From contig NC_134847.1 in assembly GCF_965363235.1 (NCBI RefSeq), positions 54,220,439 to 54,284,438 on the forward strand: DNA of 64,000 nucleotides. The letters are read 5' to 3'. This stretch comes from Mytilus galloprovincialis. Lineage: Eukaryota > Mollusca > Bivalvia > Mytilida > Mytilidae. Positions 1 through 64,000 of the stretch are shown in pieces. How positions within the stretch are numbered: the first letter of the stretch is position 1; each line of letters opens with the position of its first letter. The translations under genes and the position numbers were made by a program. Below the pieces are notes generated by a model. The model ran no database searches, had not been told where the DNA came from, and saw only the letters and a program-made list of their open reading frames with translations.

Positions 1-626
1 AATATATAAGTAAGGACATGTCGCAACTAACAATTTATGAAAAATTATTTGTCGATATGTCATAAGGTATTTGAAAATAAATGAAAATAAGCCAAAATCA
101 AAATTTAGAATATGACCTTGACCTTTGACCTTGACCTCATTTTTATTATTTTCGACCAAGAACCCCAAATCTAAAGACCCTATGTCTTTATCACTTATGG
201 TTTACCATTTAGAAATGCATATCACTTAATTAAATGGAAAAGGGGGAATAACTCTCATATGGAGTCTCCGTATAGCTTCGGTCCAACTGAATATCCTAAT
301 CCTGAAGATGTAACGAGCAATTTGGTAAAATAAATTTGTCGTAATCTTTAACGGTTGCGAAGGAGTAGTGGCCACAAGAAAAACAGTGTTTGGGGAGATA
401 ACTCTTACAACGTAAAGTATTTTGTTACACAGTTGTAAATTTTTAAAGCGTATAAACTATACGATACCATATTCCAAATATCTAAGCGACATCTTTTGAA
501 ACATCAATAATACGCAAGAAAAAAAATTAGGCGGAAGAAAAAAAAAAAAAAAAATAATAATAATAATAATAATAATCAGAACAAATTCAATAGGTCTTTC
601 CACGGAAAGGTGGAAAGACCTAATTA
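1..626 (+). repeat. Interspersed repeat with A-rich/(AAT)n tract and terminal hairpin
   Basis: The stretch has the look of an interspersed mussel repeat: stacked TGACCT half-sites near 113-137, short phrases such as 'ggggaataactctcat', then an A-run at about 537-554, (AAT)n at about 552-576, and a perfect hairpin at 592-621. No open reading frame is present. Family assignment rests on my memory of mussel DNA, not on a search. The left edge lies outside the window. Confidence 0.5.
592..621. repeat. Perfect 12-bp hairpin
   Basis: AGGTCTTTCCAC (592-603) pairs exactly with GTGGAAAGACCT (610-621) around a 6-nt loop. It closes the interspersed repeat on its left. The half-motif GGTGGAAAGACC recurs alone near 41422, next to another repeat. 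This suggests a conserved end structure of one repeat family. Confidence 0.7.
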
Positions 627-641
627 CTTTACTTTATATTA

Positions 642-1052
642 CACAGCTACTTTTGCAAAGGTACTATTTCTGTACTGAAAAGATGCAGTACTGGAAATTT
701 ACTTTTGATATTTAGTACTATTGCTTTACTTTAAAACTATTGTAATATTTAGGTACTTGTATTTTACAGTACTTGATTTGTACTAAATATTTTGGTACAG
801 AAAAAATAATGTTTGAAAATCATAACTTTAAGAGATTTGAAATAAACAAACTTTCAAAATGCTGAAAATGTAACGGTAGTAACCAAAGATCTGTAGTACC
901 TAAATTTCAAGTACAAATAAAGTACTGTAAAATACAGGTACCTAAATATTACACTAATTTAAGAATAACAAAATAGTACTGAATATTAAAAGTTGATTTC
1001 CAGTACTACAAATTTTTAGTACAGAAATAGTACCTATGCAAACGTAGCTGTG
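642..1052. mobile_element. Foldback MITE, 411 bp, TA target duplication
   Basis: The two halves are near-complete reverse complements. The left end CACAGCTACTTTTGC matches the reverse complement of the right end (CACAGCTACGTTTGC), and pairing continues through the GTAC-rich interior for roughly 190 bp per arm. Both ends are flanked by TA (640-641 and 1053-1054), as in Tc1/mariner-type targets. It has no coding capacity, so it is non-autonomous. The superfamily is inferred only from the TA. Confidence 0.75.
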
Positions 1053-1116
1053 TATAATATTAACTTTGAAATGAATAAAGATACATTTTGAAGTACCTTA
1101 ATATAAATCAATGACA

Positions 1117-1423
1117 GATGTCCTTTCATTTTTGCTTCATTTGGATATTTCCCATAGTACTCTGGAATATGCTGATTTCTGATATTGTTTACCAATAAAG
1201 AATTGCATTCAAATATGGTATTCATTGCCAATAGCAGTTAAACACAAATTACATGTCATCTCTTCAATCAGATGTGCTTTCATTTTTGCTTCATTTGGAT
1301 ATTTTACATAGTACTCTGGAATATGCTGATTTCTGATATTTTTACCAATAAAGAATTGCTTTCAAATATGGTATTCATTGTAAATAGCAGTTAAAAACAA
1401 ATTACATGTCATCTTTTCAATCA
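1117..1423. repeat. Tandem duplication, about 154-bp unit x2
   Basis: Unit 1 is about 1117-1270 and unit 2 about 1271-1423. Both contain 'tttgcttcatttggatatt', 'gtactctggaatatgctgat' and 'attacatgtcatct' in the same order, with scattered substitutions. The divergence suggests a duplication that is not very recent. No coding role is seen. Confidence 0.8.
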
Positions 1424-2977
1424 AAGGCACTTTACGAAATTGCATATGAATATGGAACAAGTTTATAAATTAAAGTAACATTAAAAAAAACAGTTATTCG
1501 AAGCCCTTATAGGATTTACCTTTTTTTCAGGATCGCTTACGCATATGAATTTGATATCTTAGGATGTGTGCATACTTCAAATCAGGAAGTAATAAAATTT
1601 AGATATAAAAAACTACATGTATATAACAAAATTAAACATACAAGTAGTCAAATTCATCAAAAGTCAACATTGCATGAAGAATTGTAAACAGTTGTTTCTT
1701 TAGAATAATTTCTTTTAATATCAATGCAGTAAGAAAACAAACTATTATAAATAACGTCAGTACCGCAACATGTATATCTAGTCAATACCACTATGTGGGG
1801 CTTACAAACATAGTTGGTCTCGTTGGCACTCAAACCACATCTCATATCACATTTTCCTATAATTATTGAACTTTGGCATTGATAGGTTGCTTGTCATTGA
1901 AACAAATACATTATAAATATTGATTATCCTACATAATTGCCACTCAATACCAAACATCAGGATGTTGATATATCTGAATATTTGAATTCATGTGAATACA
2001 TGATGGGGTATATAACCAAACGGTATATTTAAGGAATATATACAATTGATTACGGGCTCCTTTCCCTTAAATACTTGAATCTTATAATTTCTTGATTTGT
2101 CTCTGGAGGATTTAAAAACCACGTTTGATAGATCATGATAGTAAACACTAAGGCACTGACTGCTAATCATATGGTACCTTCCTGGGCAGTTTTTTCAGGA
2201 TTCATTTTAATCCCAACCATCATGTTAGCCTGTAATGTATTTAGGAAATGCAAAATATACATACAAAACGTACATACTGATGGCTGTATAGGGTTTAGAT
2301 TCTTCTAAGAGATTTTCAATGAACTCCAATAAAAGTTTTCTTTTATAATTTTAGTTCGTTTATATATGTTTCGAAGTTAAGTGTGACGTCCATTTTCAAA
2401 GAATTTCAATAAAGTAAGTAGTTAAAGAGCAGTGAGGACCAAACATTCCTAAAAGTTTACCAAATACAGCCAAAGTATTAACGAACTAAAATAAATTGAA
2501 AAAAAAACAAGACAAGCAAAGACCAGAGGGTCTTGACTTGAGACAGTCACAAAAAATGTGTCTAATCTATTAACCCTCCACTTAAACCTATAGCAAATGT
2601 ACAAGTCATGTCACTCGTCTGCACACGTTAGAAACTAATGCGTACAGGTTCGTCTCAAGAGCTGTAATCTAGTTTGTGCATGATATTCCCAGATTTCTTT
2701 ATTTCATGACAAATTAAAAAGAGATATGACATAATGTGAACCCTATAAGTAAAAGAACGCATATCATTTTGTCATGTTTTGCAAATTTCCAATACCGAAA
2801 GTATGTCTAACTACACTTAAAATGATCTAATTCAGGGTTTATCTCTCTTCGCACCACCGCAGTAATAAAATAAGATAGTCGAGTTAACCCGAACGTTATA
2901 CGTTGAATTACTTAAGTTATAAGTTTCATACCATTGGTCTTTTTACAATTAAAACTATACTCGTTAAAAACTGCTTA
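1424..2977. other. AT-rich intergenic stretch, no gene seen
   Basis: Only fragments are recognisable: a minus-oriented head of the common mussel repeat (called M1 here) near 1795-1850, and a plus-oriented piece near 2500-2600. Open frames are short and look random. Confidence 0.5.
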
Positions 2978-4647
2978 AATTCACTGGTGGTAAGCGGATG
3001 GTCGTAACTAAAAGTTACGACCATCCGGAGATGGGAGACAACTCTAGGCATAAGTTTTTCTTTTCCGATTTTTGTGCACTAAAAGGTTCATTTGAACCAA
3101 ATCGCTTGTCTCGTACATACTATTCGACAGTCCGGTGATATTAAAACCAAATTTGATGCATTAAAACATTCCAATTTTCGTAAAATAGTGATTCAAAAAT
3201 TCAAGCATGATGGTCGTAACTAAAAAAACAAAATATTGAGGATGGTCGTAACTTAAATTTGTGATGGTCGTAACTCTGTTTTAAATAAGACCGAATAAGG
3301 CAAGTCAAGAGTTTTAAACGTGTCTTTTATTATATGCATACTAGTATTTCATATGATGTACTTCTGAAGATTTTTTTTTTCATTTTTTACATACAATGTA
3401 AAATAAAGCAATTTCAATGCGTGTAACACTTATCAATTCAGAAATTTTAAAAGTTTTCAAATATTAGTTTTGGGGAATTTTGATTAAAGTTCGATTTAAA
3501 ATTCCAAATTTTTCAAATGTAACCGAACCAGTCAAGAGTTCTAAACCTGTCTTCTGTTATATGAATATATCATATATCATATTATATATTTGTGAAGTTG
3601 TTTTCACCAAATAATAAAAAATAGATGGAGAGAGGGATACCTGTAAAGAAGAAAATTGGAACGAATCGAACGAAACAATGCAAAATGAAATGAACAGTCA
3701 TATATTCTTAAAATATAATGTATAAAATTAATAAAGAGGCAAATAGTTGAATTAATGTAAGCGGTTAAATTCATTAACAATGTAAATTTCTCAAAAGTGG
3801 AGAAATCATTTTAAAACAAGAAACACAGCTCTGGTTATGATCATTCTTTGTTAGAAATAAAAAGAACAAAATGTATCAAATACATGTAATTGTTTTAATT
3901 ACAAAATAAATGAGTTTAAGAAACAAATTAACAAATTGGACATCACATGAAATAGCAGTATCCTATTTTTTTCCGATTGGAATTCGCATCTATTGCAAAC
4001 ATAAACTTTTTGAGGATGTACTTACTAGTTGATTTTTTTAAATCTTCAATTGAAGAATGATACATTAAGTCGAAAGAGTATTAATAAGGAGTCAAAATAA
4101 GCTTAACATATTGATAGGTTATGAAGGTCGTTATCGAGACTAGAGCATACCCGCGAATTCGCAGGTCCGTACCTGAGTTTTAAAAAGAACATACGCTTTA
4201 TTTTTAGCCTGGATGCTTAGACGTCATATTGTTGTTTGGTGAAATCAAGCTGATAATCAGGTGCACAGTAATGCCCAATGACGAAGTCCATGAGTAGCTT
4301 GTAGCCATTCATACAATGTAAACATATAACTTACACATGATTTTCAACCTGCATACCGGGATTTGTATGTAATAATTGCCGCAGTACATTTAGTTTGACC
4401 TAAGTCTTTGTAACATTATCCTGGCTACAAACAAGTATTTTATTTTACTCTTAAATTCAGTGCATGTAGCAGTGTAAAATATATATCAACAATTTTCCTA
4501 CTTTCGAAGTTAACACAATGATCATTGCGACACCATGGATTCAGTTTTCATTCCGTACCAATACTTAGAACTAATATCAATACTATACAGTAATATATAA
4601 TTGTTATGTAATCGATAAAAAATAACGACAACACGTAATAAAATCCT

Positions 4648-4778
4648 GGGTTGAGTTCAATATCGTAGCGGCTACGTAGCTGCTATCAATATCTATGTAA
4701 CAACTAGTCTATAGCTGCATGTTCAATCGTCAAGATCTACGTAGCACTACGTAGCAGCTACGATATTGAACTCAACCC
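4648..4778. mobile_element. Small foldback element, 131 bp
   Basis: The 22-bp ends (4648-4669 and 4757-4778, beginning GGGTTGAGTTCAATATCG) are exact inverted repeats. Inside them lie further TACGTAGC-type palindromes. It has no coding capacity and is nested within the larger inverted-repeat element. It could be a miniature derivative of a DNA transposon or a simple hairpin-forming insertion. Confidence 0.75.
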
Positions 4779-5139
4779 TGACTCAGAAGTGCATTTGTGG
4801 ATTCTATTTCCTCATGAACGACCAAAAGACGAATATTTGAAGGCCAATAGTTTATAAGACAATAACAATTTTAAAAAAGTCAAGGAGTAAACAAAGACTC
4901 AAAAACTCTAAGACATAAGAGCTGCAATAAATGATTTAAAGATGATTGTTCAGACTGTACGTTTAATAATTTCATCTGCCGACATGATTGCAGATAAAAA
5001 AAAAAGTCGTAAATAAAAAATACTAAAAACAAATATAAGGGAATACACGTGCATTTAATAATTTAATGCCTTAACGTACAGTAAAAAATATATCAATTCT
5101 CAACCCTAACATACTTTTTGGCTTAATGCGAGTTGATTA

Positions 5140-6925
5140 AATTGATGCACTTAATAAATTTGTAAAATCAAAGTTACAAAGGGGTAGTGAAAAATTCATT
5201 ATACCAGAAATGAGCATTTTAGATGTAAATATTAGTTAAAAAAACTTGACAAGTCGAAAGCAACTAGTTTAGATGATGTAGGACCAATTATTTTGAGTAT
5301 GTGCAGCAATGTCATTTTACCAGCTTTGACATATATCTAAACATCAATTATGGTAAATTTCCAAGTATTTTTAAAACTGCAAGAGTATGCCCAATTTTTA
5401 AAAGTGGCAATGCCTGTAATCCTGATAATTATAGACCAATAGCAGTTTTGGCTTGTCTATCTAAAATCATAGAACGACATATAGCTAATAGTTTGTATAT
5501 ATTTTTAAATAGTAATGACCTTCTTAATACTACACAGTCAGGTTTCAGAACTAAACATTCGTATACTACTGCACATACTAAATTAGTAGATGAATGGTTA
5601 GCAAAAAAATATAATGGAGAGATAAATGGAGTTATATTTTTAGATTTAAAGAAAGCTTTTGATCTGGTTAATCATATAATTTTATTGAAAAAAATTGAAT
5701 ATTATAATGTTTCTAATAGTACACTTGACTGGTTTAAGTCATACTTGTTTGAACGAAGCCAACAAGTTAAGGTCAATAACGTCATGTCTAATACTAAATG
5801 CAGAAAAACTGGTGTATCACAAGGTTCTATCCTGGGCCCTTTGTTATTTATTTTATATATCAATGATTTACCACTTAATATAGAACATTCATTAATAGAT
5901 TTATATGCAGACGATTCTACATTACATTGTAAAGGTAATGATGTAATTCAGTTAGCTTCTAACCTTCAAAATGATATTCATGTAATTGAAAACTGGTGCT
6001 CGCAAAATTGTATGAAATTAAATGCCAAAAAAAGTGTAAATCAATGATTATTGGTTCAAAACAATGGCTTTGTTTAACTGGAAACAGTTTTGATATCAAT
6101 ATTTCAAATGAACAAATAGAAAATGTAGATTGTGAAAAACTACTTGGTTTATATATTGACAAAAACTTTAATTGGAGTCAGCAAAAAGATAAAATGTCAA
6201 TTACTATATCAAATAGAATCAACTTATTACAAAAGATAAGAAAATATTTACCTATGCATATACGTATTATTTATTTTAATGCTTATATTCTGCCATTATT
6301 TGATTATTGTTGCAATATATGGGGAAGTTGTTGTGAGAGTGGAATAGATAAACTTAATAAATTATTAAAGAAATCTGCTAGGGTTATAGTAGAAGCTGAC
6401 ATAATGACATCATCCAGTTTATTGTTTAATAGTTTACACTGGTTAAATGTGGAAAAACGAATTCAATACCAAAAGGCAATACTTGTATTTAAATCAATTT
6501 ATGGTATGGTTCCTAACTATTTAGAGAAAATTTCCATTTTACTGATAATCAAAACTATAACTTACGTTCAGCTGATAAAAAAACTATTAAATCTTCCAAA
6601 TCCAAAAACACATTTTTTAAAGAAAACATTTACATATTCAGGTTCTCAAATGTGGAACAGTTTACCAAATGAAATCAAAATGAGTGATACACTTGTATCT
6701 TTTAAAACAAAATGTTACAAATTTTTCATCAATTGTGCAAATTAATATGCCTTTTCATTATTATTTCCATTATAATTGTATATTGTGTATAATATAACTT
6801 TATAATACTGTGTGTACTTATAACTATGTTATTATTATTTTGAGGACTCTCAGGAAGGTTAGTTTTAACTAATGGGATCATCCTCTTGAAATAAAGATTA
6901 TTTATTTATTTATTTATTTTTATTT
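5140..6925 (+). mobile_element. LINE (Jockey/CR1-group-like) fragment with reverse transcriptase, frameshifted
   Basis: The translation shows a non-LTR reverse transcriptase in order: the LDKSKAT..DDVGP region (from about 5245), ARVCPIFKSG / NYRPIAVL, SGFRTKHSYTTA, FLDLKKAFDLVNH, TGVSQGSILGPLLFILYIND and the catalytic box LYADDSTLH (about 5902-5928). A thumb/connection region follows, MIIGSKQ to SARVI (6042-6390). The copy is 5' truncated, with no endonuclease seen. It is broken: a stop in frame just before the LDKSKAT segment (about 5236), a frame change near 5335 and another in the A-run near 6030. It ends in AATAAAG and a (TATT)n tail (6890-6925). Clade assignment is by general resemblance only. 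Confidence 0.85.
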
Positions 6926-7463
6926 ATTAGTTTTCACTGTTGCTCCTATAAGATGAGCGTTTGAAATCCATCAGAAATGTGTATGTTTAATAATTCTCTA
7001 GCTTGATTTCTGCATATCATTACCAGAGTTACAAATAGTATTGTTTGTAGCAAATCATATATTACATCTGACTCTATTACCTTAACAATTAAAATACATT
7101 AATACAAGTTTGTCTAAATACTCGAGTTACGGTCATCTTTCAAAGTTACGACCATCTTGTGTCGGTTACGACCATCATCCAAAATACTATAGTTGAAGTT
7201 ACGACCATCACACATTTAAAGTTACGACCATCATGCTTGAATTTTTGAATGACTATTTTACGAAAATTGGAATGTTTTAATGCATCAAATTTGGTTTTAA
7301 TATCACCGGACTGCTGAATAGTATGTACGAGACAAGCGGTTTGGTTTAAATGAACCTTTTAGTGCACGAAAATCGGAAAAGAAAAACTTATCCCTAGAGT
7401 TGTCTCCCATCTCCGGATGGTCGTAACTTTTAGTTACGACCATCCGCTTACCACCAGTGAATT

Positions 7464-9839
7464 GCCAAACAAGTTAACAAGGGTTATACAATGTCACATC
7501 GGAGGAACTTTTCCTGTACATCGGACACATTAGTTGCGATCGAATTGCAATCGTTATACTTCCGTATAAATTTTAAAAACATTAGAAACTAAACATCCAT
7601 AAAAAAAACTTCGATTAGTTCAACACTTTTAAACATTAAATCCACAGAGAAAGACAGTAGCAGTGATATTTGCAATTGATGTCAAAACAGTAGAACTGAC
7701 TTCTATTAAACTGGTTAATGTTTTAAAAAACGCCAAAGCGTTTATAAAGCAAAACACACACAAAGTGAGTCTATCGTTTGATGTTGATACTATCAAGTAT
7801 TTACCATGTTCATTCCCATTTAGTCATGAATATATAATCTTATAGATTTGGTTAGTACGGGTGTACTTCGACCAACCTCGAATTGAACTTTGATAAACCT
7901 AATTAACAAGTTTAATGAACCGGCGTAACGCATGGCTAGCTGTCGTTTTTAGAAAATATAATACTATATGTTTTTTAATCTTCGCTTGGTCGTTAAACTT
8001 ACTCTAGTCACATTGTTGTGTATTTAAGCCTGTTAATGGGGTAACCCTTAAGTTCTGGTTTAGAATAGTAATTTTTGTGGAGAGTTGTCTCATTGGCAAT
8101 CATACCACATCTTCATTTTTTTTATATTTGAGATCTCAATGCTCATAAACTTCGTGCTTTTTTCTCTTTTTAATTTGTTTTATTTGATCGCGAGCGTCAA
8201 CAGTAATTGTTCACGAAAGTTGCAAGTAAAAGAGGCACCGTTTAAGCCGCAAAGTGTGTTCCTATGAATATATCGTATTGTCTATATTTACAGAATTGCA
8301 ACCTTTACCTAATATTGTTTAACACTCATTCAACAAATTAAAGCAGGTAATATTAATGTTTTTATTTATCGTGCTTTCGCGTCTGTGGAAACATTGTTTT
8401 CAATTTGATTGTAACTGATCTTTTGACTGCAAGTGCATGATATTTTGTTGATCTATTACAATATATTTTCCCCCAAATAACCATCATGAGTATGCAAAAT
8501 AAATTAAATGAAAAGTCATGGTTCAAGTAATGTTTGAATTTTAGTTTTTGAACAAAGAAAAATAACTGGATATATTGTGAAACTGTTGTTTTACAATTTA
8601 AAAATAAATTTTGGTAGAAACTGCGGTCATTTACGATAAGCAATGTAAAAGTTTATTGATGTGAAAAGGTTGAAGCCAGAACTTTATTTCCCTGTTCATA
8701 AATGAGACAAAATCAAAAAATTCATCGTCCCAACCACTGCTGTTCATACAAATAGCGTAACTTGTCGTTTTGACATATAGCACTCTACTGCATACATCTA
8801 AAGAGAATCCTTCTGTTTCATCATGTTTAAATATATGATATATTTGAAGTTTAACTTTTTAGCTTCATCATTGTTCATAATGTAAAATGTGTTTTAAGTT
8901 TGACTTTTTAACTTCATAATGTAAAATGTGTTTTCGCTGGGGTTTTTACAGTCATAGTTCACTCTTTTAATAAAAATACAATGTAGGTATGTTTTTTCAA
9001 AATGCATTATTTTTTTTTAAATTAACTCTGGTTGTAGTTCTTTTGTGTCCATAAACAATCTTGAAACTGGTATCTATGATGAATTCCATCATAAAGATAT
9101 AGGCATTTCACAAATATTTTCTTCACCTGCGTTTCAATACCAGTTTTCGTTGTTCTCTTAAATATACACATATATCTATATTTTATATTTATTGTAATTC
9201 AGTAGACATGCCCATGAGTGTCTAGCACTTTAAATAGTCTCAAGAACATTTCAAGACTGAGGCGTTGTGATTATTAATTTTATCTAATTTCTGTGTTTAT
9301 TTCAGATTTTTTTTGTACATCCAAATCGACAAATGAACTATTATGAAAAAAGTTGTGCATAGTAGGATACCATGAAATTGCCATTGTTCTATTACTAAAT
9401 ATTCGTCAGCAATTTAGAAGAACTTCGGACGAAAGAGATATACATGTATTGTCAATTACCAGTGTCATTCAGAAATATAAAGTGAACTTCCGATGACAAA
9501 GACTTATCACAATGTCGTCTATTATTAATAGTTTAACTGATCCAACAAGAGCTATTGAAATAAAAGAAACCAATATATTTAAAGTTTTATATATCACAGA
9601 AAAACATTAAATTACATAGATTTATGAATAAAAACATATTTCGATGAAACAAATAACATAGTACAATAAAATATTTTAGCTATCAAACATTTATTTATTT
9701 TCTTGTGTTCTCAACTCAAATAGTATAATATATAAATCTATGGAACACAGGATATAAATCTTCTATAAATATTTGCGACCATTTTTGTAACCATCGTTTT
9801 GATACACTTTGTGTTACTTCATCTTCTGTTTCATACAGC
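7464..9839. other. Gene-free AT-rich stretch
   Basis: No supported exon is seen. It holds a minus-oriented M1 repeat head at about 8066-8128 (GAGTTGTCTCATTGGCAATC). A direct repeat of 'gtttaacttttta(g)cttcat' with 'aatgtaaaatgtgtttt' lies near 8850-8935. Short open frames here resemble no family and are treated as chance. Confidence 0.5.
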
Positions 9840-10260
9840 TTGTTCATATAAAGAAATCAGTAATATACCACTGTTCAATAGTCATAAATCGATTTGTCTG
9901 AAACAAATCCTGGTCACAAAGACAACTTTCTAGTCTCATCTTTGATAAATTTTGTGTAAAAAGTAAAATAACAAAGAAGAAGAAAATCCTAAACGGAAAG
10001 ACCCCAAGTAAATGGAAAAAAAAGCTCAAACACATCAAACGAATAAATAACATTTATCATACTCCTAGCTATGAACTGGCATTTTCTTATGTAGACAATG
10101 GTGGATTAAACCTGTTTTATAACTATCTAAAACTTTCACTGATATGACAATCGCATAAAATACCTTTATATTGACAAATTTGTGTAAAAAAGCAGACGTA
10201 CTAGGTACAAATATTGAAAAAAAGGGGTATTACAAAAACAAGCACAAATGTCAACAAAGA
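9840..10260 (+). repeat. Interspersed repeat family M3, plus orientation
   Basis: This contains the phrases 'gctcaaacacatcaaacgaa', 'ggcattttcttatgtagaca' and 'atggtggattaaacctg'. They recur in reverse orientation at about 29440-29935, 44570-44985 and 55870-56165. Open frames across it are by-products. The family name is local to this annotation. Confidence 0.65.
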
Positions 10261-10989
10261 CAAACAAAGAGGCATATAGACAAAACGAAATTAGCAAAAC
10301 GAAAAAGAAGAATACACAAATTTACCATAACACTACAACATAAATACATGATTTACCGAACCACGTTAAATGGAATAAAAAAAGCAACAGTAAATGTCAT
10401 AATTTACAAAGACAAATAATAGAATAATACATAACTATACGACGTTATAAAGATGATAAACAATGTTAGTACCTAGAATCTATACTGCATGACCATTATG
10501 TATTATTCGTGAAGTTGATACAGAATATTTATCAGGTCTCGGTATCTTCCGATTAACGCTTTTTTTTTAAAAAGGACGGGACGTTTTTTCACATACCCTT
10601 TGGTTACACAAATTTCTGCTTAGACACTGGTGACCTTTTTTCAATGTATGAGTAGCAGCTGCTGTATCTTTATCTGTTATTTTGATACAGCAAATTGTCT
10701 GCACAGTACTGAATTAACCGAAGCTAGAAATATGAAATAATGAAATAAAGGGCGACAGTTATAGTAACACAGTTGTTTGCTAGTGTTGAGTTCACAGATT
10801 TACAAGTACTTTGCAACAGAATGATAAAATTGAATTTTATTACAAAACCTTAACAAAATACTTATTTGAATAATAACAAAAGAAAATTATGCTAAGTCAG
10901 AAGCATTATTGATGTTTATCACTCATAATCACTGGGCATTTCGTTGTATAGACAGTAGGGTCAAAATGTGGAAATGGGTATGGAGTTAT
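10261..10989. other. No gene seen
   Basis: AT-rich sequence between the M3 repeat and the Tc1 relic. A lysine-rich frame at 10171-10419 runs out of the repeat and has no recognisable domain. The terminal repeats of the Tc1 relic should lie near 10940-10989, but I cannot identify them with confidence. Confidence 0.4.
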
Positions 10990-11980
10990 TTAAAATAAAT
11001 ATCTCTCCAATGTTCCCCGTGCATCAATGACAGCTTGGCAGCATTCTCGCATTCCATTTAGTAACTTTTGGATTTGCCGTTTCGGAATGGCATCCCATTC
11101 CCTAATCAGTGCATTTTTAAGTCTTGGAAATTTTTGAATTCACCGTCATTGTTAAAAATGCGTCGGTTCAACAGATCCTATATATGTTTGATCTGATTGA
11201 GGTCTGGGATCGACTTGGCAAACCAAGAACGTTAATGTTCTTCTTTTGGAAAATAATCATCGTCAGGCGAACAGTATGTGGTCTTGTTTTGTCCTGTTGA
11301 AAATGGAATCCATTATGATTACGCTGGACAAATACGGGAAGAAAAACGAATGTCAAGATGTTATCACAATATCTCATCGCATCAATGTCCAATGAACGAT
11401 CACTAAAAAAAATTATCACCATAATATATTCCTCCCCCATCCATTAAATTGCCACCCCAAACCGATCCTTCTGCATCTTAGTTCTTTCGTGGTATCGTTC
11501 ATTTTTCTGGTGCTGTATCCGTATGCGACCATCAATATAAAGCGGGATTCATCTGTAAACATCACTGTAATGCAGTATCTGTTAAGCAAGCGTGGATGGT
11601 GGTTTGTTCAGACTAGTCTTTGATGTTGATGGTTAGGTGTGAGTTCCATCCATATATGTGGTATTATCGCATGCATTCGTGATCTGTGAAGGCGATATCT
11701 AATCGTCTGAGCCGAGACACGCACTCCAATATCTGCCTTTACTGCACTACTTGTATTTAAGTAAATCAAAGTAGCGCTTTTCCCTTGGTGTTATTTGTTT
11801 TTGTCTAGCAGATCGCGGACTTTCCTGTGCAGTTCAGTTTGCCTATATCTGTTTATTAGTCTCCAAACTGTTGACCTATGCAGAATTTAATCGAACTGCG
11901 ACGTCGGCAGCACACTTTCTGGCATCAACTATTCCAATAGCTCTCTGATGGTCATTTTTGGTGAGTCATGGTCGACGCCT
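10990..11980 (-). mobile_element. Tc1/mariner transposase relic
   Basis: Read on the minus strand, the C-terminal half shows the Tc1 catalytic block: PVFVQRNHNGFHFQQD (the conserved FQQD aspartate), RPHTVRL, then a degraded WPSRSPDLNPIEHIW region and a tail reading MRECCQAVIDARGTLER that stops at 10992-10990. The N-terminal DNA-binding part (about 11600-11980) is recognisable only in fragments across frames (RDHQ-like, VSAQTIR, HRSR). There are many stops and frame changes, so the copy is long dead. Normal family length is about 340 aa, and the span fits a nearly full-length coding region. Confidence 0.85.
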
Positions 11981-12529
11981 ATGGACTTCTTTTAAACGTC
12001 AATGAGGTTTTTTTTTACCAATGGTGTGTCCCTGAACCTCAATGAAAAATACATTTCAAATTTCGATTTAAAATTACAGATTTTCAAGGTAAAACTTCGA
12101 TTACACGTGCAAAGATAAAATCGATATTGCGGAAAAAAGTACAACTGTTTAAAATTACATATAGACCCAAAGATTATATCCATTATGATTAAATATTTGT
12201 TTTGCAAAAAAAAAAAAAAAAAATGAAAAAAAAAACTCTTTTACTCAATTACAATTATGTACATTTCTATCCCATTATTTATCTTACTGGCAGAAAGCCG
12301 TTAATCAATAAGAGTAGTTTGTTGTTTGTTGTTTCGTTTTGTTTTTTTTTTGCATGAATCAGGTCTCTGATTATATTGTTAAATATTCATAATTTGTCAT
12401 TTCGGGAGTTTTCAAACGTTAATATAAAGAGTGTGTTCATTGTTAAGGTTTCTTAATTAATATATATACAGCCAATCATTAAATGGAACAGGTATATAAT
12501 TAAACAATATCTGATATAGGAAAACCCAC
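11981..12529. other. Upstream flank of gene A, no gene seen
   Basis: AT-rich with an A-run at about 12207-12224. No repeat or exon is recognised. Confidence 0.4.
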
Positions 12530-12655
12530 GTTCTTAATGACGATTAACTTTCGACTATTCAATAAAATTATTTAAATAACTGAGTATACAATTCAGAACT
12601 ATTAAGAAACAAATTATCACAACATCCATCACAAAACAATATTTAGAAATTCGAA
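12530..12655 (+). promoter_or_regulatory. Putative promoter and 5' leader of gene A
   Basis: The block AATTATCAC-AACATCCAT (about 12611-12630) aligns with AATTATCATCAACATTCA just upstream of genes B and C, where it lies about 15-20 bp after a TATA-like box. It is the best candidate for the transcription start region. No clear TATA box is visible for A; TTATTTAAATAAC lies near 12568. Confidence 0.45.
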
Positions 12656-12938
12656 ATGAACGTTTGCTTCTTTTTCATTTTTGCAAGAACAATCCTGGCG
12701 CTCGACTTTTCTGGCAATTCCTTTTCTGTGGAATATAACCAACGCATCTCCAAAGATGAATATCTTTATGAAACTGAATCTGGTGTATCGATGATCAGCT
12801 GTGCAGATAAATGTTCTGTGGAGATAAATTGTTATGTAGCCAACTTTGACACTAACTCTGAAACATGTTTTCTTCATATGTCGGGAGGTTGTAATTCTGA
12901 ACAACAATATGAACAAGGTTGGATATCAATACGCCGAG
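12656..12938 (+). CDS. Gene A exon 1: signal peptide and PAN/apple-like domain
   Basis: The ATG at 12656 opens MNVCFFFIFARTILALDFSG, a typical signal peptide. The PAN-like cysteines follow (SCADKC, EINC, ETC, GGC). The exon ends in CGCCGA-G before GTTCGT, a weaker donor than in B (GTTTGT) and C (GTACGT). Read-through of the donor meets a stop after about 20 codons. Confidence 0.85.
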
Positions 12939-15900
12939 GTTCGTATTTTGTAAAAAAAAAAAAACATTATTTCTCTATAGTGTTGGTTTTAGTAGACTGA
13001 TTTGTGTATGAAGTGTTTATTGAATCTATATATTCTAATGTTTTGAGTGTAGAATGTGTTATTTTTAATTCTGTTCATGTTATGTGTAGACCAAAGGACT
13101 TTTAGATTAAACATTGCGGAAAACAAGCGAAGAAACACAATAACCGATTGATGTTGGACATATTTTTGGAAATAAGTGGGGAATTTATATCAAGAAATCC
13201 GGATAAATTCATTATGCAGTATGCAAACGTCCAAACATGGAATTTGTCATGAAGAATAAAACATGAATAAGTGGTGTGATAATAAAATCAAATTAAATCT
13301 GTTACATATATAAAAAAGAAGATGTGGTATGATTGCCAATGAGACAACTGTCCACAAGAGACCAAAATGACACAGACATTAACAACTATAGGTCACCATA
13401 GTTGTAATTAGCAAATTCTCAACCGATATGAATTATATTGACCCGATAAATTACCGTATTTGGACAATTGCGCATTGTGTAACTTATTATAATGCAGTAC
13501 CAATTTTTTTCGAATGTTTTATAAGCATATAATTTTTTTTACATCGAATGACTTAATGGCTAAACACAGTTGTAAATAGCAATTTCAGAAAAGATATATA
13601 TTTTGAAAGAACATTATGCATGATTTTGGAATTTTGGAATACATTAGATTTTGTATTTATGTTTGCTACACAGATGATTTAGTCGTACACGACACATGCG
13701 TCCGTCGAAAAAAAATGTGTTTATATTTGAAGAGTGGTTTTTACTTTTACACTTTAATAACCCCTAAATGCCATTCATTTACCGATTTATATACTTTTTC
13801 TCAAGATTATAACTGATTTTGTCTACTTTTGGTACACAGGCAAATTTCACTCACATCAATTTCACGTGAATTTAAATTCATGTGAATCTCACGTGAAATT
13901 CACATCAATTTCACCTCAAACGAGCTTATACGTGAAACTCACGTGAAAACAATTTTTGTGAGTTTCATGTGAGTCTCATGTGAAACTCATGTGAATTTCA
14001 CATGAAAATCACGTAAAATTTTTTCATGTGAAATTCACATGAATTTTTAAAATAGAGTAATTCAAATAACATCTAAATTTTCAAATTTAATTAAAATCAT
14101 GAAAAATATCAAATTTTTTGATTGTAAATTTCACGTGAAATTCATGTGAAAAATTTCACATCAGATTCATTTGAATCTCAATTCACGTGAAATTCACATG
14201 AAAATTTTCACGTAAGTTTCATGTATAAGCTCGATTGAGGTGAATCTCACGTGAAATTTTTCTTGTGAATTTCACGTGAGATTGATGTGAAATTCATGTG
14301 AGCAAATTTTGCCTGTGTAGATTCCCTATGTAAACAAACAGTATGTTGGTTTTTTTTTTTAATTTTGTGTTCGACAATCCAATGTTTAAAGTACAATATA
14401 TTTTTTTTACTAGTTGCTAAATAATTCTTAATCTTTTCTTAAAATGTAGTTTTTATAATTTTGAATATTGTAGAACAGGGAACAGGGATTAACTGGAGTC
14501 CATGGAGTAAGTGCTCAAACACTTGTGGAGGAGGGAAAAGAACCAGGTCACCCCAAAACGCTAACGTTGAGAGTACCGAAAACGTAACTTCTGTTGAGGC
14601 TTGTCATTGTTTTGGTTGCAATGATACTGGTGAGCATTTGAAACAACAAACCATCCTATACGTCAAGTCAAATTGGTCTTATTTTAGTAAATAGCTTCTT
14701 AACGAATGATGTATATCATGAGGTAGTTTTGAAACACATGAACGTCGGACACCTCAATAGTTTTTTTGTTTTTTTTTTTCATTTTAAGTTTTAATGTTTT
14801 TCATAAGTTGAAGATACTAAAAAAAATGAGTTTTTTTGGGGGTTCTTATTGTTGTCATTTTTTTATTTATTTTCGTGGAGAGAAAAATGTTGCTGCTGGT
14901 TGTATCAACTTTATACTAAAAAAAACACGGTAAACTATCTCTCCGCGTTCTTAAACCTTTTTAGGCTTCAGTAACAGCAAGTTTATTTTAAAAATCTGAA
15001 CTTTGATTTTCAATCTTGTTTTTCTTTTTTTGCGACTGTTGTTTGTCCTTTGAACTTTTTTTTTTATTGCATTTGGATTTGATTTAATTTGTAATCACAA
15101 ATCTTTTTGAATTACTGGTAATGAATAAAGAGAAGCAAAATGTAAAAATTTGATAATAACGTAAGCGGATAACGTAAGATAATGGACAGAACTTAGGGAC
15201 AAAAAATGTAAACTTACTACTATCGACTTTTCCATTCCCTTAAGCTTTTCCATGCTTTCGTACAAATTAAGCGTATTTTTGGTGTCATGGAATATTGTGA
15301 AACACGAATTCAGAAAAAAACAGGTTTGATCTTAAGACAAATAAATAGATTATAATTGACAAGTTGGGTCCGTCGAATTATAATTGCCATTTTGGGTCTG
15401 TCGAAATACTTTTGGTAAGTCTTAATAGAGGTTTCCCGATTTGCGACCTTACAACTTTTTTAAAAGAATGCATTTATGCACTTAATGTCAACGTATGTTT
15501 TATGAATTGTTAACAAAAGTAGTTGGATGATTTTTAACTACTACTTAATATAAATTTCATGTAGATGTGTTCCCTATTCATAACAAACGATATTGTGTGT
15601 ACTCGATTACGATTTCAACCAATCGTTGCAAGTAACCGTTGCAACGAACGGTTTGTGAATAAGATTTATTTCCCTTGAAATTGCACAGGCAAAAACAAGC
15701 TAAAAATAAAACACATTCATATTTTTTTCTAATAATCAACTGTTATATAGATATAAAAGTATATATTTAATAGGTTGGCATTTTTGGGGGGTTAGCTTTC
15801 ATAACCATGATAGAATAAGAGCTATTTTAACATGCAAAATTGACCTTATTGAAAATGTATTAATGATAAAGATAAATGCAAAACTTATTCACCCGGATGT

Positions 15901-18900
15901 GATTCGCTGAGCAAGGGCTATCAAGGTCTGTTAAAACTGCCATATGTCAGCTTCAACTTTAAATCATGAAAGATTTTGCGTATTCACTTGCGAAGTATAA
16001 CCTTATAATATTATAAACAAATTATAATTGAAGATAGAAATATTCCACTACAAACCTTTAATAACATGCCTTTTAATCATATGCCGCAACAGTAATCAAC
16101 AAACCTTTAATTTAATAACTACATTATGAGTATCAATTCTTCGCATTCTTTTTTTGTTTAATTTAATATTGTAAGTTTTTTAAGAATTGAAGTTCGTTGT
16201 CTCTACCTTTCATATAATATTGTCTGACCCCAGGGGTGACTGGAGAATAGAAATATGCCAGGTCACATTTTCTTCTCCCGACCGGCAGTAAAACGCTTGC
16301 CAAAGTGGGGCGTCCGTTTGGCAGTGCAGGATGTATCAAGTATGCAGGATCATAAGCTTGTTAGTACTATAATACAAACTTATTTAACGTGTTTACTAAT
16401 TATCTATAGCTAGTTCGTCTTTTCATGTAAAATGTTGCATTCTTTCGAGAAATTTGTTTTACGGTTTTTTTTTTCGTACATCTATCAATCAGAATATCTC
16501 ATATAAATCAAAAATCTTATCCCTGATAAATAATCATAAAAAAGGTAACTGTTATACTTGATTACGTTAAATATTAATATTCATTCACAATACACCGTAC
16601 ACGCTTTATTTAAAAGAACTGGATACTTTATTTAGGGCTCAAATACCACGATTGAAATCTCAGCTAGGATTTTTTTTTTTGTAAAACTTAAAGTACACAC
16701 ATGTTAACCGATGTACTTATATTGCCATACGATATTTCAATACATTTTAAACCTGTTTCATCATGGAAGCACTGCATGCCTTAAAAATGTTTATTTTTAT
16801 TCGAAATGGGGATGTTAAATTAGTAGTAGACACAATGATTTCTATTCCTATCATATATATCATAGATATATCCTTTCCCAGTGGCAACCTCTTTTTTTTT
16901 CTGGCATTCACCACAGATCTTTTACTTTGTATGACTCATTGAGCAATAGTTTTATTGAATATTGAATTTCAGGCGTCCTTAATATTGCATGAAATATTTG
17001 CCACTGAACGTTGAGAAAAGAATAATTTATCAATTAACAGATTTAAAGATATTTCGTGTATGTCAATAACAGTGTGTACTTTATCATAGTAAATGAAACT
17101 GATTTATTATTGATTCAGGTTTACTTGTAGACAATAGTCTCAGAGAATTTCTTTCCTCGTTTTTACTATGTTTTTTTTTTAATTCGTATTCTCTAAAATT
17201 TTGAGCAATAAGTGATCAACAAAATTATAATAAACATGATTAAAAAATAAGCAAAATGAATATGGATAATAATTTTTATATAAAAAATATTTCCTCGCCT
17301 ACCGAAACAAGGATTGAAATCATGATAATTTTAATCGGACACTATTGATACTTTACAACAAGAAGTAGTTCACAGAATCATAGAACAGCTGCTCGGAGAT
17401 TTTATTTATTTTTATGAATTTGTACACGCTTTGTTTTTATTTTCATTTTCATTGAGTGCCGTTGTTTTGCCGTTTATATAATGATTTGAGAGATTTTTTA
17501 CAGTATTTATACCAATTACCTAATAAAAAAACGAGACTAAATATTTTACTATTTTATAGGTGATTAAGAATCATTTATGCATTTCACTTGACAAAGATAA
17601 AACAAAGTCGCCCTTAAAGCTAGTATAGCAATTGGTATATTATTTTCACTTTATTTTAAGACAAGAAAGATTAAAAAAAAATATATTCCAAGGTTAAAAG
17701 TTGTATTTGTAAATTATCTTGTATTAAAAACATCGTTTATGACAATCTTAGAGCATATTTAACTTCCGTAAAATTACTTATATACATCGTTTTCATAATT
17801 ACGGCTACATTGACGCGGGAAAAATTATGGACGGCGGGAAAGCGCAGTTTTATAGATAGGCACAAGTTTTGCAACGTCACAGATAAGAAACGTCAAGATG
17901 CTTTTGGCGCGACAAAGCAAGAAAAAAACTCGGCAGCAAGAGGGTTAAATCCGATGTCTCGTGCAAAGAGAGTGTCACGCTCTTGATACGTTAAGAACCC
18001 TTGCAACAACTATTTGAGGGGTCCCTAGGTGGTCTGTTGCAAGGCAAATTTCCTGTCCCTATCCAATGTACCCTCATTTTCCTGTGGCAGTCAAAATTTC
18101 CCCGACAAACATCCCGGATGGCCTCTATTATTACAAGACATATTGTATTTATTGTTAAGGTAAGGTTTGCGTACACAGGGAGATAACTCGAATTCAAATA
18201 ATTGAAAAAAGATGGGGTCCGCCATTTTGAATTGCTTTGATTAAACAATGTTCGATAACTACAATATTATCGAAAATAAAACAACACCTACCTCAAAATC
18301 GCCGTTTTGATGTAATTTTATCAAAATTTGAATCGTACAAGTAACGTTATGACCTTCAGTTTGTTAGTTTTCATTTATATGACGTCACGTTAAGCCGTAA
18401 CGTCTTTGTGCAAAAACCATTCATAAAGATTCGCGGAATTTTATTTTATTTCATTTCATGAATGTACATTTTCATGCCCCCGCCGTAGCAAGGGGGTATT
18501 GAGTTTTATCCTTGTCTGTTTGTACGTCCATCCGAATGTACGTCCGTTTTTACAAAATTGGTTTCCGTTCTCTAACTTTAGTTTGCCTCAACCAACTGAT
18601 ATATAAAACTTATGCATAATGCTTTTTACCACAAAACACAGAATAAATTTGAATTTTGATGTCGTCACTTTTACAGTTCTAGATTTATGAGGGGTCGGAC
18701 AGGGTACACATTTCTCCTTTCTCTCGTCCCTTTTCTCTTAAATTGTCACCCGCCGTAAAACCTTTAAAAAAAACTAAGGGAGCCACCATTTGATTTTTAG
18801 GGGGGGGGGGGGGGGGGCTAGGATGAAAAATTTTGTCCTGCATTTTTTTTTTAGCTGTAATCTCTGTCCTGCCTTTTTATTTTTCACTCTGTTCAGTCCT

Positions 18901-21900
18901 GCATTTTTTTTTTAGTTTATCCAGACTTTTTTTTACCTAAATTGTCGTCCCGACTTTTTTTTGGCAAGTGTCTCATCCTGCCTTTTTTTTTACTCAAAAT
19001 TCCTGTCCTGCCTATTTTTTCAAATTTCATCCTAGCCCCCCAATAAAAATCAAATGGTAGCTCCCTAATGTATGGGAAGCTCATTTCAACAGAAATCGAT
19101 CTAATATCTTGTGTTTTGATGGCTTGTCCCCGTCCTGTCTTTTCACAAGATAGAAGTGTTGTTTATTCTGCTTCAAGAACCCCGATAATTTTTTCACTGA
19201 CTGTTAAGCTGTCTCTTTCATTGAATTTGTAAGTCTGATGCACGCCGTTTCCGATTTTTATAAAGTATAAATACAAATTATAGAAACGCAGGATTGAGTG
19301 AAAAACGGCACATTTTTTGTGACACTTTTAGTCAATTTCGTTTAAAATGGTTGGAATTTACATAATGCGCCACTGATGTGTTTTACTTATAGAGGATGCA
19401 TATATATATTCTCAGATATTTTTATTGCATAATTTTTACGAATGACAGAATGTTGACTTGGTCTTTCAAATGTACAGTTTGCAAGGTTTATCCGCAAATA
19501 CGCACACAACTCACACGTTTACATCATTCCAAATATATGTTATTTTATCAATCACTTTTACAACTGACGGAATATTTCTAATCGTATTTTTATACGACCG
19601 CAAAAATTTTAATTTTTTGGTCGTATATTGCTATCACGTTGGCGTCGTCGTCGTCGTCGTCAGCGTCGTCGTCGTCGTCCCGGTCGTCGTCCGAATACTT
19701 TTAGTTTTCGCACTCTAACTTTAGTAAAAGTGAATAGAAATCGATGAAATTTTAACACAAGGTTTATGACGACTAAAGGAAGGTTGGAATTGATTTTGGG
19801 AGTTTTGGTCCCAACATTTTAGGAATAAGGGGCCAAAAAGGGCCCAAATAAAAATTTTCTTGGTTTTCGCACTATAACTTTAGTTTAAGTGAATAGAAAT
19901 CTATGAAATTTTGACACAAGGTTTATGACCACAAAAGGAAGGTTGGGATTGATTTTGGGAGTTTTGGTTCCAACAGTTTAGGAATTTAGGGCCAAAAAAG
20001 GGCCCAAATAAGCATTATTCTTGGTTTTCGCACAATAACTTTAGTATAAGTAAATAGAAATCAATGAAATTTTAACACAAGGTTTATGACCACAAAAGGA
20101 AGGTTGGGATTGATTTTTGGAGTTGAGGTCCCAACAGTTTATGAATTAAGGGCCAAAAAGGGGCCCAAATAAGCATTATTTTTGGTTTTTGCACCATAAC
20201 TTTAGTATAAGTAAATAGAAATCTATGAAATTTAAACACAAGGTTTATGACCATAAAAGGAAGGTTGGGTTTGATTTTGGGAGTTTTGGTCCTAACAGTT
20301 TAGGAATAAGGGGCCCAAAGGGTCCAAAATTGAACTTTGTGTGATTTCATCAAAAATTCAATAATTTGGGTTCTTTGATATGCCGATTCTAACTATGTAT
20401 GTAGATTCTTAATTTTTGGTCCCGTTTTCAAATTGGTCTACATTAAGGTCCAAAGGGTCCAAAATTAAACTTAGTTTGATTTTAACAAAAATTGAATCCT
20501 TGGGGTTCTTTGATATGCTGAATTTAAAAATGTACTTAGATTTTTAATTATTGGCCCAGTTTTCAAGTTGGTCCAAATGGGGGTCCAAAATTAAACTTTG
20601 TTTGATTTCATCAAAAATTGAATAAATGGGTTCTTTGATATGCCACATCAAACTGTGTATGTAGATTCTTAATTTTTGGTCCAGTTTTCAAATTGGTCTA
20701 CATTAAGGTCCAAAGGGTCCAAAATTAAACTAAGTTTGATTTTAACAAAAATTAAATTCTTTGGCTTATTTGATATGCTTTATCTAAATATGTACTTTGA
20801 TTTTTGATTATGGGCCCAGTTTTCAAGTTGGTCCAAATCAGGATTCCATATCAAGTATTGTGCAATAGCAAGAAATTTTCAATTGCACAGTATTGCACAA
20901 TAGCAAGAAATATCTAGTTGCATAATATTGTGCAATAGCAATTAATTTCCAATTGACATAGTTTTTTTGTTTATTGCTACTAAAAATGACCTAAAAGAGT
21001 TTGAACACATATATTCACATTCTGACTTTTTAAATGCCCATTTAATTAGATATTGGAATTTTTTCTTAATAAGAATGTGAGGCAATGTGGTATATAGAGT
21101 AGAAAAATCTAAACTTTGAACAGATACAAAATGACCAATATAAGCATGCAAATTTATCAAGTACTTGCAACGAGTTTTTGACACTCCAAAAGTAATTAAT
21201 TCCACTATTTTCGAAGGCCTTATTTGAACAATTTATTACCAGGTTTTTGATTGTACCAAGTTTACTGGTACATGTAAGAAGAATAGATAATTTAGTAGTA
21301 GAACAATGGCTTGCAGACGAAATAAATCTGATTGTAAAGCGGTAGCTAAAAGTTTATGTTTGTTACAGATGTTTTTTTCTGAAAATGGCCATGGAGTCAG
21401 TTGGAATGTTGGTGAATTGGTGATTTCTTTTTGTAGAACCTCAATGTAAATTTTACGTCAAACAATAATAATATTATTAGCAGCTTTATCGGCCGGAACA
21501 AAAACAAATTCCTTGGCTATTTCTTTCAGTTTATGTTTGATACGAGAAATAGGTTTATTGTGGTTATTGTTAAGAGTAAAATGTTCTTTAAAATGCTGAA
21601 TACGTATATCAACTATATTAATTACTGAATTTAAAAAAAGAGTCCAAAGATTTTTTGTCAGCTTTTTCCCGTTTTATCCATTTCAAACAGTAAGTACGGA
21701 GCGAGTCGTGGATGAAATTAAGACACTCATTTCAATTAATAATTGACGGGGGACGATATTTAGGTCCTTTACTGAGGAATGATTTTAACTCTCGGTCTTG
21801 AACGATGTTAAGATCTCCTGTTATAACTTGTTCTCGTCTTGAATATGCAGGAAATACTTACCACTGGACGTTAAGCAACAAACAATCAATCAATCAATAT

Positions 21901-24900
21901 ATTTAATTCTAGCGTAGGGAAAGTGTCAATTAAAAATACAATTATAAGATATCTAAAGAATACAATGTCAGTAAAATTTACTTGTTATATGATAATTATT
22001 CTAGACTTATTAATTCTATGATGATTAATAATTAAGTCTAAGATGCAAATTTTGATTATTATTTGTTTTGGGCTTTGAAAAAGGATTTGTATAGTGAGAC
22101 AATACAAATCCTTGCTTTGAACTAGCTGGTAATAACTGTGAGAACTATCAGATATGTACAAGTACTAGGCCACGTACACTCTGTGTTTTAGTTAGGTGTA
22201 TTTCTATTTGTATCTATCTGAGTAAAGTCTTATTCAACTGATTTCTATAGTTCGTTCTTATGTTGAACTGTAACACCACTGTCAAGTTTACATATTTAAC
22301 CCCGCCATAATATGTATGTAGACGTGCCTAACCCAAGTCAGGAGCCTGTAATTCGGTGGTTGTCGTTTGTTGCTGTGTTACATATTTGTTTTTCGTTCAT
22401 TGTTTTTAATAAATTAGGCCGTCAGTTTTCTTGTTTGAACTTTTTTAGCATTTGAAATTTAGGAGACTTTTAAAGCGGACTATGCGGGATGGACTTTGGT
22501 CATTGTTGAAGGCCGTACGGTTATCTATTATAGTTGTTAATTTCTGTGTCATTTGGTCTCTTGTGGAGAGCACATGCACTTGTCTCAGAATTTTTCCCCC
22601 CTATATACCTTAATATATATTAAGCTATATATGAGGGGGGGGGGGATTTCAGACAAGTGTCTGTGGTGGGGAGTTGTCTCATTGGCAAGAATAGCATATC
22701 TTCCTTTTTATATTGGTATTTTTCAGCAACAACAGAATAGAGAAATATTTCTTATTTATCAATACGTTTTCAGTTACTTTTTTCAGAATGCATTTCAAGA
22801 TACATGTTTCAAGTTGTTCATAAAAAAATAAGACAAGAGTGCCCTTTCTCACTCAATGCAAAATCTCAGGTTTCTAATCATCTAAAAAAATGTTTTGATG
22901 AAACGATTGAAATTATTATGTAAGATTAATGTCTAATTTCATGCAAGAACTAAATATACAATGAAATTAACACAATTTTGACACGTTAACGAATAGAAAT
23001 AAGAAACAAAATATTTTTCTTTCTATAAATGCACAAAACAAATATAATACCAGTAACGAACGCAAATCTATTGTTAGAATATCAAGGTCATGTCAACTCA
23101 GTTCGTTTCAGGTCTGTTTGATTAATGCTTTTATGCACAACTAAATATTTTCATAAGGAATCATCAACAAAGTGTTCCAGAAACGTTAAAATCGTTATCA
23201 AATAAAACGTTAAGCTAGTTGTTTTGCTCATATGCATTTCAATTCCTTTGATTTTGTTATGATGAATGAAATGATCTCATTCATTAAATGATTTCTCCAA
23301 AACAGCATCAACGGTTATGTTACGTACCAACCGTACCTGATACGTAGCAAATCGGGAACCTCTATAAATTAGCGGATAAGTAGCATTCAATTATGCCCGA
23401 TTTCAAGGAAAAAAATTGTGACTTCTACAATCAAATGTGATCGTCGAAATATGTAACATAGCCATTACATAATGGTAAATTCAATCATTATGGCGTCTGT
23501 AACAATTTCACATGAATTACTCTCCCGTTTTGGAAATCATACATTGTAGGAAACGTTACCATACCTTTTTAGTTAGAGCACTTCGTCGAAAGAACGGATC
23601 GTATTGTTAAAAGATAACGCTAGGTAATTTTCATTAAGGTTTATGTACCCTTTTGTAGCCATTTTTGTACGAATTTTTCAAACCTCAATTGTATCAAAAC
23701 TAAAGATATAATAAATAATAGAAATAAACCATTTAGTACATGTTCCAAGGGGAAACTTGATGCAAAGCATTATTTTTTACTGTTTCATTGCATTTGATAG
23801 AAAAAGAGGGCTTTGTGGCAAATAAATCAAGATTTTTATAGAAAATTCACAGCCTTTAATACAGAGATTTTTGTTATAAAATTTGAAACATAAATTACTC
23901 ACTTGATTTTCTATGATGTGCTAGTGTTTATTTTTTACAAAAAGTTCTAAGTAACCTGTAAATTCCAAAACACCTCGTGCTGAGTCACTAAAGTCGAGCG
24001 CACCCTAAAAGGTGTGCTTGATTTTTCCCATATTAATACTTGTCTTAACCAATAACTACATTTATAAACTTGTTTAAAGGAAATCTATGCTAGCACTGCA
24101 TGCAATAATCCTATATCTATCAGTCATCAAATTGCCAAATATGAGAGTACAAGGATAAAGGCTGTGGATTTTCTATAAAAATCTTGATTTATTGCCACAA
24201 AGTCCTCCTTTTCTATTAAATGCAATGGAACAGTAAAAAATAATGCTTTGCATCAAGTTTCCCCTTGGAATATGTACAAAATGGCCTATCTCTATTATTC
24301 ATTATATCTGTAGTTTTGATACAATTGAAGTTTGAAAAGTTCGTACAAAAATTGCTACAGAAGGGTACATAAACCTTAAAAATACGTGTATGAAGGCGGT
24401 CTTAATTAAAACAAAAAATAAAATCCGTATAAAAAGTTTTGTTCTATAGGCATGCCGATTACTTGTTTGGAACACACATTCTCAAAATATCAAAAAAAAA
24501 TCTGTAATACACTAGTTCCAAGATATCATATAAAACATGCAAATCGTAACTGATAACTATGACCATGATTGTTTTAGCCATAAATATTTGTGCATTAATA
24601 ATAATACATATCATTCATGTTTCTAGCTCTCAACTGCAATGAATGGAAATCAAAGGGTCTAGTGGATAGTCAAACTGTATTAATTGAACCAGTTACATCT
24701 AACGGTGTTAAATTACAAGCTGTGGAGGTTTATTGCTATATGGAAAATGGAGTTGGAGTAACTGAAATAAGTATGTAAATGAGTAAAAGAACGTATAGAC
24801 TTAGGCGTTAACAATCCCATTAATATTTCATAAATACCACAATCTCTACAAATAAAATAAGCTTTCTTGTAAAAGGCCATGGTTTAATCAAACAGGTTTT

Positions 24901-27900
24901 AATGGTTTTCTTTATATATATTTGATGTGTACTGATTAATAATTTTGACTGGGATATCATCGTTTATTTTCTCCTTGGCCTTTCACTTAATTTCAGGAAC
25001 TGCAGTACTAAGTGTTTATTTATTATTTTTTTTTTTATTAATTGTTATATTATGTCTAGGGTTTTTTCTTCAGAGCGAATCTGATGAGTGCTATTTATTG
25101 TATCTATATATGGTGATTTGCTACAGCACTGTCCAAAGTGTGGAATCTTTTCAGCGTTAAAAAAACATGTTTAACTCATCCACACATTCTTATTGAATAA
25201 GTGTTTTTTGGTCAAATATGTTTTTTTGTTTTAAATTAAACAATGCCGCTGATTTTTCTTTTTTAAATTGTTCCATTGTTTTTTTGTTTGATATGATTAA
25301 GGTTTTATTCAGTGTTCAAAACATAACAGTGCTCTATAGTTGATTTTGATGGATAATCTCTTGGCAAACACAATTCCTTATCTCTACAAATAATACCACC
25401 CTTCCTTATCCCTACATCTCCTTTCATGCTATCAAGTTTGAATTGCTAGTAAATTATTGCATGATTTCTTAATATCTTTCATATCTTTTCTGCATATGTT
25501 CATTTCAATTCAAACAAATCTGTGTTTTCAGCAAAATTGAAAGACGTTCAATAGTTATCAAATGTATCAGGTTGATAATTTATACGCCAGTCGCACGTTT
25601 CGTCTACACAAGACTCATCAGTGACGCTCAGATCAACGTAACTCTGCAATATTGTTGTTTGAGTATATAATCTTATCTTCTAGAAACACCTATAAACACC
25701 AATTTCTAAACGGCGAGAATTAAACCGTCAAATCGTGAAATAAAGACGGCATGAACATTTTCCGGTTTACATTATTTTATTACTTTATTATTTACCTTAT
25801 TTAATTTCTGAATTGATCGTTACATCTAATCAGGAAAATTTGTGTGTATCTTTCGTTTTTAATACATCAACACCATTATACAAAATAGCTGCAACCCTTC
25901 GGTTTTGATATGATAATGACGTTTGTAAGTGTATTTTTTTCACAAATATCTAGCACTAAAAGTTGTACATCAAAGTCTAATGTAATCTATGCAAATGAAC
26001 TGTTAATGTTTCTAGATCATAATGGAGAGCGAAATATAACAGTGGTTGGCTATGAGGCACTTGGATCTTACAGTTATATCGTTACATATGATATTTCTTT
26101 CGAGCACGTAGTTGCAATAATAGATTCCTCCCAGTTTTGTCGACAGTTTGTGCGATGGAGTTGTAAAGGTGCTCTAATATGGGATACATTAAATGACGAG
26201 TGGACTACGTACTGGACAAATCGAAGCACAGCGTACTTGGCAACTAATGACAAAAAAACACCCTCTGGTTTTTTTCACGGAACTGAAGTAAGAAGAACGT
26301 GTGAGTGTGGAATTTCTCAGACCTGCCAGGAAAGCAACGTGCTTTGCAATTGCGATATCAACGATTATATTTGGCGATCTGATGAAGGATATGTTACAAA
26401 TAAGGATGCTTTGCCAATAGTTGCTTTCTTTGCAGGGGACACAGGTAAGGGTTACTAGCAATGATATTACCATAGCAATAAGTAAATATCCATACCAGTA
26501 CATGATATATCATGATAATCTTGGCAGTCTTAACTTCGTTGAACAGAACAAAGCATCAACAATTGTTAAAAAAGAATATTACATAAGATGATTCCATGTT
26601 ACTTTTCATAGGTGATACATAATCACAATCTGTGTTAATAAATACGATACCAAAATTACAGTACTAAAACTAATCACTTGGAGAAACTACATACAGATGT
26701 ATATTTCATAGCAATTAGCGCGAGTTAATTATTAAATAATATATATGGAAAAATATGCCAATGAGACAACTCTCCATCTAAGTCAAATCTTGTAAAAAAA
26801 ATCAATCTATTGAATATACTTTTAAAACTGTTTATTTATTCGCCTTTTCAAAATCTAAAAGACTATGGGTAATTTCATTGTGCGTACACCCGAATAAAAA
26901 TAATGTTACGTCATTTGATGGATTTCTATTGTTTGGAACAATCTACCAATCATAACGTTTTGGTGTGCGCTTTTAAAAATATTACACAGAATGCATTAGA
27001 TTCTGAAACAGTCAATTGTAGAACGTCCGTTCAAGAATAGAAAAAGAACTGTTAAAATTTAAGTGACGGTGAATATGATCAAATTGAAACTTCCTAATGT
27101 TTAGTCTACAAAGAACTTTTAATATATTTGATAAAAAAAGATATACACAAAATACATATATAGTATAGGTAAACGTTGGTTTTCAGAATATCTTATGTAT
27201 CGGTAAAAAAAACACCTGTTTTAAACTATTTGCCCGGAATGAAACTAAAGATAATATTTATTTTACTATTTGATTGTTTTTTTAACAACAAGCACAATTC
27301 GTGGCCACTCATTTTGATGATCCGTCCTAACGTTGAGTACCATTATGTCCATTCCAATAACTTATTCACACAATGTGTGTTGCTTTCTAAATATTCTCGC
27401 AATCGTAATTGAAACACACAAATATATATTAATATATGAAATATTGATGAATAAATGAAAATTTTAAGTATAGGTTGCAATAAACAGCAACCAAATACCA
27501 TAAAAAAGTATCTACTGGTAAAAAAAGTCTTTAGCTATAGTCAGGTGCAGGCCCGTCACTCGGTCAAATATGATTTTCGCAACCGTTTTCGTCAAAACGA
27601 TATATGTTTCTCTACTATAATTTTTTTTTCGCCAACTAACAAGTAACATAAAGATAGTTTTATTTAAAATTTTCCTGCCTTTTACCAAAAAACAAATCTG
27701 TTTGCCCCATTGTTTTCCATGATTATTCTACCAGTCTTTTTGTTATACCTACATTGTATTACATATATTTTTTTTTCAAAAGATATTGTAAAATTGAATT
27801 ATTAATTCATTAAAAACGACACTATATAATACTTTTGTTTTAATTTTCAGGAGATTCCGGTGAAGAAGGGCATCATTTCATAGGCCCACTTGAGTGTTAT

Positions 27901-27912
27901 GGGACTGCCTAG
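12656..27912 (+). CDS. Gene A: secreted PAN-TSP1-CNTNAP-like fibrinogen-domain protein, 5 exons, 357 aa
   Basis: Joined exons 12656-12938, 14474-14629, 24627-24770, 26016-26444 and 27851-27912 give 1074 nt with no internal stop. Every junction is GT-AG and phase 1. Residues 1-17 are a hydrophobic signal peptide; about 18-94 a PAN/apple-like module (CADKCSVEINC, ETCFL); about 95-146 a thrombospondin type 1 repeat (WSPWSKCSNTCGGG); 147-357 a fibrinogen-like domain of the CNTNAP/neurexin IV kind (VYCYMENGVGV, VVAIIDSSQFCRQFV, CECGISQTC, LCNCD, WRSDEGYVTNKDALP, GDTG, GPLECYG). No membrane segment or GPI signal is seen, so it is probably an extracellular adhesion, recognition or matrix protein; its exact role is unknown. 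Exon 3 has ATGGAAAAT where B and C have an extra Met-Glu pair. Intron 2 is about 10 kb and full of repeats. Confidence 0.85.
13317..13400 (+). repeat. M1 repeat head fragment in intron 1 of gene A
   Basis: Begins GAAGATGTGGTATGATTGCC and continues through AATGAGACAAC and ATTAACAACTATAGGTCACC, the start of the commonest repeat of the window. It is truncated after about 85 bp. Confidence 0.8.
13835..14317. mobile_element. Palindrome-rich MITE of TTCACGTGAA units, TA target duplication
   Basis: The ends CACAGGCAAATTT and the reverse complement of the right end (CACAGGCAAAATTT) are inverted repeats flanked by TA (13833-13834 and 14318-14319). Nearly the whole 483 bp is made of short variants of TTCACGTGAA, TTCACATGAA and CTCACGTGAAA. 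These are themselves palindromic, so the element can pair at many scales. The arms match as long inverted repeats, including AACGAGCTTATACGTGAAA near 13918 and its partner near 14220. There is no coding capacity. Confidence 0.8.
14474..14629 (+). CDS. Gene A exon 2: thrombospondin type 1 repeat
   Basis: Acceptor TTGTAG precedes 14474 and donor GTGAGC follows 14629; 156 nt, phase 1-1. NWSPWSKCSNTCGGGKRTRS carries the WxxW site for C-mannosylation and the CxxTCG site for O-fucosylation known in this family. Cysteines in ACHCFGC and N-glycosylation sites NVT and NDT follow. Confidence 0.9.
14630..18439. other. Intron 2 of gene A, proximal part
   Basis: No coding exon is seen. It includes a SINE-tail-like phrase (ATGAAATATTTGCCACTGAA) near 16990. 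It also has GC-richer islands near 16230-16330 and 17860-18260 that look like unclassified interspersed DNA; open frames there have no domain. Confidence 0.45.
18440..18776 (+). repeat. Interspersed repeat containing 'CCGCCGTAGCAAGGGGG'
   Basis: A GC-richer start (ATGCCCCCGCCGTAGCAAGG) is followed by TTGTCTGTTTGTACGTCC and a T-rich body. I recall this phrase from mussel and oyster repeats. The boundaries are approximate. Confidence 0.45.
18777..19066. mobile_element. MITE-like inverted-repeat element with internal T-rich minisatellite
   Basis: AGGGAGCCACCATTTGATTT at the left pairs with AAATCAAATGGTAGCTCCCT at the right, extended by a G-run (about 18800-18818) against CCCCCC. Inside are about seven degenerate copies of a 25-35 bp unit (TCCTGCCTTTTTTTT and variants). 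No coding capacity. Confidence 0.7.
19588..20960 (+). repeat. Composite repeat: (GTC)n, 4 x 160-bp array, 4 x about 125-bp array
   Basis: It starts with TATACGACCGCAAAAA and an internal inverted TTTTTTGGTCGTATA, then a GTC microsatellite (about 19643-19695). Four tandem units follow, each starting TTTTCGCAC or TTTTTGCAC, of about 160 bp (about 19699, 19860, 20021 and 20181). Four shorter units follow with GGTCCAAAATTAAACT and TTCTTTGATATGC (about 20320-20835). It closes with copies of TATTGTGCAATAGCAA. A shorter relative lies at 28088-28725. The 19458-19718 reading frame with a run of valines is only the microsatellite translated. Confidence 0.8.
20942..21840 (-). mobile_element. Penelope-like retroelement relic (reverse transcriptase part)
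   Basis: On the minus strand, from right to left, phrases occur in the order GDLNIVQDRELKSFLSKGP, HDSLRTYCLKWIKREKADKK, IAKEFVFVPADKAANNIIIV, LHAYIGHF, SLDFSTLYTTLPHILIKKKF and KWAFKKSECEYMCSNSFRSF. This matches the N-terminal part and first RT motifs of the Penelope-type elements I know from bivalves. The downstream catalytic part (GIPMGTNCAPL region) is absent, and several stops and frame changes occur, so it is dead and truncated. It sits in intron 2 of gene A, antisense. Confidence 0.75.
21842..21905 (+). repeat. SINE 3' tail
   Basis: GGAAATACTTACCACTGGAC, GTTAAGCAACAAACAATC and an (ATCA)n end form the typical tail of a bivalve SINE. The 5' tRNA-like head is missing. Confidence 0.55.
22180..22705 (-). 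repeat. M1 repeat, near-full copy, minus orientation
   Basis: Contains TTAACCCCGCCATAATATGT, AGTCAGGAGCCTGTAATTC, GTTGAAGGCCGTACGG and GTTGTCTCATTGGCAAGA in the order seen at 28808, 49918 and 52395. The extension TATAGTTCGTTCTTATGTTG marks the longer variant. A G-rich tract (about 22625-22637) interrupts the head. The open frame at 22553-22831 is a by-product. Confidence 0.8.
23634..24380. mobile_element. TIR element with TTAA ends, 747 bp
   Basis: TTAAGGTTTATGTACCC (23634-23650) is inverted at the right end (GGGTACATAAACCTTAA, ending at 24380). The arms pair for about 220 bp, for example AATAATGCTTTGCATCAAGT on both strands. The boundary TTAA suggests a piggyBac- or Kolobok-type target site. 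Only about 300 bp of non-repeated centre lies between the arms, and no ORF is present. It lies just upstream of exon 3 of gene A. Confidence 0.8.
24627..24770 (+). CDS. Gene A exon 3: start of CNTNAP-like fibrinogen domain
   Basis: Acceptor TTTCTAG, donor GTATGT; 144 nt, phase 1-1. It encodes ALNCNEWKSKGLVDSQTV and the VYCYM / NGVGVTEI strand that corresponds to VYCDM..GGGWTVI in fibrinogen-like domains. The Asp of YCDM is Tyr here, unlike B and C. Confidence 0.85.
25555..25650 (+). repeat. M2 repeat fragment
   Basis: TCAGGTTGATAATTTATACG, GCACGTTTCGTCTACACAAG and ACTCATCAGTGACGCTCAGA match the family defined by the 43370-43825 copy, in the opposite orientation. Confidence 0.75.
26016..26444 (+). 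CDS. Gene A exon 4: core of CNTNAP-like domain
   Basis: Acceptor TTTCTAG, donor GTAAGG; 429 nt, phase 1-1. The order of motifs follows vertebrate CNTNAP: ITVVGYEALGSY, YDISFEHVVAIIDSSQFC, RWSC, TTYWTN, CECGISQTC, VLCNCD, IWRSDEGYVTNKDALP, FAGDTG. Potential N-glycosylation sites are NIT and NRS. Open reading frame extends upstream of the acceptor to 25910 by chance. Confidence 0.9.
26735..26800 (+). repeat. M1 repeat head fragment in intron 4 of gene A
   Basis: GCCAATGAGACAACTCTCC and its flank match the repeat head. A homologous fragment sits at the same place in gene B (38855-38890), so it predates the A/B duplication. Confidence 0.65.
27851..27912 (+). CDS. Gene A exon 5: C-terminus
   Basis: Acceptor TTTTCAG. 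It encodes GDSGEEGHHFIGPLECYGTA and a TAG at 27910-27912. GPLECYG corresponds to GPLRC-G at the end of the CNTNAP fibrinogen-like domain. About 110 bp of 3' sequence after the stop is shared with B and C. AATAAA at 28076-28081 is a possible polyadenylation signal. Confidence 0.88.
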
Positions 27913-28087
27913 TATTAATACAGCAGTTTGGATCATTTATTTAATCCTTGGCAACTATCAAGTCAACTTTACCACAATTGTTCATGTTTCATTTTCAAGA
28001 TTATGATAGGTCTTCATTAGATAATTATATCGATCTGATTATACTTTTCATAAATCTGTTATTTCAAATTCTCATAATAAAAATATC

Positions 28088-28725
28088 TTTTTATACTACC
28101 GTCAAACTTTTTCTGGTTCGTATAATGCTATGGTGTCGTCATCTGCGTCGTTAACGTCGTCTGAGTTGTCGTCCGAAGACACGTTTTGTTTCCGGACAAT
28201 TATTTGTGTGTAAGTGTATTGATCACTCTGACATTGTACCAGAAGGTTCAATATTACAAACGGAAGGCTGAGATTTAGTTTGTGGGTAATTACACCAAAC
28301 AGGTAGGAGTTAGGGGCTCAAAAAGGACCAACGACAAGCGTGTTTCTAGTTTCCAGACAATAACTTGTGTTTAAGTGTATTGATCTCTCTTAAACTGTAC
28401 TACAAGGAAATTTTGGGATTGAGTTTGGGAGTAATTGCACCAAGGGGTTTCAAAAAGTTGGAGGGTGGAATTTTTGTTTTTTTATTCTCTTTAAGGAGTT
28501 CATTTTTTTAAACTTTTGAAAAGTTTCAGGAAGTAATCTTTTAAAAATTGCACAGTATTGCGTAAAAGATTTTTACGTTCCTTGACAACATTTATTTTGT
28601 ATCAGACACCTATGTTATGTCAAAATATTTGATCACAATTCAAATTCAGACAGTATCAAGCTTGAATATCGTGTCAAAACTTGCCCCAACTGTTCATCGT
28701 TCGACATCTGTGGTCGTATTAGGCT
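28088..28725 (+). repeat. Shorter, diverged relative of the (GTC)n composite repeat
   Basis: It starts TATACTACCGTCAAAC, holds a GTCGTC-rich stretch (28133-28175) and two units of about 160 bp (GGACAATTATTTGTGTGTAA and CAGACAATAACTTGTGTTTA). It then has ATTGCACAGTATTGCGT and closes with GTGGTCGTATTA, the inverse of the start. This suggests terminal inverted repeats of the family. Confidence 0.65.
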
Positions 28726-28807
28726 GCTCTCAGTTGAGCATTTTATTTGGTATATTCTTGAATATTATTATTCTAAATAGAGATACAACTAAAGCAGTTT
28801 TCTAACT

Positions 28808-29092
28808 TGTTAACCCCGCCACGTTATTTATGTAGGTGCCTGTCCCAAGTCAGGAGCCTGCAATTAAGGGGTTGTCGTATGTGTTACATATTTGTTTTTT
28901 TATATAAATAATTAGTTTTCTCGTTTGAATTGTTTTACATTGTCTTATCTGGGCCCTTTATAGCTGACTATGCGGTATGGGCTTTGCTCATTGTTGAAGG
29001 CCGTACGGTGACATATAGTTGTTAATGTCTGTGTCATTTTGGTCTCTTGTGGACAGTTGTCTCATTGGCAATCACACCACATCTTCTTTTTT
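28808..29092 (-). repeat. M1 repeat, minus orientation
   Basis: TTAACCCCGCCACGTTATTT to CACACCACATCTTC, in the same order as the copy at 49918-50215. Confidence 0.85.
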
Positions 29093-29439
29093 ATGTTTAA
29101 AAGACAGAGTAACAATCAAAACTGCTGCACCTATGGTAGAATTTAATTGTACTATTGTTAATTTATTATATTTTTAACCATGAAGAATATCCTAAGTTAA
29201 GCATCAGTAAGCAAAAAGTAAAATCACAAAAAAACTAAACTCCGAGGTAGATTTAAAAACTAATTAATCTTGTTCCATTATAATACCTTTTTGTTATTGT
29301 TCTATTATAGGTTTGAAAATACTTTGAACGACAAAATTATTTTACACATGTATCTCTATCTGTGTGACGTTTACATTATGACGTAAAACACACGATTCTA
29401 CACCAGCTGAGTTGATGAGAACCAAGCCATTTGTCACAG

Positions 29440-29935
29440 GACTTTAACTATTTCAATCCTTTATGGGTTGATTTAAAAAAACAAAAACAAATAAGCAATG
29501 AACGTGGTTGTAAAATTTGATAAATGCTTTTTCTGCTTCTTTGTTTAATATTTGTTTCTTTTTGTTCTGATTGAGATTTTGACACGGTGATTACATGCTG
29601 TACCTCACTATTGACAATTTTACCTTTGATGTCTGTTTTGAACACGCATCGTTGTAAATGTGGAATTTGATACGACTATCATACAAGTGAGAGGTTTAGC
29701 GCTAAAAAACCAGTTTCAACCGATCATTTTCTAAATAAGAAAATGCCTGCTGAAAGTCAAGAATATGACAGTTATCCGTTCGTTTGATATGTCTGCGCTT
29801 TTGATTTTTGCAATGCGATTAGGACTTATATCTTGATATTTACTATGAGGGTCGGTTGAAAACAAAACTTTACAACAAAAGAGATGATTTCGGGTTCCAA
29901 ATAATGTAGTTGAAATCATCACCTTGTAAATTGAA
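29440..29935 (-). repeat. M3 repeat, minus orientation
   Basis: ATACAAGTGAGAGGTTTAGC, CATTTTCTAAATAAGAAAAT and GTTATCCGTTCGTTTGATAT match the reverse of the 9840 copy and the 44570 and 55870 copies. Confidence 0.75.
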
Positions 29936-30361
29936 CGGACGCCATGACGGGTTGTTTGCCCGTTGTGGAATATCTGTGTTAAAGATGATATCGGATATGT
30001 TCCTTAGGTCGACGTAACTACCATCCCGTTCGCTTTTCACCGAACCGAGTTAGATTATTTACCGGCTTTGTAATAACACGAGGAACGCGACAGGTGACGC
30101 ATGTTGATCAGGACCTGCTTTACCTTCCGGGGCCAAGAGATCATCCCCAATTGTTGAGGGGGTTCGTGTTGCGGCTGTACCCCTATTTGTGACAGTTTTA
30201 CCTATTGTGTCTGTTTGTTTTGTTATATATTTACATATCGATGTAAATATAATGGAATTTGATGCGAAATAGTGAAACAACAGTAAACATTGTGTTATCA
30301 TCTTAATAAGGGTCTTTGATATTTTATTACTGTACATTTGAAGATTTTCTAACACTGACAA
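29936..30361 (-). repeat. M4 repeat, followed by an M3-related piece
   Basis: GATATCGGATATGTTCC, TTTGTAATAACACGAG and ACGCGACAGGTG match the family seen at 51985-52385. From about 30185, TTTTACCTATTGTGTCTGTT and GGAATTTGATGCG belong to M3. The mosaic explains the 30059-30361 open frame, which is not a gene. Confidence 0.65.
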
Positions 30362-30431
30362 TTATCCTTAATAGAACCTTGGAGCGAAGAGTTAGAATGA
30401 TTCGACTTCAGAAATAATAAATAAGACTTTT

Positions 30432-30560
30432 ATTACAAGAGTTGTTGGCTCAAAACACGCACAAGGTACGGGAGTTCGACTCTGACCAGAATTGACAAAA
30501 TTTGCCAATTTCCCTGCTGGACGTCAATGTTTCTCTGGTTCCCTCGAACAAATAAAACAT
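30432..30560 (+). repeat. SINE-like fragment with tRNA-type B box
   Basis: GTACGGGAGTTCGACTCTGA resembles a pol III B box (GTTCGANTC). It is followed by a conserved-looking body (TGACAAAATTTGCCAATTTC, CTGGACGTCAATGTTTCTCT). No A box is clear and no simple tail follows. Confidence 0.45.
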
Positions 30561-31115
30561 TGCATCAAAGCGTACGATTGAGTCAAAAGTGTTGAAAGTG
30601 TATATTTAATATTAGGACAAATTCTCATTTTAAAAGGTCTCATATCCGGCGGATGAATATACAACACAACAAAATGTACATTACATGTTAAAACCTATCG
30701 ATGGTGAACGAATTCGTTTAGGTATGAACTAGAATATCAACAACAAGCATAATACACAATGATTTATAGGTTTTAATCAAAATATATTATCAGGTGAAAC
30801 ATTTTTTTCCAAGTATAATAAAAGAAATAAGTTGTTCCACACTTCGTTGTGTACATTGGAAACAAGGACAGTTTGAAGAGATCGTCATGGATATTTAATA
30901 TAGACCGGCTTTACTATTTGAATATTCATGAGTACATTATAGTGTACAGTATTTTACTAATTGTTATGTTATGTTAAGGTTATACACATGTTGTAATATG
31001 CAATCTGTTGAAACTTTCACCACTTCCTTTTAATATGCCCAGTTTTTATTTCAATTAATTTTGATTATTAAATATTCATAAACAGTTTTATTTTTTTTGG
31101 TCAATTACTTCTTAT

Positions 31116-31361
31116 TCACTTCTCACGTACATCTTCCCTATAAACATGATAAACAAATGTGTTACAACCATATCCCTTGGCATCAAAAACAAATTCAACA
31201 AATGGATTATCAATGCCTATAATTTTGAATTCTACGACTGGAAGAGGACTTTCTGGTAACTGATTGATGAAGGTAAACAAAAAGGTGTGTATAACACGAG
31301 CAATATAAACAAAAACTGGACCAAAGCTGTTTGCATATATATGTATAAGTGCAATCATAAC
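31116..31361 (-). other. Candidate terminal exon of an unidentified gene
   Basis: A minus-strand frame of 80 codons reads like real protein (INQLPESPLPVVEF, IIGIDNPFVEFVFDAKGYG) and ends in a stop at 31118-31116. Immediately upstream on the same strand is CTCTTTTAACATCGCAG, a plausible 3' splice site. No partner exon is recognised between 31400 and 34900, and no domain is recognised. It could be a real last exon of a gene between A and B, or a chance frame. Confidence 0.25.
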
Positions 31362-31489
31362 CTGCGATGTTAAAAGAGTTCACGCGTATCTAGTCAGTTT
31401 AATGAGCAAGAGGTTATAGATGACGAAAAAAATGTGGGTGTTCCAGCAGAATAAAGCTACTAAGAATATCGTTTAACTATTGAAACCCA

Positions 31490-31740
31490 ATGTGTGTCAC
31501 CAAAGACCCTAGAACTCACAGCAACAATGGTGACTTTTATGTGACCCATAATGTATTTTAATTGTCGGAACCACAATCACGACCTCTTGTTCCATATTGT
31601 AACATCACTGGGCAAGATATATCACAGAGTGTAAACTGCCATGATCGACATAACTGGTGCCCGTATTGAAGCAGGATCTCACTCTTTCGGATCCTCTTTC
31701 TTATCCGTAGCACATGATATAGCCACATTATTTTGATTGC
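31490..31740 (+). repeat. M4-related repeat fragment
   Basis: GCAAGATATATCACAGAGTG, GAAGCAGGATCTCACTCTTT and CGGATCCTCTTTCTTATCC resemble a diverged version of the repeat with GCAGAATCTGCTTACCC at 35505-35915. The assignment is tentative. Confidence 0.35.
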
Positions 31741-34084
31741 AGTCTCGTTTTGACTTTATTGTGCAAGGTTGTGTTTTAGAACGTGTTTGTTTTTCTTCAT
31801 TTTTTCCCCTTTAAGTGAATGAGTATTTCCTCTTCCGCTGAGTTATAAATGTCAACTTCTATTTACGAAAACCTTGAATTGATTTAAACACAATAGGAGC
31901 TGTTGAAAGATAATAAAAAAATGATGGAACTATGCATGAACAACCAATTGAGGGAAATTTAAAAAAACTAAATGTTCCCTTCAATAATGGGCAAATAGTA
32001 TCAGTTCTATTAAACTATGTATAAATGGATAATACAGGTATGCTAAAAAGTAAATCATTCATATGAGAAAAATCATTAAACAGAGATCAACCGACGACGA
32101 CAACTGATTGAGATGATAATCACAATAATTTATCAAATATATTTTGTGAAATGACTTATGTTATGAATACTTATATTATGAAGAAATAATATTGCTAAAT
32201 AGTGCTTCCCTTAACCATTAGGTAAGCTAACACGAGGGATACTAAGTTAAAGCTGTAAACTTAGTAAATTGTTGCGGCAAATATGCAATAAAGATAGTGT
32301 TACGTTGAAGAAAACAAGAGTGATTATAATGATCATAACACTTGATACCGTTGCCGATTGAGAACTTATTTTCATTTACCCTCACCGGGAGAAATTTAGA
32401 TTGAAAACGTGGAATTTTTACACGAAATTTGTAACGAAAATTGTATCATATGTGTCCCTGATATTCCCTGACAACGTCTCTGAAAAAAAAAAAGAAAACT
32501 AAACGTTATAATTTCATGCTTTTAAAGTCATAATTGATATCGAGGTTGCACTACTGCAAATATTTGTAAATAAGGCACACTAACGTAATGTTAGCTCTAC
32601 AATATAATCATACTACAATACGATACAAATTAATAGCGCATGTACTTTAAGTAATCTATTTTTTTCATTAAAGGTAAAAATTTGTAATTTTCGTTTAGTT
32701 CCATTTTTCGAAAATTTCGCTATTTCTGTTCTTATTTGGGTTATTCATGGTCCAATATTAATCTTTAACACACAAAGTTACTTATTTTGACCTCATTCAT
32801 TCCATTCAACACGCAATGATATTCGTCTTTGATCATGGTCACGTTTTGATAATTTCTGTATCATTGTAGCTCTGACACTACTTGTATTGTTTTCCCCTAT
32901 TCATCACATCATTAGCTATGTCACCTTTACATAGTAAATCTGATTTATTTTTTATTTAAATAATTTATAGATAATCCTCTCAAATATTTTAACAGTTTGT
33001 CAGTATTTTTGAAACATTGTCTTTGGAAAGCAGTTAATATTCGGTGTTTTCTAAAAACAATCGATTTGCTAAAACATGTTCATTGCACATCATACCGTAA
33101 ATTGGGTTATTTTGGTTGTAGTTTTATTTTGGTTTATTTCGTTCCTCCAATTAATGAAAGTGCCAAAATTAAACATATGGAAATAAAGCAAATACTAAAA
33201 ATTGAAACGACAGAATCGCGTACCAGTACGACATTCTCATTATGTTAATTATGGAGAAAGTATTATTTTGTTATCATATCTTCCGTAGAATTCCTTCAAT
33301 TCTATACATAGACAACTCTGCAATTAAATACTTGATCAAATTTGATAACATCACTTTACATTTTTTACGTAATTTTCAATTTTCTGAAATTGATAAGAAA
33401 ACACAACATGAATGCTGATTCACACATGTCATAAATATGCCAGGCTCCTACTTAATAGACACCGTTATTGGTACTAGGAATTAGAATATCAAAACTGCCT
33501 GTAATCCTTTATCTCCAATTGATTATAATATACTGCTAGAGGCATAAGGATTAAAATTTAAATCCTTGATCATTAATAGATCAATATGATCTGCAATAAA
33601 GATGATTAAAATTTATTTCACATGATATTTGTAAATAGTAAATAATCATTTTAAAAGTGATTTTAATGTTAAAGATTTTTTTTATATTTTATTTCAGTTT
33701 CGAACCATAATATACGGATTTTTTTTTAATTTGCATTTGCACCCGTATCCAATTCCTTCATTAGGTGAACTTTGACGTATTTCTAGTTTGAAAAAATCAA
33801 TGATATTATGTCAATAAATGGGTTAATAAAAATAAATGTGAATGAGCTTGCTCACTTTCGTTGCTCCAAAATTAAACATATCAATTGGACAAAGCATCAA
33901 CATCACAGACACCAAAACAAAACCATGCCTTTATGAGAAAACCGACAAAATTTTCCAATTAATGGCATTACATTCCCAATTTGCTCAATACGGATGGTTG
34001 AATATTTGTTAGGGTTGTAAAGATTTAGTCACCAACAGAATAACAACCTATTGTTTTCGTAGTCTGGACGTGTTTGAATAGTTA
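31741..34084. other. Intergenic A-B, no gene seen
   Basis: AT-rich and without recognised repeats. Open frames such as 32997-33248 show no domain and no splice context. Confidence 0.4.
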
Positions 34085-34330
34085 GCAATGGCACTACGCT
34101 TATAATTTAATACTCGAAACGACCGTTTCGTTACTATAAGACTCATCATTGACGCTCAGATCAGAATAATTATAAAGCCAAACATGTACGAAGTTGAGAA
34201 TTGAGGAGCAAAAATTTCAAAAGGTTTTGTCAAATACGGCAAAGGTTGTCTATGCCTGGAATGCGAAAATCCTAAGTATTTTGAAAAATTCACACAATTG
34301 TAAACATGAAATTTATAAAAATTACCATAT
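34085..34330 (+). repeat. M2 repeat, plus orientation
   Basis: AAGACTCATCATTGACGCTC, AATTATAAAGCCAAACATGT and TCTATGCCTGGAATGCGAAA match the reverse of the 43370-43825 copy. Confidence 0.75.
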
Positions 34331-34599
34331 ACTGGATATTAATGTCAACACTTTAAGATGAAATGTACAACTAATTGAGGGATATATTTCTAAATATGCG
34401 TTTGAACTTTCGACTTAATTGAAATTCACAGTATTGTGAGCATTTAGCTTATATTATGAAATGTAAGACTATAGAATGGCATGTTTGTTTTGACATTTTG
34501 TGTTGAACTTATATAATATCGTTTTACTGTATTAAATATTACAGTAATATGTTTAATTACTGTCATAAATATATTATGGGGAGTATTGTTTTAGTCTGA

Positions 34600-34987
34600 T
34601 AGCTGTTTGTTGCTATCTGTTTTAATTATTTGTACCTAGAATTTTAACATGGCCTTTTGTTACTGTAATATAATGGTTTCATGCCAGAGTATACAATTAT
34701 TTATTATAATGTGTTTGCTCATTGTTAAGTGTCTCTCAATAATATGTTAGCACACATTTGATGAAAGGAGTTTCTAATTGAAACTAGATCTGGTACATTA
34801 GAGAAAACCAGCGTTGCTTTAAATTAACTACAACTTATATTGCTTGGCGAATAATACAATATGATTAACTTCAACCTTATCAATAATATGTATTAAATAA
34901 TTCAGTATATTTTAACTGCTATTTAAGTACATAAAGACACGAATTATCATCAACATTCATTACATAAGCATTAGTTTAAAATACAAA
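34600..34987 (+). promoter_or_regulatory. Promoter and 5' leader of gene B
   Basis: About 380 bp align with 42096-42493 upstream of gene C, including AAAACCAGCGTTGCTTTAAA, CGAATAATACAAT and AATTATCATCAACATTCA. A TATA-like TACATAAAG lies at 34928-34936, with the probable start region about 34945-34960. Conservation well above the surrounding introns suggests a shared promoter, though it may partly reflect recent duplication. Confidence 0.55.
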
Positions 34988-35267
34988 ATGCATCTTTGCA
35001 TTTTAATACTTATTGCAATAAAGTTCGCGTTCGGCCTTTCTGGCAATTACTTTTCACTGGAATATAACAAACGTATTTCAGGGCTGGGATACCAATATAA
35101 AAGTGTATCTTGTGTAACAGAAATCAGCTGTGCATACAAATGTTCTGTGGAGATAAACTGTTGTGTGGCCAATTTTGACGCAAATTCTCAAACATGTTAT
35201 CTTGATATGTCGGGGAGTTGTTACTCAGCTCCACAACATGAAAAGAGTTGGACTACAATTCGAAGAG
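34988..35267 (+). CDS. Gene B exon 1: signal peptide and PAN/apple-like domain
   Basis: The ATG is at 34988. CAYKCSVEINCCVANFDANS and TCYLDMSGSC carry the PAN-like cysteines. Donor AG-GTTTGT follows 35267; phase 1. Confidence 0.88.
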
Positions 35268-38200
35268 GTTTGTATTTGGCCAAACAAAACATTATTTCCT
35301 TTGTATTTGTTTTAGTAAAATAACTGACGTATACAAATTTTGAATATTACATATAGAATAAAGAAGATGTTGTATGATTTCCAATGAGTCAACTCTTTCC
35401 AAAAGACTAATTGACACAGAAGTTAACAACTAATGATCACTGTACTGCCTTCAACAATGAACAAAGGCCATACCGCATACTCAGTTATCATAGGCTAAAA
35501 TTACTAGCACATTTATATATAAAAGAGGGACCAAAGATACAAGAGGGACAGTCAAACTCATAAATCGAAAATAAACTGACAACGCCATGGTTAAAAATGA
35601 AAAATACAAACAGACAAACAATGGTACACACGACACAACATAGAAAACTAAAGAATAAGGAACACGAACCCCACCAAAAACTAGGGGTGATCTCAGGTGC
35701 TCCCAAGGGTAAGCAGCTCCTGCTCCACATGTGGATATATAACATATTCTTGTTATACAATGACCTACGGAATTACACTATTTACCAGATTTGTTATTAC
35801 ATAGGCAAAACGACGGGTGCCACATGTGGAGCAGAATCTGCTTACCCTTCTGGAGCACCTGAGATCACCCCAAGTTTTATCTTTATATCGTCCCTCTTTT
35901 ATACAAAAATACATCAAATAAAATAATTCTTTTATGATTTAATGATTTATATTTAAAGTGTTGCTTTTTTACCTTTGCACTGGAATTTTATTTCTAGCCT
36001 TATATGTTCGTTTGTCTAATTTTGATTAATGACCTTTGTGAAAGGACAATATTTGTTAGATTTTTACGAGTGACAGTTTAATGTTTTTAAAGCACATACA
36101 ATCACTTTTTACTAATTCTAATAACATAATTCGACTTTGTTTTAATTGATTATCTGATTTTCATATTGTTATCATTTGTAGCTCGGGAAGATTTGTTTAA
36201 CTGGAGTCCATGGAGTAAGTGCTCAAAGACATGTGATGGAGGGATTAGAACCAGGACACATCAAAACCGACACACAACCATTGATAGTGCCGGAAACGTA
36301 ACATCTATAGAAAGTTGTCATCATTTTGGTTGCAATGATACTGGTGGGCAATCAAAAACGATTTAACACAGCATCAGATATTTCGAAAAAGAGAAATTAA
36401 TCTTATTTCAATATAATTTTTTTTAACATCAGAGGTCACTGTTGAGCTTTTGTACGCTTAACACGTGTTAGGCGTACAATTTTAAGCCTGATATCTATAA
36501 GGAGTTTATTTATTGTTGTTTCTTACCTATACATTTTTTTTTTAAAAGATTAAAAGATTGAACAAGTAAAGATTTATTTCTTAATTTCTCTAGGTGTATT
36601 CACATGAACAATATTTATAAATTGTTTGATGAAAATATTGGCGAATTTAATAACAAACAATAGAACGATAGATATGATCACATGTTCTTTTATATTTCAA
36701 ATTTAAAGGGAACATTTATACAGCCTTAAGTGAAACTAGCTGTCAAATTAATTTTCACCGATTTGACTAATATTCTCTTATTTCATATATAACAGTGTAA
36801 AACATTTATCCAAATTATAAAAGTATGAAATAAACAATATACCGGATCATTAATATGTAGCTTCATTTCATGTGTATTTTAGTCTAGATGCCATCTATTT
36901 AAAACATGTCGAGTTGTCCTCCGAAGACCACCGATTGCAATATAAGCTATATAAACATAAATATCCATAGATTACAGACTCATGCATTTAAAATTTTCGA
37001 GTTCAATTAAAGTTCACATAAAAAAAATGAACTTCTCCAAATAAGTTTAGTATAGATTATAAATAATTCACGAAGGACTTGTTCTGCTCGTACTTCATTA
37101 TAAAAGAGACAAGAATCACAATTGATCGTTGTGATTGATAAAGATTTCCGCTAAAATAATATCAATATATCATGTTTTTAGCTATCAACTGCAATAGTTG
37201 GAAAACAAAGGGCCTATTGGATAGTCAAACTGAATTCATTGAACCAATTACATCTAATAGTATTCAACTGCCAGCAGTCCAGATTTATTGTGATATGGAA
37301 ATGGAAAATGGAGTTGGAGTAACTGTGATAGGTATGTCTCCGACACAAAATTGTGATAGATATTCTCCCACAAGTTCAAAGGAGCTTTCGTTCGGTTTCA
37401 ACTTTCTAGATCATTGGATTCTTGACAAAAGGGAGGATTTTCGTCTCAAATTGTTAATTTTCCTTTTTGAGTAATGATTTTCTTTGGCACCATCATACTG
37501 TGTTTCTGTTTTCTATCTTGTTTTCTATGCCCGTGTCTGTTGTGACCTTTTTGTCTTTAAGGAACCCAATATATGTATTACTGGTAAATAAGCCTGGAAT
37601 TTCGTTACCATAAATTACTAAAAATCTTTATTTAATTCTATCATAGCTATAACTTTTGATTTTAAAAGTCGATTGTACCTGCAAAAAGCGGGACAACACA
37701 TCCTAATTCTTTTTACCGTGCTTTGCAATTCAGATACGACCGTTATAAATTTATCGATCCTTAAATAAACGTTTTCTAAATTGTTACATATTCAACACTG
37801 TAATCAGATGCTTAAATCTTGATTTTATTGGTATTTAAATTTGATGCTGTAATCAGTAAATCAAACCAAACTATATATCATTAATAATGCAAATGCACTT
37901 TCATGGATCTACAATCTACCGATAACTTGTCTTGGCACAAGACAAGGTCATGTTATTCTCTGATTGTTCATGTTGTCATTACACAAAAAAAAAATAGTTG
38001 TCTCATTAGCATTCATATGACATCTTCTTTTTCGTATTTAACACATATCTAGTACTGAAAGCTGTATTTATAAGTGTTTATCATCTACGTTAAAGAATTC
38101 TTGATGTTTCCAGATCACGACGGAGAGCGAGATGTATATGTACATGGCTATGAGGCACATGGATCCTACAGTTTTAACGTCACATATGATATTCCTTTCG

Positions 38201-40401
38201 AGCATGTAGTTGCAATAATAGATTCATCCCAGTTTTGTCGACAGTTTGTACGCTGGAAATGTTTTGATGCTCAAATGTGGGATGGTGGAAATCAGAAGTG
38301 GAATACGTACTGGACAAATCGAAGCACAGCCTACTTAGCAACCAATGAGTACAAACCTCAATCTTTATTTTTTCACGGATCTGAAAAAAAGAGAATTTGT
38401 GAGTGTGGAATTTCTCAGACCTGTCAACAGATCAATGTGCTCTGTAATTGCGATATCAACGATAGCATTTGGAGATCTGACGAAGGATACGTCACAAATA
38501 AGGATGCTTTGCCAATAGTCGCTTTCTTTGCAGGGGACACAGGTAAGGAATACAGTAACTAAGCAACGATATTTAATCACCACAGGCAATTGATTAAATT
38601 GTCATAAGAGTTCATGATCGTCATGTTAATTTTGGTAGTCTAAATTTCTTTACACAGAAAATAGCATCAACAATTGTTAATGATGAAGATTTCAACAAAT
38701 AATTTCCCTTTACTTTCCAGAAAAGATACAAAAGGTCTGTGCTATGTATTTCAAAACCAAAATTACACATTACTAAAACTAATCACTTGGTGAAACTACC
38801 AACACATGTAGGTATCATGGCGATTAACACGAGTTAATTAGAAGATAATATAAATATATATAGGAAGATGTGTCAATGAGACATCTCTCCATTCAAGTAA
38901 CAATTTGCAAAAGTAGAACAATCTTTGTATACTGAATATACTTTTAATACTGAATATTCATTGTAGACCAACTAACTTCTGCGCCTTTCAAGAATATAAA
39001 AAACTATAAGAATTTAAGTGGTGATGAATATGTTTTACTTGAAACTTCCTATTAATTGGTTTACCTAGAACTTTAAATAAAAAAAACTGATATTACGGAA
39101 AATACATGTATACTAAATGCAGTATAGGTAAACATTAGGTTTCAGCATATCTTATGTATTGGTAAAAAATAAAACGCCTAATTAAACAACTTAAAATAAG
39201 TACAATTTGTAGCCACTCAGTTTGATTATCCTTCTCAACTAATTTACATAAGATTTTTGTTGCTTGCTATCTATTCCCGCAATCATCTGACACACACAAA
39301 ATATATACATATATATTATTTTATGAAATATTGATAAATTGATGAAGAGGCTTAGTATACGTTGAATTAATCAGAAACCAAATACCACAAAAAGTATCTT
39401 CTTGTCAAAATACGATCTTTAGCAGTAGACAAGGGCATGGTTTTTCACTTTAATTTTGATTAATTTTCTTTCGCGACAATTTTCCTTCAAGACAATATAC
39501 TGTTCGCCACTTTCAATTATTTCTAGCCAACTAACGATTGTCCTACTCATTCACAAAATGTAATCGGTTTGCCCCATTGTTGTGTATGATTATTTTACAA
39601 ACCTCTTTTTTTTTATTCTACATTGTTTCCAATAAAAACTAAAATTTTACTTTCAAAAGATTAAAAATATCGATTATTAAACCGTATTTTTTTTTACTTC
39701 TTGAAACAAAAGATCCATCTTCAACAATTAAGTTTCTCGGATATAAATTTTCCCATCTTAAGGTAGTATAGAAACAAAAGTCAGAGATTTTCCTTTATAT
39801 TTGAATTTATTTCTCTGTAGCACAATTATTTCTTTTCTTTTCTGCACCATTGTCAAAAGAAAAAAAGTCGCGACGTACACATATGCTGGAAACACGTAAG
39901 TTACAAAGATGTAAATAAATCATTGAGGTAACACGTGATGCCATGTCACCACACCATTTCGTTAAAAAAATCAATCAACACTTTTACCAATAAATCCTTT
40001 GTTTCCTACAAAAATAAAATACACTCGACTAGTTAATACTGTTCATTTTCTGTCAAAGTCGTTTGAGCTTAAGGTGAATAACGAATATGGTCTGATCAAG
40101 CAAATTCGAAAAAAAAAACAAAAAAAAAACCGAAATGGATGAAATCGAATTGCTATAATTCGCCAAATTCTTCGCAAGTAATGAATTTTAATCGCAACAA
40201 TTCTATTTTTCGCACAATACGAACATTACGCCATCGGAGACCATTGACAGGGGCCTATATAGTTGTTATATACTTTATTTTCAGTATTTTTAAAATCATT
40301 AAAACGACACTATTTAATACTTTGGTTTTTATTTTTCAGGACATTCCATGGAAAAAGGTGAACATTTCATAGGCCCAATTGAGTGTTATGGAACTGCCTA
40401 G
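34988..40401 (+). CDS. Gene B: secreted PAN-TSP1-CNTNAP-like fibrinogen-domain protein, 5 exons, 360 aa
   Basis: Exons 34988-35267, 36182-36343, 37182-37331, 38114-38542 and 40340-40401 join to 1083 nt, open throughout, all introns phase 1 and GT-AG. Signal peptide 1-16 (MHLCILILIAIKFAFG), PAN/apple-like domain to residue 93, TSP1 94-147, CNTNAP-like fibrinogen domain 148-360. This is the most compact copy (5.4 kb) and, with A, the best candidate for a working gene. TSP1 has CSKTCDGG, so the Gly after the second Cys of the O-fucosylation motif is Asp. An extra cysteine (SCVTEISC) in the PAN module is not shared with A or C. Closest to C in sequence and flanks. The function is unknown; the architecture suggests extracellular recognition or adhesion. 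Confidence 0.88.
35359..35500 (+). repeat. M1 repeat, 5' part, in intron 1 of gene B
   Basis: GAAGATGTTGTATGATTTCC through CCATACCGCATACTCAGTTA. It lies at a position like that of the M1 pieces in intron 1 of A and C, so it may be ancestral to the array. Confidence 0.75.
35505..35915. repeat. M4 repeat with 50-bp inverted arms
   Basis: GGGGTGATCTCAGGTGCTCC (35684 on) and its inverse GGAGCACCTGAGATCACCCC (ending 35871) enclose a palindromic region including CTCCACATGTGG. Outer parts GAGGGACAGTCAAACTCATA and AACGCCATGG recur, reversed, at 51985-52385. Reading frames on both strands (35488-35760 and 35597-35926) are by-products of the palindrome. Confidence 0.7.
36182..36343 (+). CDS. Gene B exon 2: thrombospondin type 1 repeat
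   Basis: Acceptor TTTGTAG, donor GTGGGC; 162 nt, phase 1-1. AREDLFNWSPWSKCSKTCDG opens the module, and SCHHFGCNDTG closes it. Confidence 0.9.
36705..36985 (+). repeat. M5 repeat in intron 2 of gene B
   Basis: AAAGGGAACATTTATACAGC, AAACTAGCTGTCAAATTAAT, TAGTCTAGATGCCATCTA and ATATAAACATAAATATCC follow the same order as at 59915 and 61824. Confidence 0.65.
37182..37331 (+). CDS. Gene B exon 3: start of CNTNAP-like domain
   Basis: Acceptor TTTTTAG, donor GTATGT; 150 nt, phase 1-1. It encodes AINCNSWKTKGLLDSQTEFI and IYCDMEMENGVGVTVI. Read-through of the donor gives an open extension with no domain. Confidence 0.88.
37990..38035 (-). repeat. M1 repeat head fragment
   Basis: AGTTGTCTCATTAGCATTCA and GACATCTTC, just upstream of exon 4. 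Equivalent M1 material, much longer, sits in the same intron of C (52395-52830). Confidence 0.6.
38114..38542 (+). CDS. Gene B exon 4: core of CNTNAP-like domain
   Basis: Acceptor TTTCCAG, donor GTAAGG; 429 nt, phase 1-1. It encodes DHDGERDVYVHGYEAHGSYS, IPFEHVVAIIDSSQFC, RWKCFDAQMWDGG, CECGISQTC, LCNCD and WRSDEGYVTNKDALP. N-glycosylation sites NVT and NRS. Confidence 0.9.
38855..38890 (+). repeat. M1 repeat head fragment in intron 4 of gene B
   Basis: AGGAAGATGTGTCAATGAGA continues into ACATCTCTCC. It is the counterpart of 26735-26800 in gene A. Confidence 0.6.
40340..40401 (+). CDS. Gene B exon 5: C-terminus
   Basis: Acceptor TTTTCAG. It encodes GHSMEKGEHFIGPIECYGTA and TAG at 40399-40401. 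Downstream about 110 bp are shared with A and C. Confidence 0.88.
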
Positions 40402-40884
40402 TAATATATCGAGCAGTTGGGAGCAGTTATACAATCCTTGGCAACAATCAAATCAACTTTACAACAATTGTGCATGTTTCTTTTCAAAAGATTATATAGA
40501 TTTTATGACACTATCTCCTTTTTATTTTATTTTTTATAGTAAATTTTATTCTGTCGGCACTTTTGGAATTGGCCCTTCTGTGAAAAAAATTCCCGACAAA
40601 TTGGCCCTACCTCTTTCGTAGTCTGAACGTGTGGGAATATGAACAAAAACTAATTAAGTGATATTTTTTCTAAGTATGCGCTCCGACTTAATTGAAACGC
40701 ACGGTATTGTGAGCATTTAGCTAACATTATGAAACTTCAGAAGGGCATGTGTAGTATATAACTTTTTTTGCATTTAATGTTAAACTTATACAATGTCGTT
40801 TTTACTGTACTAGATGTATTTTCTGTCAATGATATATGTGCCTATAATGGGGAGTTTTTGTAAGTGTGATAATTAATTTCTCCA

Positions 40885-42090
40885 AAGCTTTGGCTGTTTC
40901 GAATACAATGAAGTATCGCAGTTATATTTCAACTTGACTTAGTTAGACATTACAATAAATTATGCACAAAATCTAAAGAAATAAGAAAGCCTATGCAGAT
41001 TTTCCGAATACAAAATTTAAAATGGACAGAACCATTTCGGCTGATACTAAGTATTGCAATTAGATTGGTTCATGTTCTGATAATTTATGTTTCACTTTCC
41101 TTTAATAATCTGCTTTGCCTATTATTTATAGAATAACTAATCAAAGAACTCAAATAGAGAAAAAAAAATCAACGAGTCACCGAACAACACAAAAAATCAC
41201 GAATGCGCGCAGCGCACGGGTTTAAAATTATCAATGTTGTTCGGTCAATAATTGACATTTTTCGATAATAAATTCTTTAAACCGGAAGTAGCCTTTTTCA
41301 GACTCATCCTGAAGAAAAATACCTATAATAGTTTTTTTTATCAGTCTGAAGTAACAGATTACATAAACAAGTAGTGACATTTTCCAACACTGTTTTTTTC
41401 AAATTTCGTTCTTATTATCGAGGTGGAAAGACCTTCAATTGTTCTCTGAAGCATTGTTTTTTAATGAATTTATGTTTAAAATGTATACCCCAAATGATAT
41501 AAATTCATAATAATAATTAAGAAAAAAGCTAACAAAAAGTGGTATGAATTTATATTTTGAGGTTGAAACAAATATCATTATGTTTGATTCCTGGACATGT
41601 GCATTATGGAAATCGCCTAAAGTAATAATTCCACTTGAAAAATAACATGGTCAATATTGATTACTTTCCCTTAGAATTATACACTGAGGACATACATTCT
41701 TTACGAAACAATTGTTTTGTCAGAAACAAAGCTATATAGGTTATAAATGTCCTATTATATTTCTTTGTTTGATCATTGATTACTTTCCCTTAGAATTATA
41801 CACTGAGGACATACATTCTTTACGAAACAATTGTTTTGTCAGAAACAAAGCTATATAGGTTATAAATGTCCTATTATATTTCTTTGTTTGATCAAAAAAA
41901 TCTTCAACAACAGACTAAAGCACTGACATTTCTATTTTATAATATTAATACTTTATTAGGAATCAGCAGCACTCGAATTTTGACCTCTCAGAGAAAGAAA
42001 AAACACCATTAACGGAAAAGAGATCTTTCCTGTGCTTACATTTTGACTAATGAAAAGTAGGCGTTCTAAAATAAATAGATATGAAGATAT
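40885..42090. other. About 1.2-kb insertion in the duplicated flank between B and C
   Basis: Sequence 5' of B (34374-34987) aligns to two separate blocks 5' of C (about 40640-40880 and 42096-42493), with this stretch in between. It includes a GC-rich phrase GCGCGCAGCGCACGGG near 41204, GAGGTGGAAAGACC near 41420 and an exact tandem duplication. Insertion ends and target duplication are not resolved. A deletion in B is the alternative. Confidence 0.5.
41658..41895. repeat. Exact tandem duplication, 119-bp unit x2
   Basis: 41658-41776 and 41777-41895 appear identical except for the last base. Such identity in non-coding mussel DNA means a very recent duplication, a length-polymorphic repeat, or an assembly artefact. 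Confidence 0.9.
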
Positions 42091-42095
42091 AGTAA

Positions 42096-42493
42096 TTGTT
42101 TGTTGCTGTCTGTTTCAATTGTTTGTCGTTTTATGTACCTATGATTCTTATCAGGCCTTTTATCACTGTTTTTAATGGTTTCATATTTTGCCAGAGTATT
42201 CAATTATTTAATATAATGTGTGGTGTTTCCTCATTGTTAAATTTAATGATATGTTAGCAACCACAATTAATGAAAGGAATATATAATTAAAACTAGAGTT
42301 GGTATATTAAGAAAAACCAGCGTTGCTTTAAATTAACTTTAACTGATATTGCCTGACGAATAATACAATAAGATTAACTTCAGACTTATCAATATGTTTT
42401 AAACAATTCAGTATATTTCAACATACACTTTAGTATATAAAGATACAAATTATCATCAACATTCAATAGATTAGCATTTGTTTGAAATACAAA
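42096..42493 (+). promoter_or_regulatory. Promoter and 5' leader of gene C
   Basis: Homologous to the gene B promoter over its whole length. TATATAAAG at 42434-42442 is a good TATA box. The conserved AATTATCATCAACATTCA (about 42448-42465) lies at the expected start-site distance. It looks intact although the coding region is damaged. Confidence 0.6.
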
Positions 42494-42773
42494 ATGAATG
42501 TTTGCATTTTGATATTTGCTGTAATAAAGTTAGCGCTCGGCCTTTCTGACAATTACTTTTCAATGGAATATAACAAACGGGTTTCAGGGGACGGATACCA
42601 ATATAAAAGTGTAAATGGTGTAACAGAAATTAGCTGTGCATACAAATGTTCTGTGGAGATAAATTGTTGTGTGGCCAACTTTGATGCCCATTCTCAAATG
42701 TGTTATCTTGATATGTCGGGGAGTTGTTACTCAGCACCATCACATGAAAAGAGTTGGATTACAATTCGCAGAG
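42494..42773 (+). CDS. Gene C exon 1: signal peptide and PAN/apple-like domain
   Basis: The ATG is at 42494 (MNVCILIFAVIKLALGLS); a longer frame from a TTG at 42482 is not a start. CAYKCSVEINCCVANFDAHS and MCYLDMSGSC are nearly identical to B. Donor GTACGT. Confidence 0.85.
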
Positions 42774-42856
42774 GTACGTATTTTGTCATTTGATATAATT
42801 ATCTTGTGTTTATTTTAGTAGAATTATTATGTTTTTTTTGTATATTATATAAAACT

Positions 42857-43345
42857 AGAAGATGTGGTATGACTGCCAATGAAACATCTCTGTATAAGAC
42901 AACAAAGCACACGAAAATTAATAATTAAAGTCACCGTACGGCATTCAACAATAAGCAAATCCCATATCGCGTAGTCAGCTATGAAATGCTCCATTATGAC
43001 ATAAGTAAAACGGTCAAATAAATGTACAAATGAATTAAAGCAAAACAATATATAACACAGCACAGAAATCAGCTCCTGACTTGGGACAAACAAAAACATA
43101 CAGAATTTGACTGGGTGAAACATGTTTGCGGGATTCCAACCCTCTCTTAACTTGTGACATTTGTGTAACAGTACAACATAAGATTTAAATATAAAAATCA
43201 GTCGAAAAATGCTTAACTCATTAGATGGATACAAATAGAAATATATCTAAAAACTCTCAGAGTGAACGTGGTAGTGGCCTTTTACATCACAACAACAAAG
43301 ACTATAAGTACAAATCCGAGAGTACTCGTCGTTACTGACAGCAAG
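42857..43345 (+). repeat. M1 repeat, long variant, in intron 1 of gene C
   Basis: Runs from AAGATGTGGTATGACTGCC through CGTACGGCATTCAACAATA, CAGCTCCTGACTTGGGACAA and AGTACAAATCCGAGAGTACT. It abuts an M2 copy. The minus-strand frame at 42845-43234 is a by-product. Confidence 0.8.
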
Positions 43346-43369
43346 TTTAAAGCAATGCCCTTCAACTTT

Positions 43370-43825
43370 GTACTTGATTGGCTTTATAACTTATTTTGAT
43401 ATGAGCGTCACTGATGAGTCTTATAGACGAAACGCGCGTCGGCGTACTAAATAATATTCCTGGTACCTTTGATAACTATTTACACCACTGGGTCGATGGC
43501 ACTGCTAGTGTACGTTTCGTCCCGAGGGTATCACCAGCTCAGTAGTCAGCACTTCCATGTTGACATGAATATCAATTATATGGTCATGTTTAGAAATTTC
43601 CCGTCTATAAAAATTGTTCGAAAAATTAAGAGTTTTCTATTCCCAGGCATATATTACCTATGCCGTATTTTGCACAACTTTTTAGAATTTTGGCTCCTCA
43701 ATGCTTTTCAACTTTGTACTTGTTTGTATAAATTTTTTTTATATGAGCGTTGTCAATGAGTCTAATGTAGACGAAACGCGCGCCGGCATACTAAATTATA
43801 ATCCAGGTACCTTTAACAACTACTT
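43370..43825 (-). repeat. M2 repeat with duplicated end motif
   Basis: TAGACGAAACGCGCGTCGGC near 43420 and TAGACGAAACGCGCGCCGGC near 43770 bound a roughly 360-bp unit, with TTCAACTTTGTACTTG repeated in the same way. It is a tandem 1.3-unit copy. Frames at 43469-43759 and 43701-43907 belong to it. Confidence 0.75.
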
Positions 43826-44164
43826 AAAGGCAATAACAATTAATAAAAAAATCATTCATCAAAAAATAAATGGATGTATTAAGTTAATACATTTCAATTT
43901 GTTGTAATTTGAGTATACATTTAAAAATTGTATGCTACTCCAAATTTAAAAAGAAGACTGTGCTTGATAAGTAGTAGGTTTAAGTTTCACTGTAAAACAA
44001 AAGTATATGTTTTTTATAAACAAGCCCATGGAAATCTTCAGAAAAGTAGTGTTATTGAATTGTTGTCTTTCCGTACTATTATTCGTCGGTCGACATTTTT
44101 TACTGTACGCGGTGACTTTAGAACAGAAGTGTATTATGATCATCCTTCTTCATTTAATTTTTCA

Positions 44165-44345
44165 AATTGTCGACTTCTAAGTTGGGATTTCAAACTTTGA
44201 ATTTGGAATTTTCAACTTTGAATTTGTAATTTCCAACTTTAGACATTTGGGAATTATTAACTTTATTCATTGAATCACCAACTTTAATCCTGGAATTGTC
44301 AACATTAATTTTGGAAATTCCATCTTAAATTATCCGACAATTATT
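44165..44345. repeat. Degenerate minisatellite of AACTTTGAATTTGGAATTTTC units
   Basis: About six imperfect 24-27 bp units (TTTCAACTTTGAATTTG, CCAACTTTAGACATTTGGG, CACCAACTTTAATCCTGG) decay towards the right. Confidence 0.6.
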
Positions 44346-44569
44346 AGTCCGACAATGATTGTTCCGACTTTTGGCTCACTGGACTCTCGCCACGGCCAAA
44401 CAGTGCACTTCAGCTTCATGTGTTTTAATTCATTTTTTGTTGATAATTGTTATTGTAATCACAGACGCAGATCCGCATATTAAGGAGATAACTGTATTGT
44501 ATTTCAAGCTCCGACGGCATTAGTTGGTGATTTGATTGTCGCAAATTAAGTTTCCTGGCAAGGCTTTCT

Positions 44570-44985
44570 TTGTTACATATTTGTTTGTTTTTTTAATGAT
44601 TAAGATTAAAACACAGTGTTGACTGTTTTGTTTTTGATATTTTTACCTTTTATGTCTCTTTATTTTGTTCACGCATCGACATCGTTCTCAATATAAAGGA
44701 ATTTGATGCGACTGTCATACAAGTGAGAGGTTAAGCTAGCTATAAAAAAGGTTCAATCGATCATTTTCTACATTTGAAATCTGGAATGAGATAGTTGTTA
44801 TCCATTCGTTTGATGTGTTTCAGCTTTTGATTTTGCCATTTCATTAGGGACTGTGTGTTTTGAATTTTCATCGGAGTTGAACTAACGGGTATTTGCGCCC
44901 ATCGAATCACCAATTGATGGCGTCGAAGCTTAAAATACAATATTGTTATCTTCATTCTAATAAGACTGAAAGAACACAACGTTAA
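44570..44985 (-). repeat. M3 repeat, minus orientation
   Basis: ATTTGATGCGACTGTCATAC, AAGTGAGAGGTTAAGCTAGC and TTATCCATTCGTTTGATGTG, ordered as in the 55870 copy. Confidence 0.8.
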
Positions 44986-45299
44986 ACATTACATAAGTCG
45001 TCTGCGCCAGCGCGTATGTTTCAATTATGATTGTTGCCCTGAACATTAGTGACGTTATCCAATCAAAAGAACGTAACAAACGATGTTGCATTAAAATAAT
45101 CAATATTATGTAACAAATACATATAATTCATACATGATTACAAATGGATATTAAAATTGAAGCAAGCATATGTATTTCTTATATTATTTTAAAAAGGTTA
45201 AGTCTCTCACATGTTTATATGAAAAAGTAAGATCAGATATTTATAATACACGATAATGGCTGTCATTTACAACACCGGAGGTTGTCGTTTAAACAAATG

Positions 45300-45540
45300 A
45301 ACCCTTTATAGTTTTGTAAATGTCTGATTTCCTCTAATCTGAGACAGGGGTGTAAGGTACAACATAAGACAAAGACAAATCAGTCGAAAAAGGCTCATCA
45401 GATTGAAACAAACAGAAATACATTTAACAAAATCACAGAATGGACGCGGTCGGGAACATGTACATACCTACAACAAAATGTACTAAGTACAAATCTGAAA
45501 GTACTCACAGTTACTGACAGCTAGTTCAAAGCCAATGACA
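45300..45540 (+). repeat. M1 repeat, 3' part
   Basis: GTACAACATAAGAC, AATCAGTCGAAAAAGGCTCA and AAGTACAAATCTGAAAGTAC parallel 43170-43340. Confidence 0.7.
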
Positions 45541-46725
45541 ACTAAAAGGAATATGAATATACGACTAAAGTATCAATTTGGCACACATTGATAGATATAA
45601 ATTGCCTGTTTGTGTTGTTTAGTTGGTGTTTCGTTAGCTTATTTCGAGGATCAACTGTCTTTTATTATTTGAACATGTAGTTTTTGTATTGAATAATCTT
45701 ATAGTCTTTCACAATAGAAAGCAAAAGACAGTGTGCTCTCCCCTCACCAAATACAATCAAATCAAACTCTTATATTTTGTACTGCTTTACCAGTTGGTAT
45801 TTTTTGCAAATGTTAGATATAAATATTAAATAAAACATCGCACGATTATATGTATACTGTAACTGCTCCATGAAGTGTGGAGAGGAAATTTTGTATGGCA
45901 ATACTGGATTTAGAAACTTTGAAAGCAGAAATCAGTATTCCTAATGAAAATACACTAAATAAACATATCAGCAAACCTTCAACAGGTAATACAAATAGAA
46001 TTATTTTTAAAGTGAAAATGAAAAGACAATGATGCATGAGAATGGTAATTGCAATACTTGGAACTTTTATTATTTTAATTTAAGACGTAATATGTGTAAA
46101 GTGTTCAGATTTGTATTTTTATTTGAATAGTGTAACTTTTTTCTTTCACTTAAAACCTAGCAATGCCTTTAAAGACCGGACTGGGGGTATAAATAGAATC
46201 CAATGAGAAATATTATGGCTTCTTAGGTTTTCTTTGCAGTTTTCAAGTGTAAGGACCATTTTTTCAGATATCTCAACCAATAATTTTTTGTTTCCTTTGG
46301 GAATGGTCAACCAAGTAGGAACATATATTATCTGCATTTTGACAAACTTATGTTGAAAAAAAAAACATAAATATAAGAAATATTGACTGTCCAAAAACTC
46401 AAGTGGTCAAATTTTCAAAATTTGAATTTCCCAGACTGACAGATAAGGCGGAGCTTGTATCAGCTGTTTTCTGTTTTTGTTTACATAAATACCACATGCA
46501 CATGCTGATAAGTGAAAAATTCTTACCTTGCATGTGTACAGCTTTAATCTAAACTTTATTCCATTTCACAGTAATGACTTTTAAAAATTCCATTTGTTCA
46601 TAATAACTAGTCAAGGTTAATTTTATTAATATGAAACTGAGTAATTTACTTTTAATGAAAATCATTTAGATTTGGTAGAAAGTCCAATGTATACTAGAAT
46701 AGGGAAGAATGTAATAATCAAAACA

Positions 46726-47259
46726 CTAATCCCATTTGTGACCCATATATTCTTGACATGATGGATTTGGGAACCATTTCCTAACCAGTTCAAGGACACA
46801 TTTTGGTATTAAATCTCTCCTGTGATACGTATATTTTCTCCTTGGTCCGTCCCTTTTAAGTGCGTCTCTCTTTCTCCTTAAATATCTCGGGTCATTCCAC
46901 ACCCCTCTACGAAAAAGGTTTGTCCAAAAACGTTTGAATTTATCTTTTCTTAAGAAAGAATTTCTTTCATGAGGTGCACAATTTTCATTTTCCCACCACA
47001 TTTGTCTATTTTGTTCATCTGTTATACACGGGCGACATAAACAATAACTACATTCAGGTGACTCTTGGTCCTGTTCAATATGATAATTTTCTGAATGGTC
47101 ATTGCTTTCAGAATTGTTCACATTATTCTGGTCATAATTAGCCTCTTTAAAATCTCAATTATTATGAGCAAAAAAGTAATATATTGCATCTCTCTGCTCT
47201 TGTGTAACTTCAAGTGCTAACACAGAAGTGACATTACTACATTCATTGTTTCCCTCCAT
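46726..47259 (-). pseudogene. Transposon-borne protein with P2X7-ballast-like domain, one in-frame stop
   Basis: The minus-strand ATG at 47259-47257 opens MEGNNECSNVTSVLALEVTQ; the frame runs to 46726 except for a TGA at 47157-47155. Without that stop it would be about 177 aa. The second half has the cysteine cluster CSYCLCRPC and a W/R-rich segment with RDLIPKCVLELVRKWFPNPS and YMGHKW. This resembles the C-terminal ballast region of P2X7 receptors (RVVIPSCCVWKIR..FPDP..Y-GF), a domain also found in invertebrate proteins next to transposase-like genes. It may be a zinc- or DNA-binding accessory protein. No channel part is present. A frame opening at the GTG 47121 is not a eukaryotic start. 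Confidence 0.6.
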
Positions 47260-47878
47260 GTTTTATAAAATGGAAATGAACTTCCAAAATCTAGGATGTG
47301 TAATCTGCAACCCAAGGCACAATGAGGATTTCGATTTGAACAGATTTAATAAAAGTACTTGGAAATGTTGAGAAACATTCTTTTGGGTAAAATAATAGTT
47401 CAAAATTAAAAACAAATATCAGATATATTTTTGATAAAGGAATCTTCATTTTTTTTTATTTTCTTTATCCCAAGTAAGGCCTCAAAAATGCCCTATGACA
47501 GTGATATTTTACACATGCTGTGTTTGTGTGTCATTAATTTGGCGGGAATGGACATATCTGCAAGTACTAAAACTGTAACTGATACATTAGTAAAGGGGTG
47601 TGAGAAATTTTTAAGAACAATAAAGATTAATGTTCAAAACAAAAATAGTAAAATTCTTTATCATAAATTTTATTTTTAAATCTCATTCATATTTATCTCC
47701 TAAATTTGTCAAAAATTATGAACAAAATATATTACATATACATTAATAAATTTGACTTGAGTACTTATATACTCCTTCTTAAATTAAATAGATTGATCCA
47801 TATGTCAGACAACATTACCTCCTCAGCCTTTCTTATAGTATTTCTAATAGTAATTTTTGTAAACGATCTTTGTTGAAA
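47260..47878. promoter_or_regulatory. Divergent intergenic region of the transposon
   Basis: About 620 bp separate the two starts. It should hold both promoters, but no convincing TATA box or paired motif is seen. An open frame at 47431-47679 has no domain. Confidence 0.35.
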
Positions 47879-49476
47879 ATGTCAGAAAGTGAGAAAAAAG
47901 CTAGAAAAAGAACTCTGTGTTTTCGGATTGAAGTGTCAGGTACTGAGGAATGGAAGGATGAAATTTTTGGAAAATTTGCTTCAATTAGACAAGAATTGAC
48001 AAAAAAAACAAACAAACCTATGGGAAACCTGCAGGTTATTGAAGCTTTATTGCAAAAATGGAATGAAGAGAATGATACCAGTAACACCCAGTCAGAAGAG
48101 TTTCAAGCGAAACCCTGTCCATCCACATTCATCAGATCAAAGAAAGAAGACACAAACCAACATATTTTTTTCTTACTGCAGAAGATTCATTTAAGAGTCT
48201 TATATCGGTTGTTGATTGGCATGCAAGATGTTGTAAAGAAAAACTTAAACCTACAAAAATGTTGAAAAAAGGACATGTTTGTAAAACAAGCCTAAAATGT
48301 AACGATAAAGAGACACCTCATGTATTTTCTTGGTCCTCCTCTCCTTATTTACCCACAAAGGATTACTTGGTGAACAATAGAGTAAATCATGGGATTACAT
48401 GTAGTGGAATATTGCCTGAAGTCTACAAGAGATTTGCACAAGGATCAGGAATAGGGGTTATAAGTGATGAAAATCGTGCATCCTTTTTCAACGTTCACAG
48501 TCAGCACATACAAGAGGAGTATAAATATTCAACTGACATAGCACTTTTACAAGAGATAGCATCTTATGAAGAACTTGATAGCAAGATAGACATTATGTCA
48601 GATGCAAGACACGGCTGGCGTAAGAATGCAAAAGATACAAGTGTTGTTTGCATTGGAGAAAAAACACATAAAGTTATCAGTTGTGAACATGTTACGAAAA
48701 CAATGGACCCTGTATCTCAACGACATGAAAGACTTGGGACAGAGAAGATCTTCAACTATTTACATGAAAACGATGTAACAGTGAATGTTCATTGCCATGA
48801 CAGGAATTTGTCAATAAACAAATATGTAAGGGAAAATACAGAAGCAATCAATCAGAACGATGTTTGGCATTGTGCTAAGTCTATAAAATCAGCTTTAAAG
48901 AAGGTGTCAACTGGATCTAAATCTTCTGAGGGAAAAACATGGTCATTCCAGTTATCAGACAATCTTGAACCTGTGGCTACCCACATGCATTGGGCTATTC
49001 AGAACTGCAACCAAGATGAAAAGAAACTGAAGAAGAGTTTATTAAATATCCTCGATCACTATAAGAATATTCACACTGACTGCCATGAGAGTTCCAGGTG
49101 TAAGTTTGATGACAAATATGAACCGTCACGAATTGTAATAATCTCGCCAGTTGCTGAAAAACTTCTTTTAAGTGTAATACTTAATTCAACTCTATACAAA
49201 TATGCAAAGGATTATGTTCTTGGAAGGGATACATTTTATGTTGAGAGTTTTAACAATGTAACAAATATTTATCAAAACAAAAGAATTGTGTTCGGTGATA
49301 GCCAATACAATGCCCGAGCCAACCTTAGTGTACTTCACTGGAATGAAAATGTTGATAGAGACTTTACTTCAGTGTCAAATAATCAAAATCACAGGATGCC
49401 AAGGAGTAAAAAAGGGAAGAAAACTACAAAAGAGCTACATATAAATTTAGAGACAATATTTGGTCAAGATTTATGA
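47879..49476 (+). pseudogene. DDE-like transposase with one frame change
   Basis: The ATG at 47879 opens MSESEKKARKRTLCFRIEVS, a basic, helix-rich N-terminus. The frame shifts within the T-run at about 48164-48170. The second frame carries EDSFKSLISVVDWHARC, GHVCKTSLKC, FSWSSSPYLPTKDYLVNNR, then candidate catalytic segments SDARHGWRKNA and VHCHDRN (aspartates), NDVWHCAKSI and a C-terminal LHWNENVDRDF. This pattern (D..D..DVWH..K) is one I associate with a family of eukaryotic transposase-like proteins found in cnidarians, fish and molluscs; the superfamily name is uncertain (Kolobok or IS4-like are candidates). Total about 530 aa. A single-base homopolymer shift may be real or a sequencing error. 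Confidence 0.7.
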
Positions 49477-49917
49477 AAAGTATTTATTCAAAAAGAAATC
49501 GTAGACAGCAGAACAAAAAAAGTGTTTTAAATGTGATATTTCTAATAAAATTCTACAGTTTTCAAGACATTTGTTTTTTTTAATTAACTAGAAATAATCA
49601 CAGTACAAGAAATTTAATACTGTGTACTATTTTCTGTAAATTTTTGTTTTTCTATTTCTGTAATTATAATTTAGATATTTACTGTAAATTATTCATACTA
49701 ATTGATTTTTATCACTCATTGCAATTTTAATTATACTTACATATGTACATTTCTGTTACAAAGATACATAAAATTTATCATTCAGATACAGCCATGTGTT
49801 ATTATTGTAAACAGATGATGTGTATATTTATAAATAGGATGTTGATAACAACAAGCTCCTCCCATCCCCATATAGGTTTTATTGCTTACCACCTGGTAAT
49901 TTTTATAGGTCAAGTCA

Positions 49918-50215
49918 GGTCTTTAACCCCGCCACATTATTTAAGTATGTGCCTGTCCCAAGTCAGGAGCCTGTAATTCAGTGGTTGTCGTTTGTTTATG
50001 TGTTACATATTTGTTTTTTGTTCATTTTTTTATATAAATAAGGCCGTTAGTTTTCTCGTTTAAATTGTTTTACATTGTCTTATAGCTGACTATGCGGTAT
50101 GGGCTTTGTTCATTGTTGAAGGCCGTACGGTGACCTATAGTTGTTAATGTCTGTCATTTTGGTCTCTTGTGGACAGTTGTCTCATTGGCAATCACACCAC
50201 ATCTTCTTTTTTATA
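49918..50215 (-). repeat. M1 repeat, minus orientation
   Basis: TTTAACCCCGCCACATTATT to CACACCACATCTTC; nearly identical to 28808-29092, so both are young copies. Confidence 0.85.
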
Positions 50216-50401
50216 TTTTCTCGTTTATCGAATTTTAATTTCGAACCTTAAATGTTTTTCTTTTTAATTGTTACCCTATGTGTTTTTTTATGAGTGACAA
50301 TTTCACGTTTTGAAGCAAAACAAATATCTTTTGTTCAATTCTACATAAATCGAATTTGCCTTATTTGATAATACCATTTTTACATCGTTGTACTTTTGTA
50401 G

Positions 50402-50557
50402 CACGGGAAGATTTGTTTAACTGGGCTCCATGGAGTAAGTGCTCAAAAACTTGTGAAGGAGGAATAAGAACGAGGTCACATCAGCATGCCACCATTGATA
50501 ACACCGGAGACGTAACATCTGTAGAGAATTGTCATATTTTTGGTTGTAATGATACTG
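50402..50557 (+). CDS. Gene C exon 2: thrombospondin type 1 repeat
   Basis: Acceptor TTTGTAG, donor GTGGGC; 156 nt, phase 1-1. NWAPWSKCSKTCEGGIRTRS retains WxxW, with Glu in place of Gly in the O-fucosylation motif. Confidence 0.88.
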
Positions 50558-51323
50558 GTGGGCATTTACAAAAATACAACATGGCATTATATATTTCGAA
50601 AATAGACAATTGATCTTGATTCAATAGAATAATTTATAACATCAGTTGGGTTTAAACCCAAAAGTCTTTACGAGTCTATTAAGTTCTCAAACTTTATTTA
50701 AACGTGTTAGGTTGTTTTTTTTCCGACTGTAACTGTTGACCTTTGGGACACTAAACGCGTGTTAGGCATACAATTTTAAGCTTGGTATTTATGTTGAGTT
50801 AATTTAATGTTGTTAATTACCCAAAGAAATTTGAAAATAGGATTAAATACATAAACATGTATTTCTATACATCTCTAGATGTATTCACGTGTAGGAAATA
50901 TGTAAACTGTTTGAAAAAATTTATTTTGAAAATAAAATAAAGAACACGATCGAATGATAGATCTAAATGCATGTTCTTTTTCATTTCAAAGGGATCATTT
51001 AAAGTATTAAAAGGAATACCAGGTATAATGAATTGGATAATTAAACTGTTATTTCTTAGTTCTTAAAAACGAAAAAAATCGTTAATTTGCATTGTTCAAG
51101 ATTATTTAATAAAGCTAATTAAAGAGCTCATATAAACAAATTTAATAAATGAGAGGGGCAGAAATAGAATTTCTTCAAACAAGTCCACTATAGATTAAAT
51201 AATTCACAAGGGATTTGTTCTGTTCGCACTTAATAATAAAAGAGACAACCATCCCAATTGATCGTTTGAACAAATATGGATTTCCACTTTATAAATAATA
51301 TCTATAAATCATAATGATTTTAG

Positions 51324-51473
51324 TTATCAACTGCAATGGTTGGAAAACAAAGGGCCTATTGGATAGTCAAACTGCATTAATTGAACCAATTACATCTAAT
51401 GGTATTCAACTGCAAGCAGTCGAGGTTTATTGCGATATGGAAATGGAAAATGGAGTTGGAGTAACTGTCATAG
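51324..51473 (+). CDS. Gene C exon 3: start of CNTNAP-like domain
   Basis: Acceptor TTTTAG, donor GTATAT; 150 nt, phase 1-1. INCNGWKTKGLLDSQTALIE and VYCDMEMENGVGVTVI are intact. Confidence 0.87.
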
Positions 51474-51774
51474 GTATATCTTCGACACAAGAAACTTATA
51501 GATATTCTCACCCTGGATCAAAGTTTTGTTTTTAAGGTTTCAACCTTCCAGATCATTGTATTTTTACTAATTAAATTTTTGACTGGGACATCATCATTAT
51601 TTGGTAATTGAACTTTTAAATAATGTCCAGTAACTGCAGTTTTCTGTGTCTTGACAAGTTTGAATTGCGCGAAATTATTTTATAATTTCTTTTTATATCT
51701 TCTATTTCCTTTTCTGTATATCTTCATTTCAGTTCAATCAAACGTTTGCCATTACCAGGTGTGGAATTTAAAAT

Positions 51775-51850
51775 AGAAAGACTTAATAGATATCAAAGGT
51801 ACCAGGCTAATAACTCGACACGCCAGACGCGCATTATACGTTTTTATGTA
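51775..51850 (+). repeat. M2 repeat fragment
   Basis: TATCAAAGGTACCAGGCTAA and GCCAGACGCGCATTATACG. Confidence 0.65.
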
Positions 51851-51984
51851 TTTTTTTAATTTTTTTAATTTTCTCTCCAAAAAAAATTACATCCATTTTC
51901 AAGTGCAATCGATATAACAGAAATAATATTAGATAATGTTTCATACGAAACCATTTCATCAGTCTTATAATTAAGATCCCGAGT

Positions 51985-52385
51985 TGGTTGACCATTAGGG
52001 AATATCCGTTTCACATTTGATATCGGATATGTTTATAATATCCTAACTACAATTCCGTTTTCTTTCCACGATCGAATGTGACCTACCGAATAATACTATT
52101 TATAGGGTTTGTAATAACACGAGCAACACGACAGGTGCTACATGTGGAGCAAAATCTACTAAATATTCCGGAGCACCTTAGATCACCTGAAGTTTTGTGT
52201 GGGGTTTGTGTTGCTTAGACTTCAGTTTTCTATGTTGTGTCTTGTGTACTATTTGTTTTGTCTTTATCTTTTTTAGCCATGGCGTTGTCATTTTCTGTAA
52301 CTATGAGTTTGACATTCTATCTGTTACCTATCGTCCACCTTTTAATCCATTTTCAACATGATCAATTTCATCTTATTTTAACTGG
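51985..52385 (-). repeat. M4 repeat
   Basis: GATATCGGATATGTTTATAA, GTAATAACACGAGCAACACG, TGCTACATGTGGAGCAAAAT and AGCCATGGCGTTGTCATTTT. Confidence 0.75.
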
Positions 52386-52394
52386 TTTGTTATT

Positions 52395-52830
52395 TCATAA
52401 AATGTATTTTTAGTTATATCCATCTGATGAGTTACGCCTTTTGTCGGATTTTTATAGTTCGTTCTTAAATTGTACTGTTAGACCACTGTCCAAGGCTAGG
52501 GGAGGATTAGGATCCGGCTAACATGTATAACCCTGCCACATTCTGTATGTATGTGCAAGTTCCTAGTCAGGAACCTGTAATTCAGTGGTTGTCGTTTTTT
52601 GCTGTGTTACATATTTGTTTTTCGTTCATTTTCAATGTACATTATTTAGACCGTTAGTTTGCTCGTTTTCAATTTTTAATTTCGGAGCCTTGTATAGCTG
52701 AACTTATGGTATGGGATTTGATCATTGTGGAAGGCCGTAAGGTGACCAATAGTTGTTAATTTTTATGTCATTTTGTCTTTTGTGAAAAGTTGTCTTATAA
52801 GCAATCATACCGCATCTTATTTTTCATATT
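52395..52830 (-). repeat. M1 repeat, long variant, minus orientation
   Basis: TCGTTCTTAAATTGTACTGT, AACCCTGCCACATTCTG, TCAGTGGTTGTCGTTTTTTG and AAGCAATCATACCGCATCTT. It is more diverged than the 49918 copy. Confidence 0.75.
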
Positions 52831-52904
52831 TGTCAAATACTTCGTACTTCAAGTTGTATTTTAAGTATTTATAATCTACGTCAAAGAATTCTTGATGTTT
52901 CCAG

Positions 52905-53332
52905 ATCACGGTGGAGAGCGAGATGTATATGTACATGGCTATGAGGCGCATGCATCCTACAGTTTTATCATTACATATGATATTCCTTTCGAGCACGTTG
53001 TTGCCATAACAGATTCATCCCAGTTTTGTTGACAGTTTGTACGTTGGAAATGTAAAGAAGCTCAAATGTGGGATTTTAGAAATGAGAAGTGGAATACGTA
53101 CTGGACACATCGAAGCACAGCCTACTTGACAACCAATGAGTACAAACCACCCTCTGAATTTTTCACGGATATGAAGAAAGGAGAACGTGTGAGTGTGGAA
53201 TTTCCCAGACCTGTCAACAGAGCAACGTACTATGCAATTGCGATATCAACGATGATATTTGGCGATCCGATGAAGGATATGTCACAAACAAAGATGCTTT
53301 GCCAATAGTTGCTTTCTTTGCAGGGGACACTG
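52905..53332 (+). pseudogene. Gene C exon 4: damaged core of CNTNAP-like domain
   Basis: Acceptor TTTCCAG and donor GTAATT are kept. The sequence matches exon 4 of B closely, but the CGA of FCRQ is TGA (53030-53032) and one T is missing at 53159-53163. After the shift the frame continues open to the right only as nonsense (53066-53308 frame). Confidence 0.88.
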
Positions 53333-54259
53333 GTAATTAAAATCGATCACTTAACGATAGTATCAGATCACCGAATGCAATAATTGATAATCATTATTAT
53401 AATTGATATATCGTGCTCATTGAACAATCTGTTTTTGTTTTAATAGAGCAATATTCTGTAATGATGCCAACGTATATATCTAACATCACATTCCAAATAT
53501 GATACATAATGTCTGTTGTATGTATTGCGATACAAACATTTCATTGGTTAAAGTCATCACTTGGATAAATAACCAAAAGATGTCAGTTTTATATAAGTTA
53601 GTGACAGTGAATCAGTATATAAATCAACTGAATATACTTTCAATACTGTAAATCACTATTTTTGCGACTTTTGAGAAAAAAAAAGTTTTGCTTATATGTT
53701 TGTATTGAAGTTTCCGTTAAATTGATACATTGCTACCATAGGAAAAGCATTCTGATATTTGATACATATAGTTGCATGCAGATTGTCCTGAAGTAGCAAT
53801 TACTAGTTCCGCATTTGTGTCCATCTTCAAAAATTAAAATAATAAATGAATGCGACAATTTCTAACATTACTGTTTAACTGAAATTTTAAATTCCGATCT
53901 CCAAAGCAAATCAAAAATGGTAAAGTCCTTACAAACTGACAGACAAATTAAACGGTGTCAAGCAACGGAACAATTGAAAAACAATGCCATGTTCTTTACT
54001 AGGTCGACACAATAAAGTTAATATATAGAAAATAATGAGTAATCAATGATGATGTGAAGTATACGTTAAATTAAACAACAACCAAATACCACAAAAGTAC
54101 AAATAGTATCCATAATTCAAAGTACATTATTTGGTATAACATGTTATAGGCAAGGCCCTTTATATTTAATAGGATTACTACATTATTACTATTATTGTAT
54201 ATCCTTTGGCAATGGTAAATGATAACCACACTTTTTGAGTTTTTCTGTTGGAATTTCAG

Positions 54260-54321
54260 GAAATTCCATAGAAGAAGGAAAACATTTTATTGGCCCAATT
54301 GAGTGCTATAGTGATGCATAG
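54260..54321 (+). CDS. Gene C exon 5: C-terminus
   Basis: Acceptor TTTCAG. It encodes GNSIEEGKHFIGPIECYSDA and TAG at 54319-54321. The Gly-Thr of A and B (CYGTA) is Ser-Asp. Confidence 0.82.
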
Positions 54322-55869
54322 TCTTTTATATGGAGCAGTTAGGAAAATTTATACAATCCTTGGTGATGATTTACTCAACTTTACAACAACTAGTCGTGTT
54401 TCATGTCATAAAGACGACATTTGGATTATTAGAAACATATACATAGATTCAACGAAACTTTACCAATTTTTTGTATATACTTAGTGGAACACTCCCAAAA
54501 TTAGAAACCCGATTTTTTTTTTAGATTTTGTATATGCTTGATATACCCATTTATGGTTTTATACCAACATGCAGCAAATGTCATCATTTTTAGATTTCAG
54601 ATTCACAAGTTTCTGATTGAATTATCTCGAATTAAAACAAAACAACATCATGTATTATCTTGTATATTTATATAAACACAGGTATGTAAAAGTATTGTTC
54701 AATATTTACAATTAGTACCCATTGTAATACTGATTTTCTGCTCAAATATTATTTTAACATGTTTAACAAACTTAACAAATATATTGTAGAGCAAACAGTC
54801 AACCATTGTGACGATTAAAATAAAATGACTTATAGTCAATATAGAATAACGACAGTTAATTCCCTTTGCATGTATATAACTATATTGTTGTTATTTAGAA
54901 GAGATACCGTAAACATGAGTACAAGTCATATAGTCCACCCGTTTTAGTAAGTACTGTTCAATTAAAATTTAGATGAGTGCTTAATTTAAAATGCATGTTT
55001 TTACTAGATCAACTTAATTATCCTTTTTACTTTGCATCATTCAATTTAAATTTTGATTGCTGATAAACATCCTATCACTATCTTTATAACATAGATGATT
55101 ATTACATCACCTTAATAGCTCAATGAGACTATTTTCATAAGTATTTCTACTTTGATTTTTTTTCTTTCTAAAAATGTGATGGATATGGCAATATATGGCC
55201 ATGAGCATTATCGAGATGAGACGAAATAAATTATTAACAAAATAGTATAGAAACGTATACAAAGTGTTAACATTCCACGTATTGATTAATGGACATGTTT
55301 TTTTTTTCAATATCAATTTATGATCTCAATTCTAAAATGTCACACATTTAATTAGAATCTTTATGTTTTATATTTTCAAATAAAAATTACTTTGTTATTA
55401 TAACATGATTAATGGCCTTATAATTATGCATTACCACATTCTGCTTTGTGTACCCTTCATTGACCATCTTTTGTATAACAAGATGATTGCTAATTATGAA
55501 CTCAAATGGAATAATAACGCCTTTCGTTTATTATAGTTTAATCGTTTTTGCAATAATAAAAGCTGTCAAACGTATAAGTTAATAACTTAAAAAGGTCATT
55601 GGAAGGTACCAAGACCTCGTTGATAAATATTTTATATCAACCTCACAAATAATACACGATGGACTTATATATTTTGTGTTCTGACGTTGCTTATCATCTT
55701 AATAAAGTGTATATTATTTTTGTATTTGTTTGAATGAATATTACTTTTACTTGTTAGTCTGTTTTTTGGTTATATCTATTTGAGGTAGCTCTGTACTTAT
55801 ACATCCCGTCATTGTGTTATTGTGCCATGGTAAATTCTTGTATCCCTGTTTTTTCATTTTTACTAAATA
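54322..55869. other. Downstream flank of gene C
   Basis: The first about 110 bp match the 3' regions of A and B. The rest is AT-rich with no recognised exon or repeat; a possible AATAAA lies near 54817. Confidence 0.45.
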
Positions 55870-56165
55870 AATGTGCTTTTTGACTTTTTGTCTTTCTTTG
55901 TTACATATTTCTTTGTTTTTATAGTGTTTTAGTGTCTGTTTGTTTTGTTCACACATCGTTGCCAATAATAATGGATTTTTTTTCAGACTGAGATACAAGT
56001 GAGAGGTTAAGCTAGCTATAAAACATGGTTTAATCCACCATTTTCTAGATAAGAAAATGCCTGTATATGACAGTTGTTTTCTTTTTGTTTGATGTGTTTG
56101 AGCTTTTGATTTTGCTTTTTGATTAGGAACTTTTGGTTTTGATTTTCATCGGCGTCCGGTATTTT
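55870..56165 (-). repeat. M3 repeat, minus orientation
   Basis: TTTGTTCACACATCGTTGCC, ATACAAGTGAGAGGTTAAGC and TTTTCTAGATAAGAAAATGC. Confidence 0.8.
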
Positions 56166-56672
56166 CGTGATTTAACTTTTTGCAGGTATAAAAACATGTT
56201 TTAGGCGCTAAACCTCCTCATTGCAGGTTCACCTCGACAGGTTTTTTTTCGATTTCTGTTTCTTCTGGTTTTTTTCCTCATAAAAACAACTAAAACTGAA
56301 AAAATGTTTTTTTAAAGGTCTTAAAGGAATATATGATTGGAAAAGTCCATTTGTCCTTTTGAAACCAAGAAGTCAAACTACAAATGCAAATGTATTTTTA
56401 TCTCTATATTATTTTATTTATATATTAATGAATTTAGTATGAAGTAGTACATATTTTTGTTAAGGGGCCAGCTGGAGCATGCCTACGGGTGCAGGTTTTC
56501 TTTCATATTTTTACTTCAAAGTTTAAGATCTGTTTTAGTCACACATGTAACTTATAGATTATCAGTGATACAGAATATTGAAATAATTACTTTTGCATAA
56601 TTAACTGATTGCTTTTCCATTAACAAAGAATATATAAAAGTACACCTTAATTATTAAATCTCTATATTTAAT

Positions 56673-56850
56673 AAGTGGGTGCCTCTGTGACCGAGTGGTC
56701 TGAGTAATTCGACTACTGTATTACTCACCTGTCAATTTTGTGATTTTCTTCAGGCCTTCTGCACCACTACATTTAACCATCACGGAAATGCCAAAAGTGC
56801 CCCAATTGGCGTATAACATCATCACCATATATTAATCAATCAATTGATTA
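56673..56850 (+). repeat. tRNA-derived SINE, internally deleted
   Basis: GTGCCTCTGTGACCGAGTGG looks like the head of a tRNA-derived SINE with a pol III A box (TGACCGAGTGGTC). The B box region is missing or degraded. The 3' part CCCCAATTGGCGTATAACAT ends in an AATCAATC tail. Confidence 0.6.
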
Positions 56851-57009
56851 AGTTGATGAAGAAGCATTAAAGGTTAAACATTATTGGAAAACATGATAAC
56901 TTGAATGATAACTACATGTATCTCCCAGCCTAGTTGAGCTCGTCTTAATTTTGTGTTTTAAATCAAGTCTTGTTTACCAATCTTATTGTTATTGTTATTA
57001 TACTGTTTA

Positions 57010-57325
57010 GATATAGGAAGATGTGGGTTGGGTGCCAATGAGACAACTCTCCATCCAAATAACAATTTATAAAAGTAAACCATTAAAGGTCAATGAATGG
57101 CCTTCAACACATAGCCTTGGCTCACACCAAACAACAAGCTATAAAGGGCCAAAAAATTACTAGACGTGTAAAACCATTCAAACGGGAAAACCAACGGTCT
57201 AATCTATATAAAGAAACGAGAAACGAGAAACACGTATAAATAACATAAACAAACGACAACTACTGTACATCAGATTCCTGACTTAGGACAGGTGCCAACA
57301 TTTGCAGCGGGATTAAACGTTTTAA
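57010..57325 (+). repeat. M1 repeat, plus orientation
   Basis: AGGAAGATGTGGGTTGGGTG, CCAATGAGACAACTCTCCAT, CGACAACTACTGTACATCAG and GACTTAGGACAGGTGCC. Confidence 0.8.
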
Positions 57326-58357
57326 TGGATAAGGCCCATAATAAAAAAATATTGAAATATTGAGATTATTTGAAAAGGTGTATTTCATTGGTTAATCGGT
57401 TACTTTATAGCTTTTAAATTTGCCACATCCAATTCAATGGACATCATATACAAGGCATAAACTATTATAACTAATTCGTTTTCAAATAATAAATGGGACA
57501 ATAATCATTTTATTTTATATAGTTCATGGGAAGTTGTAAAACAATATAGTACAAACGTATTTAGATAAAGATTAGAAGAACATTTTTTAAGTTTACTGTT
57601 TGAACAGAAAGGAATATAAACTTACATTGAAGCTCTTTTCAAATGCATTTTAAAATTGATTTTGAGTTCTTATAGAAAAAAGCTTATTTTACAGAGGCAA
57701 ATTTCATATAAATAACAGAAATTTAGATAATTATATAAAATTGTTTTAATGTACTTCAATTTGACATTAGAAATAGAGAAATGATCATGGAATAAGGAAC
57801 AATAAGAGTTTTAACTATCTATATAGAAAAATGACAGGATAATAATTAAACAAAGTCAATGACCTGACCTTGGAATAACATGACTTGTTTAATAAATGAC
57901 CTTAAATGAGCCAAGGTCGGGTTTCTTTTGTGTATTCGCTCACGTCATTTTTATTTTTTTAAGAGTTGTGGCATTTTAAAATTTGGTAACGACATTTTAT
58001 AGAGAGACGGTAGAAATCAAAGAGAAATTCAAAGAAGTAAGTCAAACTATGTTGTTGTTGTTTGATGTGAATAACGACATTCTGATTCTCGACAAGAGTT
58101 ATACATTCTTGAATTTCAAATATTTTCTTTTGAGCGTTCAAAATAAAGGGGAATTTAAGAAAGCTCTTCAGATGCATGAAACATGTAGAAGAAAAATAGT
58201 TTGTTTTTATTTTATACCAGGTTTACACATCGGACGTATTTGTCATACATTATAATGCATTTACATGGTCAAGTGGATTACCTACGTGTAGTTAATCAAT
58301 ACTGATCATTATCCTGAAAACACTTTAATTTAAGAGTATGAGTCCTGTTCTTGGCAG
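57326..58357. other. No supported gene
   Basis: Overlapping frames on both strands at 57959-58255 show no domain and no clear splice context. Confidence 0.4.
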
Positions 58358-58444
58358 GTGACTATGATGGTCAATCCTCTGGCGAATGTCTGTGGTTACC
58401 TTGGGGCCCTCCAGCATCCTCAACCAATAATACATTCTATTACG
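58358..58444 (+). other. Candidate isolated exon, phase 1-1
   Basis: TTCTTGGCAG precedes 58358 and GTATAG follows 58444. The 87-nt phase 1-1 frame reads DYDGQSSGECLWLPWGPPAS, then STNNTFYY. Its higher GC and the CLWLP-WGP phrase recall the CLP-DP region of short-chain collagen C4-like bivalve proteins, but the match is thin. No flanking exons were found. Confidence 0.25.
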
Positions 58445-59914
58445 GTATAGCTTGGAGTGCCAAAAATACATTTAACACAAAACAACAATCAACATAATGC
58501 AACTTTTAAATGGGAGGCAATCTAATTTAAATCATAAACAATCGTTCTTACAAATGCACCACTGGTTCTGTGTCTTTTACATGTTTGTCGCTGACAGATT
58601 TCGACTACAAGGGCGACTCAGTTACCCGTATATTGTAAGTGAAAGAACCAACCAATAAGAATACTTTAAAATAGTTTTAATATGACAATTACAATGTTTA
58701 AGTTCTAGTGAGTTAACAAGAAAGGGAACTCATTACATGGAAGAAATACGTTTGTTACATATGCTTTTCGTTCTATTGTATTAGTTTAAATATATAATGT
58801 TTGTGTTTTTTCTAAAATAATTAACATTATTCAAAATGTAAAGCACACACTATGTTAAAACTTTGTAATTGACATTAGTACTCTTTATCACATGTTTGAC
58901 TCTTCTTGTACACAATATAACACATGTACGAATGGTGTAAACTGAACATATCATAAAAAGCAAATCTTTATTGTAATCGTAGAGCTGATTACAATAACGA
59001 ATTTCAAGAATGGTGTTGTTTTCACAAGATTCCTTAGGGAATCTAAAAAGGCGGATAATTTGAAATTATATGAGTGTGTTGTACTGATTTGTTGTTCGAT
59101 TTGAAACAAAATAAAACAAACAAACATGTGTATGATAAAATAAAAGACGAAATTGCATTGCCTTGTTTTCTAACAATGAACACTGATAAGAACAGGTGTA
59201 ATTGTACTCTTAATTCTAATTATCTCCTAATTCAAACTAAAAATAAATCGTTTTAACATGTTCGTTAAATTATCATTCGCCATATATGTACAAATGTGTT
59301 TTTGATATTTTATCGACTTTCTAAATATATCTCTATTTTAACACATACTGCAATAGACATTGTAGAAAAAAGTCCAAGTAATAAGGATGTTAGAATCCCA
59401 ACATCAGAGATAATAAAATTTTCTAGACAATAATACAAAAATTACCGGAAATTAGGATTCAAGTACAATGGAGGACATGTATTTAAACGTTTTATTGAAT
59501 GATATTTCAAATGCGAGCAATTTTCTGAAATAAGTGACAAGTATAAAGCTATTAACCTATGATAAAACTGTAATTAAAAAAAAGTTGAAATTGGGAAATA
59601 ATGACATTGAAATTTTAATATATGTATTTAAAGTTAAATATGTAATTACAAACGGTCTTGACTGATTCTAACTTTGGTCAATTTCTCCCGTTCATGAAAT
59701 ATTAACACTGTTATTGAATTTGTAACGTTCAGTAGCCTGAGCAGTCAACGTGGTAGATTTTATTATTACTCATTAAAGGTATGTTCATAGATATATGATA
59801 TATTACTTTTCAAGATACAAATTTAACATAAAAATGTGTATGTAAGAAAATATTGGAAAAACCATTTTATCACAACAAGTACATGTATTACTTTTCTTTG
59901 CATTTTTATTTCTT
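58445..59914. other. No gene seen
   Basis: AT-rich; no recognised repeat or exon. Confidence 0.4.
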
Positions 59915-60260
59915 TAAAGGGGCACTAGCTGTCAAATTCAAGTTCAGCAAATTCTCATATTTGATATATAACACGCCAGAACCTATACCAAAATTACAAT
60001 AAGTCTGAATACCAGTTAACTCAGCATCAGAATTGTGTGCGTATTTCATTCTAGACGCCATCTAATCAACTATCAAGATGACATTCTAACGCTGTCGACG
60101 GTCACATAACCTGATATAAACATAATCATCAATATAGATGGATTGCGACTTCGTGCAATTGGGTTTTTATAGGTCTGTTACATTTTATGTAATAGATTGA
60201 AAAAAATAATCATCATTCAACGAAATGGTCCACCTTTGTTTCACATTTTCAATATTGACA
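59915..60260 (+). repeat. M5 repeat
   Basis: AAAGGGGCACTAGCTGTCAA, TCATTCTAGACGCCATCTAA, ATATAAACATAATCATC and TTCAACGAAATGGTCCACC. Confidence 0.7.
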
Positions 60261-61498
60261 TTCTTTTCCTCTTAGTTGCCGAACACAAACGAATAATGCA
60301 TGCGTAACCAATCTCTGGCTAATTGGTTAAATTGAAGGTCTCATAAAAATTGCTTTTATGATATCGAATTATTCAACAGCGATATATATTTGCTTGTTTT
60401 GACAAAATTAAACCAAATTTGCTGCTAAAAAAGAGTTATTTTTCTTTGATTCATTTTTATTAATGATTGAACCAAACGAAATCATATTCCTTTTTTTTTT
60501 CTCATATCTCGTAGCTCGTGCGTTTTTAAGATATATACTAATGTATACTATTATATAGTATAGTAATATGGTTATAGATTATTACACCTCTTGTTTGTGG
60601 TTTACCATTTTTCCTGCAAGTTTATTGTTTTCTGTTTGGTATTAAACTAATATAAAAGATCCATTTTGTTACATCTTCGTGGTCAATGTTTTTGGCAATC
60701 GTTAATGGCAGTAAGCAGGGTTTTAAAGAACATCAGTTGTTCGAACTGTTAATCAAATGCGTTTTGTTAAAATATACTTTTTCACTATTTTGGTCTTTTT
60801 GGAAAATGTTCTTTGTGCTGTATTTAGACCCCTCTTCAACGAAAATTGTTTTACAGGCACACGTATACAAATTGCAGTCTTTATCAAACTAAGACATACG
60901 CAGCTTCTATGAGATTCATTCAACGTTTCAAGTTCAAACTTGATTTCTAAAAAAAAAAGGAAACACGATTTTCCATATCGAAAATGTGGGTGCATTTGAT
61001 CAATTTTAGATAAACCAAATATTTTGAAATTACAAAAAAGTCACATAAAATCTATGTAAGTCTTCACTACTCCACAAGTAAAATAATGATATTTTGCTTC
61101 ATTCACTAGGGTAGAACTTTAGGCGCTTTACAAAAAAGATGTATCTTTTTGTCTCTCATATTTCTCTGAAAATGTTATTTTGGACCTTTTACATGTTGTT
61201 ATGTACACAATCTTGTATACTCTACTTATTTGTCATATTTTCTGGTCGGACTGTTTTGTGCTTGCATGCATCTTTCTATCTTTCTATATTTTAAATGAAC
61301 ATTAAACATTGCACATGAAACAAAAAGAAGGGAAGGCTATAGTATTAATGCATAAACAATAAAACAAATATTTGGATAAAACTGGATGATGTGAAGAAAT
61401 TGTAAAGCTTCATTTCATAATTTTTTTTGTTTTATCTTGTTCTTCCCTAATTGTCTACAGTCTACATTGATAAATAGAAAAACACATTTGTATTGCAG
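60261..61498. other. Upstream flank of the LDLa gene
   Basis: No exon is recognised; frames at 60686-60995 on both strands are chance. The stretch presumably holds the promoter, but no convincing core element is seen. CTGTATTGCAG ending near 61499 could be an acceptor for a non-coding first exon. Confidence 0.4.
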
Positions 61499-61503
61499 GT
61501 AAA

Positions 61504-61555
61504 ATGAATATTATATGTTTGTTGCTGGTGGTAATTTGTTACTTATCTGTTTGTG
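61504..61555 (+). CDS. LDLa gene exon 1: signal peptide
   Basis: The ATG at 61504 is followed by 17 codons ending in VC and a split Gly codon before GTAAGC. The hydrophobic core is LLLVVICYL. Confidence 0.75.
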
Positions 61556-63998
61556 GTAAGCATAGCTTTATTGAAATGTCTAAACACTAGACATCGTATT
61601 CATTGCAAAGAATTTTGGGTATTCACAAAACTGATAAAACCAAGATAGATCTAACTTTTCCATTTCAAGGGTTTTACGATCATCGATTCACAAACGGAAT
61701 AAATGCAGATGAAAAATATCCTTTGAAACATGTTTTTAAGATAAATCGTTTCAATAATATTCAATAAGGTTTAATTTGTATTCGGACATGTGTCCAAATG
61801 ACAACGTTTAATGGCACGTATTTAAAGGGCATTAGCTGTCAAATGATTTTCACAGATTTGACTTAAATTATCATATCTGATTTATAACAAAGTTAAACAA
61901 ATGTTCCAATTACAAAGGAAACAATTTACAAATGCAACATTTAGATAATAATGTTGTGTGTATTTTAGACTACACGCCGTCTTAATAAACGTGAAGATGA
62001 TTCTAAGAGCTGCGATGATCATACAATTTTACACAAACATAAATATTTGAATATTGATACCCCGACAAGCACGTGCAATTGTATAATGACGATTTTTCTG
62101 CGTCATTAATTACAAAATATGTATTTCATCGTGTTACTTGTACTAGAACTTTTCTGTGTTTGTGAAATCTTTCAACGAAATGGATCTGCCTGTTACCTCA
62201 CTAATTTTACTTTCCTATGTCAGCATCTCTTTTAATGATGTAACAATTATTCAGCAAAGTGTTAAATTGTGTGTCACATGAATTTGTATTCAAATGACTT
62301 GAATTACTGATTTGCAGGCTGATAAGACATTACCGATGTTTTGGCGTACTTAGTTAAAATTGAACCAATCTGTCTGCTTGTAACAAAATAATAGTTTACA
62401 AATCTGCTTTTACATTATTAAAAACAGATATTTTGTTTACTCTTTATCGAAATAAATACATTGAGATTGTATTAAACTATACCTCAGGAATAGATTACTT
62501 TTTTTTGTGTTTGGAAAAACTTTTTAGAATGTTGGTCATCAAAGCTCTTCAACTTCGTGCTTTATTTAGCCTTTTTAACTTTTTTTAAATTCGAGCGTCA
62601 CCGATGAGTCTTGTGAGAAACGCGCGTATGACATAAATAAAAAAAATCAGCCTGGTATCTATGATAAGTTTATTGAAAATGCCAGTTGAAATGAAGTGTT
62701 TCATAAAAGAAACATAATATGGCACAAGAACTTCGGGTCATTTAAAGTGTAATAATGATAATCAAAGCGAGTTGTCCAGAAATTACCACACGTTTGTTCA
62801 TTCTTCTTTTCAGACTGCAAGTGTAAGACTGGATATATACAGTGTAACTACAGTAAAGAATGTGTCTATGCTGATCTTGCTTGTTATGGATGGAAACAAT
62901 GTCCCGATAACACATTGCCAGAGGCCTGCAGAGGTATTAAGATGAGATTAACATATGTATTTAAAAAAATCGTATAAACCTCACAAGAAAATACAATCAC
63001 TATGCAAATGCAAAATCAATCTATTTTACTATAAATAAAGGAAACAGTAGTATACCGCTGTTCAAAAGTCAAAAATCGATAAAGAAAACAAATTCAGGTT
63101 ACAAAATAAAACCGAGGAAAATTATAAGAGGAAAATAACGGAACAACAGAAACATTTAACTGCAACAAAAGCAAACACCAACATACATAGACACGGGCTT
63201 ATTGATAACACCTGCCACACTAAGGACTTGGTACATGACATTTATGGACTTTTGAGTCAAAATGTTTGGTTGAACTTGGTTTTATGACCAACTAAACCTC
63301 CCCCCTGATATTGCAATGTGAAAATATATCACTAAAAGACAACACTACATGGCCTGAATACAATAAAATCAAAGACAAGAACACTTAGCACAGGCACATG
63401 CAGAATTAAATAATATAAATATAAACATGCATATTGATCCAATTAACTGCAACAAAACCAAACACCAACATACATAGACACGGGCTTGATGATAACACCT
63501 GTCACACTCAGGACTTGGTATAGGACATTTATAGACTTTTGAGTCAAAATGTTTGGTTGAACCTGGTTTTATGACCAACTAAACCTCCCCGCTGGTATTG
63601 CAATGTGAAAATATATATCACTAAAAGACAACACTACATGGCCTGAATACAATAAAATCAAAGACAAGAATACTTAGCACAGGCACATGCAGAACTAAAT
63701 AATATAAATATACATATTCATCTATCGTTTAACTGTAAGATGCTGTTTTTCATGATTAAAATGATTGTTTGTATGTGTGTTTACTTTTTTAAATTTTGAC
63801 TTGGATGGAGAGTTGTCTCATTGGCACTCATACCACATCTTCCTATATGTATAAGAGTGTATTTATTGTCTATTTTAGATATTGCGTGTCAGAAAGGGTA
63901 TATAAAATGCAGTGACCAGCTACAATGTATAAATGCAGACCAAGTATGCCATATGAAGGAACATTGTATCGATAACAGTATACCAAGGGCTTGTAAAG
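61504..63998 (+). CDS. LDL-receptor class A-like multi-module secreted protein, 5' part
   Basis: Three exons are visible: 61504-61555, 62814-62933 and 63879-63998; the gene continues beyond the window, since a GT donor occupies the last two bases. Exon 1 gives the signal peptide MNIICLLLVVICYLSVC. Each following exon is exactly 120 nt, phase 1-1, and encodes one cysteine module. The second module has six cysteines at spacing C-x6-C-x5-C-x6-C-x5-C-x8-C, the LDLa pattern. The calcium-binding end (DCxDGSDE) is replaced by HCIDNSIP or QCPDNTLP, so calcium binding is doubtful. It is probably secreted or the extracellular part of a larger protein. Confidence 0.75.
61824..62200 (+). repeat. M5 repeat in intron 1 of the LDLa gene
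   Basis: AAAGGGCATTAGCTGTCAAA, ATTTTAGACTACACGCCGTC, ACATAAATATTTGAATATTG and TTCAACGAAATGGATCTGCC. Confidence 0.7.
62555..62675 (-). repeat. M2 repeat fragment
   Basis: GAGCGTCACCGATGAGTCTT, GAGAAACGCGCGTATGAC and GCCTGGTATCTATGATAAG. Confidence 0.7.
62814..62933 (+). CDS. LDLa gene exon 2: first cysteine module
   Basis: Acceptor TTTTCAG, donor GTATTA. It encodes DCKCKTGYIQCNYSKECVYA and then DLACYGWKQCPDNTLPEACR. It has seven cysteines, one more than a standard LDLa repeat (DCKC). Confidence 0.78.
63030..63160 (+). repeat. M3 repeat head fragment
   Basis: ACAGTAGTATACCGCTGTTC and AAAGTCAAAAATCGATAAAG match the start of the 9840 copy (ATACCACTGTTCAATAGTCA). Confidence 0.6.
63156..63728. 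repeat. Tandem duplication, 287-bp unit x2
   Basis: 63156-63442 and 63443 to about 63728 match almost throughout (ACATAGACACGGGCTT, GTTTTATGACCAACTAAACC, CTACATGGCCTGAATACAAT). The frame at 63369-63578 on the minus strand is a by-product. Confidence 0.88.
63800..63850 (-). repeat. M1 repeat head fragment
   Basis: GGAGAGTTGTCTCATTGGCA and CTCATACCACATCTTCC, just upstream of LDLa exon 3. Confidence 0.75.
63879..63998 (+). CDS. LDLa gene exon 3: second cysteine module
   Basis: Acceptor ATTTTAG, donor GT at the window end. It encodes DIACQKGYIKCSDQLQCINA and then DQVCHMKEHCIDNSIPRACK. The six cysteines match the LDLa spacing. Confidence 0.8.
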
Positions 63999-64000
63999 GT

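Follow-up and report, generated by a model that had tools for sequence, protein, structure and literature searches.

The locus described here raises the question of what a domain of the CNTNAP type is doing in a small mussel protein that also carries PAN-like and thrombospondin type 1 (TSP1) domains, and how such a protein was assembled and multiplied. The window, meaning the whole 64,000-nucleotide stretch of DNA that was analysed, corresponds to C10:54220439-54284438, and the genome searched comprises 1.385 Gb in 331 contigs. A mytilin B peptide query agrees with it at 34 of 34 residues, which makes a Mytilus mussel the very probable host. Exons were located by a motif and tblastn survey, followed by base-level reading of the splice ends. 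An earlier note had placed here a tandem array of three five-exon genes joined in frame. The limits that it gave, 12656-54321, do run from the start codon of gene A to the last base of exon 5 of gene C. Gene A (12656-27912, plus strand) and gene B (34988-40401, plus strand) each consist of five exons; the splice ends are GT/AG, and the introns are without exception in phase 1. Their joined frames are open over 357 and 360 amino acids, respectively, without an internal stop, and the claim of in-frame joining holds for these two genes and fails for gene C. The exons of A and B are the following:

12656..12938, plus strand: A exon 1, start codon, signal peptide (by eye), PAN/apple-like; PAN_1 19.2 bits (cut-off 21.4)
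14474..14629, plus strand: A exon 2, TSP1; TSP_1 28 bits (cut-off 21.6)
24627..24770, plus strand: A exon 3, start of the CNTNAP-type domain; survey and base-level reading
26016..26444, plus strand: A exon 4, core of the CNTNAP-type domain; E 2.0e-9 with the human CNTNAP2 domain query
27851..27912, plus strand: A exon 5, end of the CNTNAP-type domain (GPLECYGTA) and stop; base-level reading
34988..35267, plus strand: B exon 1, start codon, signal peptide (by eye), PAN/apple-like; PAN_1 just 10.7 bits
36182..36343, plus strand: B exon 2, TSP1; TSP_1 31 bits
37182..37331, plus strand: B exon 3, start of the CNTNAP-type domain; base-level reading
38114..38542, plus strand: B exon 4, core of the CNTNAP-type domain; E 3.5e-7 with the human CNTNAP2 domain query
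40340..40401, plus strand: B exon 5, end of the CNTNAP-type domain and stop; base-level reading

The C-termini of A, B, and a further copy, Z, read GP[LI]ECYGTA followed by the stop, and the visible last exon holds, by eye, neither a transmembrane segment nor a cytoplasmic tail. The array proteins are predicted to be secreted. The mature product would have about 340 residues (by eye) and would be disulfide-rich, with a PAN/apple-like leader followed by a single shortened TSP1 and, at the C-terminus, a fibrinogen-like domain of the CNTNAP type. Two features of the surrounding DNA were also recorded. Tandem repeats with periods of 161, 135, and 260 bp lie at 19704-20838, inside intron 2 of A, and at 5277-6745 (plus strand) two overlapping frames resemble a single LINE-type reverse transcriptase, the first of them (5277-6047) matching RVT_1 at 110 bits.

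The domains at the front of the proteins were assessed by a Pfam search of joined A and B. The TSP1 domain named in the earlier note is confirmed, with scores over the cut-off in both proteins. The PAN/apple-like domain is borne out only in part: PAN_1 remains under its cut-off in all three window copies, just under in A and in C (20.1 bits) and far under in B. The conserved cysteines of the TSR repeat number five or six (PMC5446238). The array shares with the TSR superfamily a TSP_1 match over cut-off, but it differs in having a single repeat with four cysteines (B and C) or five (A and Z, where two of the five fall at one site, CHC), not six. Fibrinogen_C has no Pfam match in A, in B, or in the C-terminal domains of the family. 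Other database matches were a GGGWT match, the only one in NCBIfam, under its cut-off and in two of the four members, and a Pfam BRINP match in one of the four (E 0.0077).

The identity of the C-terminal domain was approached with a presumed human CNTNAP2 domain sequence as query, the letters of which are supported by the match of the mussel locus C2:16695287 at E 6.1e-18. Against the whole genome (1.38 Gb), this query gave seven matches:

C2:16695287: E 6.1e-18
Paralogue on contig C1 (the C1 paralogue): E 1.3e-11
Gene A: E 2.0e-9
Copy Z: E 1.7e-8
Gene B: E 3.5e-7
C2:31561789: E 4.1e-6
Gene C: E 6.5e-5

The locus C2:16695287 is probably the mussel's own CNTNAP, as judged from its fibrinogen-like domain alone. 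A profile of the array type (B, A, Z, and the C1 paralogue) was then compared with a CNTNAP profile made of CNTNAP2 and the mussel CNTNAP pieces, the mussel row of which is without the domain start. The two profiles align over 171 columns at 25% identity with a score of 135.6, against a maximum of 19.8 in 100 column shuffles. The similarity to CNTNAP/CASPR (neurexin IV in flies) that had been expected in exons 3-5 is thus found, and the aligned columns include C.CG...C...CNCD, LP, and the GP..C end. The motif-by-motif agreement claimed earlier stands as to the order of the motifs, which is real, but not in every motif: 'VYCDM' is missing from A and Z, and B reads IYCDM. In A and Z, exon 3 is two codons shorter. 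By these comparisons, the C-terminal domain of the array is assigned to the CNTNAP type, and the claim of such a domain in a small PAN-like and TSP1 protein is upheld by both the genome search and the profile score.

Two other assignments were considered and set aside. The same array profile scores 30.7 (shuffle maximum 22.0) against three mussel fibrinogen-related domains; this control consists of three loci, with L003 and L005 left out since they gave no frame under the filter. Although the score lies above the shuffles, only the first 43 or so columns align, at the start of the domain. Fibrinogen-related proteins (FREPs) are alike in these first 43 columns, around the YCDM stretch, and differ in that the remainder does not align and that the array domain has no Fibrinogen_C match. 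A classical fibrinogen domain was rejected on this ground, and the 'fibrinogen architecture' of the earlier note has to be corrected accordingly. The collagen C-propeptide domain was likewise rejected: COL3A1 scores 28.1 over 26 columns (shuffle maximum 20.7), which is above the shuffles but compares with 135.6 for CNTNAP, and COLFI stays under its Pfam cut-off of 26.2. COLFI gives 24.9 bits with the human CNTNAP2 query sequence (residues 6-88) and 16.9 bits with the C1 paralogue domain (residues 15-208, E 0.0041), and it has no match in B, A, or Z, that is, it is seen in one of four family domains. The start of the C-terminal domain is, as far as these alignments indicate, distantly like both fibrinogen and collagen C-propeptide domains.

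The distant likeness to collagen bears on the main rival to a role in recognition or adhesion. According to this rival, the proteins are structural components of shell, byssus, or another extracellular matrix, in which PAN and TSP1 would anchor the protein and the CNTNAP-type domain, distantly collagen C-propeptide-like, would aid assembly. The two COLFI matches favour such a role, but both are under the cut-off, the one within the family is confined to the C1 paralogue, and the COL3A1 score, though over its shuffle maximum, is far from that of CNTNAP. In the titles and abstract openings of the shell and mantle papers searched, no such protein is named. A matrix role is regarded as unlikely, though it deserves to be kept in mind.

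Searches for distant and structural relatives were also carried out. Searching PDB sequences with protein B, the array profile, and the CNTNAP2 domain brought up no solved structure related to the C-terminal domain. The top-ranked entry of one search, 3k4x (E 0.0021), was taken as chance, as it breaks down into three PCNA segments scoring about 6 bits apiece. Structure prediction was unusable, with a mean pLDDT of 30.0 for exon 4 of B by itself and 35.1 for the exon 4 segments of B and A combined. In viral and prokaryote contigs, none of the 65 and 66 candidate stretches, respectively, was confirmed as a relative.

The CNTNAP assignment suggests a further possibility, namely that the array proteins are genuine members of the CNTNAP/neurexin-IV lineage whose membrane part has been lost but whose site of action is still the cell junction. 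The published description of CNTNAP2 (PMC13152795) gives a membrane protein 1,331 residues long, whose domains are one discoidin-like, four laminin G-like, two EGF-like, and one fibrinogen-like. The array protein, in contrast, is about 360 residues long and combines a PAN-like with a TSP1 domain, and no discoidin, laminin G, or EGF domain was found in A or B by Pfam, where only TSP1 models and weak PAN appear. Although the C-terminal domain itself speaks for such descent, the CNTNAP2 query has a better match at another locus, C2:16695287, and the nearest paralogue, on C1, stands behind TSP1 exons. A junctional role of this kind is very improbable.

The extent of the array was determined by searching outside the window. 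A whole-genome search with B, in which scores cover the best candidates only, revealed a fourth copy, Z (C10:54174113-54182140), which is open over 357 amino acids and lies upstream of the window, ending about 38 kb before it. A tblastn search with the A and B exons, covering about 56 kb on the upstream side of the window and 20 kb on the downstream side, found no further copies. The array thus comprises three intact copies (Z, A, and B) and one broken copy (C), and the tandem array of three described earlier is indeed a tandem family, but a larger one with an intact member upstream and a damaged one at its end. Gene C (42494-54321, plus strand) has five recognisable exons with GT/AG splice ends:

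42494..42773, plus strand: C exon 1, PAN/apple-like, open; PAN_1 20.1 bits
50402..50557, plus strand: C exon 2, TSP1, open; survey and base-level reading
51324..51473, plus strand: C exon 3, open; survey and base-level reading
52905..53332, plus strand: C exon 4, broken by a stop and, further on, one base short; survey and base-level reading
54260..54321, plus strand: C exon 5, recognisable, open; base-level reading

Exon 4 of C carries an in-frame TGA at 53030-53032 and measures 428 nt, one fewer than its counterparts in A, B, and Z (429 nt). Because of this stop and the missing base, C does not join in frame. Since the two lesions are separate, C is probably a pseudogene, with an assembly error as an alternative. 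Intron 1 of C contains a Mutator-like transposase frame of 463 amino acids (window 48085-49476, plus strand; PF20700, 41.9 bits).

Recombination between copies made Z a mosaic, with exons 1-3 A-like and exons 4-5 B-like. At the nucleotide level, Z and A are 94, 91, and 94% identical in exons 1-3 and 82 and 84% identical in exons 4-5; for Z and B, the values are 75, 81, and 83% in exons 1-3 and 95 and 92% in exons 4-5. At the sites where A and B differ, Z is A-like at 107 and B-like at 23 in exons 1-3, and A-like at 11 and B-like at 69 in exons 4-5 (Fisher p 1.3e-23, with sites treated as independent). The B-like sequence starts in intron 3, at about C10:54177845 (L037:3846); the exact switch may lie somewhat before this point, because identity over the A-like stretch at that place is only 76%.

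The intact copies are under overall constraint. Whole-protein dN/dS is 0.39 for Z/A, 0.42 for Z/B, and 0.43 for A/B, and replacement changes are below expectation in each pair (p 2.7e-6, 3.6e-6, and 1.2e-7, respectively; Fisher, sites treated as independent). By part, the ratio ranges from 0.26 to 0.80, save for exon 3 of Z/A (1.67, over 47 codons). The TSP1 part is looser (A/B 0.80, Z/A 0.74), with part-wise sites too few to weigh. An overall excess of amino-acid change suggestive of an arms race is absent from the whole-protein dN/dS of the Z, A, and B pairs. This overall constraint also counts in favour of the matrix role considered above. A decaying array with little present function would find support in the broken state of C and in the transposase reading frame in its first intron; however, the reading frames of Z, A, and B are intact, and their whole-protein dN/dS is about 0.4. 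Decay is very improbable.

The origin of the array can be examined through relatives elsewhere in the genome. The C1 paralogue (C1:18943674-18981733, minus strand) has a CNTNAP-type domain behind TSP1 exons. Its exons 3-5 share identical boundaries and phase with those of the array, a TSP1 exon directly precedes them, and its domain is 50% identical to that of B. It differs in having at least 14 TSP1 exons on that strand within about 36 kb, belonging to one or more genes, in the six cysteines of the neighbouring, last TSP1 repeat, and in showing no PAN-leader match nearby among the genome-wide PAN-leader hits. Downstream of it on C1 lies a second exon-5-like sequence, EEGYHVIGPVRCYGT (L044:3223-3318, minus strand), with no exon 4 of its own seen within L044. 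On C2, locus L046 (C2:31557000-31566999, minus strand) holds fragments belonging to three or more successive CNTNAP-type units, all on one strand; the best fragments have E 2e-12 and 3e-7, and the others are weak or not significant.

The PAN leader is likewise distributed beyond the array. Genome-wide, 37 PAN-leader-like matches were obtained at E <=0.01, of which four belong to the array and 14 lie on C7 at 62.17-62.92 Mb. PAN_1 passes its cut-off in one of five related leader exons (L050, 22.0 bits). Such PAN-leader genes, including those on C7, resemble the array in a similar first exon with a PAN-like core. At four of the five other PAN-leader loci examined, no following domain passed its cut-off. 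L048, one of the loci on C7, differs from the array in that the next recognised exon encodes a C-type lectin domain (Lectin_C, 22.7 bits against a cut-off of 22.6, passing by 0.1 bit). By eye, what follows the leader is lectin-like at L049 and fibrinogen-like at L050.

These observations can be brought together in a reading with roughly an even prospect of being right: an exon-shuffled tandem family of secreted PAN/TSP1/CNTNAP-type proteins that serve in soluble adhesion or recognition in mucus, haemolymph, or matrix. Exon phases, the shared boundaries of exons 3-5, and the paralogues stand behind the shuffling. As for the order of events, a TSP1 and CNTNAP-type cassette, as on C1, would have been placed by phase-1 exon shuffling behind a PAN leader exon of the kind found elsewhere ahead of a lectin domain. 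In the resulting protein, PAN and TSP1 would hold surfaces or glycans, and the CNTNAP-type domain would serve as a protein-binding head. Such a function, whether in recognition or in matrix, is plausible from the domain architecture alone. Three points favour recognition or adhesion. In the mussel genome, a lectin domain is found behind a PAN leader of similar kind, and tandem arrays that include a mosaic and a broken copy are usual for recognition-type genes. In addition, TSR proteins of other marine invertebrates function in recognition or have been proposed to do so (PMC7663992); in an anemone, symbiont uptake was lowered when TSR domains were blocked (PMC5446238).

The earlier remark that the combination was not recognised as a described family agrees with the titles and abstract openings of the papers searched, in which no description of PAN, TSP1, and a CNTNAP-type domain together was found. 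Bivalve C-type lectin architectures are treated in PMC10140915; 'thrombospondin' is absent from that text, and the 'pan' passage found there concerns the pan-genome, in the references. Mussel gene presence-absence variation is treated in PMC7653742, the text of which contains neither 'thrombospondin' nor 'fibrinogen' as a whole word.

The CNTNAP fibrinogen-like domain is otherwise associated with neuronal membrane proteins tied to human disease (PMC13152795). A broader proposal, offered tentatively and with somewhat less than even confidence, is that the CNTNAP-type domain moves independently as an extracellular module and occurs in as many as four contexts within a single mussel genome (the probable CNTNAP gene, the TSP1-rich locus on C1, the multi-unit locus on C2, and the PAN-TSP1 array), and that the PAN leader is a shared front end for different binding heads, namely C-type lectin, perhaps fibrinogen-like, and TSP1 with CNTNAP-type. 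A small natural protein with a CNTNAP-type domain would be convenient for structure and binding work. The array is a clear case of recombination between copies yielding a mosaic gene, and its small proteins would show the CNTNAP-type domain travelling on its own in animals.
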